From the NCBI GenBank assembly GCA_029577135.1, contig JARQPW010000005.1, positions 28,388 through 92,387 of the forward strand: a DNA stretch of 64,000 nt, given 5' to 3'. The notes beneath the pieces are model-generated. The model saw only the letters and a list, made by a program, of their open reading frames with translations. It had not been told where the DNA came from and ran no database searches. This stretch comes from Acidimicrobiales bacterium (lineage in GTDB: Bacteria; Actinomycetota; Acidimicrobiia; Acidimicrobiales; MedAcidi-G1). Each line of letters begins with the position of its first letter. The first letter of the stretch is position 1. Both the position numbers and the translations under genes were made by a program. Positions 1 to 64,000 of the stretch are shown in pieces.

Positions 1-1
1 G

Positions 2-958
2 GCACTGCTGCGGATCGACACCGTCAACGGCGGCAAGCCCGAGGACGCCAAGGGGCGCCCCCGCTTCGAGGACCTCACACCGCTGTTCCCCGACGAACCG
101 CTCAAGATGGAGACCCCCGACGACCCCTCCAACATGACGGCCCGCATCGTCGACCTGTTGTGCCCGATCGGCAAGGGCCAGCGTGGCCTCCTCGTTTCGC
201 CGCCGAAGGCCGGCAAGACCACGATCCTGAAGCAGATCGCCCGGTCGATCGAGGTCAACAATCCCGAGGTGAAGCTCATCGTCCTCCTGGTCGACGAGCG
301 CCCGGAAGAGGTCACCGACATGCGCCGCTGGCTGCAGAACGGCGAGGTGGCGGCCTCCACCTTCGACCGCCCCAGCGACGAGCACACCCACATCGCCGAG
401 ATCACCATCGAACGGGCCAAGCGGATGGTCGAGTCCGGCCAGGACGTCGTGATCCTGCTGGACGGCATCACCCGCCTCTCCCGCGCCTACAACCTGGCGG
501 CCCCCGCCACCGGTCGGATCATGTCCGGTGGCCTCGACAGCGGCGCCCTCTACCCACCGAAGCGCTTCTTCGGTGCGGCCCGCAACGTCGAGGAGGGCGG
601 CTCGTTGACCATCCTCGCCACCGCCCTCGTCGAGACCGGCTCCAAAATGGACGACGTCATCTTCGAGGAGTTCAAGGGAACCGGCAACATGGAACTGCGC
701 CTCGACCGGCGCATAGCCGAACGGCGCGTGTACCCGGCCATCGACGTCAACGCCTCGTCGACCCGGCACGAGGAGCTCCTTTTCGAGCGCAAGCAGCTCA
801 ACCAGGTCTGGAAGCTGCGGCGGGTCCTCAACGGCCTCGCCGGTGACGATGGCAACAACGGGGCCGCCGGCCTCGAACTGCTCATCGACCGGCTCAAGAC
901 CTTCAAAGACAACGACGAGTTCCTGGCGGAGATCGCCAAGGGCCCGAACCTGGGCTGA
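2..958 (+). CDS. rho: Transcription termination factor Rho, 3' part (5' end outside window)
   Basis: C-terminal portion of the hexameric RNA helicase that ends transcription at Rho-dependent sites. The frame is open from base 2 with no start, so the N-terminal part lies to the left. The Walker A motif PKAGKTT is near residue 70 of the visible part, followed by the Walker B region ILLDGITRL and the conserved end with [11 protein letters not shown]. It ends at TGA 956-958, 64 nt before rpmE. Rho next to rpmE and prfA is the usual order in actinobacteria. Identification is secure; only the start is missing. Confidence 0.97.
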
Positions 959-1022
959 GCGCCCGAACCATCCTCCGCCGCGGGTTGCCGACGCCCGTCG
1001 CGACCCGCAGACTGGACCCGCC

Positions 1023-1277
1023 ATGAAGCCCGACATCCACCCCACCTACCGCGAAGTGGTCTTCCAGGACGCTTCCGAGGGCACCCTCTTCCTCACCCGG
1101 TCCACGATGGAGACCAGCGAGACCATCACCCTCGACGACGGCAACGAGTATCCGCTCGCCAAGGTCGAGATCTCGTCCGCCAGCCACCCGTTCTTCACGG
1201 GCACGATGAAGATCGTCGACACTGCCGGTCGCGTCGAGCGCTTCGAGCGCCGCTACGGCAAGCGCCGCCAGGCCTGA
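1023..1277 (+). CDS. rpmE: 50S ribosomal protein L31, zinc-free (type B) form
   Basis: Ribosomal protein L31 of the large subunit, 84 residues. The start ATG at 1023 gives the standard MKPDIHP beginning; the open frame extends further upstream but is not protein-like there. The sequence carries EVVFQD, FLTRSTM, SHPFFTG and DTAGRVERF, which are L31 signatures, and it contains no cysteine. It therefore belongs to the C-minus group that does not bind zinc. It lies between rho and an unknown gene, the position usually held by rpmE. Whether a zinc-binding paralogue exists elsewhere cannot be seen. Confidence 0.95.
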
Positions 1278-1318
1278 ACCTCCCCGCCGCGGACACCGCG
1301 CCTGCGTCGCAGACAGCC

Positions 1319-2299
1319 GTGGGCCTCGATCCAGAGCAGCGGGCCTCCCTCCTGGGCGCCAAACTGCGCGTCCTGGCCACCGACCTCGGCCTTCCATGCG
1401 CCGGTGAACCGGTCGCCCTCGGCGGGGGATCGGCGATCATCGAGGTTGGCACGGTCGTCGCCCTCGCCGGTGACGACATCCCCGAGCGGACTCTGGGCGG
1501 TGCCCTGTTGCTGGCCGCCCGCCACGACGCCGCCCGACTCGTGCTCTTCCACGACGACGCTGAAATTGCCTCGATCGACGCCCGTCGGGCGACCGCACTC
1601 GATCCTGCGCCAGAGGTGCGCCTGGTCGTCGGTACCGGCTCCGAGGCCGCCGAACCGGCGGCGGTTCTGCCACCCGGCGAGCCGCCACCCATCCCGGACC
1701 GATTCGAGGACCTCTGCCGCGGAGCCGGCGTCGAACCGATCGTCGAGCACGGCATCTGGCGTGGCGAGGTGCTCGGCCTCGAGGTGGTCCGGGCCACCGA
1801 CGCCGGCTTCGAGACCGGTGTGGGACGCTTCGACCGGGAGGCCTCGGCCCTGTTGCACGGCGACCTGCCGACCACCGAGTCGCTCGCCGCAGCCGCCGAC
1901 CAGGTTCGGGCCCAGCGCCGGGAGGGCGCCGGCGCCCATCCATTGGCCACCCTCGCCCGTGAGCGGTGGCTGCGCCACGACCTGCTGGCCGATCCGGGAC
2001 GGGTGGGCCTCGCCGACCTGACGGCAGTGGACCCGGCTGTCGAGCGCGGCGGCCTGCGCGCCCCCGCCCCCGCCCCGGCCGTCGGCACCGGACCCGACGA
2101 CGAGCGGGTACTGGTCGTCTGCTCGGTCGGCGTCGACACCGAACTCGTGCCCGCCACCGCCGATCTGGTGCTACGCGAGCAGCCCGACCGGGTGATCGTC
2201 GTGGTCCCGTCCCGCGACGTCATGGCACCGGTCGAAGAGGCGGTCGCCCGGATGGCCGTGCAGGCAACGATCGTCGGCGTCGAGGGCGGCTGGACCTGA
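1319..2299 (+). CDS. Conserved-context hypothetical protein between rpmE and prfA
   Basis: A 326-residue protein starting at GTG 1319, 41 nt after rpmE. I do not recognise a family. The first 120 residues are rich in small hydrophobic residues and glycine (LGGGSAIIEVG near residue 35), a proline-rich linker PPGEPPPIP follows near residue 120, and the end looks like an alpha/beta fold (ERVLVVCSVGVD, DRVIVVVPS). There is no signal peptide or clear membrane segment. Amino-acid composition and third-position GC match neighbouring real genes. Its place in a translation-factor operon suggests a housekeeping role, but no function can be assigned. Confidence 0.75.
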   Translation: MGLDPEQRASLLGAKLRVLATDLGLPCAGEPVALGGGSAIIEVGTVVALAGDDIPERTLGGALLLAARHDAARLVLFHDDAEIASIDARRATALDPAPEVRLVVGTGSEAAEPAAVLPPGEPPPIPDRFEDLCRGAGVEPIVEHGIWRGEVLGLEVVRATDAGFETGVGRFDREASALLHGDLPTTESLAAAADQVRAQRREGAGAHPLATLARERWLRHDLLADPGRVGLADLTAVDPAVERGGLRAPAPAPAVGTGPDDERVLVVCSVGVDTELVPATADLVLREQPDRVIVVVPSRDVMAPVEEAVARMAVQATIVGVEGGWT

Positions 2300-2341
2300 A
2301 CGCTCTCCCTCGTCCACCTCAGGGCGGCGGGACCCCACCGC

Positions 2342-2347
2342 TACCCT
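2342..2347 (+). promoter_or_regulatory. -10 element TACCCT for leaderless prfA
   Basis: TACCCT ends 7 nt before the prfA ATG (2355), so transcription would begin at or next to the start codon. It sits in the right arm and loop of a 7-bp inverted repeat (CTCAGGG 2318-2324, CCCTGAG 2344-2350). Confidence 0.55.
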
Positions 2348-2354
2348 GAGCCGC

Positions 2355-3416
2355 ATGCTGGAGCGAATCGAGGCCCTCGAGGCCGAGTTGACGGAGACCG
2401 GGGGGCGCCTGTCCGACCCCGTGGTCCTGGGCGACCAGCACCTGCTCCGGTCCGTGGGCCGCCGGTTCAAGGAGCTCGAGGAGGTCCTCGCCGTCGGCCG
2501 CCCGTTGCGCCAGGCCCACGACGACCTCGAGGCGGCACGCGAGATGGCTGCCGAGGCCGAGGGCGACGAACGCGACGAGCTCCGGGCCGAGATCGGCGAC
2601 CTCGAAGCCTCGATCGCCGACCTCGAGGAGCGGTTCCGGCTCCTGCTCCTGCCGCGCGACCCGAACGACGGCCGCAACGTCATCGTCGAGATCCGCGGCG
2701 CCGAGGGGGGCGAGGAGGCCAACCTCTTCGCCCGCGACCTCCACGACATGTACCAGGCCTTCGCCGCCACCCACGGTTGGAAGACAGAGTCGCTCGATGC
2801 CCGCGACTCCGACATGGGCGGCTTCACCGAGGTCTCGTTCCTCATCAGGGGCGACGATGCGTGGACCCGTCTCAAGTACGAGGGCGGTGTGCACCGCGTA
2901 CAGCGGGTGCCGGTCACCGAGTCGCAGGGCCGCGTCCACACGTCGTCGGCGACCGTGATCGTCCTGCCCGAGGCCGACGAGGTCGACGTCCAGATCGACG
3001 ACAGCGACCTGCAGGTCGATGTCTACCGGTCGTCGGGTCCCGGTGGACAGTCGGTCAACACCACCGACTCGGCCGTGCGCGTCACGCACCTGCCCACGGG
3101 CCTGGTCGTCGCCATGCAGGACGAGAAGAGCCAGCTCCAGAACAAGGTCAAGGCCCTGCGGGTGCTCCGCTCCCGCCTCCTCCAGATCGAACAGGACCGC
3201 CAGCGGGAGGAGGCCTCGGTCGCCCGCAGGGACCAGGTCGGGCGTGGCGGCCGGTCCGAGAAGATCCGCACCTACAACTTCAAGGAGAACCGGGTCACCG
3301 ACCACCGCATCGGGCTCACGCTCTACCGGCTCGACCGGGTCCTGGCCGGCGACCTCGACGAGGTCACGGACGGGCTGCTGGCCGACGAGCGCACCCGGCA
3401 GCTCGCCGATGGTTGA
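2355..3416 (+). CDS. prfA: Peptide chain release factor 1
   Basis: Class I release factor, 353 residues, the normal length. The anticodon-like tripeptide is PVT (residues 186-188), which marks RF1 (UAA/UAG) rather than RF2. The catalytic GGQ lies at residues 230-232 in [10 protein letters not shown], the glutamine being the target of the methyltransferase encoded next. The N-terminal 100 residues form the expected charged helical domain. It overlaps prmC by 8 nt, indicating coupled expression of factor and modifying enzyme. Confidence 0.98.
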
Positions 3417-4299
3417 GGCGGGCGACGCCGGCTCGATCGCCTGGCGGGAGGTCCTCGCAGAGACCACTGCCCGCATCGACCGGGCCGGGCTGCCGACCGT
3501 CGAGGCCCGTTGGATCGTCGAGGAGGCCGGTGGCCTCGACCCCACCGACGAAGGCTCAGGACTCGACGACCTGGTGACCGAACGCGGCATGGCCCGCCAC
3601 GACGACCTGCTGCGACGCCGCCTGGCGGGGGAGCCGCTGCAGTACGTGCTCGGCCACTGGTCGTTCCGGACCCTCGACCTGATGGTCGACCCGCGGGTCC
3701 TGATCCCTCGCCCTGAGACCGAGGCAGTCGTGGGCCACGCCCTCGATGAGTTCGACCGGGTAGCGACGGGGCGCAGCGACGGGGTTCGGGTTGCCGACCT
3801 CGGTACCGGCTCCGGGGCCATCGGCCTGTCGATCGCCGTCGAGCGGACCGCCGCCCACGTGGTGTGCACCGACCGGTCGCCCGACGCACTGGCGGTTGCC
3901 CGGGCCAACCTGACGGGCCTCGGCCGCCCCGCCCGGCGGGTGGCCCTGGTGGAGGGCTCCTGGTTCGACGCCCTGCCCGGGGAGCTACGGGGTCGGATCG
4001 ACCTGCTGGTCTCCAACCCGCCCTACGTGGGAGCCGGCGAACCGCTTCCGCCCGAGGTGGTCGACTGGGAGCCCCACGCAGCGCTGGTGCCGGGCATCGA
4101 TGGCACCGAGGACCTCGACCTCCTCGTCGACGGTGCTCCCGCATGGCTCGCCCGCGGGGGCGCCCTCGTCCTCGAACTCGACCCCCGCCAGGTCGACCGG
4201 TTGGGGCAGCGGGCAGCGGCGGTGGGCCTCGTCGACGTGGAGGCACGCCCCGACCTGGCCGGTCGCGACCGGGCGCTCGTCGCCAGGATGCCTGGATGA
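3409..4299 (+). CDS. prmC: Release factor glutamine methyltransferase
   Basis: SAM-dependent enzyme that N5-methylates the glutamine of the release-factor GGQ motif; 296 residues. The start ATG 3409 lies inside the end of prfA. The N-terminal helical domain carries the family motif PLQYVLGHW (residues 76-84). The SAM loop DLGTGSG is near residue 130 and the substrate-glutamine motif NPPY at residues 203-206. It overlaps the next gene by an ATGA, so prfA, prmC and tsaC are very likely translated as a unit. Confidence 0.97.
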
Positions 4300-4928
4300 C
4301 CGGGCAGGTGGTCGACGCCGTCGCCGACCCGGCCGGTGCCGTGACTCTGGCGGTCGCCGAACTCCGGGCCGGGCGACCGGTCGTGCTCCCGACCGACACC
4401 GTCTACGGGGTGGCGGCACTGGTCGCCGAGGCCGCCGCAGTAGGGGACGTCTTCCGACGGAAGGGGCGTGACGGAGCGAAGCCGATGGCGGTCCTCGTGG
4501 CCGATGTGACCCAGGCCGAGGCCCTCACCGACGCCGACCTCGACGTCCTTGTCGACCTCTGGCCGGGACCCCTGACCGTCGTCGTGCACCGGGCGCCGGG
4601 CGTCGAACTCCACCTCGGCCCTGGAGCAGAACGGCTCGGCACCGTCGGCCTGCGCTGTCCCGACCACGACCTGGTCCGGGCGCTGGCCGCCGAGGTCGGC
4701 CCGCTGGCCACCACGTCGGCCAATCGGTCGGGCCGGCCCACGCCGACCGCCGCCGCCGCGGCGGCTGCCGCCCTGGGCGGCGACCTGCTGGTCCTCGACG
4801 GCGGGGCCTGCACCGGAACGCCGTCGACCGTCGTGGACCTGACCCTCGTGCCAGCCCGCATCCTCCGGGAGGGCGCCCTCGACGCCTCGGCGCTCTCTGC
4901 CGCCGGGCTGGAAGTTGGCCCCCGGTAG
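4296..4928 (+). CDS. tsaC: L-threonylcarbamoyladenylate synthase (Sua5/YrdC/YwlC family)
   Basis: Makes threonylcarbamoyl-AMP from threonine, bicarbonate and ATP for the t6A base next to ANN-decoding tRNA anticodons. The 210-residue single-domain protein shows LPTDTVYGV near residue 30, the KxR-type loop with [11 protein letters not shown] near residue 55, WPGPLTVV near residue 90 and TTSANRSG near residue 138, all typical of YrdC domains. It lacks the extra C-terminal Sua5 domain. It begins at the ATGA overlap with prmC, as in many actinobacteria. Confidence 0.95.
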
Positions 4929-4931
4929 CAT
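4926..4931 (+). promoter_or_regulatory. -10 element TAGCAT for leaderless rpiB
   Basis: TAGCAT overlaps the tsaC stop codon and ends 7 nt before ATG 4939. It supports that start over an upstream in-frame ATG at 4915. Confidence 0.55.
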
Positions 4932-4938
4932 CGGCGCC

Positions 4939-5379
4939 ATGTCCCGCATCGCCGTCGGCTCCGACCACGCCGGCTTCGCCCTCAAGCAGCAACTCGCCGA
5001 CGTCCTGCGCCACCTCGGCCACGAGGTCAGCGACCTCGGCGCCCACTCGGCCGACCGGGTCGACTACCCGGACTTCGGTGAGGCCGTCGGCCGGGCGGTG
5101 GCCGGCGGCGAGGCCGACCTCGGCGTGTGCGTCTGCGGTTCGGGCCTCGGCATCGCCATGGCCGCCAACAAGGTGGCCGGTGTCCGGGCGGCGCCGGTCC
5201 CCGACGTGGTGTCGGCGCAACTCGCCAGGCAGCACAACGACGCCAACGTGCTGTGCCTCGGCGAGCGCCTGATCGATCCGGGTGTTGCCGTCGAGGCGAT
5301 GACGGCCTGGCTGGACGCCGAGTTCGAGGGCGGCCGCCACGAAGGCCGCGTCGCCAAGCTCGACGCCCTTGACGGCTGA
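4939..5379 (+). CDS. rpiB: Ribose-5-phosphate isomerase B
   Basis: Interconverts ribose 5-phosphate and ribulose 5-phosphate in the pentose phosphate pathway. The protein has 146 residues. ATG 4939 gives the family start [12 protein letters not shown]; an upstream in-frame ATG at 4915 would add eight residues not typical of RpiB. Catalytic Cys66 is present in VCVCGSGLG, followed by the phosphate-binding AANK segment. It is followed 10 nt later by the DUF3039 gene. Confidence 0.95.
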
Positions 5380-5389
5380 GGGAGAAGGC

Positions 5390-5641
5390 ATGTCCGACCT
5401 TGAGACGACCACGCCCGTCGAGACCCGACCGTCCGATCCGCTGCTCGACGACGGCGACCACGACCGCTTCTCGCACTACGCCCGCAAGTCCGACATCGTC
5501 AAGTCGACGGTGACCGGGAGGCCAATCGTGTCGCTCTGCGGCAAGGTCTGGGTCCCGGACCGCGACCCCGACCGCTATCCGGTGTGCCCGCGCTGCAAGG
5601 AGCTGTTCCAGGAGAAGCGCTCGAGGGAGAGGGGCGGCTGA
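5390..5641 (+). CDS. DUF3039 family small protein
   Basis: An 83-residue actinobacterial protein of unknown function. The C-terminal half holds the family signature LCGKVWVPDRDP and a CPRCKELF dicysteine pair. Together with the single upstream cysteine this could form a small zinc site (inference). ATG 5390 is preceded by a GGGAGAAGG ribosome-binding sequence; the longer frame from TTG 5369 is not used. Its TGA overlaps the ATG of the next gene by one base, so the two are probably translated together. Confidence 0.85.
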   Translation: MSDLETTTPVETRPSDPLLDDGDHDRFSHYARKSDIVKSTVTGRPIVSLCGKVWVPDRDPDRYPVCPRCKELFQEKRSRERGG

Positions 5642-6867
5642 TGGGCATGCTGAGGACGCTGCGGTCGGTCGTCCGGCTGCGGCGCCCGGAGCGCGACCGC
5701 ACGGTCCGACGGCTACGTGCGGCGGCAGCCGTCGACGACCTGCGGCGCCTGGCGAAGAAGCGGCTCCCCGGCGGGGTGTTCGACTACATCGACGGGGGCG
5801 CCGAGGACGAGATCACGCTGGGCCGCAACGTCGAGGCATATCGACGCTGCGAATTCCGTCCCCGCGTCCTTCGGGGCGTGGACGACCCCGACCCGTCGAC
5901 GACCCTGCTCGGCCGACCCGTCGCCTTCCCGTACGTGACGGCCCCGATCGGCTTCACCCGCATCGCCGACCCCGATGGAGAATTGGCCGTGGTGCGGGCC
6001 GCCGGACGGGCCGGGGTGCCGTTCACGCTCTCGACCATGGGCACCCGGTCGATCGAGGAGTGCGCCGAGGTAGCCGGCGAAGGCGCCCGGCTCTGGTTCC
6101 AGGTGTACGTGTGGCACGACCGGGACCACATCCGGAGCCTGGTCGAACGGGCGGCGGCCTGTGGCTACGAGGCGATCGTGCTGACCGTCGACCTGGCGGT
6201 GCTCGGACGGCGCGAGCGCGACATCCGTCGGGGATTCACCCTGCCGCCCGAGATCGGACCCGGAACCTTCCTCGACGGGATGCGCCATCCGGGCTGGACC
6301 CTTCGGCTGCTGCGCTCCGAACCGATCCGGTTCTCGAGTGCAGTGGGCAGCGACGCCGGCGACGGCACCGATGCGGTCTCGCTGGCAGCGCACACCGCCA
6401 ACCTGTTCGACCCGGGCCTGTCGTGGCGTGACCTCGAGTGGCTGCAGTCGATCTGGGACGGACCGATCGTGCTCAAGGGCATCCAGACCGTGGCCGACGC
6501 CCGCCTGGCGGTCGACGCCGGCGTGGCCGCCATCGCCGTGTCGAACCACGGTGGCCGGCAACTCGACACCGCCCCCGTGCCGTTCGAACTGCTCCCCGAG
6601 GTCGTCGAAGCCGTCGGCCACCGCATCGAGGTCATCTGCGACGGGGGCGTGCGTCGCGGTAGCGACATCGTGAAGGCCTGTGCGCTCGGCGCAACGGCAG
6701 TGATGGCCGGGCGCCCCCACATGTACGCCCTCGGGGCTGCGGGGGAACGGGGCGTCGACCACATGCTGGAGCTCATGCGATCGGGAATGGAGAACACGAT
6801 GGCGCTCGTGGGCGCACCGACGGTCGCCGACCTCGACCCGTCCCTGGTTCGGCTCCCCCCGAGGTAG
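5641..6867 (+). CDS. FMN-dependent alpha-hydroxy-acid dehydrogenase/oxidase
   Basis: A 408-residue TIM-barrel flavoprotein of the lactate dehydrogenase/glycolate oxidase family, oxidising an L-2-hydroxy acid to the 2-oxo acid. Visible features are FDYIDGGAEDE (about residues 41-51), the FMN-binding LSTMGTRSIEE, WFQVYVWHD, LTVDLAVLGRRERD, the catalytic histidine in SNHGGRQLD near residue 303, and CDGGVRRGSDIVKA with MAGRPHMY near the end. The N-terminal extension LAKKRLPGG resembles the MftD-type dehydrogenases of mycofactocin clusters, but no mft gene is visible. The exact substrate is unknown. Confidence 0.88.
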   Translation: MGMLRTLRSVVRLRRPERDRTVRRLRAAAAVDDLRRLAKKRLPGGVFDYIDGGAEDEITLGRNVEAYRRCEFRPRVLRGVDDPDPSTTLLGRPVAFPYVTAPIGFTRIADPDGELAVVRAAGRAGVPFTLSTMGTRSIEECAEVAGEGARLWFQVYVWHDRDHIRSLVERAAACGYEAIVLTVDLAVLGRRERDIRRGFTLPPEIGPGTFLDGMRHPGWTLRLLRSEPIRFSSAVGSDAGDGTDAVSLAAHTANLFDPGLSWRDLEWLQSIWDGPIVLKGIQTVADARLAVDAGVAAIAVSNHGGRQLDTAPVPFELLPEVVEAVGHRIEVICDGGVRRGSDIVKACALGATAVMAGRPHMYALGAAGERGVDHMLELMRSGMENTMALVGAPTVADLDPSLVRLPPR

Positions 6868-6877
6868 CGCCCGGGCC

Positions 6878-6883
6878 TACCAT
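6878..6883 (+). promoter_or_regulatory. -10 element TACCAT for leaderless sulfatase gene
   Basis: TACCAT ends 8 nt before ATG 6892. It favours that start over GTG 6886. Confidence 0.5.
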
Positions 6884-6891
6884 CGGTGCCG

Positions 6892-8358
6892 ATGGGCCGA
6901 CCGAACCTGCTGCTGTTCACACCGGACCAGCTCCGGGCGGACGCCCTCGGGTGCTTCGGGAACCCGGTGGCGCAGACCCCCCACCTCGACGCTCTTGCCG
7001 GGCAGGGCACCCGGTTCCACTCGGCCTGGTCGCAGCACTCCGTCTGCGGCCCCAGTCGGGTGTCGATCATGACCGGCTGGTACCCGCACACGGCCGGCCA
7101 TCGCACCCTCGACCACCTGCTCAAGCCCTGGGAGCCCAACCTGCTGCGCTGCCTGAAGGACGCCGGCTACGACGTGGCAATGCCCGGCAACCGGGGCGAC
7201 GTCTTCGCCCCGGGCGTCACGGAGGCCAGCACCGACTTCTGTGGCAACCTCGTCGAGCCCACGTGGACGTGGGGCGACATGAGGATCGCCGTTGACCAGG
7301 ACCACCCGCTCTACCGGGGCTTCTGGTTCGGGAGCCAGGGCGACGAACCCCGGCTCGACGGCGACGAGGCCACCGTGCAGACGGCGATCCGGTGGCTCGA
7401 GGGGCGCACCGACGAGCGGCCGTGGGCGATGTGGGTGCCGTTGCTCGCCCCGCACCCGCCGTTCATGGTCGAGGAGCCCTGGTTCTCGATGCACGACCGG
7501 GCCGACATGCCCGCTCCGGTCCCCATGGAGGCCGGCCTCGGCAAGCCGGGGTTCATGGACGAGTACCGGCGTCGCTACGGTTGGGACGACCTCACCGACG
7601 GGCACCTGGCCGAGATCGCCGCCACCTACTACGGGATGGTCAGCCGGGTCGATGACCAGTTGGGGCGACTCCTGGCGGCCGTCGACCGCACCGGCCACGG
7701 CGAGGACACCGTCACCTTCTGCTTCAGCGACCACGGCGAGTACCTCGGCGACTACCGACTGGTCGAGAAGTGGCCGTCGGGGCTGGACCCCAGCCTCGTG
7801 CGGAACCCGCTCATCGCCGCCGGCCCCGGGGTGGGGGAGCACAAGGTGGCCTTCGGCGAGGTCGAGATGGTCGACCTGCTGCCCACCTGCCTGGAACTGG
7901 CGGAGGCCGAGGCCTCGCACACCCACTTCGGGTGCAGCCTCACCGGGCTGTTCGCCGACCCGACCGCGCCACACCGGGACGCCGCCTTCTGCGAGGGCGG
8001 GTTCAACCCCGCCGACGAGCCCCTGCTGGAGGTCGCCGGGTGGATCTACCGGCACAAGTCGGAGATCCAGCACGACCTGCCGCACCTCGTCGGCAAGGCA
8101 GAGTGCGTGCGCACCCCCGAATGGACGTACGTGTACCGGCACGAGGAGCGGGACGAGCTCTACGACCGGTCGGCCGATCCCGCCGAGACCACGAACCTGC
8201 TGGCCACCGACCGGGCGGGTGGAGACGACGTGGTCGCGGTGGTGGCCGGACTCCGCGACCGGCTGCTGGCCTGGCTGGTCGAGACCAGCGACGTCATCCC
8301 GTGGGAGGCCGACCCCCGGTTCCCCGAGATCCCGCACGGCTGGCGGGACCAGGACTGA
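6892..8358 (+). CDS. Sulfatase (arylsulfatase/choline-sulfatase type)
   Basis: A 488-residue alkaline-phosphatase-superfamily sulfatase hydrolysing a sulfate ester. The N-terminal LLLFTPDQLRADALGC holds the metal-binding aspartates. The active-site Cys52 lies in CGPSR, matching the CxPxR signature converted to formylglycine. SDHGEYLGDY supplies the later Asp-His metal ligands, and PLLAPHPPF is the usual mid-protein segment. No signal peptide is visible, so it probably acts in the cytoplasm. It is convergent with a histidine phosphatase gene. The substrate is not predictable. Confidence 0.9.
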   Translation: MGRPNLLLFTPDQLRADALGCFGNPVAQTPHLDALAGQGTRFHSAWSQHSVCGPSRVSIMTGWYPHTAGHRTLDHLLKPWEPNLLRCLKDAGYDVAMPGNRGDVFAPGVTEASTDFCGNLVEPTWTWGDMRIAVDQDHPLYRGFWFGSQGDEPRLDGDEATVQTAIRWLEGRTDERPWAMWVPLLAPHPPFMVEEPWFSMHDRADMPAPVPMEAGLGKPGFMDEYRRRYGWDDLTDGHLAEIAATYYGMVSRVDDQLGRLLAAVDRTGHGEDTVTFCFSDHGEYLGDYRLVEKWPSGLDPSLVRNPLIAAGPGVGEHKVAFGEVEMVDLLPTCLELAEAEASHTHFGCSLTGLFADPTAPHRDAAFCEGGFNPADEPLLEVAGWIYRHKSEIQHDLPHLVGKAECVRTPEWTYVYRHEERDELYDRSADPAETTNLLATDRAGGDDVVAVVAGLRDRLLAWLVETSDVIPWEADPRFPEIPHGWRDQD

Positions 8359-8374
8359 CCCCGACTCTGGATGG

Positions 8375-9058
8375 TTAGCCGGGTGTGGTGATCGACCGGA
8401 GTCGACCGGGCCACGAGACGTCGGGGGCGCCGCGCATGGGGCCTCCGGCCGTCGTGCGATCGGCGTCGAAGTGGCCGGTCTCGTTGGCCGAGACGATGTG
8501 TCCGTGCAGGGTTCCGTCCTCCTCGACGAAGACGTCGACCCGACTGATCCCCGCATAGTCCGTCCGGAACGAGGCCATCGGGTTGCCGACGATCGCCGCC
8601 AGGATCACGCGCACCGTTCCCCCGTGGCACGACACGAGGACCCGCTCGCCGGGGGCACGTCGACAGAGCCCCTCCCAGGCAGCCGTGACCCGGGCGTTGA
8701 AGACCTCAGGGGTGTCCCAGCCGACCTCGGTGAAGTTGCCGGCGACCACCTGGTCCCACAGCACCTTCCCCTCGGTCTGGAGGATCTCGGTTCCGTAGTA
8801 CGAGTGGCAGAAGCGGTCGATCTCGTCGAGGTCGTCGACGACCTCGTTGACGAGGCCCCGGGCGTCGCACACCGCCTGTACGGTCTCGATGGCCCTCCGT
8901 TTCGGGCTGGTGACGACGTGGTCGATCTCCTCGCAGGCCAGCCAGTTGGCCAGCCGGGCTGCCTGCCACACGCCCAGTTCGGCGAGGCCGGGGTCGGCGA
9001 CGGTCGGGGAGTCGACCACGACCTCGGGTCGGGCGTGGCGGACGAGGATGACGTGCAC
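8375..9058 (-). CDS. Histidine phosphatase family protein
   Basis: A 227-residue phosphoglycerate-mutase-like phosphatase. The phosphorylated histidine is His8 in VRHARPE, and the partner histidine lies in SCHGGTVR near residue 143. SPKRRAIETVQ supplies the conserved arginine. GTG 9058 is chosen because the signature begins immediately after it and a TACCCT hexamer lies 8 nt upstream on the same strand. The open frame continues further upstream but loses protein character. The natural substrate is unknown. Confidence 0.85.
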   Translation of the reverse strand: MHVILVRHARPEVVVDSPTVADPGLAELGVWQAARLANWLACEEIDHVVTSPKRRAIETVQAVCDARGLVNEVVDDLDEIDRFCHSYYGTEILQTEGKVLWDQVVAGNFTEVGWDTPEVFNARVTAAWEGLCRRAPGERVLVSCHGGTVRVILAAIVGNPMASFRTDYAGISRVDVFVEEDGTLHGHIVSANETGHFDADRTTAGGPMRGAPDVSWPGRLRSITTPG

Positions 9059-9066
9059 GGAGGCCG

Positions 9067-9072
9067 AGGGTA
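9067..9072 (-). promoter_or_regulatory. -10 element TACCCT for leaderless histidine phosphatase gene
   Basis: On the minus strand TACCCT ends 8 nt before GTG 9058, consistent with a leaderless transcript. Confidence 0.5.
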
Positions 9073-9081
9073 GCGGCGGGC

Positions 9082-9705
9082 CTAGGCAGGGAGCGTGGCG
9101 GGTGTCCCGAGAACCCCGGTCAGCATGTCGGTGAGGTTCGCCTCGTAGTCGATGCCGTTGAGTTCGGTATGGCCGCCGGTGTCCAACAGGCGGGCCCGTT
9201 CGGCCAGCGACGACGTCATGAGCTGCATCATGGCGACGAGCCGCTCGCGGCGCACCGCCTCCGGGAGGTGGGCCGGCCGTCGTTCGAGCAGGTCGAGGGC
9301 CCGGAGCAGGTGGTGGTGCTCGAGCCCGGCCCGGGCCTCGCGCCACATCGGGAACCGGCTCGCCAGCTGCGCCACGATCCGCAGGTAGCGGCGACCGCGC
9401 ACGTCGGCCAGCCGGGCGGACATGGGCCGGACCAGGGCGTCCAGGACGGCGTGTGTGGGTGGGTCGTCGCCGAGTCCCTCGAGTAGCTCGCCGCGATGGA
9501 CGTCGACGGGTTCCTCGTGCTCGGCGAGGATCCGGTCGAGGACGCCCTCCCGGGAACCGAAGTGGTACGTCAGCGCCGAGGCGTTGCGCTGGCCCGCGGC
9601 GGCGACGATCTCGCCGACTCCGGCCTGCCACACGCCCTGTTCGGCGAACAGGCGCTCGGCTTCGACCTGCAGCCGGGCCCTGGTCTCGGTGCTGTCACGC
9701 GGCAC
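9082..9705 (-). CDS. TetR family transcriptional regulator
   Basis: A 207-residue regulator. The N-terminal helix-turn-helix runs from about residue 6 to 52 (RARLQVEAERLFAEQG, VGEIVAAAGQRNASALTYHFGSR). The rest is the helical ligand-binding and dimerisation domain. The GTG start at 9705 lies 14 nt after the stop of the LLM oxidoreductase gene, so the two form an operon. The 19-bp palindrome at 10958-10976, in front of that operon, is a plausible operator for autoregulation (inference). The longer open frame upstream is antisense-type noise. Confidence 0.9.
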   Translation of the reverse strand: MPRDSTETRARLQVEAERLFAEQGVWQAGVGEIVAAAGQRNASALTYHFGSREGVLDRILAEHEEPVDVHRGELLEGLGDDPPTHAVLDALVRPMSARLADVRGRRYLRIVAQLASRFPMWREARAGLEHHHLLRALDLLERRPAHLPEAVRRERLVAMMQLMTSSLAERARLLDTGGHTELNGIDYEANLTDMLTGVLGTPATLPA

Positions 9706-9719
9706 GTGGTGCCCGATCC

Positions 9720-10931
9720 CTAGGCCAGCGGCAGCAGCGCCGTAGTGGGCAGGACCTCGACGTCGATGCCATCCGGGATCGGGTACTGGAAGTCCGGGAA
9801 GCGGCGCTCGGCGGTGGCCCGGTAGTGGTCGGTGGAGTGGGTGCGGTCCAGGTCGTACTCGGGGATCACGTGGTCGCCGAACAGCTCGATCATCTCGAGG
9901 TGCTGCTCGTGGCTCATGCCCTCGACGGGGAGGCCGAACACGACCTGGTCGCAGCCGACCTCCTGGTAGCGGGCGACCTGCTCGCAGACCTCCTCGGGGT
10001 TGCCGCAGAGCATGTAGCCGCCGTCGATCGCCCAGTCCAGGAGCTCGTCGGTCCAACCCGGGTCGTTCGGCGGGTTCGGCCAGACGATGGCGTCGGGCGA
10101 CTTGGGCATCGTGTCGTGGTACAGGTTGACCATCGTGACGAGGTAGCCGCGGCCCTTCGACTTGGCGATGGCACGGGCCTCCTCGCGGTTCTCGAGGCAG
10201 ATGCACGAGTTGGTCATCATCACGTTGTCGTTCTTGAACTGGCCGACCTGCTCCACGGGATCCTGGATGGCCTCCTTGTACGCCTCGACGCGGCCCTTGA
10301 GGTTGTGGATCGGCTCGAAGTTGAAGGCGATGGCGCCGATGCCGAGCGAGCCGGCCTTGGCGAACGTGGGCGGGTTGCCGCAGGCCACCCAGAGCGGCGG
10401 GTGGCCCTGCCCGTAGGGCTTGGGGAGGATGTTGTGCGGGGTCGGGACGGTGAAGAACTCGCCGTCGAAGTCGTAGTCCTTCTGCTCCCACATGCGCGGG
10501 ATCTCGCGTATGACCTCGTCCCACTGGGCCTTGGTCACGCTCGGGTCCATCACGTTGAAGGCGCGCAGCTCGTGGCTGCCGGCACCCCGGCCCGTGCCGA
10601 ACTCGAAGCGGCGGTTGGTGACGTGGTCGAGCATGGCGGCACGTTCGGCGATGCGGACCGGGTGCTCCTTGTTGGTGGGGAGGCTCGTGATGGCGGAGCC
10701 GATGTGGATGTAGTCGGTCTGGGCGGCCACCCAGCCCATGAGGGGCGAGGGCGCCGACATGTGGCTGTACTCGGTCAGGCCGTGGTGCTCGCCGAACCAG
10801 AGGTACTTCCAGTTGTGCTTGTCGGCGGCGACGCCGAACTCCGCCTCCCGCAGGAGCTCGAAGTGCTCGCTCTCGCTGTCGTGGGCGGCGGGGCCGGGGG
10901 TGTAGCCGTTGGCGAAGATGCCGAACTCCAT
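9720..10931 (-). CDS. LLM class flavin-dependent oxidoreductase (luciferase-like)
   Basis: A 403-residue protein of the bacterial luciferase fold, using FMN or F420. It opens with MEFGIFANGYTPG and contains WFGEHHGLTEYSHM, ITSLPTNKEHPVRIAE and RFEFGTGRGAGSHE, typical of monooxygenase-type members that contribute to ligand oxidation. An AGGAG sequence lies just upstream of ATG 10931. It is cotranscribed with a tetR gene and divergent from an acyl-CoA ligase. A role in oxidising an organic acid or aromatic substrate is possible, but the substrate is unknown. Confidence 0.85.
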   Translation of the reverse strand: MEFGIFANGYTPGPAAHDSESEHFELLREAEFGVAADKHNWKYLWFGEHHGLTEYSHMSAPSPLMGWVAAQTDYIHIGSAITSLPTNKEHPVRIAERAAMLDHVTNRRFEFGTGRGAGSHELRAFNVMDPSVTKAQWDEVIREIPRMWEQKDYDFDGEFFTVPTPHNILPKPYGQGHPPLWVACGNPPTFAKAGSLGIGAIAFNFEPIHNLKGRVEAYKEAIQDPVEQVGQFKNDNVMMTNSCICLENREEARAIAKSKGRGYLVTMVNLYHDTMPKSPDAIVWPNPPNDPGWTDELLDWAIDGGYMLCGNPEEVCEQVARYQEVGCDQVVFGLPVEGMSHEQHLEMIELFGDHVIPEYDLDRTHSTDHYRATAERRFPDFQYPIPDGIDVEVLPTTALLPLA

Positions 10932-10957
10932 CGGGGACTCCTGGTCTGGGGATAGGA

Positions 10958-10976
10958 ACTAATGGAAGCCATTAGT
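10958..10976. promoter_or_regulatory. Perfect palindrome, probable TetR operator
   Basis: ACTAATGG-AAG-CCATTAGT: two perfect 8-bp arms around a 3-bp centre, an AT-rich island between the divergent LLM/tetR operon and the acyl-CoA ligase gene. Its size and symmetry fit a TetR-family operator. The tetR gene at 9082-9705 is the obvious candidate binder. Confidence 0.65.
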
Positions 10977-11021
10977 ATTGATCCTCGTCCGGCGTTCGTC
11001 AAGTCGGGATGTTCCGGGGGC

Positions 11022-11027
11022 TACCGT
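11022..11027 (+). promoter_or_regulatory. -10 element TACCGT for leaderless acyl-CoA ligase gene
   Basis: TACCGT ends 7 nt before GTG 11035. It supports that start rather than the longer frame from 10978. Confidence 0.5.
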
Positions 11028-11034
11028 CGCCGTG

Positions 11035-12561
11035 GTGAGCACCGCTGCGCCCCCGCCGTGGGCCGTCCACCTCCCCGAGGGGGCGGCCTTCGACCTGCCG
11101 GCGCCCGGAACCCTCGTCGGTGCCTGCACGGAGCGACTCGCCGACGAACCGGACCGGCCCCTCCTGCACACCGACGGCGCCTGGACCACCCGGGGGGAGT
11201 TCCTCGAACAGACATCGGCCGCGGCCGGACGGCTGGCCACCGCGGGGCTCGTCGCCGGTGACCGGGTGCTGGTCTCGGGTCCGTCGTCGCTCGACCTGGC
11301 CGTCGCCCACGTGGCCTGCCTGCGGCTGGGCCTCGTCGTCGTGCCGGTCAACGGCGCCTACACCGGCGGCGAACTGGCCCACATCGTCGCCGACTGCCGG
11401 CCGGCGGCGGCGCTCGTCGACCATGACGGCTGGGCCGACCTCCTGCTCGGCTTCGACGACGGCCTGATCGTCGCCACGACGGCGGCCGACCTGGCGGACG
11501 GGACGACGCCTCCGCTGGACGGCTCTGCGCCCGAGGATCCGGCGGTCATCGGCTACACGTCGGGCACCACCGGCGCGCCCAAGGGGGCGGTCCTGACCCA
11601 GGCGAACCTGCTGGCGGGCGCCGAGTCGGTGTGCCTGGCCTGGCGCTGGACCGACGTCGACCGGCTGCTGCTCTGCCTGCCGCTGTTCCACATGCACGGC
11701 CTCGGCGTGGGCCTCCACGGGACCCTGCTGGCGGGGGGCTCGGCGGTGCTCCAGCCGGGCTTCGCCCCGGACCGGGTGCTGGACGGCATCGCCGAACAAG
11801 GCTGCAGCATGTTCTTCGGGGTGCCGACCATGTACCACCGGCTGGTCGACCACGACGGGGCGGCAGAACTCGGCCGCCTGCGCCTCTGCGTGGCAGGTTC
11901 GGCGCCGCTCCCGCCGGCGCTGCACGCACGCTTCGCCGACATCGGCGTGTCGGTCCTCGAGCGGTACGGCATGACCGAGACGGTGATGCTGGTGTCGAAC
12001 CCCTACGAGGGCGAGCGCCGGGCGGGCAGCGTCGGCTTCCCGCTGCCCGGGGTCGACCTGCGCCTCGATCCCTCCACGTCGGAGGTACAGGTGCGCGGGC
12101 CGAACGTGTTCAGCGGTTACTGGGAGCGTCCCGACGCCACCGCCGGAGCGTTCGTCGCCGACGGAGGTGACGGCGCAGCCTGGTTCCGGACCGGTGACCT
12201 CGGGTCGGTCGACGACGACGGCTATGTCACGATCACCGGCCGCGCCAAGGAACTGATCATCACCGGCGGGTTCAACGTGTCCCCCGGAGAGGTCGACGAG
12301 GTGCTCGCCGCCCATCCGGCCGTCGCCGAGGTCGCCGTCGCTGGAGCCCCTTCGGAGGAATGGGGCGAGGAGGTCGTGGCGTTCGTCGTGGCGGTCGACG
12401 GCCACGCCTGCCCGACCGTCGACGACCTCCGGGAGTTCGCCCGGGGCCGACTGGCCCCGCACAAGCTGCCCCGCCGGATGGTGCCTGTCGATGCGCTGCC
12501 CCGCAATTCGCTCGGCAAGGTGCTCCGCCACGAGTTGCGCGAGGCTCTCCGCGATGACTGA
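11035..12561 (+). CDS. Acyl-CoA synthetase (ANL superfamily, FadD/malonyl-CoA-synthetase-like)
   Basis: A 508-residue ATP-dependent acid:CoA ligase. The AMP-binding P-loop YTSGTTGAPKG lies near residue 178, the PLFHMHGL motif follows, then RYGMTETVM, the hinge with GRAKELIITGGFNVSP and the C-terminal catalytic lysine in NSLGKVLR. The overall pattern is closest to short-chain/malonate-type ligases (inference). The start is GTG 11035; the longer frame from 10978 would run through the promoter region. It overlaps the next gene by 8 nt. Divergent from an LLM/tetR operon across a palindromic operator. Confidence 0.92.
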   Translation: MSTAAPPPWAVHLPEGAAFDLPAPGTLVGACTERLADEPDRPLLHTDGAWTTRGEFLEQTSAAAGRLATAGLVAGDRVLVSGPSSLDLAVAHVACLRLGLVVVPVNGAYTGGELAHIVADCRPAAALVDHDGWADLLLGFDDGLIVATTAADLADGTTPPLDGSAPEDPAVIGYTSGTTGAPKGAVLTQANLLAGAESVCLAWRWTDVDRLLLCLPLFHMHGLGVGLHGTLLAGGSAVLQPGFAPDRVLDGIAEQGCSMFFGVPTMYHRLVDHDGAAELGRLRLCVAGSAPLPPALHARFADIGVSVLERYGMTETVMLVSNPYEGERRAGSVGFPLPGVDLRLDPSTSEVQVRGPNVFSGYWERPDATAGAFVADGGDGAAWFRTGDLGSVDDDGYVTITGRAKELIITGGFNVSPGEVDEVLAAHPAVAEVAVAGAPSEEWGEEVVAFVVAVDGHACPTVDDLREFARGRLAPHKLPRRMVPVDALPRNSLGKVLRHELREALRDD

Positions 12562-13252
12562 TGCCTCCACTCCGACGAGGGTCGACTTCCACTTCGACGT
12601 GATCTGCCCCTGGGCCTACCAGACCTCCCACTGGATGCGCGAGGTCCGCGACCGCCTCGGGCTCGAGGTCGACTGGCGCTTCTTCAGCCTCGAGGAGGTC
12701 AACCGCCTGGAGGGCAAGAAGCACCCGTGGGAGCGGGAGTGGTCGTACGGCTGGTCCATGATGCGCGTCGGAGCCCTCCTCAAGCGCGAGGACCCAGAAC
12801 TCAACGATGCCTGGTACCTGAAGGCCGGCACGGCGCTCCACGTCCAGGGTCGCAAGCCCCACGAGCCGGCCGTGGCCCGTGCCCTCCTCGCCGAGATGGA
12901 CCTGGATCCGGGGATCGTCGACGAGGCACTCGCCGACGAGACCACCCACGACGACGTCCGTGCAGACCACGAGCGGGTGATCGACCTCGGCGGCTGGGGC
13001 GTGCCGACGCTGGTCTTCCCCGGCGCCGACGACGACGAGTCCCTCAAGCTCTTCGGGCCGGTGCTCATCGAACCGCCCACCGGCGAGGCCGCCGACCGGC
13101 TCTGGGCGCTGGTCCTCGGCTGGCTCGAGTTCCCGCAGCTCTACGAGTTGCAGCGGCCCAAGACGCCCAACGACCTTGCTGCCATCGGCGAGGTCTTCCG
13201 GCCCTATCTGGAGGCCCGCGACTGGAACGCGGTCGCCAACCCGACTCCCTGA
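12554..13252 (+). CDS. DsbA-fold thiol oxidoreductase-like protein
   Basis: A 232-residue thioredoxin-fold protein of the DsbA/2-hydroxychromene-carboxylate isomerase group. The active-site region reads FDVICPWAYQTSHWM near residue 15, so only the first cysteine of the usual CPxC is present. GWGVPTLVF supplies the cis-proline near residue 155. The layout resembles the mycothiol-dependent nitroreductase group (Rv2466c-like), which has CPWC; loss of the second cysteine suggests glutathione- or mycothiol-transferase-type chemistry instead. It starts inside the acyl-CoA ligase gene, implying coupled translation. Confidence 0.8.
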   Translation: MTDASTPTRVDFHFDVICPWAYQTSHWMREVRDRLGLEVDWRFFSLEEVNRLEGKKHPWEREWSYGWSMMRVGALLKREDPELNDAWYLKAGTALHVQGRKPHEPAVARALLAEMDLDPGIVDEALADETTHDDVRADHERVIDLGGWGVPTLVFPGADDDESLKLFGPVLIEPPTGEAADRLWALVLGWLEFPQLYELQRPKTPNDLAAIGEVFRPYLEARDWNAVANPTP

Positions 13253-13265
13253 ATCGGAGACGAAA

Positions 13266-14078
13266 ATGGACATCGACCGCGTACGAATCCTGACCGGACT
13301 GGCCGAGGCATGGGGCCAGTGGGACGCCTTCGCAGGTGGGCTCTCCGGCGACGACTGGGCCACGCCCAGCCGCTGTCCGGGCTGGACCGTCCAGGACAAC
13401 CTGGCCCACATCACCGGCACCGAGCTCATGCTGGACGGCCGCCCGATGCCGGACCTCGAGGTGAGCGGTGACCACATCAAGCATCCGATGGCCACCAACA
13501 ACGAGAAGTGGGTCGAGTCGTTCCGGTCGGGATCGGGCGCCGCCGTGCTCGAGGCGTTTCGGGAGATCTCGGCGAAGCGCCTCGGGGTGCTGAACGCCAT
13601 GTCGGACGAGGAGTTCCTCGCCGAGGGCTGGACGCCGATCGGAGAGGCCCCCTACGGCCGCTTCATGCACATCCGGGTCTACGACGCCTGGCTGCACCTC
13701 CAGGACTGCCGCCAGCCGTTGGGCATGCCCGGCGACGAGTCGGGGCTCCCGGCCGAGATGTCGATCGACGAGATCGGGACCGCCATCGGCTACATCATCG
13801 GCAAGAAGGGTGGCGCCCCCGACGGCAGCCGCGTCGAGGTCACGTTGACCGGTCCCGTCGAGCGGGTACTGCGGGTGGCGGTCGACGGCCGCGCGACGGC
13901 GGTCGACGAACTCGAGGGTGGTCCGACCGCCACGCTGGCCGTGTCGTCGACGGACTTCGCGGCCCTCACCGGCGGCCGTGCCGACCCGGGCCCCTACCTC
14001 GCCGACGGACGGGTCACGATCGGCGGCGACGAGGAACTGGCCCGCCAGTTGGCCATGAACCTGGCCTTCACGTTCTGA
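13266..14078 (+). CDS. Maleylpyruvate isomerase family protein (DinB-like MDMPI N domain plus C domain)
   Basis: A 270-residue protein of the mycothiol-dependent maleylpyruvate isomerase family (TIGR03083-like). The N-terminal four-helix domain shows TPSRCPGWTVQDNLAHITGTE (about residues 36-56) and HIRVYDAWLHLQD near residue 137, which carry the metal-binding histidines. The C-terminal 100 residues form an SCP2-like domain. ATG 13266 follows a GGAGA sequence, 13 nt after the DsbA-like gene. Family members transfer or isomerise thiol adducts; the substrate here is unknown. Confidence 0.82.
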   Translation: MDIDRVRILTGLAEAWGQWDAFAGGLSGDDWATPSRCPGWTVQDNLAHITGTELMLDGRPMPDLEVSGDHIKHPMATNNEKWVESFRSGSGAAVLEAFREISAKRLGVLNAMSDEEFLAEGWTPIGEAPYGRFMHIRVYDAWLHLQDCRQPLGMPGDESGLPAEMSIDEIGTAIGYIIGKKGGAPDGSRVEVTLTGPVERVLRVAVDGRATAVDELEGGPTATLAVSSTDFAALTGGRADPGPYLADGRVTIGGDEELARQLAMNLAFTF

Positions 14079-14086
14079 ACCGGGCG

Positions 14087-14092
14087 TAGGCT
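14087..14092 (+). promoter_or_regulatory. -10 element TAGGCT for leaderless msrA
   Basis: TAGGCT ends 6 nt before ATG 14099. Confidence 0.5.
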
Positions 14093-14098
14093 CGCGAC

Positions 14099-14746
14099 AT
14101 GTCCTTTCGTGGCAGGCCACTCACGATCCCCGGACCCGACGAGGCGCTTGCGGGCCGCGACACGCCGATGCCGGTGCAGGACGCACACGTCGTCAACGGC
14201 CGGCCGATCGCCCCGCCGTATCCCGACGGGTTCGAGACGCTCGTCGTCGGCATGGGCTGCTTCTGGGGCGCCGAGCGCTGCCACTGGGAGACGCCCGGCG
14301 TGTGGACGACCGCCGTCGGCTACTCGGGCGGCCACACCCCCAATCCCGCCTACCAGGAGGTGTGCACCGGCCTGACCGGGCACAACGAGGCGGTGCTGGT
14401 CGTGTTCGACCCGGACGAGATCCCGCTCGAGGGGGTGCTCGGAGTGTTCTGGGACAACCACGACCCCACAATGGGGATGCGCCAGGGCAACGACGTCGGC
14501 ACCCAGTACCGCTCGGGGATCTACGTCGCCGACGATGCCCAGCGGGCCGCCGCCGAGGCCACCCGTGATGCCTTCGCCCCGCTGCTGGCCGCCGCCCACT
14601 TCGATCCGATCACGACCGAGATCGTCGACCGTGGTCCCTTCTACTTCGCCGAGGAGTACCACCAGCAGTACCTGGCGAGGAACCCGATGGGCTACTGCGG
14701 CCTCGGTGACACCGGCCTCACCTGCCCCACCGGCGTCCTGGGCTGA
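14099..14746 (+). CDS. msrA: Peptide methionine sulfoxide reductase MsrA
   Basis: Reduces methionine-S-sulfoxide in proteins and free methionine. The 215-residue protein carries the catalytic Cys54 in [10 protein letters not shown], the GYSGG segment, [14 protein letters not shown] and the C-terminal YHQQYL. Resolving cysteines are present in the tail ([14 protein letters not shown]). A 45-residue N-terminal extension before the core is common in actinobacterial MsrA. Its stop codon lies within a hairpin shared with the convergent acyl-CoA dehydrogenase gene. Confidence 0.96.
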
Positions 14747-14778
14747 CGAACGGGGCGAACGCCCGGTTCAGCCCAGGA
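14736..14778. terminator. Bidirectional hairpin between msrA and acyl-CoA dehydrogenase
   Basis: TCCTGGGCTGA (14736-14746) pairs perfectly with TCAGCCCAGGA (14768-14778). An inner near-perfect stem (ACGGGGCG with CGCCCGGT) closes around AA. The stop codons of both convergent genes form part of the stem. There is no long U-tract on either side. Confidence 0.7.
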
Positions 14779-15877
14779 GTTCGGTGGCGATGAGGTCCTC
14801 GAGGTGGGTGTCGTCGTACCAGTTGAGCTGCCACGACTTGGCCCGCCGGAAGTAGAGCTGGGCGTCGCACTCGACGGTGAAGCCCAGGCCCCCGTGGATC
14901 TGGATCGTGGTGGAGGACACGTCCCGGCATGTCTGGGTGGCGAAGAGCTTGGCCATGGGGGCGAGCATGGCGATGTCCCGACCCTGGTCGCGGGTCCAGG
15001 CGGCCTGGTGGAGCAGCACCCTGCCGCCGTCGATGGCGGCGATGCCGTCGGCCAGGTAGTGGCTGATCGACTGGAACGAGCCGATGGGTTTGTCGAACTG
15101 GTGGCGCACCTTGGCGTACTCGGTGGCGAGCGTGTGCGAGGCCTCGGCGGCGCCGATGGCCTGGGCGGCGACCAGCACCACGGCGTCGAGCATGGCGGCG
15201 TGCCAGGTGTCCCAGCCGGTGCCGGGGGCGCCGATGCGGTCGGCGGCGGATACCCGGACCCCATCGAGGTCCACCCGGTACTGCGTGTCGGATGCGACGG
15301 TGAACTGCTGGGTGAGCGTGACGCCGTCGGCGGCCGGGTCCATGAGGAAGAGGCTGACGCCGGCGGGCTCACGCGCCGACACGATGAGCCGGTCGGCGGA
15401 GGAGGCGAAGGCCACGTGGCGCTTGGCGCCGGTCAGCCCGATGTCGTCGCCGTCAGGCGCCGCGGCAAGTTGGACTCCCGCCGGGCCGGTGCCGTTGTCG
15501 GGCTCGAGGCAGGCCGGCGTGAGGATCGCCTCGCCGGCGGCGATGCGGGGCAGCCACTCGGCCTTCTGGTCGGCGGAGCCGCCGGTCTGGAGCACGCCTG
15601 CCGACACCACCGACGACACGAAGTGGGGCGACGGCACGAGGCTGCGGCCCAACTCCTCGTAGACGATGGTGGCATCGAGCAGGCTCATCGCCGACCCGCC
15701 GTGCTCCTCGGGGATCATCAGGCCGGTGAGGCCCATGGCGGCCAACTGCCTCCAGAAGCCGTCGTCGAATCCCTTGGAGTCGTTCTCGTAGGCGCGAACG
15801 GTGTCGGAGGCGCCGACGCAGAGGCCTGCCACCGCCTCCCGGAGCATGTGCTGTTCCTCGGTGAGGTCAAGGTCCAT
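14768..15877 (-). CDS. Acyl-CoA dehydrogenase (smaller subunit type)
   Basis: A 369-residue FAD flavoprotein of the acyl-CoA dehydrogenase family, inserting an alpha-beta double bond into an acyl-CoA. Visible are the N-terminal helical domain (LTEEQHMLREAV), IPEEHGGSAMS, a central beta region, KVRHQFDKPIGSFQSISHYLAD near residue 253 and QIHGGLGFTVECD near residue 325. Last gene of a leftward operon; its ATG shares a base with the stop of the MaoC gene upstream. Pairing with a second dehydrogenase in the same operon suggests a heteromeric enzyme like mycobacterial ChsE (inference). Confidence 0.9.
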   Translation of the reverse strand: MDLDLTEEQHMLREAVAGLCVGASDTVRAYENDSKGFDDGFWRQLAAMGLTGLMIPEEHGGSAMSLLDATIVYEELGRSLVPSPHFVSSVVSAGVLQTGGSADQKAEWLPRIAAGEAILTPACLEPDNGTGPAGVQLAAAPDGDDIGLTGAKRHVAFASSADRLIVSAREPAGVSLFLMDPAADGVTLTQQFTVASDTQYRVDLDGVRVSAADRIGAPGTGWDTWHAAMLDAVVLVAAQAIGAAEASHTLATEYAKVRHQFDKPIGSFQSISHYLADGIAAIDGGRVLLHQAAWTRDQGRDIAMLAPMAKLFATQTCRDVSSTTIQIHGGLGFTVECDAQLYFRRAKSWQLNWYDDTHLEDLIATELLG

Positions 15878-16371
15878 CAGCCTGCGCCTCCGTCGCCGGG
15901 GCGCCAGCCCTGACCGCTGCGGGCCCAGGGGTTGTCGTCATCGTGGGTCGGGAGCGCCACCCGTACGGCACAGGTGGTGGTGGCCACGTCTCCGACCATG
16001 AGCGCCACGTCCAGGTCGACCCAGCCGCAGCCGGCTGCGTCGACGTCGGTTCCGGTGACGGTGGCGTCGAACACCATGTGGTCGCCCGGGAACACCGAGG
16101 TGTTCATGCGGAAGGTCATGCGCCCCAGCCGTCCGGTCGGGCCGGTCCAGTCGGTGACGTAGCGCTCGAACCAGGCGGCCTGGTTGGGGGTGTTGAGGAA
16201 GATGTCCTTCGTGCCGTTGCGCTCGACGGCGAAGTCCTTGTCGTGGTGCATCGGGCGCCAGTCGCGCGAGGCGAGGGCGCCCAGCACCACCGTCGTGGCG
16301 GTCACGTCGACCCCGAGTTCGGGGAGCGTGTCGCCGACCGCCACGTCGCCGTGCAGGAGTCGGGCGGTCAC
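15877..16371 (-). CDS. MaoC-like hotdog hydratase, catalytic-dyad-bearing partner
   Basis: A 164-residue single-hotdog protein. The hydratase-2 signature DWRPMHHDKDFA lies near residue 37, with Asp and His spaced as in (R)-specific enoyl-CoA hydratases, so the dyad is intact. It starts at GTG 16371, overlapping the stop of the companion hotdog gene by GTGA. Adjacent dyad-plus and dyad-minus hotdog genes are the arrangement of mycobacterial ChsH1/ChsH2, which act together on a steroid side-chain enoyl-CoA. The same heteromeric arrangement is inferred here. Confidence 0.85.
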   Translation of the reverse strand: MTARLLHGDVAVGDTLPELGVDVTATTVVLGALASRDWRPMHHDKDFAVERNGTKDIFLNTPNQAAWFERYVTDWTGPTGRLGRMTFRMNTSVFPGDHMVFDATVTGTDVDAAGCGWVDLDVALMVGDVATTTCAVRVALPTHDDDNPWARSGQGWRPGDGGAG

Positions 16372-16904
16372 GATGCCTCCCGCCGGTAGCCGAAGGCCGT
16401 GTAGGACTCGACGCCGAGCAGGGCGTCGTCCTGGTTCAGGTACTCGACGTCGATCACCCAGAAGCGGCCCCGCCCCAGCTTCGTGGTCTTGGGGTCGCTG
16501 ACCGACCGCAGTACCTGGCGGGAGCGGACCCGGTCACCGATGCGGACCGGGTCGTGGAAGGTGATCGTGTTTGACGAGATGATCGCTTCGGGCAGGTCGA
16601 GGTCGTCCTTGAGGTCGAAGTGGGCCTGCAGGGGCACAGCCGGCTCGGTGCGGCCCGGCGACCAGTGGTGCGGCCGGAACCAGACCGACAGCATCGTGGG
16701 CGGGGCGATGGGCACGTCGGTGAGCTGGGCGGCGACCTCGTCGTCCCAGAACAGTGGGTTGCCGTTCTCGACGGCGGCGCAGGTGGTCCAGATGTAGCCG
16801 TGCTCGACCGGGAAGCCGCCTTCCTCCTCGTACTGGACCTGTCCGATCCGGGCGAGGACGTCGTCGGGGACCTCTGCGAGGTCGGTGGTGGGCGCGCCGC
16901 TCAT
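16368..16904 (-). CDS. MaoC-like/FAS1-type dehydratase domain protein lacking the hydratase dyad
   Basis: A 178-residue hotdog protein. The region equivalent to the catalytic loop reads AAVENGNPLFWDDEVA near residue 50; the histidine of the usual NPxHxD loop is replaced by phenylalanine. PPTMLSVWFRPHHW and DPVRIGDRVRSRQVL are typical of FAS1-dehydratase-like or ChsH2-like subunits. ATGA overlap with the CaiB gene upstream and GTGA overlap with the dyad-bearing partner downstream. It probably shapes the substrate pocket in a heteromer rather than catalysing on its own (inference). Confidence 0.82.
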   Translation of the reverse strand: MSGAPTTDLAEVPDDVLARIGQVQYEEEGGFPVEHGYIWTTCAAVENGNPLFWDDEVAAQLTDVPIAPPTMLSVWFRPHHWSPGRTEPAVPLQAHFDLKDDLDLPEAIISSNTITFHDPVRIGDRVRSRQVLRSVSDPKTTKLGRGRFWVIDVEYLNQDDALLGVESYTAFGYRREAS

Positions 16905-18067
16905 GCGATCGCCCCCGCGGCCCGCCATGCCTCGAGCGTGTCGGCATCGATCCCGATCGAGGCGAGGACCTCGTCGGTGTCGGGCTCGGCGAAGTCGGGG
17001 ATGGCGAGCGTGGTGGCGTCGACCTGTCCGGCCAACGGAGCGGCCACCTGTCGCAGGGGGCCCGCCGTCGGGTGCTCGGCATCGACGAACGAACCGCGTG
17101 CTCCGAACTGCTCGTCGGCCACGACCTCGGGGATGTCGAGCACCGCCGACACGCAGGTGTCGGCCGGTCCCAGGTCGGCGGCCCACTCGTCGCGGGTGCG
17201 GGTGGCGAAGGCAGTGGCGAAGTCGCCGCGCATGGCGTCGACGGCGTCGTCGTCGTACTGGTGGTCGACCCACTGCTCGCAGCCGAGTGCCCGGCAGAGG
17301 TTGGCGAAGAAGCGCGGTTCGATGGCGCCCACGGCCAGCCAGCCGCCGTCGGATGCCTCGTAGAGGTCGTACCAGGCGTAACGGCCGGTGAGGAGGCCGT
17401 GGCGGGGGCCGGGTTCGACGCCTTCGGCGAGGTACTCGTCGACTGCCAGGGACATGAGTGACAGCACGCCGTCGGCGATCGAGACGTCGAGGTGGGCGCC
17501 TTCTCCGGTGGTGGCCCGTGCGGTGAGCGCAGCGCAGATGGCGGCCACGGCCTGGAGCCCGCCGCCGGCCGAGTCGGCGATCGTGGCACCGGCCAACACC
17601 GGTGCGCCCCGTCCGTCGCGGCCCGAGCAGTGCAGATAACCGCTGACGGCCAGGTAGTTGATGTCATGTCCGGCCCATGCAGACCTGGGGCCGGTCTGGC
17701 CGAATCCGGTCGTCGAGCACAGCACGATGCCGGGGTTGGCGGCCCGCAGTGCGTCGTAGCCGATGCCCAGACGGTCCATCACGCCGGGACGAAAGCTCTC
17801 GATGACGACGTCGGCGCTGGCGGCGAGCCGCAGGAAGGCGTCGCGGCCGGCATCCGACTTGAGGTCCAGCATCACCCGGCGCATGCCGCGGTGGGCGCCG
17901 TAGGCGTAGGCGGGTGGTGTGACCTGGAGGTTGCCGTCGGCCGGCACCGGCCCGACCTTGACCACGGTTGCACCCCAGTCGGCCAACCAGCGTGTTGCCC
18001 GCACGGCCGGGCCCACGGAGGCCAGGTCCAGCACCGTGATTCCCTCGAGCAGCGGTCGGTCGGCCAC
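16901..18067 (-). CDS. CaiB/BaiF family protein, alpha-methylacyl-CoA racemase-like
   Basis: A 388-residue family III CoA-transferase-fold protein. The motif AGHDINYLAVSG near residue 150 closely matches the racemase subgroup, where its histidine is one catalytic base. The second acid is present in TIADSAGGG about 30 residues later. These two residues argue for alpha-methylacyl-CoA racemase rather than a plain CoA transferase. The start is GTG 18067, 8 nt after the acyl-CoA dehydrogenase stop. A racemase would fit epimerisation of a 2-methyl-branched side chain ahead of beta-oxidation. Confidence 0.82.
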   Translation of the reverse strand: MADRPLLEGITVLDLASVGPAVRATRWLADWGATVVKVGPVPADGNLQVTPPAYAYGAHRGMRRVMLDLKSDAGRDAFLRLAASADVVIESFRPGVMDRLGIGYDALRAANPGIVLCSTTGFGQTGPRSAWAGHDINYLAVSGYLHCSGRDGRGAPVLAGATIADSAGGGLQAVAAICAALTARATTGEGAHLDVSIADGVLSLMSLAVDEYLAEGVEPGPRHGLLTGRYAWYDLYEASDGGWLAVGAIEPRFFANLCRALGCEQWVDHQYDDDAVDAMRGDFATAFATRTRDEWAADLGPADTCVSAVLDIPEVVADEQFGARGSFVDAEHPTAGPLRQVAAPLAGQVDATTLAIPDFAEPDTDEVLASIGIDADTLEAWRAAGAIA

Positions 18068-18075
18068 GGTCGTGC

Positions 18076-19269
18076 CTAGAAGTTCTTCGGGAGGCCGAGG
18101 CCCCGACGGGTGATGATGTTCTTCTGCACCTCGGAGGTGCCGCCCCCGATGGTGTCGAGCACCGTGTAGCGGTAGGTCGACTCGGCCCGGCCATCCATGG
18201 GGGCCTCCTCGGTGCCGACCCGTAGTTGAGTGCCGGGTCCGCCGAGGTCCATCGAGGCATCGGCGAGGACCTTGGAGAACTCGGTCGTGAAGAGCTTGTA
18301 CTCCGACGACTCGACGGTGGGTGGGGGGCCGCCGCCGTGTTCGGCCTTCATCGTGGCGTCGACCACCCGCAGGCCCAGGCCCCGTGCCACTTCGGCGGTG
18401 GTGGCCAGGCGGGCGATGCGCGAACGCACCCGGGGGTCCTCCTTCAGGGGCTGTCCGTCGCGGGTGGCGGTGCGGACATGGTCGAACAACAGGTCGAGGC
18501 GCTGTCCGATCGGCGAGAACGTGAACATCGTGAAGCGCTCGAGGTCGAGGGCCTGGGAGATGTACTGGAAGCCGTGGTTCAACTCTCCGACCACGTACTC
18601 GTCGGGCACGAACACGTCGTCGAAGAACACGTCGTTGGTGATCTCGTCGCCCATCGTCATGATCCCCTGGACCGTGATGCCCGGGTGGTGGAACGGTACG
18701 AGGAACAGCGTGATGCCGAAGTGCTTGGCGGCGTCGGGGTCGGTGCGGGCGCCGACCCAGTACCACTCGGCGAAGTGGGCCGAGGTGGTCCAGGTCTTCT
18801 GGCCGTTGAGGATCCAGCCGCCGTCGGTTTCGACGGCCTTGAGATTCATGGCGGCGGCGTCGGAGCCGGCCTCCGGCTCGCTGTAGCCGATGGCGAACTC
18901 GACCTCGTTGGAGAGGATCTTGGGGAGGAACTCCTCCTTGAGGATCTCGGAGCCGTGGGCGATGAGGGTCTTGCCGATGATGCCGACGCCCTTGCCGATC
19001 TGGGGCCCGCCGCGGGCGGCCAGTGCCTCGTTGAGCAGGTACTCGTAGACGCCCTCGCCCTCCTGGCCGCCGTATTCCTTCGGCCAGGTGATGCCGAGCC
19101 AGCCCTGTTCGCCGATCTTCTTCATGAGGGCCCGGCGCTTGGGCGTGTCGACGATCTGGGCCATGTTCTCCCGGGTGGGGTCGAACACCTCGGGGTCGTC
19201 GTTGGCGTCGAGGAAGGCCTCGACCTCGGCGAGGAAGGCCTGCTGCTCGGGGGAGAAGTCGAAGTCCAT
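18076..19269 (-). CDS. Acyl-CoA dehydrogenase (larger subunit type)
   Basis: A 397-residue acyl-CoA dehydrogenase. It shows FDFSPEQQAFLAEV at the start, WPKEYGGQEGEGVYEY, the FAD-binding GYSEPEAGSD near residue 125, WILNGQKTWTT, FFDDVFVP, and the C-terminal TIGGGTSEVQKNI. ATG 19269 is the first family-like start; upstream lies a promoter with an operator-like palindrome. First gene of the tight operon continuing through the CaiB protein, both MaoC proteins and the second dehydrogenase. Confidence 0.93.
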   Translation of the reverse strand: MDFDFSPEQQAFLAEVEAFLDANDDPEVFDPTRENMAQIVDTPKRRALMKKIGEQGWLGITWPKEYGGQEGEGVYEYLLNEALAARGGPQIGKGVGIIGKTLIAHGSEILKEEFLPKILSNEVEFAIGYSEPEAGSDAAAMNLKAVETDGGWILNGQKTWTTSAHFAEWYWVGARTDPDAAKHFGITLFLVPFHHPGITVQGIMTMGDEITNDVFFDDVFVPDEYVVGELNHGFQYISQALDLERFTMFTFSPIGQRLDLLFDHVRTATRDGQPLKEDPRVRSRIARLATTAEVARGLGLRVVDATMKAEHGGGPPPTVESSEYKLFTTEFSKVLADASMDLGGPGTQLRVGTEEAPMDGRAESTYRYTVLDTIGGGTSEVQKNIITRRGLGLPKNF

Positions 19270-19294
19270 AGGCTGTTTCGGGTGGTCCAGAGAA

Positions 19295-19311
19295 TCTGAC
19301 GGTGTGTCAGA
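19295..19311. promoter_or_regulatory. Operator-like palindrome upstream of acyl-CoA dehydrogenase operon
   Basis: TCTGAC-GGTGT-GTCAGA, 6-bp perfect arms. It shares GAATCTGACGG and GTCAG with the site at 20651-20665. On the minus strand it lies 5-6 nt downstream of a TAGAGT -10 hexamer, where a bound repressor would block initiation. Confidence 0.65.
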
Positions 19312-19316
19312 AACCA

Positions 19317-19322
19317 ACTCTA
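19317..19322 (-). promoter_or_regulatory. -10 element TAGAGT for the acyl-CoA dehydrogenase operon
   Basis: Minus-strand TAGAGT, about 47 nt upstream of ATG 19269, placed just ahead of the operator-like palindrome at 19295-19311. Confidence 0.45.
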
Positions 19323-19352
19323 GCCCCGGCGACCACCAGGCCACCAATGGGG

Positions 19353-20603
19353 TCAGTCGGAGATGACGCCTTCGGCGCGCAGTCGGGCCAGTTCGTCGCT
19401 GTCGAGGCCCAGTTCGGTGGCGAGGAGTTCGGCGGTGTGCTCGCCCACCCACGGCACCCGGGTCTCGGGGCCCTCGGCCACCCGCGACATCTTGAGTGGG
19501 TTGCCGGGGACGAGGACCGGCGGTTCGACGCCGTCCGTGCGGGGCATGGCGACCACCATGTTGCGGGCGGCCAGGTGCGGGTCGGCCACCACTTCATCGG
19601 AGGTGAGCGACGGCCCGGCCACCAGGTTCTCGGCGGCGAGGGCGGCGGCCACCTCGACCCGGCTGCGCCCGTCGGCCCAGGCCTCGATGGCCGGGAGGAT
19701 CACGTCGGCCAGGTGGAGGCCCCAACCGGTGCGGTCGGCGAAGCGTGGGTCGTCCTTCCACCCGGGGCAGCCGATCAGGTCGGCCAGGCGCTCGAACTGG
19801 TGCTCGCGCACGAACTGGAGCACGACGTAGCCGTCGCTGCAGCGCACCGGGGTGATCACGAACGGGGCCGGAACGGGGTTGCGCGGGATCCCGAGCGACT
19901 GGAAGTTCACGACCAGGTCGGCGAGCGCCACGGTCGTGTCGAACATGGCCAGGTCGATGTACTGGCCCAGGCCCGTGGTCTCGCGGTGGCGGAGTGCAGA
20001 GAGGATGCCGATGGCGGCGAAGAGTCCGGCGGTGATGTCGGCGACAGCGCCCATCGGGTTGACCCTCGGCGGTCCGTCGGCCGGCCGCATGTAGTCGTAG
20101 ATGCCCGACATGGCCTCGACGATCGAGTTGTAGGCGGGCCAGTCCCGGTAGGGAGATTCGCCGGTGTTGCCGAACCCCGAGATCGAGACGACGACGGCTC
20201 CCGGATGGGCGGCGGTGATGTCGTCGTAGCCGAGGCCGAACTTCGCCATCGTCCCCGCCTTGAAGTTGTCGGCCACGACGTCGAAGCGGGGGACAAGGCG
20301 CAGGAAGAGGTCGCGGCCGTCATCGCTGCGCAGGTCGAGCCCCAGGCTGCGCTTGTTGAAGTTGTTGCGCAGGAACGTGGCGCCCACGTCACGGCCCTCT
20401 GGATCGGCCATCGCCGGTGTGGAGCCGCGACCCGACTCGCCGTGCACCGGGTGCTCGATCTTGACCACGTCGGCGCCGAGCCGGGCCAGCAGTTGGGTGG
20501 CGAACGGAAGCGACTGCATCTGCTCGGCGGCGAGGATGCGCACGCCGTCCAACGGCTTGCCGTGGGGGGTGGCGTCGGGGTTCCCGATTTCGCCGAGCTG
20601 CAT
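19353..20603 (-). CDS. CaiB/BaiF family CoA transferase-like protein
   Basis: A 416-residue family III CoA-transferase. The N-terminal half shows GVRILAAEQMQSLPFATQLL and GADVVKIEHP, then NKRSLGLDLRSDDG, SGFGNTGE and HRETTGLGQYIDLAMFD. At the position of the nucleophilic aspartate of formyl-CoA transferase (motif GYDxxxQAMxG) this protein reads AYNSIVEAMSG, an asparagine by eye alignment. ATG 20603 follows a GGAGAG sequence. Its stop is 83 nt ahead of the acyl-CoA dehydrogenase start, so it may be a separate transcription unit. Confidence 0.85.
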   Translation of the reverse strand: MQLGEIGNPDATPHGKPLDGVRILAAEQMQSLPFATQLLARLGADVVKIEHPVHGESGRGSTPAMADPEGRDVGATFLRNNFNKRSLGLDLRSDDGRDLFLRLVPRFDVVADNFKAGTMAKFGLGYDDITAAHPGAVVVSISGFGNTGESPYRDWPAYNSIVEAMSGIYDYMRPADGPPRVNPMGAVADITAGLFAAIGILSALRHRETTGLGQYIDLAMFDTTVALADLVVNFQSLGIPRNPVPAPFVITPVRCSDGYVVLQFVREHQFERLADLIGCPGWKDDPRFADRTGWGLHLADVILPAIEAWADGRSRVEVAAALAAENLVAGPSLTSDEVVADPHLAARNMVVAMPRTDGVEPPVLVPGNPLKMSRVAEGPETRVPWVGEHTAELLATELGLDSDELARLRAEGVISD

Positions 20604-20635
20604 GTGCTCTCCTGTGGTGCCGAGCGTCCGCGGAC

Positions 20636-20645
20636 ACCCTAGGCT
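20636..20645. promoter_or_regulatory. Overlapping divergent -10 elements (TAGGGT leftward, TAGGCT rightward)
   Basis: Minus-strand TAGGGT (20641-20636) faces the CaiB gene and plus-strand TAGGCT (20640-20645) faces the synthase-like gene. The two share bases 20640-20641, so both promoters cannot be used at the same time. The plus-strand start point would fall in the palindrome at 20651-20665. Confidence 0.45.
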
Positions 20646-20650
20646 GGAAT

Positions 20651-20665
20651 CTGACGGACCGTCAG
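20651..20665. promoter_or_regulatory. Perfect palindrome CTGACGG-A-CCGTCAG, probable operator
   Basis: Two 7-bp perfect arms around one base, between divergent CaiB and synthase/thiolase genes. The site sits 5 nt downstream of the plus-strand -10. It matches the site at 19295-19311 over most positions, indicating one common repressor. Confidence 0.7.
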
Positions 20666-20687
20666 GTTCTGGCTTTGAGGACGTGAA

Positions 20688-22091
20688 ATGACCGAAACCA
20701 GGGGGATTCTCGCCTACGGCGCCCACGTGCCGTACTGCCGCCTCGACCGGGCGGCGATCTCGGGCGTCATGGGTTCGGGTGGGGGCCGGGGGTGGCGTGC
20801 CGTCGCCTCGTTCGACCAGGACACCACCACGATGGGCGTCGAGGCCGCCCGTCAGGCGCTCGGCTCGACCGACCTTGTCCCGGAGGCACTCTGGTTCTCG
20901 ACGGTCGCCCCCGCGTATGTCGACAAGACCAACGCCACCACGGTCCATGCGGCGCTGCGACTCGACGCAGCGGTGCCCGCCCTCGACCTCGGTGGCGCCG
21001 TCCGGTCGGCTGTCGGTTCCCTGCGGGCTGCCCTCGTCGGCCCGGGACGCACCCTCGTGGTGGCGTCCGACCTGCGCGTCGGCCTGCCGACCTCCGCCGA
21101 TGAGTCCGCAGGTGGCGATGCCGCAGCCGCCGTCCTCACCGGTTCCGCCACCGACGGTTCCCTCCTCGCCGAATACCTCGGCGGCGCCTCGGCCACCGCC
21201 GAGTTCCTCGACCGCTGGCGCGTCCCCGGCGACGCCACCTCCCGCACCTGGGAGGAGCGCTTCGGAGAGCAGGCATACGGGCCACTCGTCGACCGGGCCT
21301 GGGCCGCCGCCCTCGCCGACACCGGCCTCGACGCCGACGACATCGACACCGCCATCGTCACCGGCCTCCACGGCCGGGCGGTCGAGCGACTCGCTGGCAG
21401 GCTCGGCGTGACCGTCGCCGGCAACCTCGCCGACACGGTCGGCAACAGCGGCGCCGCCCACCCCGCCCTGCTCCTCGCCCACACCCTCGACACCGCCGAG
21501 GCCGGACGGGTGCTCGCCCTCGTCGTGCTCGCCGACGGGGTCGAGGTGCTGTTGTTCCGCACCACCGGCGCCCTCGCCGACGGGCGCCCCTCCCGCAGCG
21601 TCGCCGTCCAGGTCGAGGACCGTGCCGATGTCGCCTACCCGACCTACCTCGCCTGGCGGGGCCTGCTCGAGGTCCAGCCGCCCAACCGCCCGGCCCCCAA
21701 TCGGCCGTCGGCCTCCGCCGCCTTGCGCCGCTCCGACTGGAAGCACGGCTTCGTCGGCTCGAAGGACGCCACCACCGGCATCACGCACCTGCCGCCCTCC
21801 CGGGTAGGCATCGGCGGTGGCGCCGTCGACGACATGGAGCCGGCCCCCATGGCCGACACCGGGGGCACCGTCGTCACGTTCACCGTCGACCGGTTGGCCT
21901 ACTCGCCCAGCCCGCCCATCGTGTTCGCCGTCGTCGACTTCGACGGCGGCGGCCGCATGCCCGTCGAACTCACCGACGTCGACCCGGCCGAGGTGGCCGT
22001 CGGAGGCAGGGTCGCCATGACCTTCCGGCGGCTCCACACCGCCGACGGCATCCACAACTACTTCTGGAAGGCCCGCCCCGTCCGGGGCTGA
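20688..22091 (+). CDS. Degenerate HMG-CoA-synthase-like domain fused to DUF35 OB-fold domain
   Basis: A 467-residue two-domain protein. Residues 1-315 resemble the thiolase-fold archaeal-type HMG-CoA synthase (GILAYGAHVPYCRL, TTTMGVEAARQAL). Where the family has the catalytic cysteine (ACKAGT-like) this one reads DLGGAVRSAVGSL. Residues from about 335 form a DUF35 domain ending HNYFWKARPV; the zinc-ribbon cysteines normally present are absent (GSKDATTG and RVGIGGGAVDD). The only cysteine is in PYCRL. A GAGGA sequence precedes ATG 20688. It is probably an acyl-CoA-binding or scaffolding partner of the thiolase 11 nt downstream. Confidence 0.8.
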   Translation: MTETRGILAYGAHVPYCRLDRAAISGVMGSGGGRGWRAVASFDQDTTTMGVEAARQALGSTDLVPEALWFSTVAPAYVDKTNATTVHAALRLDAAVPALDLGGAVRSAVGSLRAALVGPGRTLVVASDLRVGLPTSADESAGGDAAAAVLTGSATDGSLLAEYLGGASATAEFLDRWRVPGDATSRTWEERFGEQAYGPLVDRAWAAALADTGLDADDIDTAIVTGLHGRAVERLAGRLGVTVAGNLADTVGNSGAAHPALLLAHTLDTAEAGRVLALVVLADGVEVLLFRTTGALADGRPSRSVAVQVEDRADVAYPTYLAWRGLLEVQPPNRPAPNRPSASAALRRSDWKHGFVGSKDATTGITHLPPSRVGIGGGAVDDMEPAPMADTGGTVVTFTVDRLAYSPSPPIVFAVVDFDGGGRMPVELTDVDPAEVAVGGRVAMTFRRLHTADGIHNYFWKARPVRG

Positions 22092-22102
22092 GGAGGCGCA
22101 CG

Positions 22103-23296
22103 ATGGCTTCGCACGGGATCCGGGACCGGGTGGCGATCGTCGGGATGGGCTGCACGCCCTTCCGCGAGCACTGGGACAGGTCGCTCGACGACCTCCTCAT
22201 CGACGCCGCAGGCCTCGCCCTCGACTCGGCGGGCGTCACGAAGGACGACCTCGATGCGTACTGGTTCGGCACCTCCCAGTCGGCCGCCTCCGGCATCGCG
22301 CTGGCCACGCCGCTGCGCCTGTCCGGCAAGCCCGTCACCCGCGTCGAGAACTACTGCGCCACCGGCTCCGAGGCGCTGCGGCAGGCCTGCTACGCGGTGG
22401 CGTCGGGTGCCTACGACTCGGCCATGGCCATCGGCGCCGAGAAGGCCAAGGACGGCGGCTACCAGGGGCTCAACGCCTTCCCGATCCCCACCGACGGCAC
22501 CAACCGGACGCTCACCGCAGCCGCCATGTTCAGCCTCATCATCCCCGCCTACGCCGAGCGCTACGGGGTCGACGAGGACGAGCTGCGCCGGGTCGTCGCA
22601 CGCATCGCCGAGAAGAACCACTTCAACGGCGCCCGCAACCCGCTGGCCCAGTTCCGGCGTGAGACCTCCGCCGACGCCATCTGCGAGATGCCGGCGATCG
22701 CCGGACGCCTCTCGGTGTTCGACTGCGCCGGCGTCGCCGACGGTGCCGCCGCCGCCATCGTGGTGCGGGCCGAGGACGCCCTCCGCTACACCGACACGCC
22801 CCTCTACGTGAAGGCGCTTGCGCTGGTCGCCGGCGACAGCAGCGGCCTCATCGACCCCGACTACGACTTCACGACCCTGCCCGAGTGTGCCGCGGCCGCC
22901 GCCGACGCCTACGCCCAGGCCGGCATCACCGACCCGCGTGCCGAACTGGCCCTGGCCGAAGTGCACGACTGCTTCACGCCCACCGAACTGGTGCTCATGG
23001 AGGACCTCGGCTTCAGCGAGCCCGGCACCGCGTGGCGCGATGTCCTCGACGGCACGTTCGACCTCGACGGGGAACTACCCGTCAACACCGACGGCGGCCT
23101 CAAGAGCTTCGGGCACCCCGTCGGCGCCAGCGGCCTACGGATGCACTACGAAGCCTGGATCCAGCTCCGCGACCGGGCTCCCGAAGAACGGCGAGTGAAT
23201 TTACGTGGCCGCACGAAGGCGTTGATCCACAATCTCGGTGGGTATCCAGGCGAAATGCTCTCTTTTGTCGGCATCGTCGGGACTGGGCTGGACTAG
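22103..23296 (+). CDS. Thiolase/acetyl-CoA acetyltransferase-like (SCP2-thiolase, Ltp2-like)
   Basis: A 397-residue thiolase-fold enzyme. The nucleophilic cysteine sits in NYCATGSEALRQ near residue 86, LAEVHDCFTPTE near residue 292 carries the second active-site cluster, and GGLKSFGHPVGASG near residue 335 is the C-terminal glycine-rich histidine motif. AGGAGG lies 4 nt before ATG 22103. With a DUF35 protein immediately upstream it resembles thiolase/DUF35 pairs of the archaeal HMG-CoA route and Ltp2-type retro-aldolases of steroid side-chain degradation. The last 100 nt have unusual codons, including TTA at 23201. Confidence 0.88.
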   Translation: MASHGIRDRVAIVGMGCTPFREHWDRSLDDLLIDAAGLALDSAGVTKDDLDAYWFGTSQSAASGIALATPLRLSGKPVTRVENYCATGSEALRQACYAVASGAYDSAMAIGAEKAKDGGYQGLNAFPIPTDGTNRTLTAAAMFSLIIPAYAERYGVDEDELRRVVARIAEKNHFNGARNPLAQFRRETSADAICEMPAIAGRLSVFDCAGVADGAAAAIVVRAEDALRYTDTPLYVKALALVAGDSSGLIDPDYDFTTLPECAAAAADAYAQAGITDPRAELALAEVHDCFTPTELVLMEDLGFSEPGTAWRDVLDGTFDLDGELPVNTDGGLKSFGHPVGASGLRMHYEAWIQLRDRAPEERRVNLRGRTKALIHNLGGYPGEMLSFVGIVGTGLD

Positions 23297-23304
23297 CCCA
23301 TTCT

Positions 23305-23584
23305 TGTTTCTGTCCGGGCGACGGCGGCGGCGTCGCAACTCGCTCCGGTCAGACGCTCACGCTCGCTCGCCGTCGACGCTGTTTGAGCGCCGCTGTGTGT
23401 GATGCCAACGTCCCCGCAGAGCGGGAGTCGAGACAACCCCGGAGGGGTGGGATCGAGGGGTTGGGGGGTCGTGGCGCCGGGCTCCCTTGTGCGGGAGGGG
23501 CCGGGACGTCGGGGTGGTTTGCGAACGACGTTGTGCCAGCCGGAGGAGCAGGCTGCCCCGGCGGCCCGGCCCCGGACAGAAACA
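23305..23584. repeat. Non-coding island bounded by 14-bp inverted repeats (MITE-like)
   Basis: The 295-nt gap between the convergent thiolase and maleylpyruvate isomerase genes. TGTTTCTGTCCGGG (23305-23318) and CCCGGACAGAAACA (23571-23584) are perfect inverted copies. The interior is strongly G-rich on the plus strand from 23440 to 23520 and holds two runs that fit the G-quadruplex pattern (23444-23468, 23493-23514) plus small hairpins such as CCCGC-AGA-GCGGG. No credible coding frame and no clear target-site duplication. It may be a miniature mobile element or a large termination structure. Confidence 0.55.
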
Positions 23585-23592
23585 GAGAGCCT

Positions 23593-24321
23593 CTACGGCG
23601 CCACTGAAGACCAGGCGTCGAGCAACTCCTCGTCGCCGAAGCACTCGAGGGTGGCGCGGCCCCTTCCCCAGAGGTAGAGGAGGAGGTCGGAGGCAGATCC
23701 CCGTGCGGCGGCGTCGCCCTTGGCGTGCTCGAACGACACCACCAACTCGCCGTCGACGTTCGCCAGGAGCCACTCGCCCTCGCCGTCAGTGCGGTGCAGG
23801 TGCAGCGAGCCCTCCGGGTACTCGATGGCCCCGCTGCTGCGCAGGCGGGAGCGCAGGCCGACCTCGATCAGTTCGGTGATCCCGTCCGTCGCCAGGTCGG
23901 CGTCGATCGGCTCGCCCGTACCCGCAGCCTCCTGGGCGTCCCAGCGGTGCACCGAGGTCTCATGGGCCATGCGGCGGCACCACCAGCCGGCCCGCTGGTC
24001 GTCGGTCCAGTTCCACGCCGGAGCATCGTGGTCGACGTCACTCAGGAAGGCGACAGCCCGGTCGAGCAGGTCGGACATCGACTCGTCGGGGTCGGGGGAG
24101 GGCCGCTGGGGACCACTCACGTCGCCGGACTCGACCTGGCTGATGGCGAAGTTCCAGACCATTGCCACGTGCTCGGCCAGTCCGGTATTCGTCCACTCGG
24201 GGCACGCCACCACCTGGGCCTCGGGTGCGGCCTCGACAGCGGCGATCAGTGCCCGGCCGTCGGTGCTGAGGTGGGCGAGGTAGGCGTCGTTGGTGAGCTG
24301 ATGGTCCATGGCGTGGATCAT
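23593..24321 (-). CDS. Maleylpyruvate isomerase family mycothiol-dependent protein
   Basis: A 242-residue MDMPI-type protein. The N-terminal domain shows ACPEWTNTGLAEHVAMVWNF (about residues 40-59) and the conserved MAHETSVHRWDAQ near residue 122, supplying metal-binding histidines. The C-terminal SCP2-like domain ends with DLLLYLWGR, typical of the family. Start is ATG 24321 or 24309 (MDHQL); neither has a strong ribosome site. It follows the PAC2 gene by 16 nt. Substrate unknown. Confidence 0.85.
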   Translation of the reverse strand: MIHAMDHQLTNDAYLAHLSTDGRALIAAVEAAPEAQVVACPEWTNTGLAEHVAMVWNFAISQVESGDVSGPQRPSPDPDESMSDLLDRAVAFLSDVDHDAPAWNWTDDQRAGWWCRRMAHETSVHRWDAQEAAGTGEPIDADLATDGITELIEVGLRSRLRSSGAIEYPEGSLHLHRTDGEGEWLLANVDGELVVSFEHAKGDAAARGSASDLLLYLWGRGRATLECFGDEELLDAWSSVAP

Positions 24322-24337
24322 GGCCGCCCCGTCGGCG

Positions 24338-25219
24338 TCAGGACGGATCGGACCCGCCCGACGGCCGGTCCTGTTCCCGGAGGAACGCCTCGAACTCGGC
24401 GGCCAGGTCGTCGCCGCTGGGCAGCATCTCCTCGGTCTCGTCGGCCTCGGTCTCCAGTCTCTGGACGTACTCGGAGATCTCGGCATCGACGTTGACGGCG
24501 GCTTCGACATGTCGCTGCCACTCGGCGGACGGACCGTCGAGGTCTGCATAGCCGGTCTCGACCCCCGTGACCTGCTCGAAGCGTCGCAGCAGGGCGCGGG
24601 TCGCCTTCGGGTTGGGCGTGTCCGGCACGTAGTGGGGGACCGACACCCGTAGCGAGATCACCGGGATGCCGGCTCGGTCCAGGGCGTCGTGAAGCACGCC
24701 GATCAGCCCCGTGGGACCCTGGTATGAGGGGCGGTCGAGGCTGAGGCGCTCGGCCAGTCGGGGGTTGGTCGAACTGGCGACGACGCCGAGGGGCCGCGTG
24801 TGGGGCGCCATGCCGGCCATGGCGCCCATGGTCACCACCGACTCGGCGCCGGTGTGCCCGACCACCTCGACCAGTGTCTCTGCGAACGTGCGCCAGCGCA
24901 GGTGCGGCTCGACGCCGGACATGAGGACGAGGTCACGGGGGGCCTCGTCGCCGTGTGCCACCAGCACCTCGTTCGCCGGCCAGTGCAGGCGTCGTTTCCC
25001 CGCGTCGTCGAACTTGACGACCGGTCGCTCCTGGGTGAAGTCGTAGAACGTCTCGGGGTCGACATCGCCGACGATGGCGGCATCGAACCGGTCGGCCATC
25101 CACGTCACCGCAGCAGTCGCCGCACCGGAGGCGTCGAAGAGGCCGCGGTAGGCGACGGCCACGATCGGCCGGTCCAGGTCCCCACGCAGGTCATCGACCT
25201 GCCAGCGCAACTCCTCCAT
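24338..25219 (-). CDS. PAC2 family protein
   Basis: A 293-residue member of the PAC2 (proteasome assembly chaperone-like) family common in actinobacteria. Signatures are VAYRGLFDASGAATAAVTWM, FDAAIVGDVDPETFYDF, RPVVKFDD near residue 66, MGAMAGMAPHTRP near residue 131 and PHYVPDTPNPKAT near residue 195. The C-terminus is an acidic helical tail (ADETEEMLPS). ATG 25219 is chosen; GTG 25237 would add six residues. The cellular role of bacterial PAC2 proteins is not well defined. Confidence 0.88.
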   Translation of the reverse strand: MEELRWQVDDLRGDLDRPIVAVAYRGLFDASGAATAAVTWMADRFDAAIVGDVDPETFYDFTQERPVVKFDDAGKRRLHWPANEVLVAHGDEAPRDLVLMSGVEPHLRWRTFAETLVEVVGHTGAESVVTMGAMAGMAPHTRPLGVVASSTNPRLAERLSLDRPSYQGPTGLIGVLHDALDRAGIPVISLRVSVPHYVPDTPNPKATRALLRRFEQVTGVETGYADLDGPSAEWQRHVEAAVNVDAEISEYVQRLETEADETEEMLPSGDDLAAEFEAFLREQDRPSGGSDPS

Positions 25220-25312
25220 CCGGACACACTCGCGCACTTGTACAGGGCCTGACCACTACTCGCGGCTGTGCCGGGCACGTCCAGTGTCATGCCGTCGTGG
25301 GACGATGCGCCG

Positions 25313-26587
25313 ATGGACGCCCCGGACCGCGATTCCCCGGGACCGTCGGGGCGTCCCGGCCGGTGGGTGCTGTTCGCCGGGGTCTACGCCGTCTACTTCG
25401 CCTTCGGTGTCGTGGCGTTGTCGATCCCGCCCCTGGTCGGGGAGGTGCGAGCCGACCTGGGCCTCAGCCGTGCCGGCATGGGGCTCGCCCTCGGCGCCTG
25501 GCAGCTCGTGTACCTGGGATCGGCACCGCCGGCCGGTCGTCTTGTCGACCGACTCGGGGTCCGCCGGGCGATGGTGATCGGCGCACTCGTCGTCATCGCC
25601 AGTGGACTCCTCCGGGCTGCCGCCGGCAACCTGCTGGCACTGTGGGCCGCCATCGCCCTGTTCGGCGTCGGCGGGCCGCTGATCTCGGCAGGTGCCCCCC
25701 GGGCGGTTGCCCTCTGGTTCGACGACCGGCGCGAGCGCCGGGTCGCCGTCGGCGTCTACAGCACCGCACCGGCGCTGGGCGGCATGGTCACGCTGGTGTT
25801 GTCCAACTCGGTGCTCATGCCGCTCACCGGATCATGGCGCTGGACGGTCGTGATCGAGACCGGCTCGATGGCCCTGGCGCTGGTCGCCTGGCTCGTCGTC
25901 ACGGGCCGCATCCGGGCGCCGATGTCGAGCAGCGAGGCCGACGAGGCCGGTGCGGCCGGCGCCTGGCGGGTGCTCGTACGCGATCCCCGGATCCGGCTGG
26001 TCCTGGCGCTCGGCCTGGGCGTCTTCTTCGTCACCCACGGCCTCGGTGGCTGGATGCCTGCCCTGTTGCGCACCCACAGCGGCTTCTCGTCGATGGCGGC
26101 CGCCAACTGGGTGGCGGTCGGCAGCGGTGTCGGCGTCGTCGTCTCGCTCTGGTTGCCCGGGAAGGCCGACGGCCGACGGCTCCCGTTCATCCTGTCCGGG
26201 GTGCTGTTGTTCGTTTCGGTGGCGCTGCTCGTAGTCCTGGTCGCCCCGACGGTGTTCGACCCGCTGCCCGTGGCCGCCGCCGGCGTCCGTGCGGTGCTGG
26301 TGCCACTGGTGCTCGTCGCCCTCATGGAGTCGAAGGCGGTCGGCCCCCACAACATGGGCATCGCCTACGGCCTGTGGTTCGCGGTCGCCGAGTTGGGCGG
26401 CGTCTCCGGTCCGCTGGCGATGGGCTGGGTGGCCGACACCGACCTCGGGTTCGGCGGTGCGCTGGTGCTCATGTCGGTGGCCTGCGTGTTCGTGGCCATA
26501 GTGGCGACGCGGCTGCGCGGCGCCGGGGGCCCGGAAGTAGGTTCGGTGTCGTCCGCCGCAGACGTGCCGGCCGAGGAGCGCCCGTGA
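25313..26587 (+). CDS. Major facilitator superfamily transporter
   Basis: A 424-residue inner-membrane carrier with about twelve hydrophobic segments. The first starts at WVLFAGVYAVYFAFG near residue 19. The cytoplasmic loop motif GRLVDRLGVRRAM after helix 2 is the MFS A-motif. A long central loop (SSSEADEAGAAG) separates the halves. The start is ATG 25313, chosen over upstream in-frame codons because it gives a compact N-terminus. It overlaps the downstream sulfatase gene by GTGA, suggesting import of a sulfated or sulfonated compound (inference). Confidence 0.9.
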   Translation: MDAPDRDSPGPSGRPGRWVLFAGVYAVYFAFGVVALSIPPLVGEVRADLGLSRAGMGLALGAWQLVYLGSAPPAGRLVDRLGVRRAMVIGALVVIASGLLRAAAGNLLALWAAIALFGVGGPLISAGAPRAVALWFDDRRERRVAVGVYSTAPALGGMVTLVLSNSVLMPLTGSWRWTVVIETGSMALALVAWLVVTGRIRAPMSSSEADEAGAAGAWRVLVRDPRIRLVLALGLGVFFVTHGLGGWMPALLRTHSGFSSMAAANWVAVGSGVGVVVSLWLPGKADGRRLPFILSGVLLFVSVALLVVLVAPTVFDPLPVAAAGVRAVLVPLVLVALMESKAVGPHNMGIAYGLWFAVAELGGVSGPLAMGWVADTDLGFGGALVLMSVACVFVAIVATRLRGAGGPEVGSVSSAADVPAEERP

Positions 26588-28905
26588 CCGACCAGGATCC
26601 GACTCAGCCGTACGCCGGCTTCGAGGGCGAGGTGGGCCGCGTGCTCGCCGCATCGACCCCGTGGTGGCCCGGGCAGCCGACCGCCCCGACCGGCGCCCCG
26701 AACGTGGTCGTCATGCTGTGCGACGACCTGGGCTTCGCCGACATCGGCTGCTACGGCTCCGAGATCGACACGCCCCACCTCGACCGGCTCGCCGACGAGG
26801 GCCTGCGCTACACCAACTTCCACGTCAACCCGATGTGCTCGCCGACCCGGGCCTCGCTGTTGACCGGCCTCAACCACCACCTCGCCGGCCTCGCCACCGT
26901 CTGCCACCGCGATCCCGGGTTCCCCGGCTACGCCATGGAGATCCGCGACAACGCCGTCACCATGGCTGAGGTCCTGCGGGACGCCGGTTGGGCCACGCTC
27001 ATGGTCGGCAAGTGGCACCTCTGCAAGGACTCCAACCTCACCGAGGCCGGCCCGCGGCACGGCTGGCCCTGCCAGAAGGGGTTCGACCGCTTCTACGGGA
27101 TCCTCGACGGCTTCACGAACTTCCACCAGCCGCACCGACTCTACGAGGACAACCACGTCGTCCAGGTCGACCAGTACCCCGACGACTACTACTTCACCGA
27201 CGACCTCACCGACCGTGCCCTCGACATGGTCCGCCAGGTGCGCTCCGGGCATCCCACCAAGCCGTGGTTCCTCTACTTCGCACACGGCGCCGTCCACGCA
27301 CCACTCCAGGTAAAGGCCGCCGACGCCGAGAAGTACCGGGGCGACTACGCCGACGGCTGGGACGCCGTGCGACAGCGTCGCTTCGAGCGCCAGCAGGAAC
27401 TGGGGGTGGTCCCGGAGGGCGCCGTGCTGCCGCCCCGCAACACGGAGCCGAACCACGCCGTCGAGGCATGGGACGACCTCACCGACATGGAGCGCGAGGT
27501 CTTCGCCCGCTATCAGGAGGTCTACGCAGGAATGGTGGACAACGTCGACCAGAACTTCGGACGGCTGCGGGCCGAACTCGAGGCCATGGGGGAGTGGGAC
27601 AACACCATCGTCGTGTTCACCTCCGACAACGGCGGGTCGCGTGAGGGCCAGGAGCGGGGCACCTCGTCCTACTTCCGCACCCTGCTGGCCCACACCCTGG
27701 GCTCCAGCCCGTTCGACGACCTCGAGGTGGACCACGCCCGCCTCGACCTCATAGGTGGTCCGCAGACACTTCCGCACTACCCGATGGGCTGGGCGATGGT
27801 GTCGGGCACGCCGTTCCGCCTCTACAAGATCAACACCCACCAGGGTGGCCACCAGGTCCCCTGCATCGTCTCGAAGGGCACTGGCCTGGTGGGCGGTGGC
27901 GGCCTGCGCACCCAGTACCAGCACGTCACCGACCTGCTGCCCACGGTGCTCGACCTCGTCGGCGTCGACCTGCCGACCACCAGGCACGGACAACCCCTCC
28001 CGGCGTCCGCCGGCTCGAGCTTCACGACGTCGCTCGCCGATCCCGACACGCCCTCGACGCACCCGGAGCAGTACTACGAACAGGCCGGCCACCGGGGCTT
28101 CTACCGGGACGGCTGGTCGGCCGTGACCTGCCACGGCCGGCGGAAGCCGTTCAGCGAGGACACCTGGGAGCTCCACCACCTCGCCGAGGATCCGACCGAG
28201 AGCCGTGACCTCGCCGACGAACACCCCGAGAAGCTGGCCGAACTCCAGGAGGCGTGGGAGCAGGCCGCCTGGGCCAACCAGGTCTTCCCCCTCGACGAGG
28301 GCAGCGGCGTCAACTACATCCAGCGTCCGCCCTGGGAGGAGGTGCTGGCCGAACCGGCCACCTTCCTGCCCGGCACCCCGACCGTAGAGCGCTACCGGTC
28401 GGTGCAGTTCATCAACTTCCGCTCGTTCACCGTCGACGTGGCCCTCGAATACGCCGCCGGCGACGAGGGCGTCCTCGTGGCCCACGGCGACCAGGGCGGC
28501 GGCTACTCCCTCTACGTCGAGGGCGGACACCTCTTCCTGGCATTCAACGGCTACGGGGTGATGACCGTGGTCGACGGCGGGCCGCTCTCCGCCGGCGCCT
28601 CGCTGGTCACCCTCGAGGTGGAAGCCCCCGGCGGCATGGTGCTCCACGCCACCCTCCGGGTCGACGGCGACGTGGTCGGCGAGGCACGGGACCTGCCGGC
28701 GCTCACCTCGATGGCGCCGTTCGAGGGCATCGACGTCGGCATCGACCGCCGGTCGCCGGTCTCGTGGGAGATCTATGGACGCCACGGCGCCTTCCCGTGG
28801 ACCGGCACGCTCCACTCGGTGACCTACACGCCCGGCGAACTCGCCCCGGACGCCGGAGCCCGCTGGCTCGACGTGCTCCGGGAGTCCGCCTCCCGGTACG
28901 AGTAG
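26584..28905 (+). CDS. Arylsulfatase (large, AtsA-like)
   Basis: A 773-residue sulfatase. The N-terminus shows NVVVMLCDDLGFADIGCYGSE, binding the metal with paired aspartates. The formylglycine site is the cysteine in NPMCSPTRASLLTG near residue 97. Later landmarks are VGKWHL, HAPLQ and VFTSDNGGSREGQ. After about residue 600 a C-terminal beta-rich domain follows (GGGYSLYVEGGHLFLAFN). No export signal is seen. Start GTG 26584 overlaps the transporter stop. An isochorismatase-fold gene follows 8 nt downstream and a sulfate permease converges. Confidence 0.92.
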   Translation: MTDQDPTQPYAGFEGEVGRVLAASTPWWPGQPTAPTGAPNVVVMLCDDLGFADIGCYGSEIDTPHLDRLADEGLRYTNFHVNPMCSPTRASLLTGLNHHLAGLATVCHRDPGFPGYAMEIRDNAVTMAEVLRDAGWATLMVGKWHLCKDSNLTEAGPRHGWPCQKGFDRFYGILDGFTNFHQPHRLYEDNHVVQVDQYPDDYYFTDDLTDRALDMVRQVRSGHPTKPWFLYFAHGAVHAPLQVKAADAEKYRGDYADGWDAVRQRRFERQQELGVVPEGAVLPPRNTEPNHAVEAWDDLTDMEREVFARYQEVYAGMVDNVDQNFGRLRAELEAMGEWDNTIVVFTSDNGGSREGQERGTSSYFRTLLAHTLGSSPFDDLEVDHARLDLIGGPQTLPHYPMGWAMVSGTPFRLYKINTHQGGHQVPCIVSKGTGLVGGGGLRTQYQHVTDLLPTVLDLVGVDLPTTRHGQPLPASAGSSFTTSLADPDTPSTHPEQYYEQAGHRGFYRDGWSAVTCHGRRKPFSEDTWELHHLAEDPTESRDLADEHPEKLAELQEAWEQAAWANQVFPLDEGSGVNYIQRPPWEEVLAEPATFLPGTPTVERYRSVQFINFRSFTVDVALEYAAGDEGVLVAHGDQGGGYSLYVEGGHLFLAFNGYGVMTVVDGGPLSAGASLVTLEVEAPGGMVLHATLRVDGDVVGEARDLPALTSMAPFEGIDVGIDRRSPVSWEIYGRHGAFPWTGTLHSVTYTPGELAPDAGARWLDVLRESASRYE

Positions 28906-28913
28906 GCACGATC

Positions 28914-29537
28914 ATGGCCGCCGTGGAACTGCACGAACTGGTCGATCCGGCGCACACCGTGCTGTGCGTCGTCGAATGTCAGAACGGGGTGATCGGTGCC
29001 GAGTCCGCCCTTCCGGCGCTCGCCGAGGCGGCCACCGGCATGCTCCCTGCGCTGGCCGCGCTCGTCGGTGCCGCCCGGGAGGCCGGCGTGAAGGTCGTCC
29101 ACGCCACGGCCCAGGTGTTCCCTGACCGGTGGGGTGCCAACGACAACGCCCGCCTGTTCGGTGTGGCCCGCCGGTCGCCGGTGCAGCTGGTTGCCGGGAC
29201 CGCAGCCGCCGAGCCGGTTCCCGAGTTGGGGTACGACCCTGCCACCGACGTGGTGGTGCCCCGGTTCCACGGCCTTTCGCCCTTCTCGGGCACCGAACTC
29301 GAGCACCTGCTGCGCAACGAGGGGATCACGACCGTCGTCCTCGCCGGGGTGTCGCTGAACGTGGCGATCCCGAATGCGGCCTTCGACCTGGTCAACGCCG
29401 GCTTCCAGGCGGTTGTCGCCACCGACTGCGTGGTCGCCACGCCCCCCGAGTACGGCGAATTGGTGCTGGCCAACACGCTCGCCTACGTCGGCACCCTCGC
29501 TGGTTCGGAGGAACTGGCCTCCGCCTGGCGCGCCTAG
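28914..29537 (+). CDS. Isochorismatase-fold (cysteine hydrolase family) protein without the usual cysteine
   Basis: A 207-residue isochorismatase-like protein. The first acidic residue is glutamate in VVECQNGVIG rather than aspartate. The loop that normally holds the nucleophilic cysteine reads GVSLNVAIPNAAFD, with alanine at that place. The fold is otherwise well kept (VKVVHATAQV, VVATDCVV). It may therefore be a non-canonical hydrolase or a catalytically silent homologue. ATG 28914 lies 8 nt after the sulfatase stop. The stop overlaps that of the convergent permease gene. Confidence 0.78.
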   Translation: MAAVELHELVDPAHTVLCVVECQNGVIGAESALPALAEAATGMLPALAALVGAAREAGVKVVHATAQVFPDRWGANDNARLFGVARRSPVQLVAGTAAAEPVPELGYDPATDVVVPRFHGLSPFSGTELEHLLRNEGITTVVLAGVSLNVAIPNAAFDLVNAGFQAVVATDCVVATPPEYGELVLANTLAYVGTLAGSEELASAWRA

Positions 29538-30781
29538 TCCCTGCTGTCGGCGGCCACCCGCTGGCGCCTGGCCCGCACGGCCAGTGCCAGCATGACCCCG
29601 ACGAGTACCGCCCGGTCGACATGGGGCGCCAACGCGAGCGTCGCCACGAAGGTGCCGAGTGCCACGACACCGTCGCCCGCCGATGCGCGTGCCAGGCCGA
29701 GCAGCTTCCGGGGCTGGACCAGGACGATCACCGCTGCGATCACCACGCCGCCCAGCACGGCCCGGGGGAGCGCCTCGAGCACGTCGGCGAACGGCAGGAA
29801 CGCCAGGACCAAGACGCCGGTGACGAGCCCGGACCAGCGGGTGCGGGCGCCGGCCAGCCGGTTCAGCGACGATCGGCTGAACGAACCGCCCACGGGGAAG
29901 CCCCCGGCGACGGCTGCGGCCACGTTGGCCAGGCCCTGGCCGATGAACTCCCGGTCGGCCGACCAGGTCTGGCGCTCCGCGGCGGCGAACACCCGGGAGA
30001 TCGACGCCGCCTCGGCGAAGCCCACGAGGGCGATCACGACACCGGCGACGACGACCGAGCCCAACTGGTCCCAGGGGAGGTCGAGGGCGATCCTCGGCAG
30101 GCCGGTGGGCACCTCGCCGACGACCGGGCCCCCGTAGCCGGTGGCCTCGGCGTAGGCGATGCCGCCGGTCACGGCCACGAGGGCGCCGGGGAAGAAGCGG
30201 TGGATCCGGCGCCCGCGCAGCAGCAGCGCAAGCGTCACCGCCGCCAACAGGATCGCCTGGAGCTCCCAGCCACCAGGGTGTCCCAAGGACCAGCCGGCGC
30301 GCCAGAGCACGCCGCCCTCCGGTGCCGACACCCCCAGCGCCTTCGGGAGCTGGGAGCACATGATGAGGATGGCGGCCGCCGAGGTGAAGCCCGTGACCAC
30401 CGGATTCGTCATCAGGTAGGTGGCGAGGCCCAGCCGCAGCACGCCGAGCAGGAGCCGGGTGACGCCGACGACGAGGGCCAGGAGTGCGGCGAGTGCCACG
30501 TAGTCGGCCGACTCCGGCTGGGCAAGCCCCGTCAGCGCCCCGAAGGTGAGGAGGCTGGTCATTGCCACCGGCCCCGTCTGCAGGTAGGGCGACGAGGCGC
30601 AGAACGCAGCGGCGATGAGCGGCAGGGTCGAGGCGAAGAGGCCGATATGGGGCGGGAGCCCCGCCAGTTCGGCGTAGGCCATCGACTGGGGGATCAGGAC
30701 CAGAGCGACGCTGATGCCGGCCAGGAGGTCGGCGACGCCGGCCCTCGAGGGGGGGGACGTCAGCGGGGTGGGCTCCTCCAT
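29534..30781 (-). CDS. SulP family anion permease lacking a STAS domain
   Basis: A 415-residue membrane protein of the SulP (sulfate/bicarbonate) family with roughly ten to twelve hydrophobic segments. Family signatures are ISVALVLIPQSMAYAELAGLPPHIGLF near residue 23, TGPVAMTSLLT, and GGFPVGGSFSRSSLNRLAGARTRWSGL near residue 295. The protein ends at ARRQRVAADSRD, straight after the membrane region, so the usual C-terminal STAS domain is missing. Its proximity to two sulfatase genes suggests sulfate movement (inference). Confidence 0.88.
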   Translation of the reverse strand: MEEPTPLTSPPSRAGVADLLAGISVALVLIPQSMAYAELAGLPPHIGLFASTLPLIAAAFCASSPYLQTGPVAMTSLLTFGALTGLAQPESADYVALAALLALVVGVTRLLLGVLRLGLATYLMTNPVVTGFTSAAAILIMCSQLPKALGVSAPEGGVLWRAGWSLGHPGGWELQAILLAAVTLALLLRGRRIHRFFPGALVAVTGGIAYAEATGYGGPVVGEVPTGLPRIALDLPWDQLGSVVVAGVVIALVGFAEAASISRVFAAAERQTWSADREFIGQGLANVAAAVAGGFPVGGSFSRSSLNRLAGARTRWSGLVTGVLVLAFLPFADVLEALPRAVLGGVVIAAVIVLVQPRKLLGLARASAGDGVVALGTFVATLALAPHVDRAVLVGVMLALAVRARRQRVAADSRD

Positions 30782-30787
30782 CCGGCG

Positions 30788-30793
30788 AGGCTA
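30788..30793 (-). promoter_or_regulatory. -10 element TAGCCT for leaderless SulP gene
   Basis: Minus-strand TAGCCT ends 6 nt before ATG 30781. Confidence 0.5.
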
Positions 30794-30867
30794 TGGGCCA
30801 GGGACGCGTAAACCCGTCGGCACGAGGCCGAGGTTGCTCGGGGTGGACGGTGGGCGACCGGTCTGCG

Positions 30868-31306
30868 TCAGCCCTGTCCGCCGAGGTCCTCGCAGTAGGC
30901 CTCGAAGTCGATCGCCAGGGCACGGGACTCGTAACGTGCGGCGAGGCAGAGGATCTGGTCGAGGGTCTCGACGACGGTGGTGGCCGAACGACCGGGAGCG
31001 TGGAGCGAGGCAAGCAAGAGGGCGGTGAGCTCGTCGAGCTTGGAGCACTCGGCACCCAGGCGGCGGACCTGGATGAGGATGCGGGGCCCTCCACATGGCG
31101 TCGTGGTACAGGTTGTCCTCGACGATGGAGCGGGTGTGGTCGGCCAGCACGGCCTGGAAGTCGAGGAGGCCGGCCTCGACGTCGGCGAACCAGGCAGCCT
31201 CGTTGCTGCGATGGCGGACCAGGTGGTCGAGGAACTCGGCGGTTGGCACGAGGCCTGCTGCCGAGATGGTGACCGCCGAGATGGCGGCTTCGGCGATGAT
31301 CGACAT
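30868..31306 (-). pseudogene. Frameshifted small helical hypothetical protein
   Basis: Minus-strand coding signal starts at ATG 31306 (MSIIAEAAISAVTISAAG) and runs about 70 residues to YHDAMWR. That frame then turns into proline/arginine noise. Removing one base in the GGGG run at 31083-31086 restores a sensible frame (ILIQVRRLGAECSKLDELTA) through ARYESRALAIDFEAYCEDL to TGA at 30868. The repaired product would be about 145 residues, mostly helical, of unknown function. It is either a real frameshift or a sequencing error in a homopolymer. Confidence 0.6.
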
Positions 31307-31469
31307 CGGAGTTCGTCCCCCGTTCTCGGTTCCCGGCGTCAACTCGCAGGAACGGTGGGTCGACGACGTTGTCGAACAGACACGGGGTACCCGTCGGGCA
31401 TGACCGAAACCAGTGCAGGCGGCAGGGAGACCACTGTGAGTGGCTTGCCCTGACCACGGGGCGCGGGGA

Positions 31470-31475
31470 TACGGT
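31470..31475 (+). promoter_or_regulatory. -10 element TACGGT for Nudix gene
   Basis: TACGGT ends 9 nt before ATG 31485, consistent with a leaderless or very short-leader transcript. Confidence 0.4.
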
Positions 31476-31484
31476 CGGCGGGCG

Positions 31485-32351
31485 ATGATCCAGCCAGAGT
31501 CGGTACCCCCCGACGAATACCCGAGGACCGACGACCTTCCGTCCGACGGGGTCCCCGTCCGTCCGGCGGCGACCCTGCTCCTGCTGGACGACCGCCCCGA
31601 CCTGCACGTCCTGACGCTGCGCCGCACCACCCGGTCCACCTTCGTGGCCGACCACACGCTGTTCCCGGGCGGCGCCCTCGACCCCGACGACGGCGACGCC
31701 CGCTGGCCGGACCTCGTCCGGGGTTGGACGCCAGCTTCTGCGGACGACGCACTCGGTACCGGGCCGGGGGCGTTGGCCTTCTGGATCGCCGCCGTGCGCG
31801 AGACCATCGAGGAGGTCGGCATCGCCGTCGGACTCGGCGGCGAAGTCGTCGCCCACCGCCACGACCTCGATGCCGGCCGGTCCCGGCTCAGCGACCTCGT
31901 GGGGAGCGATGGACTGGACCTCTCGGGAGTCCACCCGGTCGCCCGCTGGGTGACGCCGACGGGTGGCCCGAAGCGCTACGACACGTTCTTCTTCGTCGCC
32001 GCAGCACCGCTGGGCGCCGAACCCGTGGCCGACGGCACCGAGGCCGTCGCCGTCGACTGGATGCGGCCCACCGAGGCGCTCGAACGTTGGCAGGCCGGGG
32101 AGTTGACCATGATCAGCCCCACGATCTCGATGCTGCAGTGCCTCGGGGAATTCGGCACCACGGCCGAGGCACTGGCGGCTGCCGCCGTGGCGAACGGCGC
32201 CCCCCGCCGCCGGGCCAGGATCCTGGACGAGTCCAGCGACCTGGTGCGCTTCCCCGGTGATCCGGGCTACGAGGCGGTGGGTACGAGGGAGGCGCTCGGG
32301 TGGGTGTGGATCCCGTCGCATGAAGGGGGCTTCGGGACCCCGGAACCGTAG
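31485..32351 (+). CDS. Nudix hydrolase with interrupted Nudix box (NUDT19-like)
   Basis: A 288-residue Nudix protein hydrolysing a nucleoside-diphosphate-linked compound. The box begins FPGGALDPDD near residue 60 and ends RETIEEVGI near residue 105, about 28 residues longer between its halves than the canonical Gx5Ex7RExxEExG. Such insertions are known in NUDT19-type coenzyme A diphosphatases, making CoA esters plausible substrates in this CoA-rich neighbourhood (inference). ATG 31485 is favoured by the nearby -10 element. Confidence 0.82.
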   Translation: MIQPESVPPDEYPRTDDLPSDGVPVRPAATLLLLDDRPDLHVLTLRRTTRSTFVADHTLFPGGALDPDDGDARWPDLVRGWTPASADDALGTGPGALAFWIAAVRETIEEVGIAVGLGGEVVAHRHDLDAGRSRLSDLVGSDGLDLSGVHPVARWVTPTGGPKRYDTFFFVAAAPLGAEPVADGTEAVAVDWMRPTEALERWQAGELTMISPTISMLQCLGEFGTTAEALAAAAVANGAPRRRARILDESSDLVRFPGDPGYEAVGTREALGWVWIPSHEGGFGTPEP

Positions 32352-32354
32352 ATT
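32349..32354 (+). promoter_or_regulatory. -10 element TAGATT for leaderless downstream gene
   Basis: TAGATT overlaps the Nudix stop codon and ends 7 nt before GTG 32362. Confidence 0.5.
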
Positions 32355-32361
32355 CCCCGTC

Positions 32362-32868
32362 GTGGGTGCTCCCTCCTTCGTTCCGACTCCAACGCTGCGT
32401 CCGACCGACGCTGCCTACCGGGGTCCTCTGCGACTCCTCGGTCCGTGGACCGCCGATCGTCCCGGCGAGGTCGTCGGCGAAGGCCAGCCCAACGGTGAGC
32501 GGCTCGGCGTCCAGGGTCCCGACCAGGGCTACGCTCTCCTGCTGGCCCGCACCCTGGTGCCGCGGCTGCGCCTGGCCGCCGGCGAGCACCTCGACGACGT
32601 CGTTGTCGGCTGTGTAGGCGTCGCCCTGAAGCGGTCCGCCCTGTTCGGCCGGGCCCCGGTCCTCGCCGACCTCGAGGTGGCCTTCGGCCTCTTCGGGTTC
32701 TTCGGGGACTCCGCGTCGGCTGCCCTGGTCGAGAAGCGGCGCGGGCTCTTCGCCGGTGTGGCACACCACCACCACTACGCGGCGGCGCGTTCCATCGCCG
32801 ACCTCGTGTCCGAGGACCTGCTCCGGCTGGCACCGGACGACGCGGCATCGCAGGGCCTGCCGGCCTGA
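32362..32868 (+). CDS. Hypothetical protein, 168 residues
   Basis: No family recognised. Start GTG 32362 is supported by the -10 hexamer 7 nt upstream. The N-terminal third is polar; around residue 50 is a segment with GPDQGYALLLARTLVPRL. An alanine/leucine-rich helical part with FGLFGFFGDSASAALVEKRRGLF follows near residue 115. HHHH near residue 138 could bind metal but sits in a helical context. Amino-acid composition is that of a soluble protein. It lies between a Nudix gene and a membrane protein gene on the same strand. Confidence 0.65.
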   Translation: MGAPSFVPTPTLRPTDAAYRGPLRLLGPWTADRPGEVVGEGQPNGERLGVQGPDQGYALLLARTLVPRLRLAAGEHLDDVVVGCVGVALKRSALFGRAPVLADLEVAFGLFGFFGDSASAALVEKRRGLFAGVAHHHHYAAARSIADLVSEDLLRLAPDDAASQGLPA

Positions 32869-32915
32869 CCGGCCGGGCGCCCTCGACAGATCCCCGCTCC
32901 TGCCAGACTCCGTTG

Positions 32916-33584
32916 ATGGAGGAGCAGTCGGAGTTTCCGCCAGAGGGGCCATCCGAAGGTCCGCCCAGGGGGCGCACCCTCGACTCGGTCATGCCGATCG
33001 TGCTCTTCATCGGGCTGAACCGGCTGGCAGGCCTGGGATGGGCCGTGCTGGGTGCCACGGTGTGGAGCGTCAAGACGGCCGTCGGCCGTCTTCGGCGCGG
33101 GGAGGCCGTCGGGAAGTTCCTGCCGATCCTCGTCGGCTACCTGGTGGTGCGCGGCATCATCGGAATCCTGACCGACTCGGAGGCCGTCTACTTCGGCATC
33201 GGCATCGGCACGAAGGCCTGCATCGGCGTCGCCCTGATCGTCACCTCGTTGGTCGGCCGGCCCTTCCTCGGCCGGGTGCTCCACCTGGCCCTGCCCATCG
33301 ACCGAACGACCCGTACGCACCCGGCCTACCTGCGGATGACCTCGCGGTTGACCGTGGCGCTGGGCGTCTGGCAGCTGATCACCTCGACATGGGACATCTG
33401 GCTGTTCAGGCAGACCTCGGCCGGCGGCTACGTGCTCATCCGGGCGCTGGTCGGCTGGCCGACCGGGATCCTGCTGACCCTCCTCGGGTTCTGGTACGCC
33501 GACCGGGCGCTGCGGGCCGTCCCCGGCTTTCCGGGCCTGTTGCACCTGCTCGAGGAACGGGACGAGCGTCGCCGGAAGGGCTGA
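32916..33584 (+). CDS. DUF3159-like integral membrane protein
   Basis: A 222-residue membrane protein. After a polar N-terminus (about 25 residues, proline-rich) come about five or six hydrophobic segments, the first at VMPIVLFIGLNRLAGLGWAV. The pattern of PIVLFI, AVLGATVW and VGRPFLGRVL resembles the DUF3159 proteins of actinobacteria. ATG 32916 is preceded at 6 nt by CAGACT, a weak -10 variant. Function unknown. Confidence 0.7.
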   Translation: MEEQSEFPPEGPSEGPPRGRTLDSVMPIVLFIGLNRLAGLGWAVLGATVWSVKTAVGRLRRGEAVGKFLPILVGYLVVRGIIGILTDSEAVYFGIGIGTKACIGVALIVTSLVGRPFLGRVLHLALPIDRTTRTHPAYLRMTSRLTVALGVWQLITSTWDIWLFRQTSAGGYVLIRALVGWPTGILLTLLGFWYADRALRAVPGFPGLLHLLEERDERRRKG

Positions 33585-33637
33585 CCGGCGACCGCCCCGG
33601 GTGCGGCTTGTCCGTTGTGATGGGCGAACATGGCTGC

Positions 33638-34474
33638 ATGGCAGACGGAGCACTCGCCGGTCTCGGCGTCCTCGTCACCGGCGGGGGCAGCGGCATCGGA
33701 CGGGCCTGCGCAGCGGCGCTGGCAGCGGACGGAGCCGTCGTCACGATCTGTGGGCGGACCGAGGCGACGTTGGCCGAGTCGCAGGAGGTCATCCGCCCCG
33801 GCCATGGGGGAAGCGTCGGGTACGTCGTCGCCGACGTGACCGACGAGGCCTCGGTGCAGGTGGCGGTCGGGGCAGCTTTCGAGGTGGCGGGCAACCTGGC
33901 CGGGGTCGTGGCCAACGCCGGGGGCGGCGGCGGCATGGGGCCGTACCACGTCCAGGACACCGACGAGTTCCTTCGGGTCCTGCACCTCAACGTGCTCGGC
34001 ACGATGCTGTGCGTCAAGCACGCCGTGCCGCACCTGGTTGCCAACGGCGGCGGCTCGTTCGTCGGGATGTCGTCGATCGCGGGACACGTCACGCATCCGA
34101 ACTTCGGCGCCTACCCGGTGGCCAAGGCCGGCATCGAGCAGATGATGCGCAACGCAGCCGACGAGTTCGGACGCTCGAACGTGCGGTTCAATGCCGTGCG
34201 GCCCGGCTTCATCGCCACCGAGATCATGAGCATGATCCCCACCGACAGCGACGTGTACGACAGCTACGTCCGCAACACTCCGATGGGCGACGTCGGGCAA
34301 CCGGAGGACGTCGGCAGCCTGGTCCGGTTCCTGATCGGCCCCGAGTCCCGCTGGATCACCGGCACCTGCATCAACGTCGACGGCGGCAACGCCCTGCGGG
34401 CAGGTCCCGACTTCTCGCAGTTCGTGGCACCGTCCCTCGGCGACGACGTCATGTCCGGCAACCTGCCCGACTGA
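33638..34474 (+). CDS. Short-chain dehydrogenase/reductase
   Basis: A 278-residue classical SDR. The cofactor loop TGGGSGIG is at about residues 14-21, NAGGGGGMG near residue 90, and catalytic serine, tyrosine and lysine appear in GMSSIAGHV and GAYPVAKAG near residue 165. The C-terminal INVDGGNALRAG is the usual SDR ending. ATG 33638 is chosen; an earlier ATG at 33620 would add six residues. Substrate unknown. It is convergent with the cytochrome P450 gene 9 nt away. Confidence 0.9.
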   Translation: MADGALAGLGVLVTGGGSGIGRACAAALAADGAVVTICGRTEATLAESQEVIRPGHGGSVGYVVADVTDEASVQVAVGAAFEVAGNLAGVVANAGGGGGMGPYHVQDTDEFLRVLHLNVLGTMLCVKHAVPHLVANGGGSFVGMSSIAGHVTHPNFGAYPVAKAGIEQMMRNAADEFGRSNVRFNAVRPGFIATEIMSMIPTDSDVYDSYVRNTPMGDVGQPEDVGSLVRFLIGPESRWITGTCINVDGGNALRAGPDFSQFVAPSLGDDVMSGNLPD

Positions 34475-34483
34475 ACCGTCTGC

Positions 34484-35716
34484 TCAGGCCGGGTCGACCA
34501 CCAGGTGGGCCTCCCGGAGGCCGTAGACGAAGGCGTTCGGCATCTCGACCGGCTCAGTGCCGGGGGCCAGGCGGGGGTTGCGGAAGCGCCGGGCGAACTC
34601 CTCGAAGAAGACCCGAATCTCGAGCCGGGCCAGCGCCGCCCCCAGGCAGAAGTGGGTGCCGTTGCCGAAGGCCAGGTGGTGGTTGGGATGGCGGGCGACG
34701 TCGAACGACTCGGGGTCCGCGAAGTGGGCCGGGTCCCGGTTGGCCGACGAGTACATGAGCAGCACCTGCTCGCCGGCGCCGACGGTCACGCCGCCGATCT
34801 CGATGTCCTCGGTCGCCACCCGGCACATGTTGTGGATCGGGGTGACCCAGCGGATGAACTCCTCGGTCGCCACGACCGGGTCGGCGCCATCGACGAGCGC
34901 CTGGAACTGGTCGGGGCGCCGGGTCAACTCCACGAGCGTGCGGGCGATCACCGTGCGGGTCGTCTCGGCTCCGCCGTCGAGCAGCAGGAGGCAGTCGGAG
35001 ATGATCTCGTCGAGGCCGAACGGATAGTCGGCGAGACCCTCGACCTCCCGGTCGACCCAGACGTCCATGACGGTGTCGACCGGGCAGCCGCCGCCCGAAC
35101 GCTCGGACTTCGTCGACTCGTAGACGTTCATGCAGGCCTCGGTGAACTCGAAGACCGCCATCACACCGTCCTCGTCGTGGTAGCGGGGGCCGCCACCGAG
35201 GGCGATGGTGCGCTCCGACCACTCCTTGAGCTGCGGCCAGGACTCGTGGGGGAAGCCCAGCAGCAGCCCAATCATCTGGGCCGGCAGCGGCGCTGCCAGC
35301 TGCGAAATGACCTCGGCCTCGCCGTTCTCGGCCAGGCTGTCCAGCAGGCTGGTGACGACGCCGCGCACGTGGTCCTCCCAGTTGCCGGCGGCCCGCGGCG
35401 TGAAGCGCCGGGAGACCAGGTTGCGGCGCACCGTGTGGTGCGGGTCGTCGAGGGCGATGATCGAGGTGTCGGCCGGGATGTTGGGCCGGTAGCCGCCCTT
35501 TTCGTTGCCCGAGTTGGTGAACCGGAACTTGTCGCGCTCGATCTCGATGATGTCCTCGTAGCGGGACACGCCCCAGAGTTCGTTGACCTCGTCCCAGTAG
35601 AAGGGCTCATGGTCCCTCATCCAGGCATAGGTCGGGTACGGGTCGTTCACGTAGAAGTCGCCGTCGAGCAGGTCGAGGGCCGGTCGGTCGGGGGAGGGTC
35701 GGACGGGGTTCGCCAC
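34484..35716 (-). CDS. Cytochrome P450
   Basis: A 410-residue class I-type bacterial P450. The I-helix oxygen-binding motif reads DGGAETTRT, the K-helix ExxR lies in EEFIRW, and the heme-binding Cys is near residue 357 in FGNGTHFCLGAALAR. The start is GTG 35716 because a minus-strand TACGAT lies 6 nt upstream and the N-terminus (ANPVRPSPDRPALDLLDGDFY) is typical of soluble bacterial P450s. It needs ferredoxin partners not seen nearby. A steroid or fatty-acid substrate is possible but not shown. Confidence 0.93.
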   Translation of the reverse strand: MANPVRPSPDRPALDLLDGDFYVNDPYPTYAWMRDHEPFYWDEVNELWGVSRYEDIIEIERDKFRFTNSGNEKGGYRPNIPADTSIIALDDPHHTVRRNLVSRRFTPRAAGNWEDHVRGVVTSLLDSLAENGEAEVISQLAAPLPAQMIGLLLGFPHESWPQLKEWSERTIALGGGPRYHDEDGVMAVFEFTEACMNVYESTKSERSGGGCPVDTVMDVWVDREVEGLADYPFGLDEIISDCLLLLDGGAETTRTVIARTLVELTRRPDQFQALVDGADPVVATEEFIRWVTPIHNMCRVATEDIEIGGVTVGAGEQVLLMYSSANRDPAHFADPESFDVARHPNHHLAFGNGTHFCLGAALARLEIRVFFEEFARRFRNPRLAPGTEPVEMPNAFVYGLREAHLVVDPA

Positions 35717-35722
35717 GGCCGG

Positions 35723-35728
35723 ATCGTA
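35723..35728 (-). promoter_or_regulatory. -10 element TACGAT for leaderless P450 gene
   Basis: Minus-strand TACGAT ends 6 nt before GTG 35716. Confidence 0.5.
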
Positions 35729-35731
35729 GGT

Positions 35732-35759
35732 CCACGGTCTCCGACGACTACAACCGTGG
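35732..35759. promoter_or_regulatory. Inverted repeat in the divergent P450/alcohol dehydrogenase promoter
   Basis: CCACGGT (35732-35738) and ACCGTGG (35753-35759) are perfect inverted arms 14 nt apart, just upstream of the P450 -10. It may bind a regulator acting on both genes. Confidence 0.4.
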
Positions 35760-35792
35760 TCGAAGGTCGCAACGATCGGGAGGAACGTCGCC

Positions 35793-36734
35793 ATGCGAGC
35801 CGTGCGGACCGTGGACGGGGAGTTCGCGGTCGTCGAGGTCACAGAGCCCGATCCCGCCGACGGCGAGGTCGTCGTCGACATCGCCGCCTCGGGGATCTGC
35901 GGCTCGGACCTCCACCTGCAGGGCTTCGGCATCCAGGTCACGTTCGGCCACGAGTGCGCCGGCCACCTCGCCGACGGCACGCCCGTGGCGATCCAGCCCC
36001 TCATGCACTGCGGCGCCTGCGACCGCTGCCTCGCCGACCAGACCCACCTCTGTCGCAACGGCAGCGGCACCATGTACGGCATCGCCCGCGACGGCGGCAT
36101 GGCCGATCGGCTGGTCGTCGATGCGTCCTGTCTCATCCCCCTGCCCGACGGCGTGCCCGTCGCCGACGCCTGCCTCGTCGAGCCGCTGGCCGTTGCTCAG
36201 CACGCCGCAAACTCGGCCGGCGCAGAGCCGGGCCAACGGGTACTCGTCGTCGGTGGCGGGATGATCGGCCTGGCCTGCGTGGCGACGTTTCGTGCCGCCG
36301 GCACCGACGTCGACCTGTCGGCCCGCCACGACCACCAGGCCGCCGCCGGCGAGCGCCTGGGCGCCGGCACCGCCGCGTCGGGCGAGTACGACATCGTGGT
36401 CGACGCCGCCGGCACCGGGAGCGCCGTCGCCACGGCCCTCGACCACGCCCGGCCCGGCGCCGTGCTGTCGGTGCCCGCCGTCTACTGGGAACCGCTGACC
36501 ATCCCGAACGCCACGACCCTCGTGGTCAAGGAGGTCCGGATGCAGCCCTCGTACACCTACGGGCACCACCACGGGGTGCGCGAGGTCGACGAGGCGGCGG
36601 CCCTCCTGGCGGACTGTCCGGAACTCGCCGAGGCGGTCATCACGCACCGGTTCGGCCTGGACGACGCCCCCGAGGCGTTCCGGGTGGCCGCCGACCGCAG
36701 GGCCGGTGTCATCAAGGTGGTGCTGGAGCCCTAG
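35793..36734 (+). CDS. Zinc-dependent alcohol dehydrogenase (MDR family)
   Basis: A 313-residue medium-chain dehydrogenase. The catalytic zinc ligands appear in SGICGSDLH and FGHECAGH, and the structural zinc cysteines in MHCGACDRCLADQTHLC (about residues 72-88). The Rossmann glycine motif VVGGGMIGLA follows near residue 150. The protein is a little shorter than typical 340-360-residue members; the cofactor domain appears condensed. GGGAGG lies 9 nt before ATG 35793. Divergent from the P450 gene, so it may process the same metabolite. Confidence 0.88.
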   Translation: MRAVRTVDGEFAVVEVTEPDPADGEVVVDIAASGICGSDLHLQGFGIQVTFGHECAGHLADGTPVAIQPLMHCGACDRCLADQTHLCRNGSGTMYGIARDGGMADRLVVDASCLIPLPDGVPVADACLVEPLAVAQHAANSAGAEPGQRVLVVGGGMIGLACVATFRAAGTDVDLSARHDHQAAAGERLGAGTAASGEYDIVVDAAGTGSAVATALDHARPGAVLSVPAVYWEPLTIPNATTLVVKEVRMQPSYTYGHHHGVREVDEAAALLADCPELAEAVITHRFGLDDAPEAFRVAADRRAGVIKVVLEP

Positions 36735-36746
36735 GCGAGCGCCACC
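36716..36746. terminator. Hairpin between alcohol dehydrogenase and HD-domain genes
   Basis: GGTGGTGCT (36716-36724) pairs with AGCGCCACC (36738-36746), one G-T wobble. The overlapping stop codons of the two convergent genes lie in the 13-nt loop. Confidence 0.5.
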
Positions 36747-37318
36747 ATCTCGTAGCGGCTGGGCCGGCGGAGGACCTCCTCGACGAGCGGCCGGAACTCC
36801 CCGAGCGGCAGTTCGTCGTAGGCCGGGTCGAAGCAGTTCTGGTCGTACTCGGCGCAGAAGGCCGCACAGTCGTCGAACCACTCGTGGTCCCGGAACGCCT
36901 CCCGGGCGTCCCGGTCGCCGCCGAGGTGGTGGAAGAAGTAGTACCCCTGGAACACGCCGTGGTGCCGGACGATCCAGTGGGTCCGGTCCGACACGTAGGG
37001 CTTGAGGATCTCGGCGGCCACGGCCGAGTGGTTGGCCGGGGCCACCACGTCGCCGACGTCGTGGAGCAGTGCCGCCACGACCATCTCGGTGTCCTCGCCG
37101 TTGCGCAGAGTCCGGGTGGCGCTCTGGAGCGAGTGCCGGTAGCGGTCGACCTGGTAGCCGAAGCGGGGCCCCTGCATCGAGTGGAGCAGGCCGAAGAGGT
37201 GGTCGGTGAGGGAGTCGTGGACGTGCTGGCTGAAGCTGGCCATCAACTCGACGTAGTCGTCGGCCGTGCCGTCCTCCATCTTCGTCCAGGTGACGGTGCG
37301 GGGCGAGGTGGGGTCCAT
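36731..37318 (-). CDS. HD domain-containing protein
   Basis: A 195-residue HD-superfamily protein. Metal-ligand candidates are His62 (RHSLQ), His86-Asp87 (LLHDVGD), His97 (ANHSA), His119/His120 (VRHHGVFQ) and a later aspartate in EYDQNCFD. The residue set and the GYYFFHHLGGD segment recall the HD-type diiron oxygenases (PhnZ/TmpB group) more than nucleotide hydrolases; this is inference from the pattern of histidines. Start ATG 37318 is preceded at 8 nt by CAGAAT. Its stop overlaps that of the alcohol dehydrogenase gene. Confidence 0.78.
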   Translation of the reverse strand: MDPTSPRTVTWTKMEDGTADDYVELMASFSQHVHDSLTDHLFGLLHSMQGPRFGYQVDRYRHSLQSATRTLRNGEDTEMVVAALLHDVGDVVAPANHSAVAAEILKPYVSDRTHWIVRHHGVFQGYYFFHHLGGDRDAREAFRDHEWFDDCAAFCAEYDQNCFDPAYDELPLGEFRPLVEEVLRRPSRYEMVALA

Positions 37319-37366
37319 CGCCGCGCATTCTGGCACAGCGGTACCGGCTGTGGACAGCCCCGGGGC

Positions 37367-37372
37367 TAGGTT
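37367..37372 (+). promoter_or_regulatory. -10 element TAGGTT for alpha/beta hydrolase gene
   Basis: TAGGTT lies 20 nt before ATG 37393. Unlike most promoters here it leaves room for a short leader with a GGGAGG ribosome site (37383-37388). Confidence 0.4.
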
Positions 37373-37392
37373 CCGCTGCGACGGGAGGTCCG

Positions 37393-38310
37393 ATGAAGTC
37401 CTACGACGAGTTCTCGATGCTGGCCGACAACGTCGCCGAGGCCGGACTGGCTTGGGAAGGTCCGCCTCCGGTCGAACGGCTCGAGGTGGAGGGACCCGCC
37501 GGCCTGGCCGTGAGCGCCGTCCGATGGGGGACGGGGACGACCGAACTGGTGTTGCTGCACGGCGGGGCGCAGAACGCCCACACCTGGGACACGGTCGCCC
37601 TCGCTCTTCGACGGTCGCTGTTGGCGATCGACCTTCCCGGGCACGGCCACTCCGACTGGAGGCCGCAGAAGGACTACACGCCGCAGGTGCTGGCCGCCGA
37701 GGTCGCCCGGGTGGTCGATGCCCATGCCCCCGGGGCCGAGGCGGTGGTCGGCATGTCGCTCGGCGGCCTGACGGCGTTGTGCCTGTCGACCGACCGGCCG
37801 GACCTGGTGCGACGACTGGGGCTGGTCGACATCACCCCCGGCACCGACCACGCCAAGGCTGAGCCGATCATCGCCTTCGTGTCGGGACCTGCGCACTTCG
37901 ACGACTTCGACGCCATCCTCGCCCACACCGTGGAGCACAACCCCACCCGCTCCGAGTCGTCGCTGCGCCGGGGTGTTCTGCACAATGCCTGTGAGCAGGA
38001 GGACGGCTCGTGGTCGTGGCGCTGGGACCCGATGCGCGACTGGAAGACCGAGAGGAAGCCGAAGGAAAAAGCGGAGAAGGCACCCGACTTCGGCGCCCTC
38101 TGGGACCGGGTCTCATCGCTGGCGTGCCCCGTCCACCTTTGGCTGGGAGGGGCCTGGAGCGTCGTCGGCGACGAGGACGTCGAGGAGTTCCGGCGCCGAC
38201 AGCCCGACGTGTCCGTCACGACGGTCGAGGGCGCCGGCCACAGCATCCAGGGCGACCGCCCCCTCGAACTGGTCGCGCTGATCGAGGGACTGCTGGCAGA
38301 ACCCGCCTAG
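37393..38310 (+). CDS. Alpha/beta hydrolase
   Basis: A 305-residue alpha/beta-hydrolase. The oxyanion segment LLHGGAQNAHTW lies near residue 55, the nucleophile serine in VGMSLGGLT near residue 120 and the catalytic histidine in EGAGHSIQGD near residue 279. PGHGHSDW is the usual post-beta4 loop. A lysine/glutamate-rich stretch (KTERKPKEKAEKAP) sits before the last third. GGGAGG precedes ATG 37393. The substrate cannot be predicted. Confidence 0.9.
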   Translation: MKSYDEFSMLADNVAEAGLAWEGPPPVERLEVEGPAGLAVSAVRWGTGTTELVLLHGGAQNAHTWDTVALALRRSLLAIDLPGHGHSDWRPQKDYTPQVLAAEVARVVDAHAPGAEAVVGMSLGGLTALCLSTDRPDLVRRLGLVDITPGTDHAKAEPIIAFVSGPAHFDDFDAILAHTVEHNPTRSESSLRRGVLHNACEQEDGSWSWRWDPMRDWKTERKPKEKAEKAPDFGALWDRVSSLACPVHLWLGGAWSVVGDEDVEEFRRRQPDVSVTTVEGAGHSIQGDRPLELVALIEGLLAEPA

Positions 38311-39041
38311 AGGCCCTCGATGCGACGGTAGGCCTCGGCGAGGGGGACGCCGAAGCGTTGCCCCACCTCGGCCAGTTCGGCCAGGACCGAGTCGCGGAAG
38401 GCATCGGCCTGCGAACCGTCGTCTTCGGCGCCGATGCCCATGGTCGACAGGTGCTGGGAGCGGTGCGCCAGCAGCGCCGCCACCTTGGTCGCCGCCGCCA
38501 CCTCGTCGACCGGCTCGGCGTGGTTCGGCTCCTCGGTGTCGAACAGCAGGAGCTCGTCGGGTCGGTGGTGGGCGAGGCCGGAGAGCCCCACCTCTGAGAG
38601 AAAGTGCGGGTCGCGGGCGGCCACCACGCCGTCGGTGACGAGGAAGCCCGCCGCACGGTGGTCGGGGTGGAGCCGCCAGCGCCGCCATGGATCGTGGCCG
38701 AGGAGCACGTCGGGTCGGAGGCGTCGTATCCAGGCCGCTACCTCGTGGGCCGTGGCGCGGTCGGCGTCGAGCTCGCCGTCGACCCGGTCGAGGAAGGCCA
38801 CCTCGCCGGTCGCTCCGAGCCGCTCGGCGGCGGCGTGCTGCTCGTCGCGTCGGGTGGCGACCAGCCGGGACGGATCCTCGTCCACGTCCCAACTGCCCTT
38901 CGAGCCGTCGGTGCACACGAGGATGTGGATTTCGCAGCCGGCGGCGGCCCAGCCGACGAGCGTGGCGCCGGCGTAGAGTTCGACGTCGTCCGGGTGGGCG
39001 CCCACGGCCAGCGCCCGGGACGGAACCGGCAGCCCGGTCAC
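38307..39041 (-). CDS. PIG-L/LmbE family deacetylase
   Basis: A 244-residue zinc-dependent N-deacetylase of the PIG-L family (MshB, Mca, LmbE relatives). The zinc site AHPDDVE is at about residues 15-21 and the second histidine motif HPDHRAAG near residue 127. In actinobacteria this family includes mycothiol biosynthesis and mycothiol-conjugate enzymes, but this copy is not diagnosable further. The GTG start at 39041 overlaps the stop of cofC by GTGA. It converges on the alpha/beta hydrolase gene with overlapping stops. Confidence 0.88.
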   Translation of the reverse strand: MTGLPVPSRALAVGAHPDDVELYAGATLVGWAAAGCEIHILVCTDGSKGSWDVDEDPSRLVATRRDEQHAAAERLGATGEVAFLDRVDGELDADRATAHEVAAWIRRLRPDVLLGHDPWRRWRLHPDHRAAGFLVTDGVVAARDPHFLSEVGLSGLAHHRPDELLLFDTEEPNHAEPVDEVAAATKVAALLAHRSQHLSTMGIGAEDDGSQADAFRDSVLAELAEVGQRFGVPLAEAYRRIEGL

Positions 39042-39598
39042 TTCGATGGCTGGAACTCGAGGTCGGCGGGCTCGTCCACGTCCCAGCCCAGGTCCGGGTC
39101 GGGGAGGCTGCGCCACGGCAGGCCCAGGCGCTGCGCCTCGGCGACGTGTCGGTCATGGGAACCCGGCCCGTAGGCGAACCGGAAGCCGGCGCCGACCGGG
39201 ACCACGGCCACGGGCGTGCCGTCGCCGTGGCGGTCGGGCACGAGCGTCACGCCGTCGAAGTCGGCGCAGCGGGCGAGGTCGGTGGCCCGGGGCAGGTCGC
39301 CGTGGGCGACGATCACCTGCTCGAAGCCGTCGGCGGCCAGTGCGGCGATGCCGGCGTGGACCGCCCGGTCTAGGCCGGGTCCGTCGACCCGGATCACGGC
39401 CGCTCCGAGCCCTTCGGCCCAGTCGGCGACCTGGTCGTCGTCGCACACCACCGCCACGGGCAGGGGTGCGGCAGCGGCGACCACCGTTTCGGCCATCCGG
39501 CGGGCGAGGTCGGCCCGCTCGCCCGCATCGAGTACCGACGAGAGACGGGCCTTGGCGCCTCGGAACGCCTTGAGCGGGATCAGTACGGCGGTCTGCAC
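39038..39598 (-). CDS. cofC: Phosphoenolpyruvate/2-phospho-L-lactate guanylyltransferase (F420 biosynthesis)
   Basis: A 186-residue nucleotidyltransferase of the CofC/FbiD family, making the guanylyl-activated three-carbon unit for cofactor F420. Landmarks are LIPLKAFRGAKARLS at the start, VVCDDDQVADWA, VIVAHGDLPRATDL near residue 95 and GDGTPVAVVP near residue 125. GTG 39598 follows TAGACT by 6 nt. Presence of this gene means the organism makes F420, which suits the LLM oxidoreductases elsewhere in the window. It is divergent from gpsA. Confidence 0.9.
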   Translation of the reverse strand: MQTAVLIPLKAFRGAKARLSSVLDAGERADLARRMAETVVAAAAPLPVAVVCDDDQVADWAEGLGAAVIRVDGPGLDRAVHAGIAALAADGFEQVIVAHGDLPRATDLARCADFDGVTLVPDRHGDGTPVAVVPVGAGFRFAYGPGSHDRHVAEAQRLGLPWRSLPDPDLGWDVDEPADLEFQPSK

Positions 39599-39604
39599 CC
39601 GGAG

Positions 39605-39610
39605 AGTCTA
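39605..39610 (-). promoter_or_regulatory. -10 element TAGACT for leaderless cofC
   Basis: Minus-strand TAGACT ends 6 nt before GTG 39598. Confidence 0.5.
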
Positions 39611-39644
39611 CGGGCGGGCCGCCTGCCGGAATCCGTCGGCGCCC

Positions 39645-39650
39645 TAGGCT
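39645..39650 (+). promoter_or_regulatory. -10 element TAGGCT for leaderless gpsA
   Basis: TAGGCT ends 7 nt before ATG 39658. Confidence 0.55.
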
Positions 39651-39657
39651 CGCCCGT

Positions 39658-40653
39658 ATGACCACTCGGGCCGCCGTGATCGGTGCGGGCTCCTGGGGGA
39701 CGACCGTTGCCTCGCTGCTCGCTCCCCGGGTGTCGACCGTGCTGTGGTCCCGCCGCCCCGACGTGGCCGTCGACATCGCCGCTGGACGCGGCAACCAGCG
39801 CTACCTCGCCGGCTTCGACCTGCCCGGGGAGCTCGAAGCCACCGCCGACATCGCCGAGGCAGTCTCCGGCGCCGACGTCGTGGTGGTCGGCGTGCCGACG
39901 CACGGCTTCCGTGAGACGCTGGCCGCAGCGGCACCGGCCATCGGCTCCGGCGTGCCGGTGATCAGCCTCGCCAAGGGCTTCGAGCAGGGCACCCGGCTGC
40001 GCATGACGCAGGTGGCCGCCGATTTGCTTCCGGGCCACCCGGTCGGCGTGCTGACCGGCCCCAACCTCGCCAAGGAGATCCTCGACGGCCGGGCGGCGGC
40101 GACGGTCGTGGCCTGCTCCGACGCCGGCGTCGCCGAGACTCTCCAGGAACTGCTGGCCTCCGAACGCCTGCGCGTCTACACCAACGACGACATCGTCGGC
40201 TGCGAGATCGGCGGCGCCGTCAAGAACGTGATCGCCCTCGCCGCCGGGATGGCCGAGGGCCTCGGGACCGGTGACAACGCACGGGCCGCCCTCATCACCC
40301 GCGGCCTGGCCGAGTTGACCCGCCTGGGCGAGGCGCTCGACGGCAACCCCCGGACCCTGTCCGGCCTGGCGGGCCTCGGCGACGTCCTCGTCACCTGCAT
40401 GAGCCCGCAGAGCCGCAACCGCTGGGTCGGCGAACAGGTCGGGCTCGGCCGTCCACCGGCCGAGGTGCTCGCCGGGATGGACCAGGTGGCCGAGGGGGTG
40501 CGCACCGCCGGCGTCGTCTGCGAGCTCGCCGCCGAGGCCGGCATCGAGGTGCCCATCGCCGAAGGCGTGCGAGCCGTCATCGACGGTGGCCGGCCCCCCG
40601 TCGAGGTCTGGGCGGCGCTCATGGCCCGACGGGCCCGCCCCGAGGTCGACTGA
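39658..40653 (+). CDS. gpsA: Glycerol-3-phosphate dehydrogenase [NAD(P)+]
   Basis: Reduces dihydroxyacetone phosphate to sn-glycerol 3-phosphate for phospholipid synthesis. The 331-residue protein has the dinucleotide loop GAGSWGTT at residues 9-16, SLAKGFE near residue 101, TGPNLAKEI near residue 126, EIGGAVKNVIALAAGM (with the catalytic lysine) near residue 182 and GLAGLGDVLVTC near residue 240. All are standard GpsA motifs. A short gap of 2 nt separates it from the next gene. Confidence 0.96.
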   Translation: MTTRAAVIGAGSWGTTVASLLAPRVSTVLWSRRPDVAVDIAAGRGNQRYLAGFDLPGELEATADIAEAVSGADVVVVGVPTHGFRETLAAAAPAIGSGVPVISLAKGFEQGTRLRMTQVAADLLPGHPVGVLTGPNLAKEILDGRAAATVVACSDAGVAETLQELLASERLRVYTNDDIVGCEIGGAVKNVIALAAGMAEGLGTGDNARAALITRGLAELTRLGEALDGNPRTLSGLAGLGDVLVTCMSPQSRNRWVGEQVGLGRPPAEVLAGMDQVAEGVRTAGVVCELAAEAGIEVPIAEGVRAVIDGGRPPVEVWAALMARRARPEVD

Positions 40654-40655
40654 GC

Positions 40656-42050
40656 GTGGGGTTTATCGACCGCTTCCGGCCGCCGCGCGCCCCGTCTGTT
40701 CCAGTTGTGGGCACGCGGGTCGGGATCGACGGCGGATTCTGCGCCGTGGTCGACGGATCGGCCACGGTCCACCTGCTCGATCGACCCGTGCGGGTCGGTT
40801 GGTGGATCGGCGCCGACGACCGCTGGTACGACCCGTCCACCGAGCGGGCGCTGCGCCAGACGCGCCCGGGGCCGGCACCTGTGCTCGAGACGCGCCTGCG
40901 GGTGGCTGGGGGCGACATCCTGGCGACCACCTGGGCGGCGATCGGCGATGGTCCGGCGGTCGTGGTTGAACTGGCGAACGAGACGCCGGTGCCGGTGCCG
41001 GTGGCGATCACCGTCGACGGCGACATCCGGAACCTCGCCGTGGAGGGTCGTCGGCTGGTAGCCGACGGCGTGGTCGCCTGTGCGGCCGATCGCGACGCCG
41101 GTCGCTTCGCCCTCGTCGACGGGTCGGCCGACCTCTGGTCGGTGGTGACCGGCGGCGGCGCCGTCGAGGCGGTCCCCGAGCCGGTGTCGAGCCGCAATGG
41201 GGATGCGGCCGGCGCCCTGATCGTGCCCCTGTTGCACCGCCAGTCGCTCCGGTTCGTCGTGCCGGGTGGCGCCCCCTCCCTGTTTCCCGGACCCGATCGG
41301 ATCGCAGCCGGCTGGGCCACCCGGTTGGAGCAGGCGACGCGTGTGGAACTGCCCGACGAGGCGTTGAGCGCCTCTGTGTCGACTGGGCTGATCGACCTGC
41401 TCTTCGCCCAGCCGACGCCCGACGTGGCCGTGCAGTTGGCCGCATGGGGGCTGCTGCGCGATGCCGTCGATCGGATCTCCGCACACCACCGGGACGATCC
41501 AGCCGGGTGGTTGCGTGCGGCCGCGACGTGTTGGGACCTCCATCGTAGGCCGGAGCCCTTCGCCGGCCTACCCCTCGAGGCGCTCGTCGCCTCCGGCACT
41601 ACAGCCGCATCCGAGCCGGGTGCCGTCGGCCGCCTCGCCGGCCTCTTCGCCGCCCGGGGCGATGCCCGCGCCTCCGCAGACGCTGAGGCGCTCTCCGGGC
41701 CGGTGGCGGATCCGGATGGCCCGATGTGGGACCTGGCCCGACGGCTGGCGGCACCGCAGGGCGACGGCCTGGCCCTGCTCGGGGAGGTCCCGTCCTCGTG
41801 GTACGGGCAACCCGTGGAGGTGCACGGCCTGCCCACGACCCACGGGACGCTGTCGTACGGAGTTCGTTGGCACGGCGAACGCCCGGCCCTGCTCTGGGAA
41901 CTCGAGCCCCACGACGACGAGCCGATCCGGCTCACGGTGCCGGGGCTGGACCCCGATTTCTCGTCGATCCAGCCGACCGGCGAGGCACTGCTGGCGGCGC
42001 CGGTGCCTTCCTCAAACGGGCCACCGCCGGATTCGGGCAGCTTCTCCTAG
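40656..42050 (+). CDS. Hypothetical protein, 464 residues
   Basis: No family recognised with confidence. GTG 40656 lies 2 nt after the gpsA stop, so it is cotranscribed. The N-terminal 220 residues look beta-rich (VGWWIGADDRWYDPS, GPAVVVELANETPVPVPVAITVDG), like an N-terminal sandwich domain. The middle is helical (SVSTGLIDLLFAQPTP, VQLAAWGLLRDAVDR), and a short beta region ends the protein (VRWHGERPALLWELEP). This beta/helical/beta layout recalls six-hairpin glycosidase-type proteins, but no catalytic motif is evident. Stop codon within a hairpin shared with the convergent repeat-protein gene. Confidence 0.7.
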   Translation: MGFIDRFRPPRAPSVPVVGTRVGIDGGFCAVVDGSATVHLLDRPVRVGWWIGADDRWYDPSTERALRQTRPGPAPVLETRLRVAGGDILATTWAAIGDGPAVVVELANETPVPVPVAITVDGDIRNLAVEGRRLVADGVVACAADRDAGRFALVDGSADLWSVVTGGGAVEAVPEPVSSRNGDAAGALIVPLLHRQSLRFVVPGGAPSLFPGPDRIAAGWATRLEQATRVELPDEALSASVSTGLIDLLFAQPTPDVAVQLAAWGLLRDAVDRISAHHRDDPAGWLRAAATCWDLHRRPEPFAGLPLEALVASGTTAASEPGAVGRLAGLFAARGDARASADAEALSGPVADPDGPMWDLARRLAAPQGDGLALLGEVPSSWYGQPVEVHGLPTTHGTLSYGVRWHGERPALLWELEPHDDEPIRLTVPGLDPDFSSIQPTGEALLAAPVPSSNGPPPDSGSFS

Positions 42051-42062
42051 AAGCGGTTGCCC
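42035..42062. terminator. Bidirectional hairpin between unknown gene and repeat-protein gene
   Basis: GGGCA-GCTTCT (42035-42045) pairs with AGAAGC (42049-42054) and, after a GGT bulge, TGCCC (42058-42062). The loop CCT and flanking bases hold the stop codons of both convergent genes. Confidence 0.6.
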
Positions 42063-42394
42063 AGGGCGAGAAGCAGCCCGGCGGTCGCCACGACGCGCAG
42101 CCGTCGGGGCGCCTCCACCTGCCGGAACACCCCGAGGTCGGCGGGCTCGGGCGCAGGGACGGCACCCAGCCGTCGTCCGCGCACCGAGCCGAGGCCGCCG
42201 ACGGACAGGACCGACCTCACCGATCCCACGGACAGGATGGAGCCGGCGCTGCCGACCGAGAGGATCGAGCCGGCCGAGCCGACCGACAGGATGGAGCCGG
42301 CGCTGCCGACCGAGAGGATCGACCCCACCGACCCCACGGACAGGATGGACCCGGCCGAGCCGGCGGACCGGATGCTCGTTCTTCGTGCAGCCAT
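42047..42394 (-). CDS. Nine-residue-repeat protein (SAGSILSVG repeats)
   Basis: A 115-residue protein. After MAARRTSIR come about six tandem copies of a nine-residue unit, consensus S(A/V)GSILSVG (residues 10-63), encoded by 27-bp DNA repeats between about 42205 and 42370. The regular small/hydrophobic alternation suggests a beta-solenoid. The tail is basic (RRLRVV) with one short hydrophobic stretch ATAGLLLALG. Start ATG 42394 is supported by a TAGGCT hexamer 8 nt upstream on the minus strand. Function unknown; slippage between repeats could change copy number. Confidence 0.75.
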   Translation of the reverse strand: MAARRTSIRSAGSAGSILSVGSVGSILSVGSAGSILSVGSAGSILSVGSAGSILSVGSVRSVLSVGGLGSVRGRRLGAVPAPEPADLGVFRQVEAPRRLRVVATAGLLLALGNRF

Positions 42395-42402
42395 CGCCCC
42401 GG

Positions 42403-42408
42403 AGCCTA
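42403..42408 (-). promoter_or_regulatory. -10 element TAGGCT for leaderless repeat-protein gene
   Basis: Minus-strand TAGGCT ends 8 nt before ATG 42394. It supports this frame being a real gene. Confidence 0.55.
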
Positions 42409-42442
42409 CGACGGGTCTGCCGAACGGATCGGCGACCGGTCA

Positions 42443-42448
42443 TAGGGT
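42443..42448 (+). promoter_or_regulatory. -10 element TAGGGT for leaderless rnhB
   Basis: TAGGGT ends 6 nt before ATG 42455. Confidence 0.5.
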
Positions 42449-42454
42449 CGCGAC

Positions 42455-43117
42455 ATGGGCAGTCGTCCGAAGATGCGCAAGGCGCTGCGGGGCAAGGCAC
42501 CAGGCCTCGTCGCCGAGCGGCGCCTCTGGGCCGCTGGACACGGGGTCGTCGCCGGGCTCGACGAGGTGGGGAGGGGATCCTGGGCCGGCCCCCTCACCGT
42601 CGGCGCCGTCGTGGTGAACCGGGGGCGGCGCATCACCGGCGTGCGCGACTCAAAGATGCTCACCGAACCCGAACGGGAGGTCCTCTACGACCGGATCACC
42701 GGCTGGGCCCTCGCCTGGTCGATCGGTCACGCAAGCAACGACGAGTGCGACGACCTCGGCATGTCGGCCGCCCAGCGCCTGGCCGCACGACGAGCGCTCG
42801 ACGGGCTCGTCATCCACGTCGACCACGTACTGCTCGACGGCAGCTGGGACTTCGTCGGGGGTGGCATCGCCACGCCGATCGTTCGGGGCGACCAGCGCAG
42901 CCTGTCGATCGCCGCCGCCTCCGTCGTCGCCAAGGTCACCCGGGACCGGATCCTCCGGGAGGCCGCAACCCGGTACCCCGCCTACGCCTTCGCCGACAAC
43001 AAGGGGTACCCGGCACCGGCGCACCGAGAGGCCCTCGCCGTCCACGGTGCGACCGACTACCACCGACGGTCCTGGTCGTTCATGGACGGGCTCCCCGGCC
43101 CAATAGGCGCTGAGTGA
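42455..43117 (+). CDS. rnhB: Ribonuclease HII
   Basis: Cleaves the RNA strand of RNA-DNA hybrids and removes misincorporated ribonucleotides. The 220-residue protein shows the active-site pair Asp36-Glu37 in AGLDEVGRGSWAGP, VRDSKMLTEPER near residue 63, HVLLDGSWDF (third acidic residue) near residue 128 and SLSIAAASVVAKVTRDR near residue 149. A basic N-terminal extension of about 20 residues precedes the core. Confidence 0.96.
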   Translation: MGSRPKMRKALRGKAPGLVAERRLWAAGHGVVAGLDEVGRGSWAGPLTVGAVVVNRGRRITGVRDSKMLTEPEREVLYDRITGWALAWSIGHASNDECDDLGMSAAQRLAARRALDGLVIHVDHVLLDGSWDFVGGGIATPIVRGDQRSLSIAAASVVAKVTRDRILREAATRYPAYAFADNKGYPAPAHREALAVHGATDYHRRSWSFMDGLPGPIGAE

Positions 43118-43138
43118 CCCGTTCCTGACGGGTCTCGC

Positions 43139-43144
43139 TAGGTT
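43139..43144 (+). promoter_or_regulatory. -10 element TAGGTT for leaderless membrane-protein gene
   Basis: TAGGTT ends 8 nt before GTG 43153. Confidence 0.45.
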
Positions 43145-43152
43145 GCCTCCCC

Positions 43153-43593
43153 GTGCAACGGGTCACCCGGCTGCTGGCCGTCCTCATCGCCTGGACCATC
43201 GTGGTCTGGGCCGGGCGCGTCCGGAACGTCCTCGCCGACGACGACCTGGCCACCATCGACCTCTCGTGGCGCCTCCTCGTGGCCGGCGTCTTCCTCGGCT
43301 TCGCCGGCATCTCCATTGCGGCGATGGCCGGCTGGTTGAAGCGACACCCGGTCGGATCCACCCGACTTGTCGCCATCTTCTGCCTCTGGACTGCGGCCTT
43401 CTGGGCGGTGCGCTGGTTCGGCATGGTGTTCGACGACCACGACGCTCGCTTCAAGCTGGTCCACTCGGCGCTGGCGTTCGTCTCGGTCGTCCTGGCGCTG
43501 CGACTCCACCGCCTCGACCGCGATGCCACCCGCCACATGGTCCCCCGACAGCCCCCTCGTGGGGACCGGGGCGAGCCCGTCCACGACCGCTAG
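43153..43593 (+). CDS. Small integral membrane protein, four predicted segments
   Basis: A 146-residue membrane protein of unknown function. Hydrophobic segments lie at about residues 5-20 (LLAVLIAWTIVVWAG), 41-60 (LLVAGVFLGFAGISIAAMAG), 71-90 (LVAIFCLWTAAFWAVRWFG) and 101-117 (LVHSALAFVSVVLALRL). The C-terminal tail is basic and hydrophilic. Start GTG 43153 is supported by the -10 hexamer. It is unrelated by sequence to its neighbours. Confidence 0.75.
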   Translation: MQRVTRLLAVLIAWTIVVWAGRVRNVLADDDLATIDLSWRLLVAGVFLGFAGISIAAMAGWLKRHPVGSTRLVAIFCLWTAAFWAVRWFGMVFDDHDARFKLVHSALAFVSVVLALRLHRLDRDATRHMVPRQPPRGDRGEPVHDR

Positions 43594-43596
43594 CCT
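43591..43596 (+). promoter_or_regulatory. -10 element TAGCCT for leaderless Nfu-N-like gene
   Basis: TAGCCT begins in the stop codon of the upstream gene and ends 8 nt before ATG 43605. Confidence 0.5.
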
Positions 43597-43604
43597 GCGC
43601 CGCC

Positions 43605-43934
43605 ATGGGCCAGCCGATCACCGTCGTCGAGAAGCCGTCCTCCCGTGAGGGCATCGTCCGCTACGAGATCAACCGCAGCCTCACCGGCATGGGACACGAG
43701 CGCTACACGGCCGGTGACGAGGTCACGGGTGACGCCCCGGCCGACGAACTGGCCCGCCGCCTGTTCGCCCTCGGTGGCATCGCCGGCGTGCACGTCAACG
43801 CCAACATGGTCACCGTCGAACTGGTCGACCACGGCACCGAGGGCATCGTCGACGTGATCGCCGACCTCCACCTGTACTACGTCGAGGGCGTCGAAGTGCC
43901 CACCGAGGAGGACTTCGCCACCGAGGCGGAGTGA
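43605..43934 (+). CDS. Nfu N-terminal-domain-like small protein
   Basis: A 109-residue protein. The sequence ITVVEKPSSREGIVRYEINRSL followed by ARRLFALGGIAGVHVNANMVTVEL resembles the N-terminal domain of Nfu iron-sulfur scaffold proteins. The cysteine-bearing Nfu domain itself is absent and the protein contains no cysteine, so cluster assembly on it is unlikely. An acidic tail (TEEDFATEAE) ends the protein. It is coupled by GTGA to the RNA methyltransferase gene. Confidence 0.7.
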   Translation: MGQPITVVEKPSSREGIVRYEINRSLTGMGHERYTAGDEVTGDAPADELARRLFALGGIAGVHVNANMVTVELVDHGTEGIVDVIADLHLYYVEGVEVPTEEDFATEAE

Positions 43935-44572
43935 ACCCTCCGACCGGGCCCGGGGGGGTTTCGGGCGTCGGCGTCGGGCCCCATCCCGAACCCTGGCCGG
44001 ACGACCCGCGCCTCGACCCCGACCTGCTCGCCGCCGGCGACCGGCGCAACGTGGCCGACCGCTACCGCTACTGGCGGGTCGAGGCGATCGTCGCCGACCT
44101 CGACACTCGGCGGCACCCGTTCCACGTGGCCATCGAGAACTGGGAGCACGACCTCAACATCGGCACCGTCGTGCGCAACGCCAATGCGTTCCTCGCCGCT
44201 GCCGTCCACATCGTCGGACGGCGGCGCTGGAATCGGCGGGGGGCGATGGTGACCGACCGCTACCAGCACGTCCACCACCACGCCACGGTCGACGACCTGC
44301 TGGCCTGGGCGGCGGGGGAGAGCCTGGTGATCGTCGGGATCGACAACCTGCCGGGCGCCGTGCCGATCGACGACGCCGATCTGCCCGAACGGTGCGTTCT
44401 GCTCTTCGGCCAGGAGGGCCCGGGACTTTCGCCGGCGGCCCGGGAGGCGGCGTCGCTGGTGTGTTCGATCCCGCAGTACGGCTCCACCCGATCCATCAAC
44501 GCCGGGGTCGCCTCGGGCATCGCCATGCACGCCTGGGTCCGGACCCACGCCGCACCGCCACCCGCCGACTGA
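43931..44572 (+). CDS. SpoU/TrmH family RNA 2'-O-methyltransferase
   Basis: A 213-residue SPOUT-fold methyltransferase acting on tRNA or rRNA ribose. The three family motifs are ENWEHDLNIGTVVRNANAF (about residues 69-87, motif 1 with the catalytic arginine), LLFGQEGPGLS near residue 155 (motif 2) and IPQYGSTRSINAGVASGIA near residue 178 (motif 3), together forming the knot that binds SAM. GTG 43931 overlaps the preceding stop. Target position unknown. Confidence 0.92.
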   Translation: MNPPTGPGGVSGVGVGPHPEPWPDDPRLDPDLLAAGDRRNVADRYRYWRVEAIVADLDTRRHPFHVAIENWEHDLNIGTVVRNANAFLAAAVHIVGRRRWNRRGAMVTDRYQHVHHHATVDDLLAWAAGESLVIVGIDNLPGAVPIDDADLPERCVLLFGQEGPGLSPAAREAASLVCSIPQYGSTRSINAGVASGIAMHAWVRTHAAPPPAD

Positions 44573-44585
44573 CCGGGCCCCCTTG

Positions 44586-44613
44586 CCAGTATCGAACATA
44601 TGTTCGATACTGG
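44586..44613. promoter_or_regulatory. LexA SOS box inside a 28-bp perfect palindrome
   Basis: The core TCGAACATATGTTCGA matches the actinobacterial LexA consensus TCGAAC-N4-GTTCGA exactly, and the symmetry extends 6 bp further on each side. It covers the first candidate start codon of imuA' (ATG 44600) and a possible CAGTAT -10 (44587-44592). Bound LexA would occlude the promoter and start site directly. Confidence 0.9.
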
Positions 44614-45370
44614 GGGGATGGTGCGATCACCCGGCCACGCATTCACACTTCCCGCCGGCCTGCTGGTCGAGCCCGAGCCGTTCGACGAAGATGCCATCGA
44701 GGAGCCCGCCCCCGCCCCGCGTTCCCGACCACGGTCCCTCGCCGAGGCGGCCCGCCGTGCCCGTACGGGGACCCCGGCCGGCGAGCGCACCCTGCCGGTG
44801 TCCCCGGCCCTGGCCGACCTGCTGTTCGACGGCCTGCGGCGGGGGAGCACCGTCGGGGTGGCCGGTCCCGGAGCCCGTTCCCTCGCCCTCGCCCTGATCG
44901 CCGAAGCCACTGCCACCGGCTCGTGGGCGGCGGTGGTCGGCGACCCCGACCTCGGCCTCGCCGCAGCGGCTGAGGCCGGGGTGGCCCTTGCCCGCCTGGC
45001 CGTGGTCGACCTGTCCGGCCCGACGGCATCGCGACAGTGGGGGGCCGTGGTGGCCGCTCTCGTCGGTGGCCTCGACCTGGTGCTGGTCGCCCCCCGCCGG
45101 CAGGTCCGGGCCGTCGACGCCCGACGCCTGGCCGCCCGGGCCCGCGAGCGGGGTTCGGTGCTGATCCGGATCGGGGGCGCCTCGTGGCCCGATCGTCCCG
45201 ACCTCGAGCTGGCCCTGGCCGGCGCCACCTGGGAGGGGCCCGAGGACGGCTACGGACGCCTGCGCTGTCGACGGGTCGAGGTCGTCGCCACCGGTCGGGG
45301 GCGTAACGCCCGGGAGCGTCGGGCGGTGCTGCTGCTCCCGGATGTCCGGGGGGTGCCTGCCCTCCCGTGA
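44600..45370 (+). CDS. imuA': ImuA'-type RecA-like mutasome protein
   Basis: A 256-residue protein equivalent to the accessory factor encoded before imuB in actinobacteria. The RecA-like core is recognisable (RGSTVGVAGPGARSLALAL near residue 80, WAAVVGDPDLGL, LDLVLVAP), but the P-loop lacks the usual GKT. It works with ImuB and DnaE2 in damage-induced mutagenesis. ATG 44600 lies in the SOS palindrome; ATG 44618 is an alternative. A CAGTAT hexamer 7 nt upstream suits a leaderless start at 44600. It overlaps imuB by GTGA. Confidence 0.82.
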   Translation: MFDTGGMVRSPGHAFTLPAGLLVEPEPFDEDAIEEPAPAPRSRPRSLAEAARRARTGTPAGERTLPVSPALADLLFDGLRRGSTVGVAGPGARSLALALIAEATATGSWAAVVGDPDLGLAAAAEAGVALARLAVVDLSGPTASRQWGAVVAALVGGLDLVLVAPRRQVRAVDARRLAARARERGSVLIRIGGASWPDRPDLELALAGATWEGPEDGYGRLRCRRVEVVATGRGRNARERRAVLLLPDVRGVPALP

Positions 45371-46983
45371 GCACCCCCTTCGATTCTGTTCCCCGCACCC
45401 TGGTCGTCCGCTGCCCCGACTGGCCCCTGACCGCCCTCGGGGTGGTGCCCGGCGAGCCGGCGCTGGTGCTGGCCGCCGGCCGGGTGGCCGCAGCCTCGAA
45501 GGCGGCCCGGGCCGCCGGGGTGGTCCGCGGGCAGCGCCGGCGCGAGGCCCAGGGGCGCTGCCCCGAGGTGGCCGTCCTCGAACGCGACGAGGCGACCGAG
45601 GCCCGACGCTTCGAGCCGGTGGTCGCCGCCCTCGAGGACGTCACCCCGTGGGTGGAGGTGTCCCGGCCCGGCACCTGCGCCTTCGGGGTCCGGGGGCCGC
45701 TGCGGCTGCTCGGCGGCGAGGCGGCGCTGCTGGTCCGCACCGCCGAGGTGGTCGGGGCGGCGCTCGACGCCGCAGTCGGCCCCACCCACCCGGGCTGCCG
45801 CCTCGGGATCGCCGACGGCCGGTTCACCGCCGACCTGGCGGCACGAGCGGCGGGCGTTGCCGCAGCGGGGGCGGTCGTGGTACCGGTCGGCGGCAGCCCG
45901 GCATTTCTCGCCCCCCAGCCGGTCGGGGTGCTGGGCCGCCCCGACCTGGCCGACGTGCTGGTCCGGCTGGGCCTCGCCACCCTCGGTGCCTTCGCCGCCC
46001 TGTCGGCAGCCGACGTGGTCGGGCGCTTCGGGGCCGAGGGGCGGGCCGCCCACCGGCTGGCCGCCGGCCTCGACGGCACCCCGCCGCAGGTCCGCCGCCC
46101 GCCACCCGACCTGGCCGTGGCGGTCGACCTGGACCCCCCGGTCGACCGGATCGACCGGGTCGCCTTCGCCGCCCGGTCCCTAGCCGAACAGCTCCACGAC
46201 GACCTGCGGGGCCGGGGCCTGGCCTGCACCCGGGTGGTGGTCGAGGCCGAGACCGAGCACGGCGAGCGGCTGGCTTGCTGCTGGCGCGACGAGGGGGTGC
46301 TCGGGGCGTCGGCCTTGGCCGACCGGGTCCGTTGGCAGCTGGAGGGCTGGCTGCACGGTCCGCCGGCGGTCCGGCCCACCGCCGGGCTGGTGCGCCTGAC
46401 CCTGCTGCCCGACGAGGTGGTGCCGGCCACCGGTCGTCAGGCCGGGTTCTGGGGCGGGGCGTCGGCGGCCGACGAGCGGGCGGCCAGGGCCCTCGCCCGG
46501 GTGGTGGGCCTGCTGGGCGAGGGGTCGGTGCGTCTGCCCGAGTGGCGGGGTGGGCGCGACCCGGCGGACCAGCTGGTCCTGGTCCCCCTGACGGGCGGAG
46601 TGGGGGAGGTCGGCCGAGTCGACGCCCCGCCGGCCGATGCCCCGCCGTGGCCGGGGGTGCTGCCCCCACCCTCGCCGGCGGCGGTCCATGCCGATCCGGT
46701 GCCGGCCGAGCTCCTCGACGCCCGTGGCCGTCCGGTCCGGGTGGATGGCCGCGGGGTGCTGTCGGCGGCGCCGGTCGCACTCCGGGTGGGCGGGCGAGAG
46801 GGAAGGGCGGCAGGGAAGGCGCACGTCGTTGCCTGGGCGGGCCCGTGGCCGGTGGACGAGCGCTGGTGGGACCCGCGTCGCCACCGTCGTCGGGTCCGCC
46901 TGCAGGTGGTGGCCGACGACGGCATGGCCCGCCTCCTGGTGCTCGAGGCCGGTTGCTGGCGGGTGGCGGCGACCTATGACTGA
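45367..46983 (+). CDS. imuB: ImuB-like Y-family DNA polymerase homologue (catalytically inactive type)
   Basis: A 538-residue Y-family polymerase-like protein. The region where active enzymes carry the S(Y/F)DE acidic pair reads VSRPGTCAF near residue 96, so the metal-binding residues are absent, as in known ImuB. The palm, helix-hairpin-helix (LVRLGLATLGAFAALSAADVVGRFG) and little-finger regions follow. The C-terminal part beyond residue 400 is the ImuB-specific extension. It acts as the platform for DnaE2 in the SOS mutasome; dnaE2 is not in this window. Confidence 0.9.
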   Translation: MSTPFDSVPRTLVVRCPDWPLTALGVVPGEPALVLAAGRVAAASKAARAAGVVRGQRRREAQGRCPEVAVLERDEATEARRFEPVVAALEDVTPWVEVSRPGTCAFGVRGPLRLLGGEAALLVRTAEVVGAALDAAVGPTHPGCRLGIADGRFTADLAARAAGVAAAGAVVVPVGGSPAFLAPQPVGVLGRPDLADVLVRLGLATLGAFAALSAADVVGRFGAEGRAAHRLAAGLDGTPPQVRRPPPDLAVAVDLDPPVDRIDRVAFAARSLAEQLHDDLRGRGLACTRVVVEAETEHGERLACCWRDEGVLGASALADRVRWQLEGWLHGPPAVRPTAGLVRLTLLPDEVVPATGRQAGFWGGASAADERAARALARVVGLLGEGSVRLPEWRGGRDPADQLVLVPLTGGVGEVGRVDAPPADAPPWPGVLPPPSPAAVHADPVPAELLDARGRPVRVDGRGVLSAAPVALRVGGREGRAAGKAHVVAWAGPWPVDERWWDPRRHRRRVRLQVVADDGMARLLVLEAGCWRVAATYD

Positions 46984-47043
46984 CCCTCGCAACTCGGGCT
47001 AGCGTCCCGGGTCACCACGAGCGAGGCATGGAGAACGACGACG

Positions 47044-47568
47044 GTGGCAGAGTCCGACAGCACGGAACCCGCACGCGAGGAGATGGACTGGGCGAGGTAC
47101 GGCGTCGCCGTACGGGAACTCGCCCGGATGGTGGCCGACGACGGCTACCGGCCCGAGATGATCCTGGCCATCGCCCGGGGAGGGCTCTTCGTGGCCGGCT
47201 CCCTCGGCTACGCCCTCGCCATCAAGAACCTCTACGTGATGAACGTCGAGTACTACACCGGCGTCGACAAGCGCCTCGACCTGCCCGTGATCCTGCCGCC
47301 CTACGTCGACTGGGTCGACCTCGACAAAGCGCACGTCCTCATCGTCGACGACGTGGCCGACACCGGCCACACCCTCGACCTGGTGCGCAACAGTGCCCTC
47401 GAGCGGGTGGCCCAGGTGCGCTCGGCGGTCCTCTACCAGAAGCCCTGGTCGGTGGTCGACTGCGAGTACGTGTGGTCGCACACCGAGCGGTGGATCAACT
47501 TCCCGTGGTCCACCGAGCCACCGGTGGTCGATCTCACCCAGGCTGCCCATCGGGTCCTCGACGCCTGA
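47044..47568 (+). CDS. Phosphoribosyltransferase family protein
   Basis: A 174-residue type I phosphoribosyltransferase. The PRPP-binding loop is VLIVDDVADTGHTL near residue 99, and MILAIARGGLFVAG near residue 39 supplies the pyrophosphate loop. Overall it looks like the xanthine/hypoxanthine-type PRTases of actinobacteria. GTG 47044 follows a TAGCGT hexamer (47000-47005) by 38 nt, so this transcript has a leader. Substrate base unknown; a purine salvage role would fit the nearby heterocycle cluster. Confidence 0.85.
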   Translation: MAESDSTEPAREEMDWARYGVAVRELARMVADDGYRPEMILAIARGGLFVAGSLGYALAIKNLYVMNVEYYTGVDKRLDLPVILPPYVDWVDLDKAHVLIVDDVADTGHTLDLVRNSALERVAQVRSAVLYQKPWSVVDCEYVWSHTERWINFPWSTEPPVVDLTQAAHRVLDA

Positions 47569-47589
47569 TCGTTGCTTTCGGTCAGGCGT
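47561..47589. terminator. Bidirectional hairpin between phosphoribosyltransferase and amidase
   Basis: ACGCCTGA (47561-47568) and TCAGGCGT (47582-47589) pair perfectly around a 13-nt loop. Each arm contains the stop codon of one of the two convergent genes. Confidence 0.65.
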
Positions 47590-49030
47590 GGATCGGGGCG
47601 CGGTGGTCGGACCAGCGGGCCTCGGCCTCGAGCTGTGATCCGACGGCGATGAGCAGGTCCTCTCGGCCGTAGGCGGCCGCCAACTGCACGCCGACCGGAA
47701 GGCCGTCGGAGCTTCCCAGCGGCAGCGAGATGGCCGGCTGGCCAGTGGTGTTGAACGGTGACGTGAAGGTGGCGTAGGGCATCGACCGCTTCGAGCCGCG
47801 GACCGGATCGTCGTCTGTCGGGGTGAGTTCGCCGATCGGCGGCGGTGGCAGGGCGGTCGTCGGGGTGACCAGGAGGTCGAATCCCGACTCCCACCATTCG
47901 GCCATGGAGCGCCGGAAGGTGCTCATGGCCCCCTGCGCCCGCGCATAGTCGACCGCGGAGATGCCCCGGCCGCGTTCGGCCAGGAACCAGGTGCCGGGTT
48001 CGACGTCCGCCTCGGTGACCTCGCGGCCCAACTGGCCACCGAGGTGTTCGAGGCTCAGCACGGCCCCGACTCCCCAGTTGACGCCGAAGGCCCAGCCCAA
48101 CTCGTCGATCTGCTCGAGTGCCGGCGGATGGGCGTCTTCGACGTGGTGCCCGAGGTCCTCGAGCATCGAGGCGGTGCGTCGGGTCGCATCTGCGCAGTCG
48201 GGGTGGACCTCGGTGCGGGGGCTGTGGTCCATGAAGCCGATGCGGAGGCTGCCGGGATCGCGGCCCGCCTGGTCGGCCCACGGGCGGCCGTGGTCGGGTG
48301 CGACGACGCCGTCGCCGAGGAACGGGATGGCGGTGGCGTCGAGGATCGCGGCGGAGTCCCGCATGGTGTGGCACACCACGTGCTGGACGGAGAGGCCCCA
48401 CTCCTCTTTCACGGGTCCCATCGACACGCGGCCCCGGGAGGGCTTGAGGCCGACGAGCCCGCACATGGCGGCCGGGATGCGGATGGAGCCGCCACCGTCA
48501 CTGGCGTTGGCGGCGGGGAGCATGCCCGAGGCCACCGCAGCGGCCGCCCCACCCGAGGAGCCTCCGGTGCCGTGCCCGGTGTTCCACGGATTCCTGCAGG
48601 GGCCGTAGGCGAGCGACTCGGTGGTGGCCACGAGGCCCAGTTCCGGCGTGTTGGTCCGACCCACGATGACGAAGCCCGCCTCCTTGTAGCGGGTGACCAT
48701 GTTGCTGTCGATGGTCGAGCGGTGGTCGGCGTCCTTGAGGGCCTGGATGCCGGCGTGGTGGGGCCGGCCGACCTCCTCGGCCCAGAGGTCCTTCAGCAGC
48801 ATCGGCACGCCGCGGAACGGCCCGTCGGGGAGGTCCGGGGAGGCCGCCAACTCGAGGGCGTCCTCGAACTGCTCGTGGATGACGGCATTGAGGTCGCCAT
48901 CCAGTCGTTCGATCCGGTCGATGGTCGCCTGCACGGCCTCGACCGGTGAGAGGTCACCACGCCTGATCCGGTCGGTCAGGCCGACAGCGTCCTCGCGGGC
49001 GAGTTCGTCGTTCGTGGGGGAGTTGCTCAT
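47582..49030 (-). CDS. Amidase (amidase signature family)
   Basis: A 482-residue amidase-signature enzyme hydrolysing a C-N amide bond. The catalytic lysine is in MLLKDLWAEE near residue 78. The glycine/serine signature GGSSGGAAAAVASGM lies near residue 155, and the nucleophile region GGSIRIPAAMCG follows. TACCGT on the minus strand ends 8 nt before ATG 49030. It sits beside the heterocycle cluster but is transcribed in the opposite direction, so membership is uncertain. Confidence 0.93.
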   Translation of the reverse strand: MSNSPTNDELAREDAVGLTDRIRRGDLSPVEAVQATIDRIERLDGDLNAVIHEQFEDALELAASPDLPDGPFRGVPMLLKDLWAEEVGRPHHAGIQALKDADHRSTIDSNMVTRYKEAGFVIVGRTNTPELGLVATTESLAYGPCRNPWNTGHGTGGSSGGAAAAVASGMLPAANASDGGGSIRIPAAMCGLVGLKPSRGRVSMGPVKEEWGLSVQHVVCHTMRDSAAILDATAIPFLGDGVVAPDHGRPWADQAGRDPGSLRIGFMDHSPRTEVHPDCADATRRTASMLEDLGHHVEDAHPPALEQIDELGWAFGVNWGVGAVLSLEHLGGQLGREVTEADVEPGTWFLAERGRGISAVDYARAQGAMSTFRRSMAEWWESGFDLLVTPTTALPPPPIGELTPTDDDPVRGSKRSMPYATFTSPFNTTGQPAISLPLGSSDGLPVGVQLAAAYGREDLLIAVGSQLEAEARWSDHRAPIHA

Positions 49031-49038
49031 GCGAACGG

Positions 49039-49044
49039 ACGGTA
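49039..49044 (-). promoter_or_regulatory. -10 element TACCGT for leaderless amidase gene
   Basis: Minus-strand TACCGT ends 8 nt before ATG 49030. Confidence 0.5.
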
Positions 49045-49056
49045 ATCGGCTGGCTC

Positions 49057-49416
49057 CTACGAGTCCGCTTCGGCGCGCTCCAGGTAGTTGTAGATGGTGA
49101 AGCGGCTGACCCCGAGTGCCTCAGCGACGTCCTCCACGGACTTGCGCAGCGTGAACGCCCCCCAGCTGCCGAGGAGGGCGACGGCAGCCTGCTTCTGGTT
49201 GCGGTCCATGTCGACACAGGCCGCGCCGATCTCCTGTGCCGCCGCCCCGAGGAGCCGGTCGAGGGCGTGGTGCAGGTCGGGGCGGCGCAGGCCGCCGACG
49301 AGCTCGCCCTCCCAAAGCAGCGGGATGTCGGCCTCGGTCAGTTCGTCGGGGCCCAGCAGGGTGGCGCCGAGCGAGTCGGACACGGGACCGAGGGCGTGGA
49401 TGAGGGGATGCGCCAC
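49057..49416 (-). CDS. Small helix-turn-helix regulator (YheO/DauR-like C-terminal HTH)
   Basis: A 119-residue DNA-binding protein. The C-terminal helix-turn-helix (LRKSVEDVAEALGVSRFTIYNYLE, residues 89-112) resembles the HTH_22 domain of DauR/YheO regulators. The N-terminal part (ALGPVSDSLGATLLGPDELTEADIP) looks like a remnant of a sensor domain but is too short for a full PAS_6 module. GTG 49416 is chosen for the TACGCT hexamer 7 nt upstream. Divergent from the molybdenum hydroxylase operon, so it is the best candidate regulator of that cluster. Confidence 0.8.
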   Translation of the reverse strand: MAHPLIHALGPVSDSLGATLLGPDELTEADIPLLWEGELVGGLRRPDLHHALDRLLGAAAQEIGAACVDMDRNQKQAAVALLGSWGAFTLRKSVEDVAEALGVSRFTIYNYLERAEADS

Positions 49417-49423
49417 GCCGGAC

Positions 49424-49429
49424 AGCGTA
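49424..49429 (-). promoter_or_regulatory. -10 element TACGCT for leaderless HTH regulator gene
   Basis: Minus-strand TACGCT ends 7 nt before GTG 49416. The adjoining AT-rich stretch 49443-49465 (with ACAAATTGTTGAAAAG) is the probable control region of the rightward cluster. Confidence 0.5.
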
Positions 49430-49472
49430 GACCTCGGCGCACACGTTGACAAATTGTTGAAAAGACGGCAGC

Positions 49473-50333
49473 ATGGAGGCCATGTCGGTGACCATCGCGC
49501 GCACCCTCGACGACGCCTGTGTGGCACTCGCCGAGCACCCGGACGCCCTGTTGCTGGCGGGCGGCACCGATCTCATGGTCGGCGTCAACCGTGGACAGGT
49601 CGGATTCGACCACGTCGTGGTCATCGACCGGGTCGACGAACTGCGCGGTTGGCGGCGGGAGGGCGACGAACTCGTGCTCGGGGCCGGACTGACCTATGCG
49701 GAGATGGGGCGCGGGGAACTTCCGGTCCTCCTGCCCGCACTCGCCCAGGCCGCTCGAACCGTCGGCTCCCCGCAGATCCGCAACGCCGGCACCCTCGGCG
49801 GCAACCTCGCCACGTCCTCTCCGGCCGGCGACACCCTGCCGGTGCTCGTCGCCCTCGACGCCACCGTCGTCCTCCGGTCGTCGCACGGAACCCGCAAACT
49901 GGCCCTGGACCGCTTCGTCACGGGCGTCAAGCAGAACGCCCTCGAACCCGAGGAGTTGATCGAGGCGGTGCGGGTCCCCGTGCTCGACGGGCCCCAGGAG
50001 TTCCTCAAGGTCGGCACCCGCAACGCGATGGTCATCTCGGTGGCGTCCCTGGCCCTCGTTGTCGACCGTGCCGGTCGAAGCGTGCGGGTCGGGCTGGGCT
50101 CGGTCGCTCCGGTGCCGGTGCGTGCCGTCGAGGCCGAGGCCTTCGTGGATGGCGCCATCGACTGGGACACCGGTTCCGCGCCCGAAGCCGCCGTCGACCG
50201 ATTCGCAGGCCTGGTCGCCGAGGCCGCCCGTCCGATCGACGACCAGCGCGGGACCGCCACCTACCGGAGCCACGCGATCGGCGTCCTCGCCCGGCGTGCG
50301 CTGCGGCGGGCCTTTCCGGGGGGTGCCCCGTGA
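49473..50333 (+). CDS. Xanthine-dehydrogenase-type FAD-binding subunit
   Basis: A 286-residue FAD subunit of a molybdenum hydroxylase. The FAD-binding motifs are LLAGGTDLMVGVN near residue 29 and RNAGTLGGNLATSSPAGDTLP near residue 104. It carries electrons from the iron-sulfur subunit to NAD or another acceptor. Start is ATG 49473 or 49482 (MSVTIAR); GGAGG lies between them. It overlaps the next gene by GTGA and opens a translationally coupled run of seven genes. Confidence 0.92.
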   Translation: MEAMSVTIARTLDDACVALAEHPDALLLAGGTDLMVGVNRGQVGFDHVVVIDRVDELRGWRREGDELVLGAGLTYAEMGRGELPVLLPALAQAARTVGSPQIRNAGTLGGNLATSSPAGDTLPVLVALDATVVLRSSHGTRKLALDRFVTGVKQNALEPEELIEAVRVPVLDGPQEFLKVGTRNAMVISVASLALVVDRAGRSVRVGLGSVAPVPVRAVEAEAFVDGAIDWDTGSAPEAAVDRFAGLVAEAARPIDDQRGTATYRSHAIGVLARRALRRAFPGGAP

Positions 50334-50827
50334 GTGCCGGCCCCTACGTCCTGCGGGTCAACGGCAACGACCACGAGGTCCCCGACGCCCACCTCGGCGA
50401 GAGCCTCCTCTGGGTCCTGCGCGAGCGCCTGGGCCTGCCGGGTTCGAAGAACGCCTGCGAGGAGGGCGAGTGCGGTTCGTGCTCGGTCCAGGTCGACGGC
50501 GAACTGGTCTGCTCCTGCCTCGTGCTCGCCGCGGCAGGAGTCGGACGCGAGGTGACCACGATCGAGGGCCTCGCCCCCGATGGCGAGTTGGCGGACGTGC
50601 AGCGGGCCTTCGTCGAGGCCGGTGCCGTGCAGTGCGGCTTCTGCACCCCGGGGCTGATCATGGCCGTCGACACGCTGCTCGACGACCTGCCGGACGACGG
50701 CAGCGACCCCGACGACCTCATCGTCCGCGAGGCGATCAGCGGCAACCTCTGCCGCTGCACCGGATACGGCCGCATCCTCGAGGCCGTGTCGATCGCTGCC
50801 GACCTTCGCCGGGAGAACCGCACATGA
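50330..50827 (+). CDS. Molybdenum hydroxylase small 2Fe-2S subunit
   Basis: A 165-residue protein with two [2Fe-2S] clusters. The plant-type ferredoxin site is NACEEGECGSCSVQVDGE with LVCSC near residues 39-66. The second cluster uses GFCTPG and CRCTGYGRI in the C-terminal half. It transfers electrons from the molybdenum cofactor to the FAD subunit. GTGA overlap with the FAD subunit and ATGA overlap with the large subunit. Confidence 0.95.
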   Translation: MSAGPYVLRVNGNDHEVPDAHLGESLLWVLRERLGLPGSKNACEEGECGSCSVQVDGELVCSCLVLAAAGVGREVTTIEGLAPDGELADVQRAFVEAGAVQCGFCTPGLIMAVDTLLDDLPDDGSDPDDLIVREAISGNLCRCTGYGRILEAVSIAADLRRENRT

Positions 50828-53103
50828 CCGACGTGCGCACCGAAGAGCCCCGGACGGTCCAAGGCGCTCCCCGCATCGGCGAGAGCGCGCCGAGGCCCGA
50901 CGGGATCCCCAAGGTGAACGGCTCGTTCGCCTTCTCCAGCGACCTCTGGCACGACCGCATGCTCTGGGGCGGAACCCTCCGCTCGCCCCACCCGTCGGCC
51001 CGCATCCGGTCGATCGACATCGGACCGGCGGTCGCCGTCACCGGCATCCACGCCGTGCTCACCTCCGCCGACGTACCCGGCAGCCCCACCTACGGACTCG
51101 AGCACGCTGACCAGCCGGTGCTGGCATCCGATGTCGTGCGGTACGAGGGCGAGCCGGTCGCCATCGTCGCCGCCGACCATCCGGATGCCGTCCGGCTCGC
51201 CCTCGACGCCATCGTCGTCGACTACGAGGTGACGATGCCTCTCGTCGACCCGGGCGTGGCCGAGTCGTCCGATCCGATCCACCCGGACGGCAACCTCATC
51301 CGTCGCATCCACCTGCGCCATGGTGACCAGGAGGTCGTCGGCGACGTCGTCGTCGAGGGCACCTACGAGGTGGGCATGCAGGACCAGGCGTTCCTCGGCC
51401 CGGAATCCGGTCTGGCCGTCCCCGCCGAGGACGGTGGCGTCGAACTCTTCATCGCCACCCAGTGGCTCCACGCCGACCGCGACCAGGTGGCCGCCTGCCT
51501 CGGCCTCGAACCCGGACTCGTGCGCCTGACGCTGGCCGGCGTCGGTGGGGCGTTTGGTGCCCGCGAGGACCTGAGCCTCCACGCTCACCTCTGTCTGCTG
51601 GCCCTCCACACCCGCCGTCCCGTGAAGATGGTCTATTCCCGGGAGGAGTCGTTCCACGGGCACGTGCACCGGCATCCGGCGCGCATGTGGTACCGCCACC
51701 ACGCCGACCGTGCGGGCAACCTGGTGCGTGTCGAGGCCCGCCTGTTGCTCGACGGCGGTGCCTATGCATCGTCGAGCGGTGCCGTGATCGCCAACGCCAC
51801 CTGCTTCGCCGCCGGCCCATACCGGGTCCCGAGCGCCGACATCGAGGGCGTGGTCGTCCGCACCAACAACCCGCCCTGTGGCGCCATGCGCGGCTTCGGT
51901 GCCGTGCAGGTCTGCATCGGCCATGAGGCACAGATGGACCGCCTGGCTGCCGCCCTCGGCATGGACCCCGTCGAGTTGCGCCTCCGCAACGTGCTCGCCC
52001 CGGGAGACCGCCTGTCCACCGGCCAGGTCATCACCGGCACGGCGCCGGTCGCCGAGGTGCTGCGCAGTTGCGCCGACCATCCGTCCGCCGCCTCGCTTCC
52101 CGGGGACCCGATGTCCCTACCGGGGGGCGCTGGCCGTACCGCCGACCCCGCACACGTCCGTCGCGGCGAGGCGATCGCCCTGGGCTTCAAGAACCTCATG
52201 TTCTCCGAGGGTTTCGACGACTCCAGTTCGGCCATCTGCCGCCTGGAGGGAGGCGTCGCGACCGTCACCTGTGCCTGCGCCGAGGTCGGACAGGGCTTCG
52301 TCACCCTCGCCCAGCAGATCACCCGCGAGGTCCTCGGCGTCGACGAGGTCGTGCTGGCCCCGGCAGCCACCGCCACGATGGGCTCTGCCGGGTCCACCTC
52401 GGCCAGCCGACAGTCCTGGATGTCGGGCGGCGCCGTGCAGGCCGCCTGCGAGGAGGTCCGCGTCCGGCTCCTGGCCCGCGTCGCCGACGACCGCGGCGTC
52501 GACCCCGACGAGCTCGTCCTGGTCGAAGGCCGGGTCGTGTCGCTGTCGGGCGACTTCGAGGCCGACCTGGCGTCGGTCACCGCCGAGGCGATCGAGGCGG
52601 AGGTCGAGTTCCGCCACGCCCCGACCTCGCCCCTCGACGAGAACGGCCAGGGCGACGCCCACGTGTCGTTCGCCTTCTCCGCCCACCGGGCGATCGTCGA
52701 CGTCGACCGCGACCTCGGCCTCGTCAAGGTGGTCGAACTCACCACGTCCCAGGACGTGGGCCGGTTGCTCAACCCTCTCCAGGCCATCGGCCAGATCGAG
52801 GGCGGTGCCGCCCAGGGCGTGGGCCTCGCCGTCATGGAAGAGGTGCTGGTGCTCGACGGTCGGATCCGCAACGCCTCGTTCACCGACTACCTCGTGCCGA
52901 CGGCGCTCGACATGCCACCCGTCGAGATCGCCGCCCTCATCGAGCAGCCGGAGCCCGGAGCCCCGTTCGGCGCCAAGGGCATCGGCGAGCCACCCTGCAT
53001 CTCTTCGACGGCTGCTGTGGTCGCCGCCATTCGTGCGGCCACCGACCTTGACCTCACCCACGTGCCGGTCCGACCGACCGACATCGCACTCGCCGGGGCG
53101 TGA
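50824..53103 (+). CDS. Molybdenum hydroxylase large (molybdopterin-binding) subunit
   Basis: A 759-residue catalytic subunit of the xanthine dehydrogenase family. Cofactor-binding segments are GVGGAFGAREDLS near residue 240, CGAMRGFGAVQ near residue 357 and AEVGQGFVTL near residue 488. The active-site glutamate is in GAKGIGEPP near residue 720. No N-terminal iron-sulfur domain, so it works as a trimer-type enzyme with the two preceding subunits. The specific heterocycle cannot be read from sequence. Confidence 0.94.
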   Translation: MTDVRTEEPRTVQGAPRIGESAPRPDGIPKVNGSFAFSSDLWHDRMLWGGTLRSPHPSARIRSIDIGPAVAVTGIHAVLTSADVPGSPTYGLEHADQPVLASDVVRYEGEPVAIVAADHPDAVRLALDAIVVDYEVTMPLVDPGVAESSDPIHPDGNLIRRIHLRHGDQEVVGDVVVEGTYEVGMQDQAFLGPESGLAVPAEDGGVELFIATQWLHADRDQVAACLGLEPGLVRLTLAGVGGAFGAREDLSLHAHLCLLALHTRRPVKMVYSREESFHGHVHRHPARMWYRHHADRAGNLVRVEARLLLDGGAYASSSGAVIANATCFAAGPYRVPSADIEGVVVRTNNPPCGAMRGFGAVQVCIGHEAQMDRLAAALGMDPVELRLRNVLAPGDRLSTGQVITGTAPVAEVLRSCADHPSAASLPGDPMSLPGGAGRTADPAHVRRGEAIALGFKNLMFSEGFDDSSSAICRLEGGVATVTCACAEVGQGFVTLAQQITREVLGVDEVVLAPAATATMGSAGSTSASRQSWMSGGAVQAACEEVRVRLLARVADDRGVDPDELVLVEGRVVSLSGDFEADLASVTAEAIEAEVEFRHAPTSPLDENGQGDAHVSFAFSAHRAIVDVDRDLGLVKVVELTTSQDVGRLLNPLQAIGQIEGGAAQGVGLAVMEEVLVLDGRIRNASFTDYLVPTALDMPPVEIAALIEQPEPGAPFGAKGIGEPPCISSTAAVVAAIRAATDLDLTHVPVRPTDIALAGA

Positions 53104-53104
53104 G

Positions 53105-54364
53105 ATGACCCACGAGGACCTCCGCATCGACGGCGACCGCCTCCTCCGGCGGATCGGGGACCTGGCGGCGATCGGCCCCATCGACGGCGGCGGGTCGTGC
53201 CGCCTGGCGCTCACCGACGAGGACCGCGACGGCCGCGACCTGGTCGTCACGTGGATGCACGACCTCGGCCTCGACGTCGCCGTCGACGGCATCGGCAACG
53301 TGTTCGCCGTGCGGCCCGGCCGCACCGACGCCCCACCGGTGATGACCGGCAGCCACATCGACACGGTGCGCACGGGCGGTCGCTACGACGGCAACCTCGG
53401 CGTCCTCGCAGGCCTCGAGGTGCTTGAGACCCTGACCGAGCGCGGCATCGAGACCGAGCACCCGTTCGCCGTCGCCTTCTTCACCGACGAGGAGGGCGCC
53501 CGCTTCCCGCCGGACATGCTCGGCAGCCTCGTCTACGTGGGCGGCATGGGCCTCGAGGAGGCGCTCGACATCACCGGGATCGACGGCGCCGTCGTGGGCG
53601 ACGAACTCGACCGCATCGGCTACCGGGGCCCATACCCGTGCCCCGGTCCTGCCCCCCACGCGTTCGTCGAACTCCACATCGAACAGGGACCGGTCCTCGA
53701 GGCTGAGGGCGTCATTATCGGTGCCGTCACCAGTGTGCAGGGCATCTCCTGGACGGAGTACACGGTGACCGGCCAGGCCAACCACGCCGGCACCACGCCG
53801 ATGCACCACCGGCACGACGCCGGCTTCGCCGCAGCGAGCATCGCGACCCACGTGCGGGGACTTGCCACCCGGATGGGCGATGGGCAGGTCGCCACGGTCG
53901 GGCGCCTCGAACTGCACCCGGACCTCGTCAACGTGGTCGCCGGGTCCGCCGTGCTCACCGTCGACCTCCGCAACACCGACGAGTCACTCCTCCAGAGGGT
54001 CGAGGCCGACCTCGCCGGCTTCGTCGACGACCTTGCCGCAGCCGAGGGCGTCGAGATCACCGGCCGATCGCTGGCCCGCTTCGAGCCGGTCGTCTTCGAC
54101 GAACGGGTCGTCGACACCGTGGCGGCCGCCGCCGAACGCCTCGGCCACACGGTCAACCGGATGCCTTCGGGCGCCGGCCACGATGCCCAGATGCTCGCCC
54201 GGGTCTGTCCGACCGGCATGGTGTTCGTGCCCAGCCGGGACGGCATCAGCCACAACCCCGCTGAGCACACCGACGCCGACGACCTCGTCGCCGGCGCTGA
54301 CGTGCTGCTCCAGGTCATGCTCGCCATCGACCGTGCCACCCTTGACGGGGGAGCGCCCTCGTGA
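53105..54364 (+). CDS. M20 family Zn-dependent amidohydrolase (N-carbamoyl-amino-acid hydrolase/allantoate amidohydrolase type)
   Basis: A 419-residue M20-family hydrolase of the HyuC/AmaB/AllC group. Metal ligands lie in GSHIDTVRTGGRYDGNLGV near residue 78 and FFTDEEGARF near residue 124; ELHIEQGPVLE near residue 193 is the group's characteristic motif, and SHNPAEHT gives the last histidine. The family removes carbamoyl or ureido groups from ring-opened hydantoins or purine products. It begins 1 nt after the hydroxylase large-subunit stop and overlaps the nitrilase gene by GTGA. Confidence 0.92.
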   Translation: MTHEDLRIDGDRLLRRIGDLAAIGPIDGGGSCRLALTDEDRDGRDLVVTWMHDLGLDVAVDGIGNVFAVRPGRTDAPPVMTGSHIDTVRTGGRYDGNLGVLAGLEVLETLTERGIETEHPFAVAFFTDEEGARFPPDMLGSLVYVGGMGLEEALDITGIDGAVVGDELDRIGYRGPYPCPGPAPHAFVELHIEQGPVLEAEGVIIGAVTSVQGISWTEYTVTGQANHAGTTPMHHRHDAGFAAASIATHVRGLATRMGDGQVATVGRLELHPDLVNVVAGSAVLTVDLRNTDESLLQRVEADLAGFVDDLAAAEGVEITGRSLARFEPVVFDERVVDTVAAAAERLGHTVNRMPSGAGHDAQMLARVCPTGMVFVPSRDGISHNPAEHTDADDLVAGADVLLQVMLAIDRATLDGGAPS

Positions 54365-55338
54365 GCCGCATCGTCACCGTCGGCGCCGCCCAGACCGGCC
54401 CCATCCAGCGTGACGACACCCGGGCCGAGGTCGTCGAACGGCTTGTGGCGCTGCTGCGCCAGGGAGCCGACGCCGGCTGCGACCTCATCGTGTTCCCCGA
54501 ACTGGTCCTCACCACCTTCTTCCCCCGCTGGTGGGTCGACGACCGGGCCGAGTTCGACCACTTCTTCGAGACCGAGATGCCCGGCCCAGACACCCGGCCC
54601 CTGTTCGACGAGGCCGCCCGCCTCGGCGTCGGCTTCCACCTCGGCTACGCCGAACTCACGCCGGAGGGACAGCACTTCAACACGGCCATCGTGGTCGACC
54701 GGCAGGGCACCGTCATCGGGAAGTACCGCAAGGTGCACCTGCCCGGCCACCACGACCACCAGCCTTGGCGGGAGTTCCAGCATCTCGAGCGCTACTACTT
54801 CGACCCGGGAGCCGGCTTCGGCGTGTTCGCCGGCTTCGGCGGCGTGCTCGGCATGGCGATCTGCAACGACCGCCGCTGGTCCGAGACCTACCGGGTGCTC
54901 GGCCTGCAAGGTTGCGAACTGGCGATGATCGGCTACAACACGCCGATCCACTACGCCCCCGACCCGAGCCAGGACGTGCTCCAGGGGTTCCACAACCGCC
55001 TCTGCCTGCAGTCGGGCGCCTACCAGAACGGCATGTGGGTGGTCGGCGTGGCCAAGGCCGGCGAGGAGGAGGGCTACGACCTCCTCGGCGAGAGCGCCAT
55101 CATCGCTCCGAGCGGCGAGGTCCGGGCCGCCTGCTCGACGGTCGGCGACGAGTTGGCCGTCGCCGAATGCGACCTCGGCCAGTGCGCCAACTACAAGGAC
55201 ACGCTCTTCGACTTCGGCTACTACCGGCGGCCCGAGGCCTACGGCACCATTACCGCCCAGCAGGGCGTCGTCGTGCCGCCAGACGTGGCGGCCGCACTCG
55301 AGAACTCGGACGACGACGACACGGGAGGCACGGCATGA
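54361..55338 (+). CDS. Nitrilase superfamily hydrolase, N-carbamoyl-D-amino acid hydrolase-like
   Basis: A 325-residue carbon-nitrogen hydrolase. The catalytic triad is Glu47 (IVFPELVLT), a lysine near residue 124 (GKYRKVHLPG) and Cys168 (AICNDRRWSE). The CNDRRW sequence and triad spacing match D-carbamoylases closely. It therefore probably hydrolyses an N-carbamoyl amino or related acid to amine, CO2 and ammonia. Having both an M20 and a nitrilase carbamoylase in one operon suggests two ureido intermediates or stereoisomers (inference). Confidence 0.9.
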   Translation: MSRIVTVGAAQTGPIQRDDTRAEVVERLVALLRQGADAGCDLIVFPELVLTTFFPRWWVDDRAEFDHFFETEMPGPDTRPLFDEAARLGVGFHLGYAELTPEGQHFNTAIVVDRQGTVIGKYRKVHLPGHHDHQPWREFQHLERYYFDPGAGFGVFAGFGGVLGMAICNDRRWSETYRVLGLQGCELAMIGYNTPIHYAPDPSQDVLQGFHNRLCLQSGAYQNGMWVVGVAKAGEEEGYDLLGESAIIAPSGEVRAACSTVGDELAVAECDLGQCANYKDTLFDFGYYRRPEAYGTITAQQGVVVPPDVAAALENSDDDDTGGTA

Positions 55339-57917
55339 CCACCTTCGAACTCAACGGCACAGCGGTCACCGCATCCGACGACCACCCGCACCTGCTGTCC
55401 GCCCTGCGCGACGAGTTGGACGTGCTGTCACCCAAGGACGGCTGTGCACCGTCCGGACAGTGCGGCTGTTGCACCATCCTGCTCAACGGGAAGGCACGCA
55501 TCGGGTGCCAGACGTCGATGGAAAAGGCCGAGGGGGCATCGGTCGTGACCCTCGAGGGACTCGACCCGGCGGAGCGGGACCGGTATGTGGCGGCCTTCGC
55601 CGCCCACGGCGCCCTCCAGTGCGGGTTCTGCACGCCGGGCATCCTGATGCGGGCCAAGGCGCAGATCGACAGGAAGGGCAGCGCCCTCACACGTGACGAT
55701 GTCGCCCGCCACCTCGGCGCCCACCTCTGCCGCTGCACCGGTTACATCAAGATCCTCGACGCCGTCGAGTCGCTGGCCCGGAACGAGGTGCCGGTGGCTG
55801 CGCCCAGCGGCGGCATCGGCAGCAGCGGCATCAAGTACGAGGCCGCCGAGCTGAGCCTGGGCGACCGGCCGTTCATCGACGACCTGCGGCCGCCCGGACT
55901 CCTCCACGCAGCCCTGCACCTCGCCGACCACGCCCGGGCCGACGTGGTGCGGATCGACACCGCGGAAGCGGCGGCCGTCGAGGGCGTCGAGGCGGTGTTC
56001 ACTGCAGCCGACGTCCCGGGCGAGCTGCGCGTCGGGCTGATCCACAAGGACTGGCCGGTGTTCATCCCCGAGGGCGGGCGCACCTCCTACCTGGGCGACG
56101 TGCTGGCCGTCGTCGTCGCCGGTGACCGGGAGACCGCCCGACATGCCGCCACGCTCGTCGACGTCGAGTACGTGCCGCTGGCCCCGTTCAGCGACCCGGT
56201 CATCGCGGTCGGGTCCGACGAAGACGCCGTCTGGGGGCTCGACGGCAACGTGCTGTCGGTGTCGGCCTACTCGCGGGGCGACGTCGAGGCGGCGCTCGCC
56301 GAATCGGCACACGTGGTCGACGACGTCTACCAGACCCAGCGCATCGAACACGCCTTCGTGGAACCCGAGTCCACGCTCGCCGTCCCCACGGACGATGGCG
56401 GCCTGTACGTCTACTCCGGCGGGCAGGGCGTGTGGGACGACCGCAACCAGGTGGCTTCGGTGCTCGGTCTCGACACCGACCGGATCACCGTCGAACTCGT
56501 GAGCAACGGCGGAGCCTTCGGTGGCAAGGAGGACATGTCAAACCAGGCCCAGACGTCGCTGGCCGCATGGCTGCTGGGTCGACCCGTTCGCTGCACGCTG
56601 TCGCGTGAGGAATCCATGCTGATGCACCCGAAGCGGCATCCGATCCGCATGGCCTACCGGGCCGGCTGCGACGCCGACGGCAGGCTCACCGGGCTCTGGG
56701 CCCGCATGATCGGCGACTCCGGCCCCTATGCCTCGGTCGGCATGAAGGTGCTCGAGCGGGCCGCCGGCCACGCCAGCGGTCCGTACGTGGTCCCCAACAT
56801 CGACGTCGAGTCGACGGCCGTGCGCACCAACAACCCGGTCTGCGGTGCGTTCCGGGGCTTCGGCGCCAACCAGGCACAGTTCGCCATGGAGGGCGTCATG
56901 GACCGCCTGGCCGCGGCGGTCGGCATCAGCGGCTGGGAGATGCGCAACCGCAACGTGATCGAGCCCGGCTCGGTCTGGGGCCCGGGCCAGGTCATGGACG
57001 ACGGCTGCCTCGGCGCCCGCGCCTGCCTCGACGACGTGCGCGAGGCATACGACGAGGCGGTGGCTGCCGGCAAGCCGGTCGGCCTCGGGCTGGGCCTCAA
57101 GAACTCCGGCCTCGGCAACGGCTTCAAGGAGATCGCCCGGGCCGTCGTGCACTTCCGCGAGGACGGCAAGGTCGAGGTGCGGCACTGCTGGACCGAGATG
57201 GGCCAGGGGGTCCACACCGTGGCCCTGCAGGTGGCGGTCGAGGAGCTCGGTATCGACCCCGAGCGGATCGAGGTCATCGTCGACACCACCCGCGAGCTCG
57301 GTGCCGGCCAGACGACCGGGAGCCGGGGAACCCTCATGGGCGCCGGCTCGGTCGCCGAGGCCTGCCAAAAGGCCGTCGCCAACGGCTGCCAGGTGGGTGT
57401 CGACTACGAGGGCGAGTACCGGGTCGACTGGACCAACTCGATGAACGAGGGGCTCGAGAACCCGGTGATCCACTCCACGTTCGGCTACGCCGCCCAGCTC
57501 GTGATCCTGGATCCCGAGTCCGGCGACATCGAGCGGGTCGTGGCCTCCCACGACGTCGGCCGTGCCGTCAATCCGCAGTTGTGCGAGGGCCAGATCGAGG
57601 GGTCCGTCCACATGGGCCTCGGCTACGCCCTCACCGAGGGGTTCCCCGCCGACGAGGAGTCACGACCGCGCAACTCGACTCTGCGGAGCCTCGGCATTCT
57701 GCGACCCAAGGACATGCCCGAGGTCGACGTGCGCCTCATCGAGTCGCCCCAGCCCGACGCCCCCTACGGGATCAAGGGCGTCGGCGAGATCGGCCTGGTA
57801 CCGACGGCCGGTGCCGTGGCCGCCGCCCTCCATGCACACGACGGCGAGTGGCGCACCGAGCTGCCGATGGCCGCCCCCGGACAACTGGAGCACTGGGCCG
57901 ACTGGGACGGGAGATGA
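55335..57917 (+). CDS. Fused iron-sulfur/molybdopterin hydroxylase (selenium-type xanthine dehydrogenase-like)
   Basis: An 860-residue single-chain molybdenum hydroxylase. Residues 1-155 hold two [2Fe-2S] sites (CAPSGQCGCC near residue 36, CGFCTPG and CRCTGYIK). The remainder is the molybdopterin part with NGGAFGGKEDMS near residue 393, CGAFRGFGANQAQ, EMGQGVHTVALQ and GIKGVGEIGL near residue 813. Arrangement and motifs resemble the XdhD/selenium-dependent hydroxylase group. There is no FAD domain, so an external electron acceptor is needed. A second hydroxylase in one operon implies two oxidation steps. ATGA overlaps at both ends. Confidence 0.93.
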   Translation: MTTFELNGTAVTASDDHPHLLSALRDELDVLSPKDGCAPSGQCGCCTILLNGKARIGCQTSMEKAEGASVVTLEGLDPAERDRYVAAFAAHGALQCGFCTPGILMRAKAQIDRKGSALTRDDVARHLGAHLCRCTGYIKILDAVESLARNEVPVAAPSGGIGSSGIKYEAAELSLGDRPFIDDLRPPGLLHAALHLADHARADVVRIDTAEAAAVEGVEAVFTAADVPGELRVGLIHKDWPVFIPEGGRTSYLGDVLAVVVAGDRETARHAATLVDVEYVPLAPFSDPVIAVGSDEDAVWGLDGNVLSVSAYSRGDVEAALAESAHVVDDVYQTQRIEHAFVEPESTLAVPTDDGGLYVYSGGQGVWDDRNQVASVLGLDTDRITVELVSNGGAFGGKEDMSNQAQTSLAAWLLGRPVRCTLSREESMLMHPKRHPIRMAYRAGCDADGRLTGLWARMIGDSGPYASVGMKVLERAAGHASGPYVVPNIDVESTAVRTNNPVCGAFRGFGANQAQFAMEGVMDRLAAAVGISGWEMRNRNVIEPGSVWGPGQVMDDGCLGARACLDDVREAYDEAVAAGKPVGLGLGLKNSGLGNGFKEIARAVVHFREDGKVEVRHCWTEMGQGVHTVALQVAVEELGIDPERIEVIVDTTRELGAGQTTGSRGTLMGAGSVAEACQKAVANGCQVGVDYEGEYRVDWTNSMNEGLENPVIHSTFGYAAQLVILDPESGDIERVVASHDVGRAVNPQLCEGQIEGSVHMGLGYALTEGFPADEESRPRNSTLRSLGILRPKDMPEVDVRLIESPQPDAPYGIKGVGEIGLVPTAGAVAAALHAHDGEWRTELPMAAPGQLEHWADWDGR

Positions 57918-58960
57918 CGGACCACGCCGACACGGCGACGACACCGGGGCTGGTCTGCGCCCACCACCACCTCTACTCGGCGCTGGCACGCGGCATGCCT
58001 GCACCGCCCCGTACGCCCGGAGACTTCGGGGAGATCCTCGAACTTGTGTGGTGGCGCCTCGACCGGGCGCTCGACCTCGAGTCGATCCGCTGGTCGGCGA
58101 TGCTCGGCGCCCTCGAGGCCCTGGAGCGCGGTTGCACGGCGGTCATCGACCACCACGAGTCGCCCGAGGCGATCGAGGGTTCGCTCTCGGTCGTCGCCGA
58201 TGCGTGTGCCGAGGTGGGGGTGCGGGTCGACTGCAGCTACGGCGTCACCGACCGGCACGGCCCCGACGCGGCGCGGCGCGGCCTCGAGGAGAACGCCCGC
58301 TTCCTCGCCGGGGGCGGGAGGGGCCGGGTGGGCGTGCACGCCGCGTTCACCTGCAGCGACGAGACGCTCGAGGCGGCTGCCGGCATGGCCGTCGACCACG
58401 GCGTCGGCGTCCACATCCACGTGGCCGAGGGCCCGATCGACTCCGACGCCGCCGACCGGCTGCGCCACCTCGCCACCGACGACTGGCTGGTGGTGCACGG
58501 CGTGCACCTCGACGACGACCACGGACTGGCGGGCACCGTCGTGCACAACCCGCGGTCCAACATGAACAACGCCGTCGGCTACGCCCGACCCACCCGGTTC
58601 GCCAACCCGGTGGCTCTCGGCTCCGACGGGATCGGCGCCGACATGCTCGACGAGTTCCGGGTCGCCTACTTCCGACACCGCGAACATGACGTGGCCGCCT
58701 CGCCCGAGACCGCCTGGGGCTGGCTGGCCGCCGGCTGGGACCTGTTCCCCGAGGCCCGAGACGACCGGGTGACCTGGGCCTACGACCCGATGGACCCGTG
58801 GCGGCTCGCCTTCACGCCGGGCGTCGGACCGACGCGGGTCGAGGTCGACGGCGAGGTGGTGTGGGCCGACGGCGCACCGACGAGGGTCGACGCCGACGAG
58901 GTGCGGGCCCGGGCCGCAGAGGAAGCCAGCCGGCTGCACCGGCGGCTGGACCAGACCTGA
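57914..58960 (+). CDS. SsnA-like amidohydrolase, short N-terminus
   Basis: A 348-residue amidohydrolase. Metal ligands are HHH in [14 protein letters not shown] near residue 16, a histidine in VHIHVAEG near residue 172 and VHGVHL, with an aspartate in [10 protein letters not shown] near residue 235. [11 protein letters not shown] matches the SsnA group found beside selenium-type hydroxylases. The first half of the usual outer beta domain (about 50 residues) is missing; the start ATG 57914 overlaps the hydroxylase stop and no earlier in-frame extension is sensible. Probably a deaminase or ring-opening hydrolase. Confidence 0.85.
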
Positions 58961-58988
58961 AATCGGACCGAGCGGAGGAAGCACGACC

Positions 58989-59990
58989 ATGACCCGACTG
59001 GCGATCTACCTGCAGGACGCACACACCATCGGCGAGGCGATCGAGTTCACCCGGTACGCCGAGCAACGGGGCTTCGAGGCCGTCTGGCAGGCCGACTCGC
59101 GACTCGTGCGCGACGCCGTCGTGCCGATGGCCGCCTTCGCCGCCTGCACCGACACGATCAAGATCGGATCGGGGGTCGTCGACTGCTGGACCCGCAACCC
59201 CGCGCGGCTGGCCTCGACCTTCTCGACGCTCGACGACCTGGCCCCCGGGCGGATGCTGCTGGGCATCGGCGCCTGGTGGGATCCGCTGGCCGCCAAGGTG
59301 GGCATCGAGCGCAAGCGTCCGTTGGGTGTCATGCGCGAGGTGGTCACCGTCGTCCGGGCGCTGCTGGCCGACGAGACGGTCACCTTCGACGGCGACTACG
59401 TGCACCTCGACGGCGTCGAACTCGACTACGTGTACCAGGAGCGTCGCCCCAAGGAGGTGCCGATCTACATCGGCGCCACGGGCATGAAGATGATGGAGCT
59501 GACCGGAGAGATCGCCGACGGTGTCGTGCTCAACTACCTCGTGTCGCCCGAGTACAATCGGCGGGCCATGGAGGCCCTCGAGGTGGGTGCCGCCCGTGCC
59601 GGACGCAGCGTCGACGACCTCGACCGTCCGCAGTTGGTGGTCTGCTCGGTGGCCGATACCCGCAAGGAGGCCCTCGACGGCGCCCGCCTGATGGTCACCC
59701 AGTACCTCGGCCAACAGCCCCACATCATGAAGGCCTCCGGCGTCCCCGAGTCGCTCCTCGAGGAGATCGGCCGGGTCCTGACCTGGCCCGCCACCCACGA
59801 TCAGGTCGAGGCCGCCTCGAGGCTGGTGCCCGACGACATCGTCCAGATGATCTGCGCCGCGGGAACGCCGGACGAGGTTCGTGAGAAGGTGGGGCAGTAC
59901 ATGGCCGACGGCTGTACCTGCCCGATCCTCTACCCGCTGGGACCCGATGTGCACATGATGGTCGACGTGTTCGCCGACTGGACGCCCTGA
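58989..59990 (+). CDS. LLM class oxidoreductase, F420-dependent (Mer-like)
   Basis: A 333-residue luciferase-fold protein. [26 protein letters not shown] opens the barrel; [36 protein letters not shown] and [28 protein letters not shown] are typical of F420-dependent reductases such as Mer. A GGAGGAAG ribosome sequence precedes ATG 58989. Inside a heterocycle-degradation cluster it could reduce a ring double bond with F420H2 (inference). cofC elsewhere in the window shows F420 is available. Confidence 0.87.
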
Positions 59991-60009
59991 TGCCCCGGGC
60001 GGGCCACTG

Positions 60010-61299
60010 ATGACCCGACTTGTCGTACGCGGCGCCCGCTACCCGGGCGACCTCGCCGTCGAGGACGGCGTCATCACGGCCGTCGGCACGGTCGAGGCGC
60101 TGCCCGGTGACGAGGTGCTTGCCGTCGACGGCGACATCGCCACGGCCGGGCTCGTCAACACCCACCACCACCTCTACCAGTGGATGACGAGGGGCCGGGC
60201 CACCGGGTGCAACCTGTTCGACTGGCTGGTGCACCTCTACCCGGTCTGGAACCGCCTGTCGGTCGAGGACGTGCGGGCCGCCGCCCTGGTGGGCCTGGGC
60301 GAACTGGCCGCCTCCGGCTGCACGACGGCGTCCGACCACCACTACCTGGTGCCCAGCGGCGACGACTCGGTCTTCGATGCGATCGTCGATGCCGCCGGCG
60401 AGGTCGGCATCCGACTGTTCCTCTCCCGCGGGTCCATGGACCTGGGGGAGAGCCGCGGCGGCCTGCCGCCCGACCGGGTGGTCGAGGACCGCGACGCCAT
60501 CCTCGCCTCGACCGAGGCCGTGGCCGCACGTCACCACGACGGCGACATGGTCCACGTGGTCGTGGCCCCGTGCAGCCCGTTCTCGGTCACCACCGAGCTC
60601 ATGGTCGAGTCGGCAGAGTTGGCCCGCAGGCTGGGCCTGCGCCTCCACACCCATCTCTGTGAGACCGTCGAGGAACAACAGCACTGCCTCGAGCGGTTCG
60701 GACGACGGCCGGTCGAGATGCTCGAGGAATGGGGCTGGGTCGGCGACGACGTCTGGTTGGCCCACGGCATCCACATCGACGACGCCGAGATGGGCATCCT
60801 CGGCAACGCCGGCACGGGCGTGGCGCACTGCCCGTCATCCAACGCCCGGATCGCCTCCGGCATGTGCCGGGTCACCGACCTCATGGCCGCCGGCTGCCCG
60901 GTCGGCCTGGGCGTCGACGGGGTGGCGTCCAACGAGGTGGGCGGCCTGTTCCCCGAACTGCGCCAGGCTCTGTACACGGCCCGGCTCCGGGAGATGAGGC
61001 CCGACGCACTCATGCCGTCCGACGTCCTCGAGATCGGCACGCACGGGGGTGCCCGGTGCCTCGGCCTCGACGATGTTGGACGCCTCTCGCCGGGGATGAA
61101 GGCCGATCTGGTGGTCTGGCCGGGCGACGACCTCGGCGACGTCCACGACCCGCTCGCCGGCCTGGTGCTCGGCCCGGACCGCCGGGCCCGCCACGTGCTG
61201 GTTGGCGGGAAGCCGGTGGTCACCGACGGTTCGCTCGTCGGCGTCGACCTGGCGGCCGCCCACCGCGACCTCGCCGAGCGCGCAAGGCGGCTCTGGTGA
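60010..61299 (+). CDS. 8-oxoguanine deaminase-like amidohydrolase (ATZ/TRZ family)
   Basis: A 429-residue metal-dependent deaminase. NTHHHLYQWMTRG near residue 55 carries the first histidines, HTHLCETVEEQ near residue 213 the next, HGIHIDDAEM near residue 255 and LGVDGVASNE near residue 300 the remaining ligands. HCPSSNARIASG near residue 276 is typical of the 8-oxoguanine/hydroxyatrazine deaminase group. It would convert an aminopurine such as 8-oxoguanine to a hydroxypurine, but pterin or triazine substrates are also possible. 19 nt after the LLM gene. Confidence 0.87.
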   Translation: MTRLVVRGARYPGDLAVEDGVITAVGTVEALPGDEVLAVDGDIATAGLVNTHHHLYQWMTRGRATGCNLFDWLVHLYPVWNRLSVEDVRAAALVGLGELAASGCTTASDHHYLVPSGDDSVFDAIVDAAGEVGIRLFLSRGSMDLGESRGGLPPDRVVEDRDAILASTEAVAARHHDGDMVHVVVAPCSPFSVTTELMVESAELARRLGLRLHTHLCETVEEQQHCLERFGRRPVEMLEEWGWVGDDVWLAHGIHIDDAEMGILGNAGTGVAHCPSSNARIASGMCRVTDLMAAGCPVGLGVDGVASNEVGGLFPELRQALYTARLREMRPDALMPSDVLEIGTHGGARCLGLDDVGRLSPGMKADLVVWPGDDLGDVHDPLAGLVLGPDRRARHVLVGGKPVVTDGSLVGVDLAAAHRDLAERARRLW

Positions 61300-61332
61300 G
61301 AGGAACCGACGCCGGTGGGCCATGATGGCGAA

Positions 61333-61578
61333 GTGACCGCCACCGCCGAGTTTACGATCGAGCCGTTCGTCGATGGCGCCCCGGGCCCGCACGTCCGTGC
61401 CGCCATCGCCGTCGCCGAGGAGGCAGGGCTGGACGTCGAGATCGGCCCGTTCGGCACGTCGGTTACCGGCGAGACGTCCGTCGTGGTGTCCACCGTCGAC
61501 GCCCTGCTGCGGGCCGCCATCGACCACGGCGCCACCCGGGTCTCCTTGCAGGTGACGGTCGACCCGATGTCCGAATGA
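61333..61578 (+). CDS. Thiamine-binding protein family (YkoF/MTH1187-like)
   Basis: An 81-residue protein with a ferredoxin-like fold. AEFTIEPFVDGAPGPHV, VEIGPFGTSVTGE and STVDALLRAAIDHGATRVSLQVTVD match the thiamine/HMP-binding family (PF01910). GTG 61333 is preferred to GTG 61315 because the family starts within a few residues of it. Placed between a deaminase gene and a BMP transporter gene, it may bind a pyrimidine or thiamine-like ligand in the cytoplasm. Confidence 0.85.
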   Translation: MTATAEFTIEPFVDGAPGPHVRAAIAVAEEAGLDVEIGPFGTSVTGETSVVVSTVDALLRAAIDHGATRVSLQVTVDPMSE

Positions 61579-61639
61579 GGGTCGGATGCATCCACCGAAC
61601 GTGGGCCGGATCCACGGTTGACACCGGGGAGGAGTCCCG

Positions 61640-62725
61640 ATGAAGCGACGCCTGTTCGGACTATTCGCCGTTGTCCTGACCCTGAGCCTCGTCGCCGCAT
61701 CCTGCGGTTCCGAAGGCGCAACCACGACCAGGGCCGCCTTCGTCTACGTGGGCCCCGTCGGGGATGCCGGATGGACGTGGGCGCACGAACAGGGCCGCCT
61801 TGCTGCCGAAGCGACTACAGGCGTCGAGACCGCCTTCGTCGAGTCGGTTCCCGAGGGCGGAGCCGATTTCGCCGACAGTGTCCGCCAGTTCATCGACGAC
61901 GGCTACGATGTCATCATCGGCACGTCGTTCGGCTACATGGACGACATGCTGGCCCTTGCCGACGAGCACCCGGACGTCGTCTTCGAGCACATCTCGGGCT
62001 ACCTGTCGAACGACACCAACTTCGGCAACTCCTTCGGCCGCATGTACGAGCCCCGCTACCTCTCCGGCATGGTCGCCGGCTCGGCCACCACGTCGAACCA
62101 GGTCGGCTATGTGGCCGCCTTTCCGATCCCGGAGGTCGTCCGGGGCATCAACGCCTTCGCCCTGGGCGTCCAGGAGGTCAACCCGGACGCCACCGTCGAA
62201 GTGGTCTGGACCAGCACGTGGTTCGACCCGGTTGTCGAGGGCGACTCGGCCCAGGCCCTGCTCGACAAGGGCGTCGACGTGCTCGCCATGCACCAGGACT
62301 CCCCGGCCGTCGGCGAGAAGGCCGAGGCGGCCGGTGCCCGGTGGGTCTCGTACAACTCGGACATGAGTGCCTTCGCCCCGAACGCCTACCTGACGGCGCC
62401 CGTCTGGGACTGGGGCCCCCGGTACGCCGAGATCATCGAGGCGGCAAGGGCCGGCACCTACACGCCGACGCCGGACGGCTACTGGGGCTCGATGGCCGAC
62501 GGCGTGGTCGCCCTGGCGCCCATCGCCTCCGACGTGGATGCCGATGTCGTGGCAGCGGTCGAGGCCCGCAGGGCCGAGATCATCGCCGGCACGTTCCACG
62601 TGTTCAGCGGTCCGATCAACGACCAGGACGGTTACGAAGCCGTGGCCGCCGGCGAGGCCCTGGACGACGGTGCACTGCTCGGCATGGAGTTCTTCGTCCA
62701 GAGCGTCATCGGGACCCTCGGGTAG
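61640..62725 (+). CDS. BMP family ABC transporter substrate-binding lipoprotein
   Basis: A 361-residue extracellular solute receptor of the Med/PnrA type. The N-terminus is a lipoprotein signal (MKRRLFGLFAVVLTLSLVAASC) with the lipidated cysteine at residue 22. FVYVGPVGDAGWTWAHEQG and VIIGTSFGYMDDMLALADEHPDVVFEHISGY are BMP signatures, and GSMADGVV lies near residue 280. Members bind purine nucleosides, and some bind riboflavin or thiamine-like ligands. GGAGGAG precedes ATG 61640. The ATPase follows 98 nt downstream. Confidence 0.92.
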   Translation: MKRRLFGLFAVVLTLSLVAASCGSEGATTTRAAFVYVGPVGDAGWTWAHEQGRLAAEATTGVETAFVESVPEGGADFADSVRQFIDDGYDVIIGTSFGYMDDMLALADEHPDVVFEHISGYLSNDTNFGNSFGRMYEPRYLSGMVAGSATTSNQVGYVAAFPIPEVVRGINAFALGVQEVNPDATVEVVWTSTWFDPVVEGDSAQALLDKGVDVLAMHQDSPAVGEKAEAAGARWVSYNSDMSAFAPNAYLTAPVWDWGPRYAEIIEAARAGTYTPTPDGYWGSMADGVVALAPIASDVDADVVAAVEARRAEIIAGTFHVFSGPINDQDGYEAVAAGEALDDGALLGMEFFVQSVIGTLG

Positions 62726-62823
62726 CCGAGATTGGCCGGTACCCGCCCCGATCGGCGCCGGAGGAGAGGTCGCCTCTCCGGTGCCGTCGCGCCCGGCTGT
62801 CCTGAGATCCCACGGAACACGCC

Positions 62824-64000
62824 ATGAGCCAGGCCGCCGCCGTCGAACTGGTCGACATCTGGAAGCGGTTCCCCGGCGTCGTCGCCAACGCCGGTGCCCA
62901 CCTACGCGTCGAACGGGGAACCGTCCACGCCGTCCTCGGCGAGAACGGGGCGGGCAAGTCCACGTTGATGAACGTGTTGTCGGGCGTGTACCGGCCCGAC
63001 GGGGGGGAGGTGCGCCTCGACGGCACCCAGCAGCGCTTCCACACCCCGGCCGACGCCCTGGCAGCGGGCATCGGGATGGTCCATCAGGAGTTCCGCCTGG
63101 TCCCGTCGTTCACGGTTGCCGAGAACGTGGTCCTGGGCGCCGCCGAGCGCATCCTGCGGCGTCAGGACGTCGAGACCCGTGTCGGCGAGCTGGCCCGCCG
63201 CTTCGGCCTCGCCACCGAACCGGACCGGCCGGTCTGGCAGCTTTCGATGGGGGAGCGGCAACGCGTCGAGATCCTCAAGGCCCTGTGGCGTGATGCCCGG
63301 ATCCTGATCCTCGACGAGCCGACCGCCGTGCTCACGCCCAACGAGGCCGACGAGCTCGGCGGGGTGCTCCGGCACATGGCCGACGACGGCCGGTCCGTGA
63401 TCTTCATCAGCCACAAGTTGCACGAGGTCACCGGGTTCTGCGACGTGGCGACCGTGCTGCGCGACGGTGAAACCGTCGCCGCCTCCCTCCCGGTCGCCGA
63501 GACCGACGCAGCCACGCTCGCGGGCCTCATGGTGGGCTCGGCCTCGCTGGCCGGCGAGCGCCCGCCGTCCCGGACGCCGGGCGAGGTCCGGCTGGCGATG
63601 GCCGGAATCTGCGCCCTGGGCGACCGCGGACTCCCCGCCGTCCATGACGTCGACCTGCAGGTTCGTTCCGGCGAGATCGTCGGAATCGCAGGAGTGGCGG
63701 GCAACGGGCAGCGGGAGTTGGCCCAGGTCATCGCCGGGCTGCGGCCCGCCACGGATGGGACCGTGCACCTCGGTGGGGCAGACGTCACCACTTACCCGAC
63801 GCGCCGGCGCTTCGGTTTCGGACTCTGCTACATCCCCGAGGACCGCCTCGGCGTGGGCCTCGCCCCGAGGCTGTCGGTCGTCGAGAACGCCGTCCTGCGC
63901 ACCTACAGGGGTCACCGGCGCGGTCCGTTCCTCATCGCGTCCAGGATGACCGCCCACTGCCGGGACCTCGTCGAACGGTTCGGCGTTCGGACCGGGGCAC
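62824..64000 (+). CDS. ABC transporter ATPase, two-domain sugar/nucleoside type (3' end outside window)
   Basis: The frame is open to the right edge (at least 392 residues). The first nucleotide-binding domain has Walker A GENGAGKST at residues 39-47, Q-loop VHQEFRLVPS, signature LSMGERQRVEI near residue 142 and Walker B ILILDEPTAVL. The second domain begins near residue 255 with VHDVDLQVRSGEIVGIAGVAGNGQREL and CYIPEDRLGVGL, the degenerate half typical of the RbsA/NupA/YufO group. With the BMP receptor it forms a nucleoside-type importer; permeases should lie to the right. Confidence 0.93.
   Translation, partial: MSQAAAVELVDIWKRFPGVVANAGAHLRVERGTVHAVLGENGAGKSTLMNVLSGVYRPDGGEVRLDGTQQRFHTPADALAAGIGMVHQEFRLVPSFTVAENVVLGAAERILRRQDVETRVGELARRFGLATEPDRPVWQLSMGERQRVEILKALWRDARILILDEPTAVLTPNEADELGGVLRHMADDGRSVIFISHKLHEVTGFCDVATVLRDGETVAASLPVAETDAATLAGLMVGSASLAGERPPSRTPGEVRLAMAGICALGDRGLPAVHDVDLQVRSGEIVGIAGVAGNGQRELAQVIAGLRPATDGTVHLGGADVTTYPTRRRFGFGLCYIPEDRLGVGLAPRLSVVENAVLRTYRGHRRGPFLIASRMTAHCRDLVERFGVRTGA

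Follow-up and report, generated by a model that had tools for sequence, protein, structure and literature searches.

A predicted F420-dependent form of reductive uric acid degradation, encoded by an actinobacterial gene block

Which compound is consumed by the products of a block of nine tightly packed genes, with two molybdenum enzymes among them, in an Acidimicrobiales genome? The block lies in a 64,000-nucleotide stretch of contig JARQPW010000005.1 (the window), at positions 49473-61299 of the plus strand, and its gene order is kept across the family of the window's genome. The original prediction proposed a route that hydroxylates, reduces and hydrolyses a purine, pyrimidine or related ring. 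Every gene that it named is present. The block and its surroundings comprise the following features.

39041..39598, minus strand: CofC of F420 biosynthesis, outside the block (TIGR03552, 124.4 bits over 105)
49057..49416, minus strand: regulator with an HTH_22 domain, GTG start at 49416 (PF13309, 61.2 bits over 29.6)
49473..50333, plus strand: FAD subunit of a three-part xanthine dehydrogenase (PF00941, 165 bits; XdhB model 171.8, below the cut-off of 310)
50330..50827, plus strand: [2Fe-2S] subunit of the same xanthine dehydrogenase (PF01799, 98.5 bits; XdhC 157.9, below the cut-off of 217)
50824..53103, plus strand: molybdopterin subunit, PucD type (TIGR03196 pucD, 836.5 bits, above the cut-off of 783.65)
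53105..54364, plus strand: M20 carbamoylase (TIGR01879, 398 bits over 204)
54361..55338, plus strand: D-carbamoylase-type nitrilase (PDB matches)
55335..57917, plus strand: fused [2Fe-2S]-molybdopterin enzyme, fusXDH (TIGR03311 Se-dependent XDH, 826.3, below 830.45)
57914..58960, plus strand: short SsnA-type amidohydrolase, 348 aa (SsnA PRK07203, 266 bits, below the cut-off of 444)
58989..59990, plus strand: F420-type luciferase-fold (LLM) oxidoreductase (PF00296, 236 bits)
60010..61299, plus strand: 8-oxoguanine-deaminase-type amidohydrolase (PRK08203 equivalog, 551.5 bits over 532)
61333..61578, plus strand: 81-aa protein of the Thiamine_BP (MTH1187) family (PF01910, 41.1 bits over 24.9)
61640..62725, plus strand: BMP/PnrA-type substrate-binding protein of an ABC importer (PF02608, 176 bits)
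62824..64000, plus strand: ABC importer ATPase, truncated where the contig stops (PF00005)

From the FAD gene through the SsnA-like gene, the sequence matches the predicted overlaps and 1-nt gap. The FAD/[2Fe-2S] and M20/nitrilase junctions are GTGA overlaps at 50330 and 54361, and the [2Fe-2S]/molybdopterin, nitrilase/fusXDH and fusXDH/SsnA-like junctions are ATGA overlaps at 50824, 55335 and 57914. The molybdopterin and M20 genes are separated by one nucleotide (53104), and gaps of 28 and 19 nt precede the LLM and 8-oxoguanine-deaminase-like genes, respectively. The regulator, presumably of the YheO/DauR type, is divergent from the block and is present in 25 of 33 same-family loci.

These 33 loci, fetched around SsnA, come from the 32 other family genomes with an SsnA match, excluding G026, in which SsnA is divided between contigs; three further family genomes gave no match to SsnA. 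The neighbourhood comparison suggested with the original prediction found the block kept and gave no ground against it: the order fusXDH-SsnA-LLM occurs in all 33 loci, the M20 gene in 30, and the nitrilase and 8-oxoguanine-deaminase-like genes in 31 each. The absences fall at contig ends, except in L041, where the nitrilase is genuinely missing between M20 and fusXDH; we count this against the reading given below.

Homology and gene context lead us to predict, with a probability of about 0.77, that the block gives these marine actinobacteria, which carry genes of aerobic respiration, a version of the reductive uric acid degradation pathway that depends on F420; its gene content, order, co-occurrence and exclusivity are direct results. 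Purines would enter through the BMP-type importer. Urate would be formed from hypoxanthine or xanthine by the PucD-type xanthine dehydrogenase (49473-53103), and from 8-oxoguanine by the 8-oxoguanine-deaminase-like enzyme. The fusXDH protein would then strip the 6-oxygen from urate to give yanthine (2,8-dioxopurine), whose pyrimidine half would be reduced by the LLM enzyme with F420H2, a step for which E. coli uses YgfK. The SsnA-type enzyme would open the dihydroyanthine ring to a ureidomethyl-hydantoin, pulling the LLM reaction, and a D-hydantoinase encoded elsewhere in the genome would convert the hydantoin to 2,3-diureidopropionate. Both ureido groups would be removed by the nitrilase (2-ureido) and the M20 carbamoylase (one ureido group, likely 3-ureido), and the resulting 2,3-diaminopropionate would be cleaved to pyruvate and ammonia by YgeX in sister families.

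In E. coli and C. difficile the reductive pathway, worked out in 2025, consists of XdhD-YgfM, YgfK/UacX, SsnA, HyuA, YgeW/UacY, YgeY and YgeX (Li et al. 2025, PMC12507026, cited here and below from excerpts). Like that pathway, the present system places an SsnA-type enzyme beside a fused molybdenum dehydroxylase-like enzyme, has HyuA in the genome and decarbamoylase-type hydrolases, and shows homologues of YgeX and YgfK adjoining SsnA orthologues in sister families. The proposed kinship with SsnA loci of enterics and clostridia is borne out. A purine is supported as the substrate, but the original wording (a purine, pyrimidine or related ring) is too vague: the block has the homologues expected of the reductive urate pathway described in these excerpts, which narrows the predicted substrate to urate. 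The system differs in having an F420-type LLM for YgfK/UacX, a nitrilase and an M20 carbamoylase for YgeW/UacY and YgeY, a PucD-type xanthine dehydrogenase and an 8-oxoguanine-deaminase-like enzyme inside the block, and a host with aerobic respiration genes, YgeX not being found in the window's family. Compared with the B. subtilis-type xanthine dehydrogenase (PucC/D/E), the molybdopterin subunit clears the PucD cut-off, whereas the FAD and [2Fe-2S] subunits score below those of PucC and PucE.

LLM and YgfK replace each other among the relatives. All 41 SsnA-positive genomes among 61 relatives carry exactly one of the two, and all 20 SsnA-negative genomes carry neither. A wider set of 80 loci includes 59 with LLM, 17 with YgfK, none with both and four with neither; in three of the last (L120, L129 and L160) neither reductase occurs within the 4.6 to 10 kb that follow SsnA, a point against the urate reading. 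Six switches between LLM and YgfK were counted on the SsnA tree by a quick method, at least four of them forced by starred branches. This exclusivity points to one shared substrate, and the LLM enzyme is predicted to be a yanthine reductase in YgfK's place. No YgfK-type protein was matched in the window's genome or family at E 1e-40, an absence that the original prediction had held against the known pathway. That argument fails because the LLM occupies YgfK's place and a YgfK-type protein adjoins the same SsnA in sister lineages. Against the urate reading, the block does not stay together as a unit: at the identity limits applied, on which these counts depend, the 17 YgfK loci include seven with fusXDH, two with M20 and four with the nitrilase.

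By sequence and by structure model, the LLM enzyme is closest to Mer, the F420-dependent methylenetetrahydromethanopterin reductase, with which it shares the fold at about 25-30% identity (PDB 8qpl, 1z69, 1f07). The best PDB matches of the model, which is middling (mean pLDDT 70), are Mer structures with F420, at a TM of about 0.8. Its scores fall under both Mer model cut-offs (193 against 276, and 179 against 349), and it belongs to a separate, highly conserved clade (71-98% identity to the window's protein) that is tied to SsnA; its substrate is predicted to differ from that of Mer. CofC in the window supports a supply of F420, and CofD scores over its cut-off in the same genome. An F420 enzyme beside SsnA has already been noted in Chloroflexota, for which excerpts of PMC12507026 describe a putative F420-dependent luciferase-family enzyme, proposed as an alternative yanthine reductase. 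The present loci likewise have an F420-type LLM near SsnA, and differ in belonging to Actinomycetota, in a genome-wide test of exclusivity, in the several switches along the SsnA tree and in a defined downstream module. SsnA in Actinomycetota is listed in the same excerpts, in which no LLM is mentioned there.

Across 387 aligned columns, the SsnA-like protein shares 36% identity with its E. coli counterpart SsnA. His17-19, His167, His169, His195 and Asp238, which we take to be the metal ligands, are invariant in all 10 aligned proteins. It aligns to the profile only from position 51 onward and scores far under the curated cut-offs (PRK07203, 266.3 against 444; TIGR03314, 247.7 against 455.5). 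Surveys using those cut-offs are therefore likely to miss the short SsnA.

The fusXDH protein is predicted to reduce urate to yanthine. It is just 23% identical to E. coli XdhD, and scores 4 bits under the cut-off of TIGR03311, its best curated match. At two purine-pocket positions, presumably those of Glu802 and Arg880 in bovine XDH, it retains E and R as ordinary enzymes do, whereas E. coli XdhD has Q at both; in the column of XdhD Glu606 it has D, and the PucD-type subunit T. Among proteins of solved structure it is closest to aldehyde oxidoreductases, nicotinate dehydrogenase and xanthine dehydrogenases. With these pocket residues fusXDH could be an ordinary hydroxylase that works in the forward direction, the usual one for molybdenum hydroxylases of aerobic hosts. 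Both molybdenum enzymes would then oxidise a purine or another N-heterocycle, such as a methylated purine, a pterin or a nicotinate-like ring, and the LLM would reduce that product rather than yanthine. We consider this unlikely: fusXDH orthologues accompany SsnA, YgeX, HyuA and YgfK, the urate pathway set; the LLM/YgfK exclusivity indicates a shared substrate; the best curated match of fusXDH is a Se-dependent XDH model; and C. difficile XdhD also lacks a FAD subunit (PMC12507026, excerpts). YqeB, a marker of Se-cofactor maturation, is over its cut-off in only 18 of the 61 genomes and not in that of the window, which weighs against the urate reading.

For the lower part of the reductive urate pathway, SsnA orthologues in sister families are accompanied by YgeX (diaminopropionate ammonia-lyase) and a hydantoinase. 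The genes M20-nitrilase-fusXDH-SsnA-LLM-YgeX follow one another on a single strand in L045 (genome G054), YgeX and a D-hydantoinase adjoin fusXDH-SsnA-LLM in L052 (G038), L107 and L108 read nitrilase-SsnA-LLM-YgeX-YqeB-YqeC, and L111 and L124 read LLM-HyuA-SsnA; YgeX adjoins SsnA in G038, G054 and G060. The YgeX proteins of L047 and L052 clear PRK08206 (323 and 333 bits against 276) and fail TIGR03528 and TIGR01747, and the L052 HyuA clears TIGR02033 (490 against 393). Identities to the E. coli K-12 proteins are 38% for the YgfK-like protein, 34-37% for YgeX and 40-41% for HyuA. The window's genome (G000) encodes a HyuA-type D-hydantoinase outside the cluster (G000:C10:16909-18312), 61% identical to the L052 enzyme and 40% to E. 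coli HyuA.

The two decarbamoylase-type hydrolases come from families other than YgeW/UacY and YgeY, and no block protein matched the YgeW or YgeY models. The nitrilase passes no NCBIfam cut-off, but each of its top 11 PDB matches is an N-carbamoyl-D-amino-acid hydrolase, with E values reaching 6e-114; the PDB matches of the M20 enzyme include N-carbamoyl-beta-alanine amidohydrolase 8c46. Such carbamoylases of two stereochemistries, with the D-hydantoinase elsewhere in the genome, could instead recycle N-carbamoyl amino acids or uracil in a hydantoin or pyrimidine pathway, the molybdenum enzymes serving otherwise. This is very improbable, as the block has no hydantoinase, the carbamoylase genes are packed gaplessly between two molybdenum-enzyme genes and followed by SsnA, and HyuA tracks SsnA (39 of 41 SsnA-positive genomes, 4 of 20 without SsnA). 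Two amidohydrolases and the decarbamoylases would also fit a relative of the clostridial xanthinase route, in which amidohydrolases open xanthine directly and intermediates are of the ureido-imidazole type, but this has very little chance of being correct, since we know of no use in it for YgfK/LLM, HyuA or YgeX, which are what co-occur here. The xanthinase pathway is mentioned in PMC12990295 and in the excerpts of PMC12507026.

A search of all 37 family genomes gave no match to YgeX. A candidate PLP protein may replace it there: PLP1, linked to the block and found in 34 of the 37, may stand in together with PLP2. PLP1 lacks the aspartates aligned to Asp120 and Asp189 of YgeX, to which we take functional roles to be ascribed; this counts against the urate reading, as do the missing YgeX and the location of HyuA outside the cluster.

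Uricase (PF01014) and HIU hydrolase (PF00576) were found in none of the 61 relatives, and the claim that this is not the uricase route holds. COX1 is present in 60 of the 61, and also in facultative E. coli, used as a control. For the family's five genera, excerpts of PMC10205998 report aerobic heterotrophy and complexes I to IV, and denitrification genes in one genus. COX1 and this reported aerobic heterotrophy speak against an anaerobic host, but the family need not be strictly aerobic, given the E. coli control and the denitrification genes. The anticipated purine route of hydroxylation, reduction and hydrolysis is supported for actinobacteria that have genes of aerobic respiration. A fuller proposal, to which we give slightly less than an even chance, is that ocean actinobacteria with a complete aerobic respiratory chain consume urate by a reductive pathway that needs no oxygen. 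It would be driven by a luciferase-fold yanthine reductase that uses F420H2 and has no kinship with YgfK, and a new PLP lyase (PLP1, with PLP2) would replace YgeX in the last step.

The reductive route has so far been shown in anaerobes, e.g. gut bacteria, and PMC12990295 restricts it to obligate or facultative anaerobes, perhaps as a gut adaptation. If the urate reading is correct, the route would be tied neither to anoxia nor to the gut, occurring in marine plankton with aerobic respiration and without recognisable uricase. F420 would gain a new catabolic substrate, and the merely suspected F420 yanthine reductase a named enzyme. The block would also supply a hydrolytic decarbamoylation module, a candidate new diaminopropionate-processing PLP protein and an unrecognised gene set for ocean purine turnover.

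Downstream of the block, the predicted thiamine-binding-type protein is real by PF01910 but weak, scoring 22.9 with TIGR00106, below its cut-off of 54.7. The contig stops inside the importer ATPase gene, at the end of the window. The remaining importer genes (permeases) lie at the start of contig G000:C22: in the related genome G002, the stretches matching the two contig ends are neighbours that overlap by ~90 nt.

Family-model searches of the window established as real every gene named in the original prediction of a heterocycle-degradation cluster. The gene block comprises the following features:

49473-53103: three-subunit xanthine dehydrogenase (XDH), PucD-type (TIGR03196, 836.5 bits against a cut-off of 783.65)
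53105-54364: M20 carbamoylase (family models)
54361-55338: D-carbamoylase-type nitrilase (its 11 nearest solved chains are without exception N-carbamoyl-D-amino-acid hydrolases)
55335-57917: fusXDH, a fused [2Fe-2S]-Mo enzyme (TIGR03311, 826.3, missing the cut-off of 830.45)
57914-58960: short SsnA-type amidohydrolase (below curated SsnA cut-offs)
58989-59990: LLM, an F420-type luciferase-fold oxidoreductase (family models)
60010-61299: 8-oxoguanine-deaminase equivalog (8OGD; 551.5, passing the cut-off of 532)
3' of the deaminase: small Thiamine_BP-family protein, BMP protein and ABC ATPase (family models)

Up to the deaminase, the genes are joined by 4-nt overlaps or by gaps of 1, 28 and 19 nt. 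The window's genome (G000) comprises 2.35 Mb in 68 contigs, and the window ends where contig C45 ends. The importer carries on at contig C22, the ends of C45 and C22 aligning to adjoining, slightly overlapping stretches of the relative G002.

In the known reductive urate pathway, as described in the accessible part of PMC12507026, XdhD makes yanthine from urate, which YgfK or UacX reductively dearomatises in a step coupled to ring opening by SsnA. HyuA, then YgeW or UacY with YgeY, and lastly YgeX, yielding pyruvate, complete the route; the same part records SsnA in Actinomycetota and, in Chloroflexota, a putative F420-dependent luciferase-family enzyme close to SsnA (PMC12507026). PMC12990295 describes the pathway as confined to anaerobes, whether obligate or facultative, and mentions a proposal that its ureido intermediates have the R configuration. 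We reason that a D-carbamoylase would therefore suit them. Matching titles and abstract openings, covering part of the literature, contained no report of the pathway in Actinomycetota. Judged from its genes, the block is best described as working like the reductive urate pathway, and would be a new F420-using variant in bacteria that carry aerobic respiration genes, with LLM as a predicted yanthine reductase in YgfK's place. Full pathway membership is not claimed because, in G000, neither YgfK nor YgeX was found and the SsnA-like protein stays under the curated SsnA cut-off; fusXDH likewise misses its curated cut-off.

Alternation of two unrelated reductases beside one hydrolase is informative because a shared substrate predicts such swapping; by analogy with YgfK, we infer that this substrate would be yanthine. 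SsnA-like matches were present in 41 of 61 genomes (G000 and 60 relatives). Whole-genome searches found LLM at ≥70% identity in 37 of the 61, with G020 and G052, which have paralogues at 47-48% only, not scored as LLM, and YgfK in 4. Exactly one of the two occurs in all 41 genomes with SsnA and neither in the 20 without it (Fisher 1.6e-16, kinship ignored); outside the window's family, MedAcidi-G1, the figures are 7/7 versus 0/17 (2.9e-6, kinship ignored). A wider set was drawn from 549 confirmed SsnA matches, of which the best 80, all in named genomes, gave the loci. LLM was observed in 59, YgfK in 17, both in none and neither in 4. In 55 of these 80 loci LLM follows SsnA on its strand within 300 nt; in 14, YgfK does. 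On a tree of the 80 SsnA rows built by a quick method, the LLM/YgfK label switches 6 times, at least 4 of them forced by starred branches. Among the loci with neither, the sequence of L157 stops 2 nt behind SsnA; L120, L129 and L160 extend 4.6, 10 and 5.6 kb behind it, harbor no LLM or YgfK within the locus, and count against the rule. L129, which spans 21 kb around SsnA, reads M20-nitrilase-SsnA, and the 10 kb to each side contain neither LLM nor YgfK; the pathway may be scattered there, or a reductase of a third kind may be at work. In L155 (8884-9861) and L159, a luciferase-fold protein distinct from LLM is encoded between fusXDH and SsnA, in addition to the usual LLM, which is found upstream on the opposite strand.

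A CofC gene lies within the window, and CofD was found in G000 and in 50 of the 61 genomes overall, 46 of them above cut-off. The protein nearest to LLM, both by sequence and by its AlphaFold model, is the F420-dependent Mer, the Mer model cut-offs being missed. With a mean pLDDT of 70.3, the AlphaFold model is middling and is not used for any claim on the cofactor pocket.

The order fusXDH, SsnA, LLM is conserved in 33 of 33 loci, which were chosen for holding SsnA and come from 32 other members of the window's family (G026 was left out); the fusXDH co-occurrence figures come from loci alone. M20 is present in 30, the nitrilase in 31 and 8OGD in 31 of these 33, and the missing genes fall at contig ends, apart from the nitrilase of L041. 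The same SsnA occurs in other families of the order at 65-77% identity, within loci that combine the block with genes of the known pathway: nitrilase-fusXDH-SsnA-YgeX-YgfK-two permeases-BMP-ATPase (L047), M20-nitrilase-fusXDH-SsnA-LLM-YgeX (L045), fusXDH-SsnA-LLM adjoined by YgeX and D-hydantoinase (L052), nitrilase-SsnA-LLM-YgeX-YqeB-YqeC (L107 and L108) and LLM-HyuA-SsnA (L111 and L124). L185, distant from the SsnA of its genome (G053), reads M20-YgfK-nitrilase-fusXDH-PLP2-PLP1 on a single strand. The YgeX of L047 and L052 passed the PRK08206 cut-off and failed TIGR03528 and TIGR01747, and the HyuA of L052 passed TIGR02033. At 594-598 aa, the YgfK-like protein scores 416-437 bits against TIGR03315, over positions 1-400 of that model and short of the cut-off of 835, and its alignment to E. 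coli YgfK covers residues 5-405 and 898-978; by this comparison it is a short form of YgfK with the middle part gone. Identities to E. coli K-12 proteins are 36% for SsnA, 38% for the YgfK-like protein, 34-37% for YgeX, 40-41% for HyuA and, against XdhD, 23% for fusXDH. Pathway genes are not always together: at the identity limits applied, the 17 YgfK loci among the best 80 of 549 hold fusXDH in 7, M20 in 2 and the nitrilase in 4.

Uricase and HIU hydrolase were each found in none of the 61 genomes. HyuA is present in 43, including 39 of 41 with SsnA and 4 of 20 without, and that of G000 sits on contig C10. YgeX-type matches above 50% identity were restricted to G038, G054 and G060, and the window's family, with 37 genomes, gave no such match; ten further genomes had 29-35% matches alone, taken as ordinary relatives. 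Two fold-type-II PLP proteins travel with the SsnA block:

L121:18527-19732 (- strand) and L155:2348-3916 (+ strand); in G000, C22:2455-3627: PLP1 and PLP2

In several genera PLP1 lies, with PLP2, behind the importer, tail-to-tail. It occurs in 34 of 37 family genomes and, in other families, in 5/7 with SsnA and 0/17 without; overall, 37/41 versus 2/20. Of the 41 SsnA genomes, 39 carry PLP1 or YgeX, and near SsnA in the best 80 of 549 loci YgeX was found 7 times, PLP1 21 times and both never. PLP1 is a candidate replacement for YgeX. That it is a simple YgeX relative was ruled out: the fold closest to its model (pLDDT 89) is threonine synthase, with diaminopropionate ammonia-lyase ninth, and both YgeX aspartates are absent.

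At two pocket positions that are glutamines in E. coli XdhD, fusXDH keeps ordinary XDH residues, so its reaction direction and product stay predictions. These residues favor a rival in which the hydroxylase route runs forwards. Hydantoin or pyrimidine recycling and xanthinase-type cleavage are the other rivals to the reductive reading. Because the model that fits fusXDH best is a Se-dependent XDH, we considered whether the enzyme needs selenium; YqeB exceeded its cut-off in none of 6 genomes of the window's genus, and no selenium claim is therefore made. Where YqeB/YqeC adjoin the block in other genera, they belong with a second Mo-enzyme cluster; in L107/L108 they directly follow YgeX.

A protein search returned at least 7,999 fusXDH relatives, the best 120 of which are 97-100% identical and come mostly from ENA, with some from JGI, NCBI and Tara. 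PMC10205998 assigns the marine actinobacteria MedAcidi-G1 and MedAcidi-G2B to family MedAcidi-G1. It credits the five genera with genes for aerobic heterotrophy, including complexes I to IV, and one genus with denitrification genes; its main text contains neither "purine" nor "xanthine". Of the 61 genomes, 60 have COX1, as does the control, facultative E. coli. The hosts are best called carriers of aerobic respiration genes, not "aerobic", strict aerobiosis being beyond this evidence.

Some family genera harbor a second cluster downstream of the block on the opposite strand (L042:14097-20000; also L033, L046, L053, L061 and others), with another LLM (~30% identity), YqeC and/or YqeB, another 8OGD-like amidohydrolase and another Mo hydroxylase. 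An amidase-signature-family enzyme (47582-49030, - strand) is divergent from the window's block and adjoins the block in many loci of the family. A short ORF (42047-42394, - strand) translates, by eye, into a repeated SVGSAGSIL-like motif and is probably a tandem DNA repeat. Close to the block lies a xanthine-phosphoribosyltransferase-like gene (47044-47568, + strand; 54.8 bits, under the cut-off of 138); in L121, a gene resembling it by eye directly adjoins the block's regulator.
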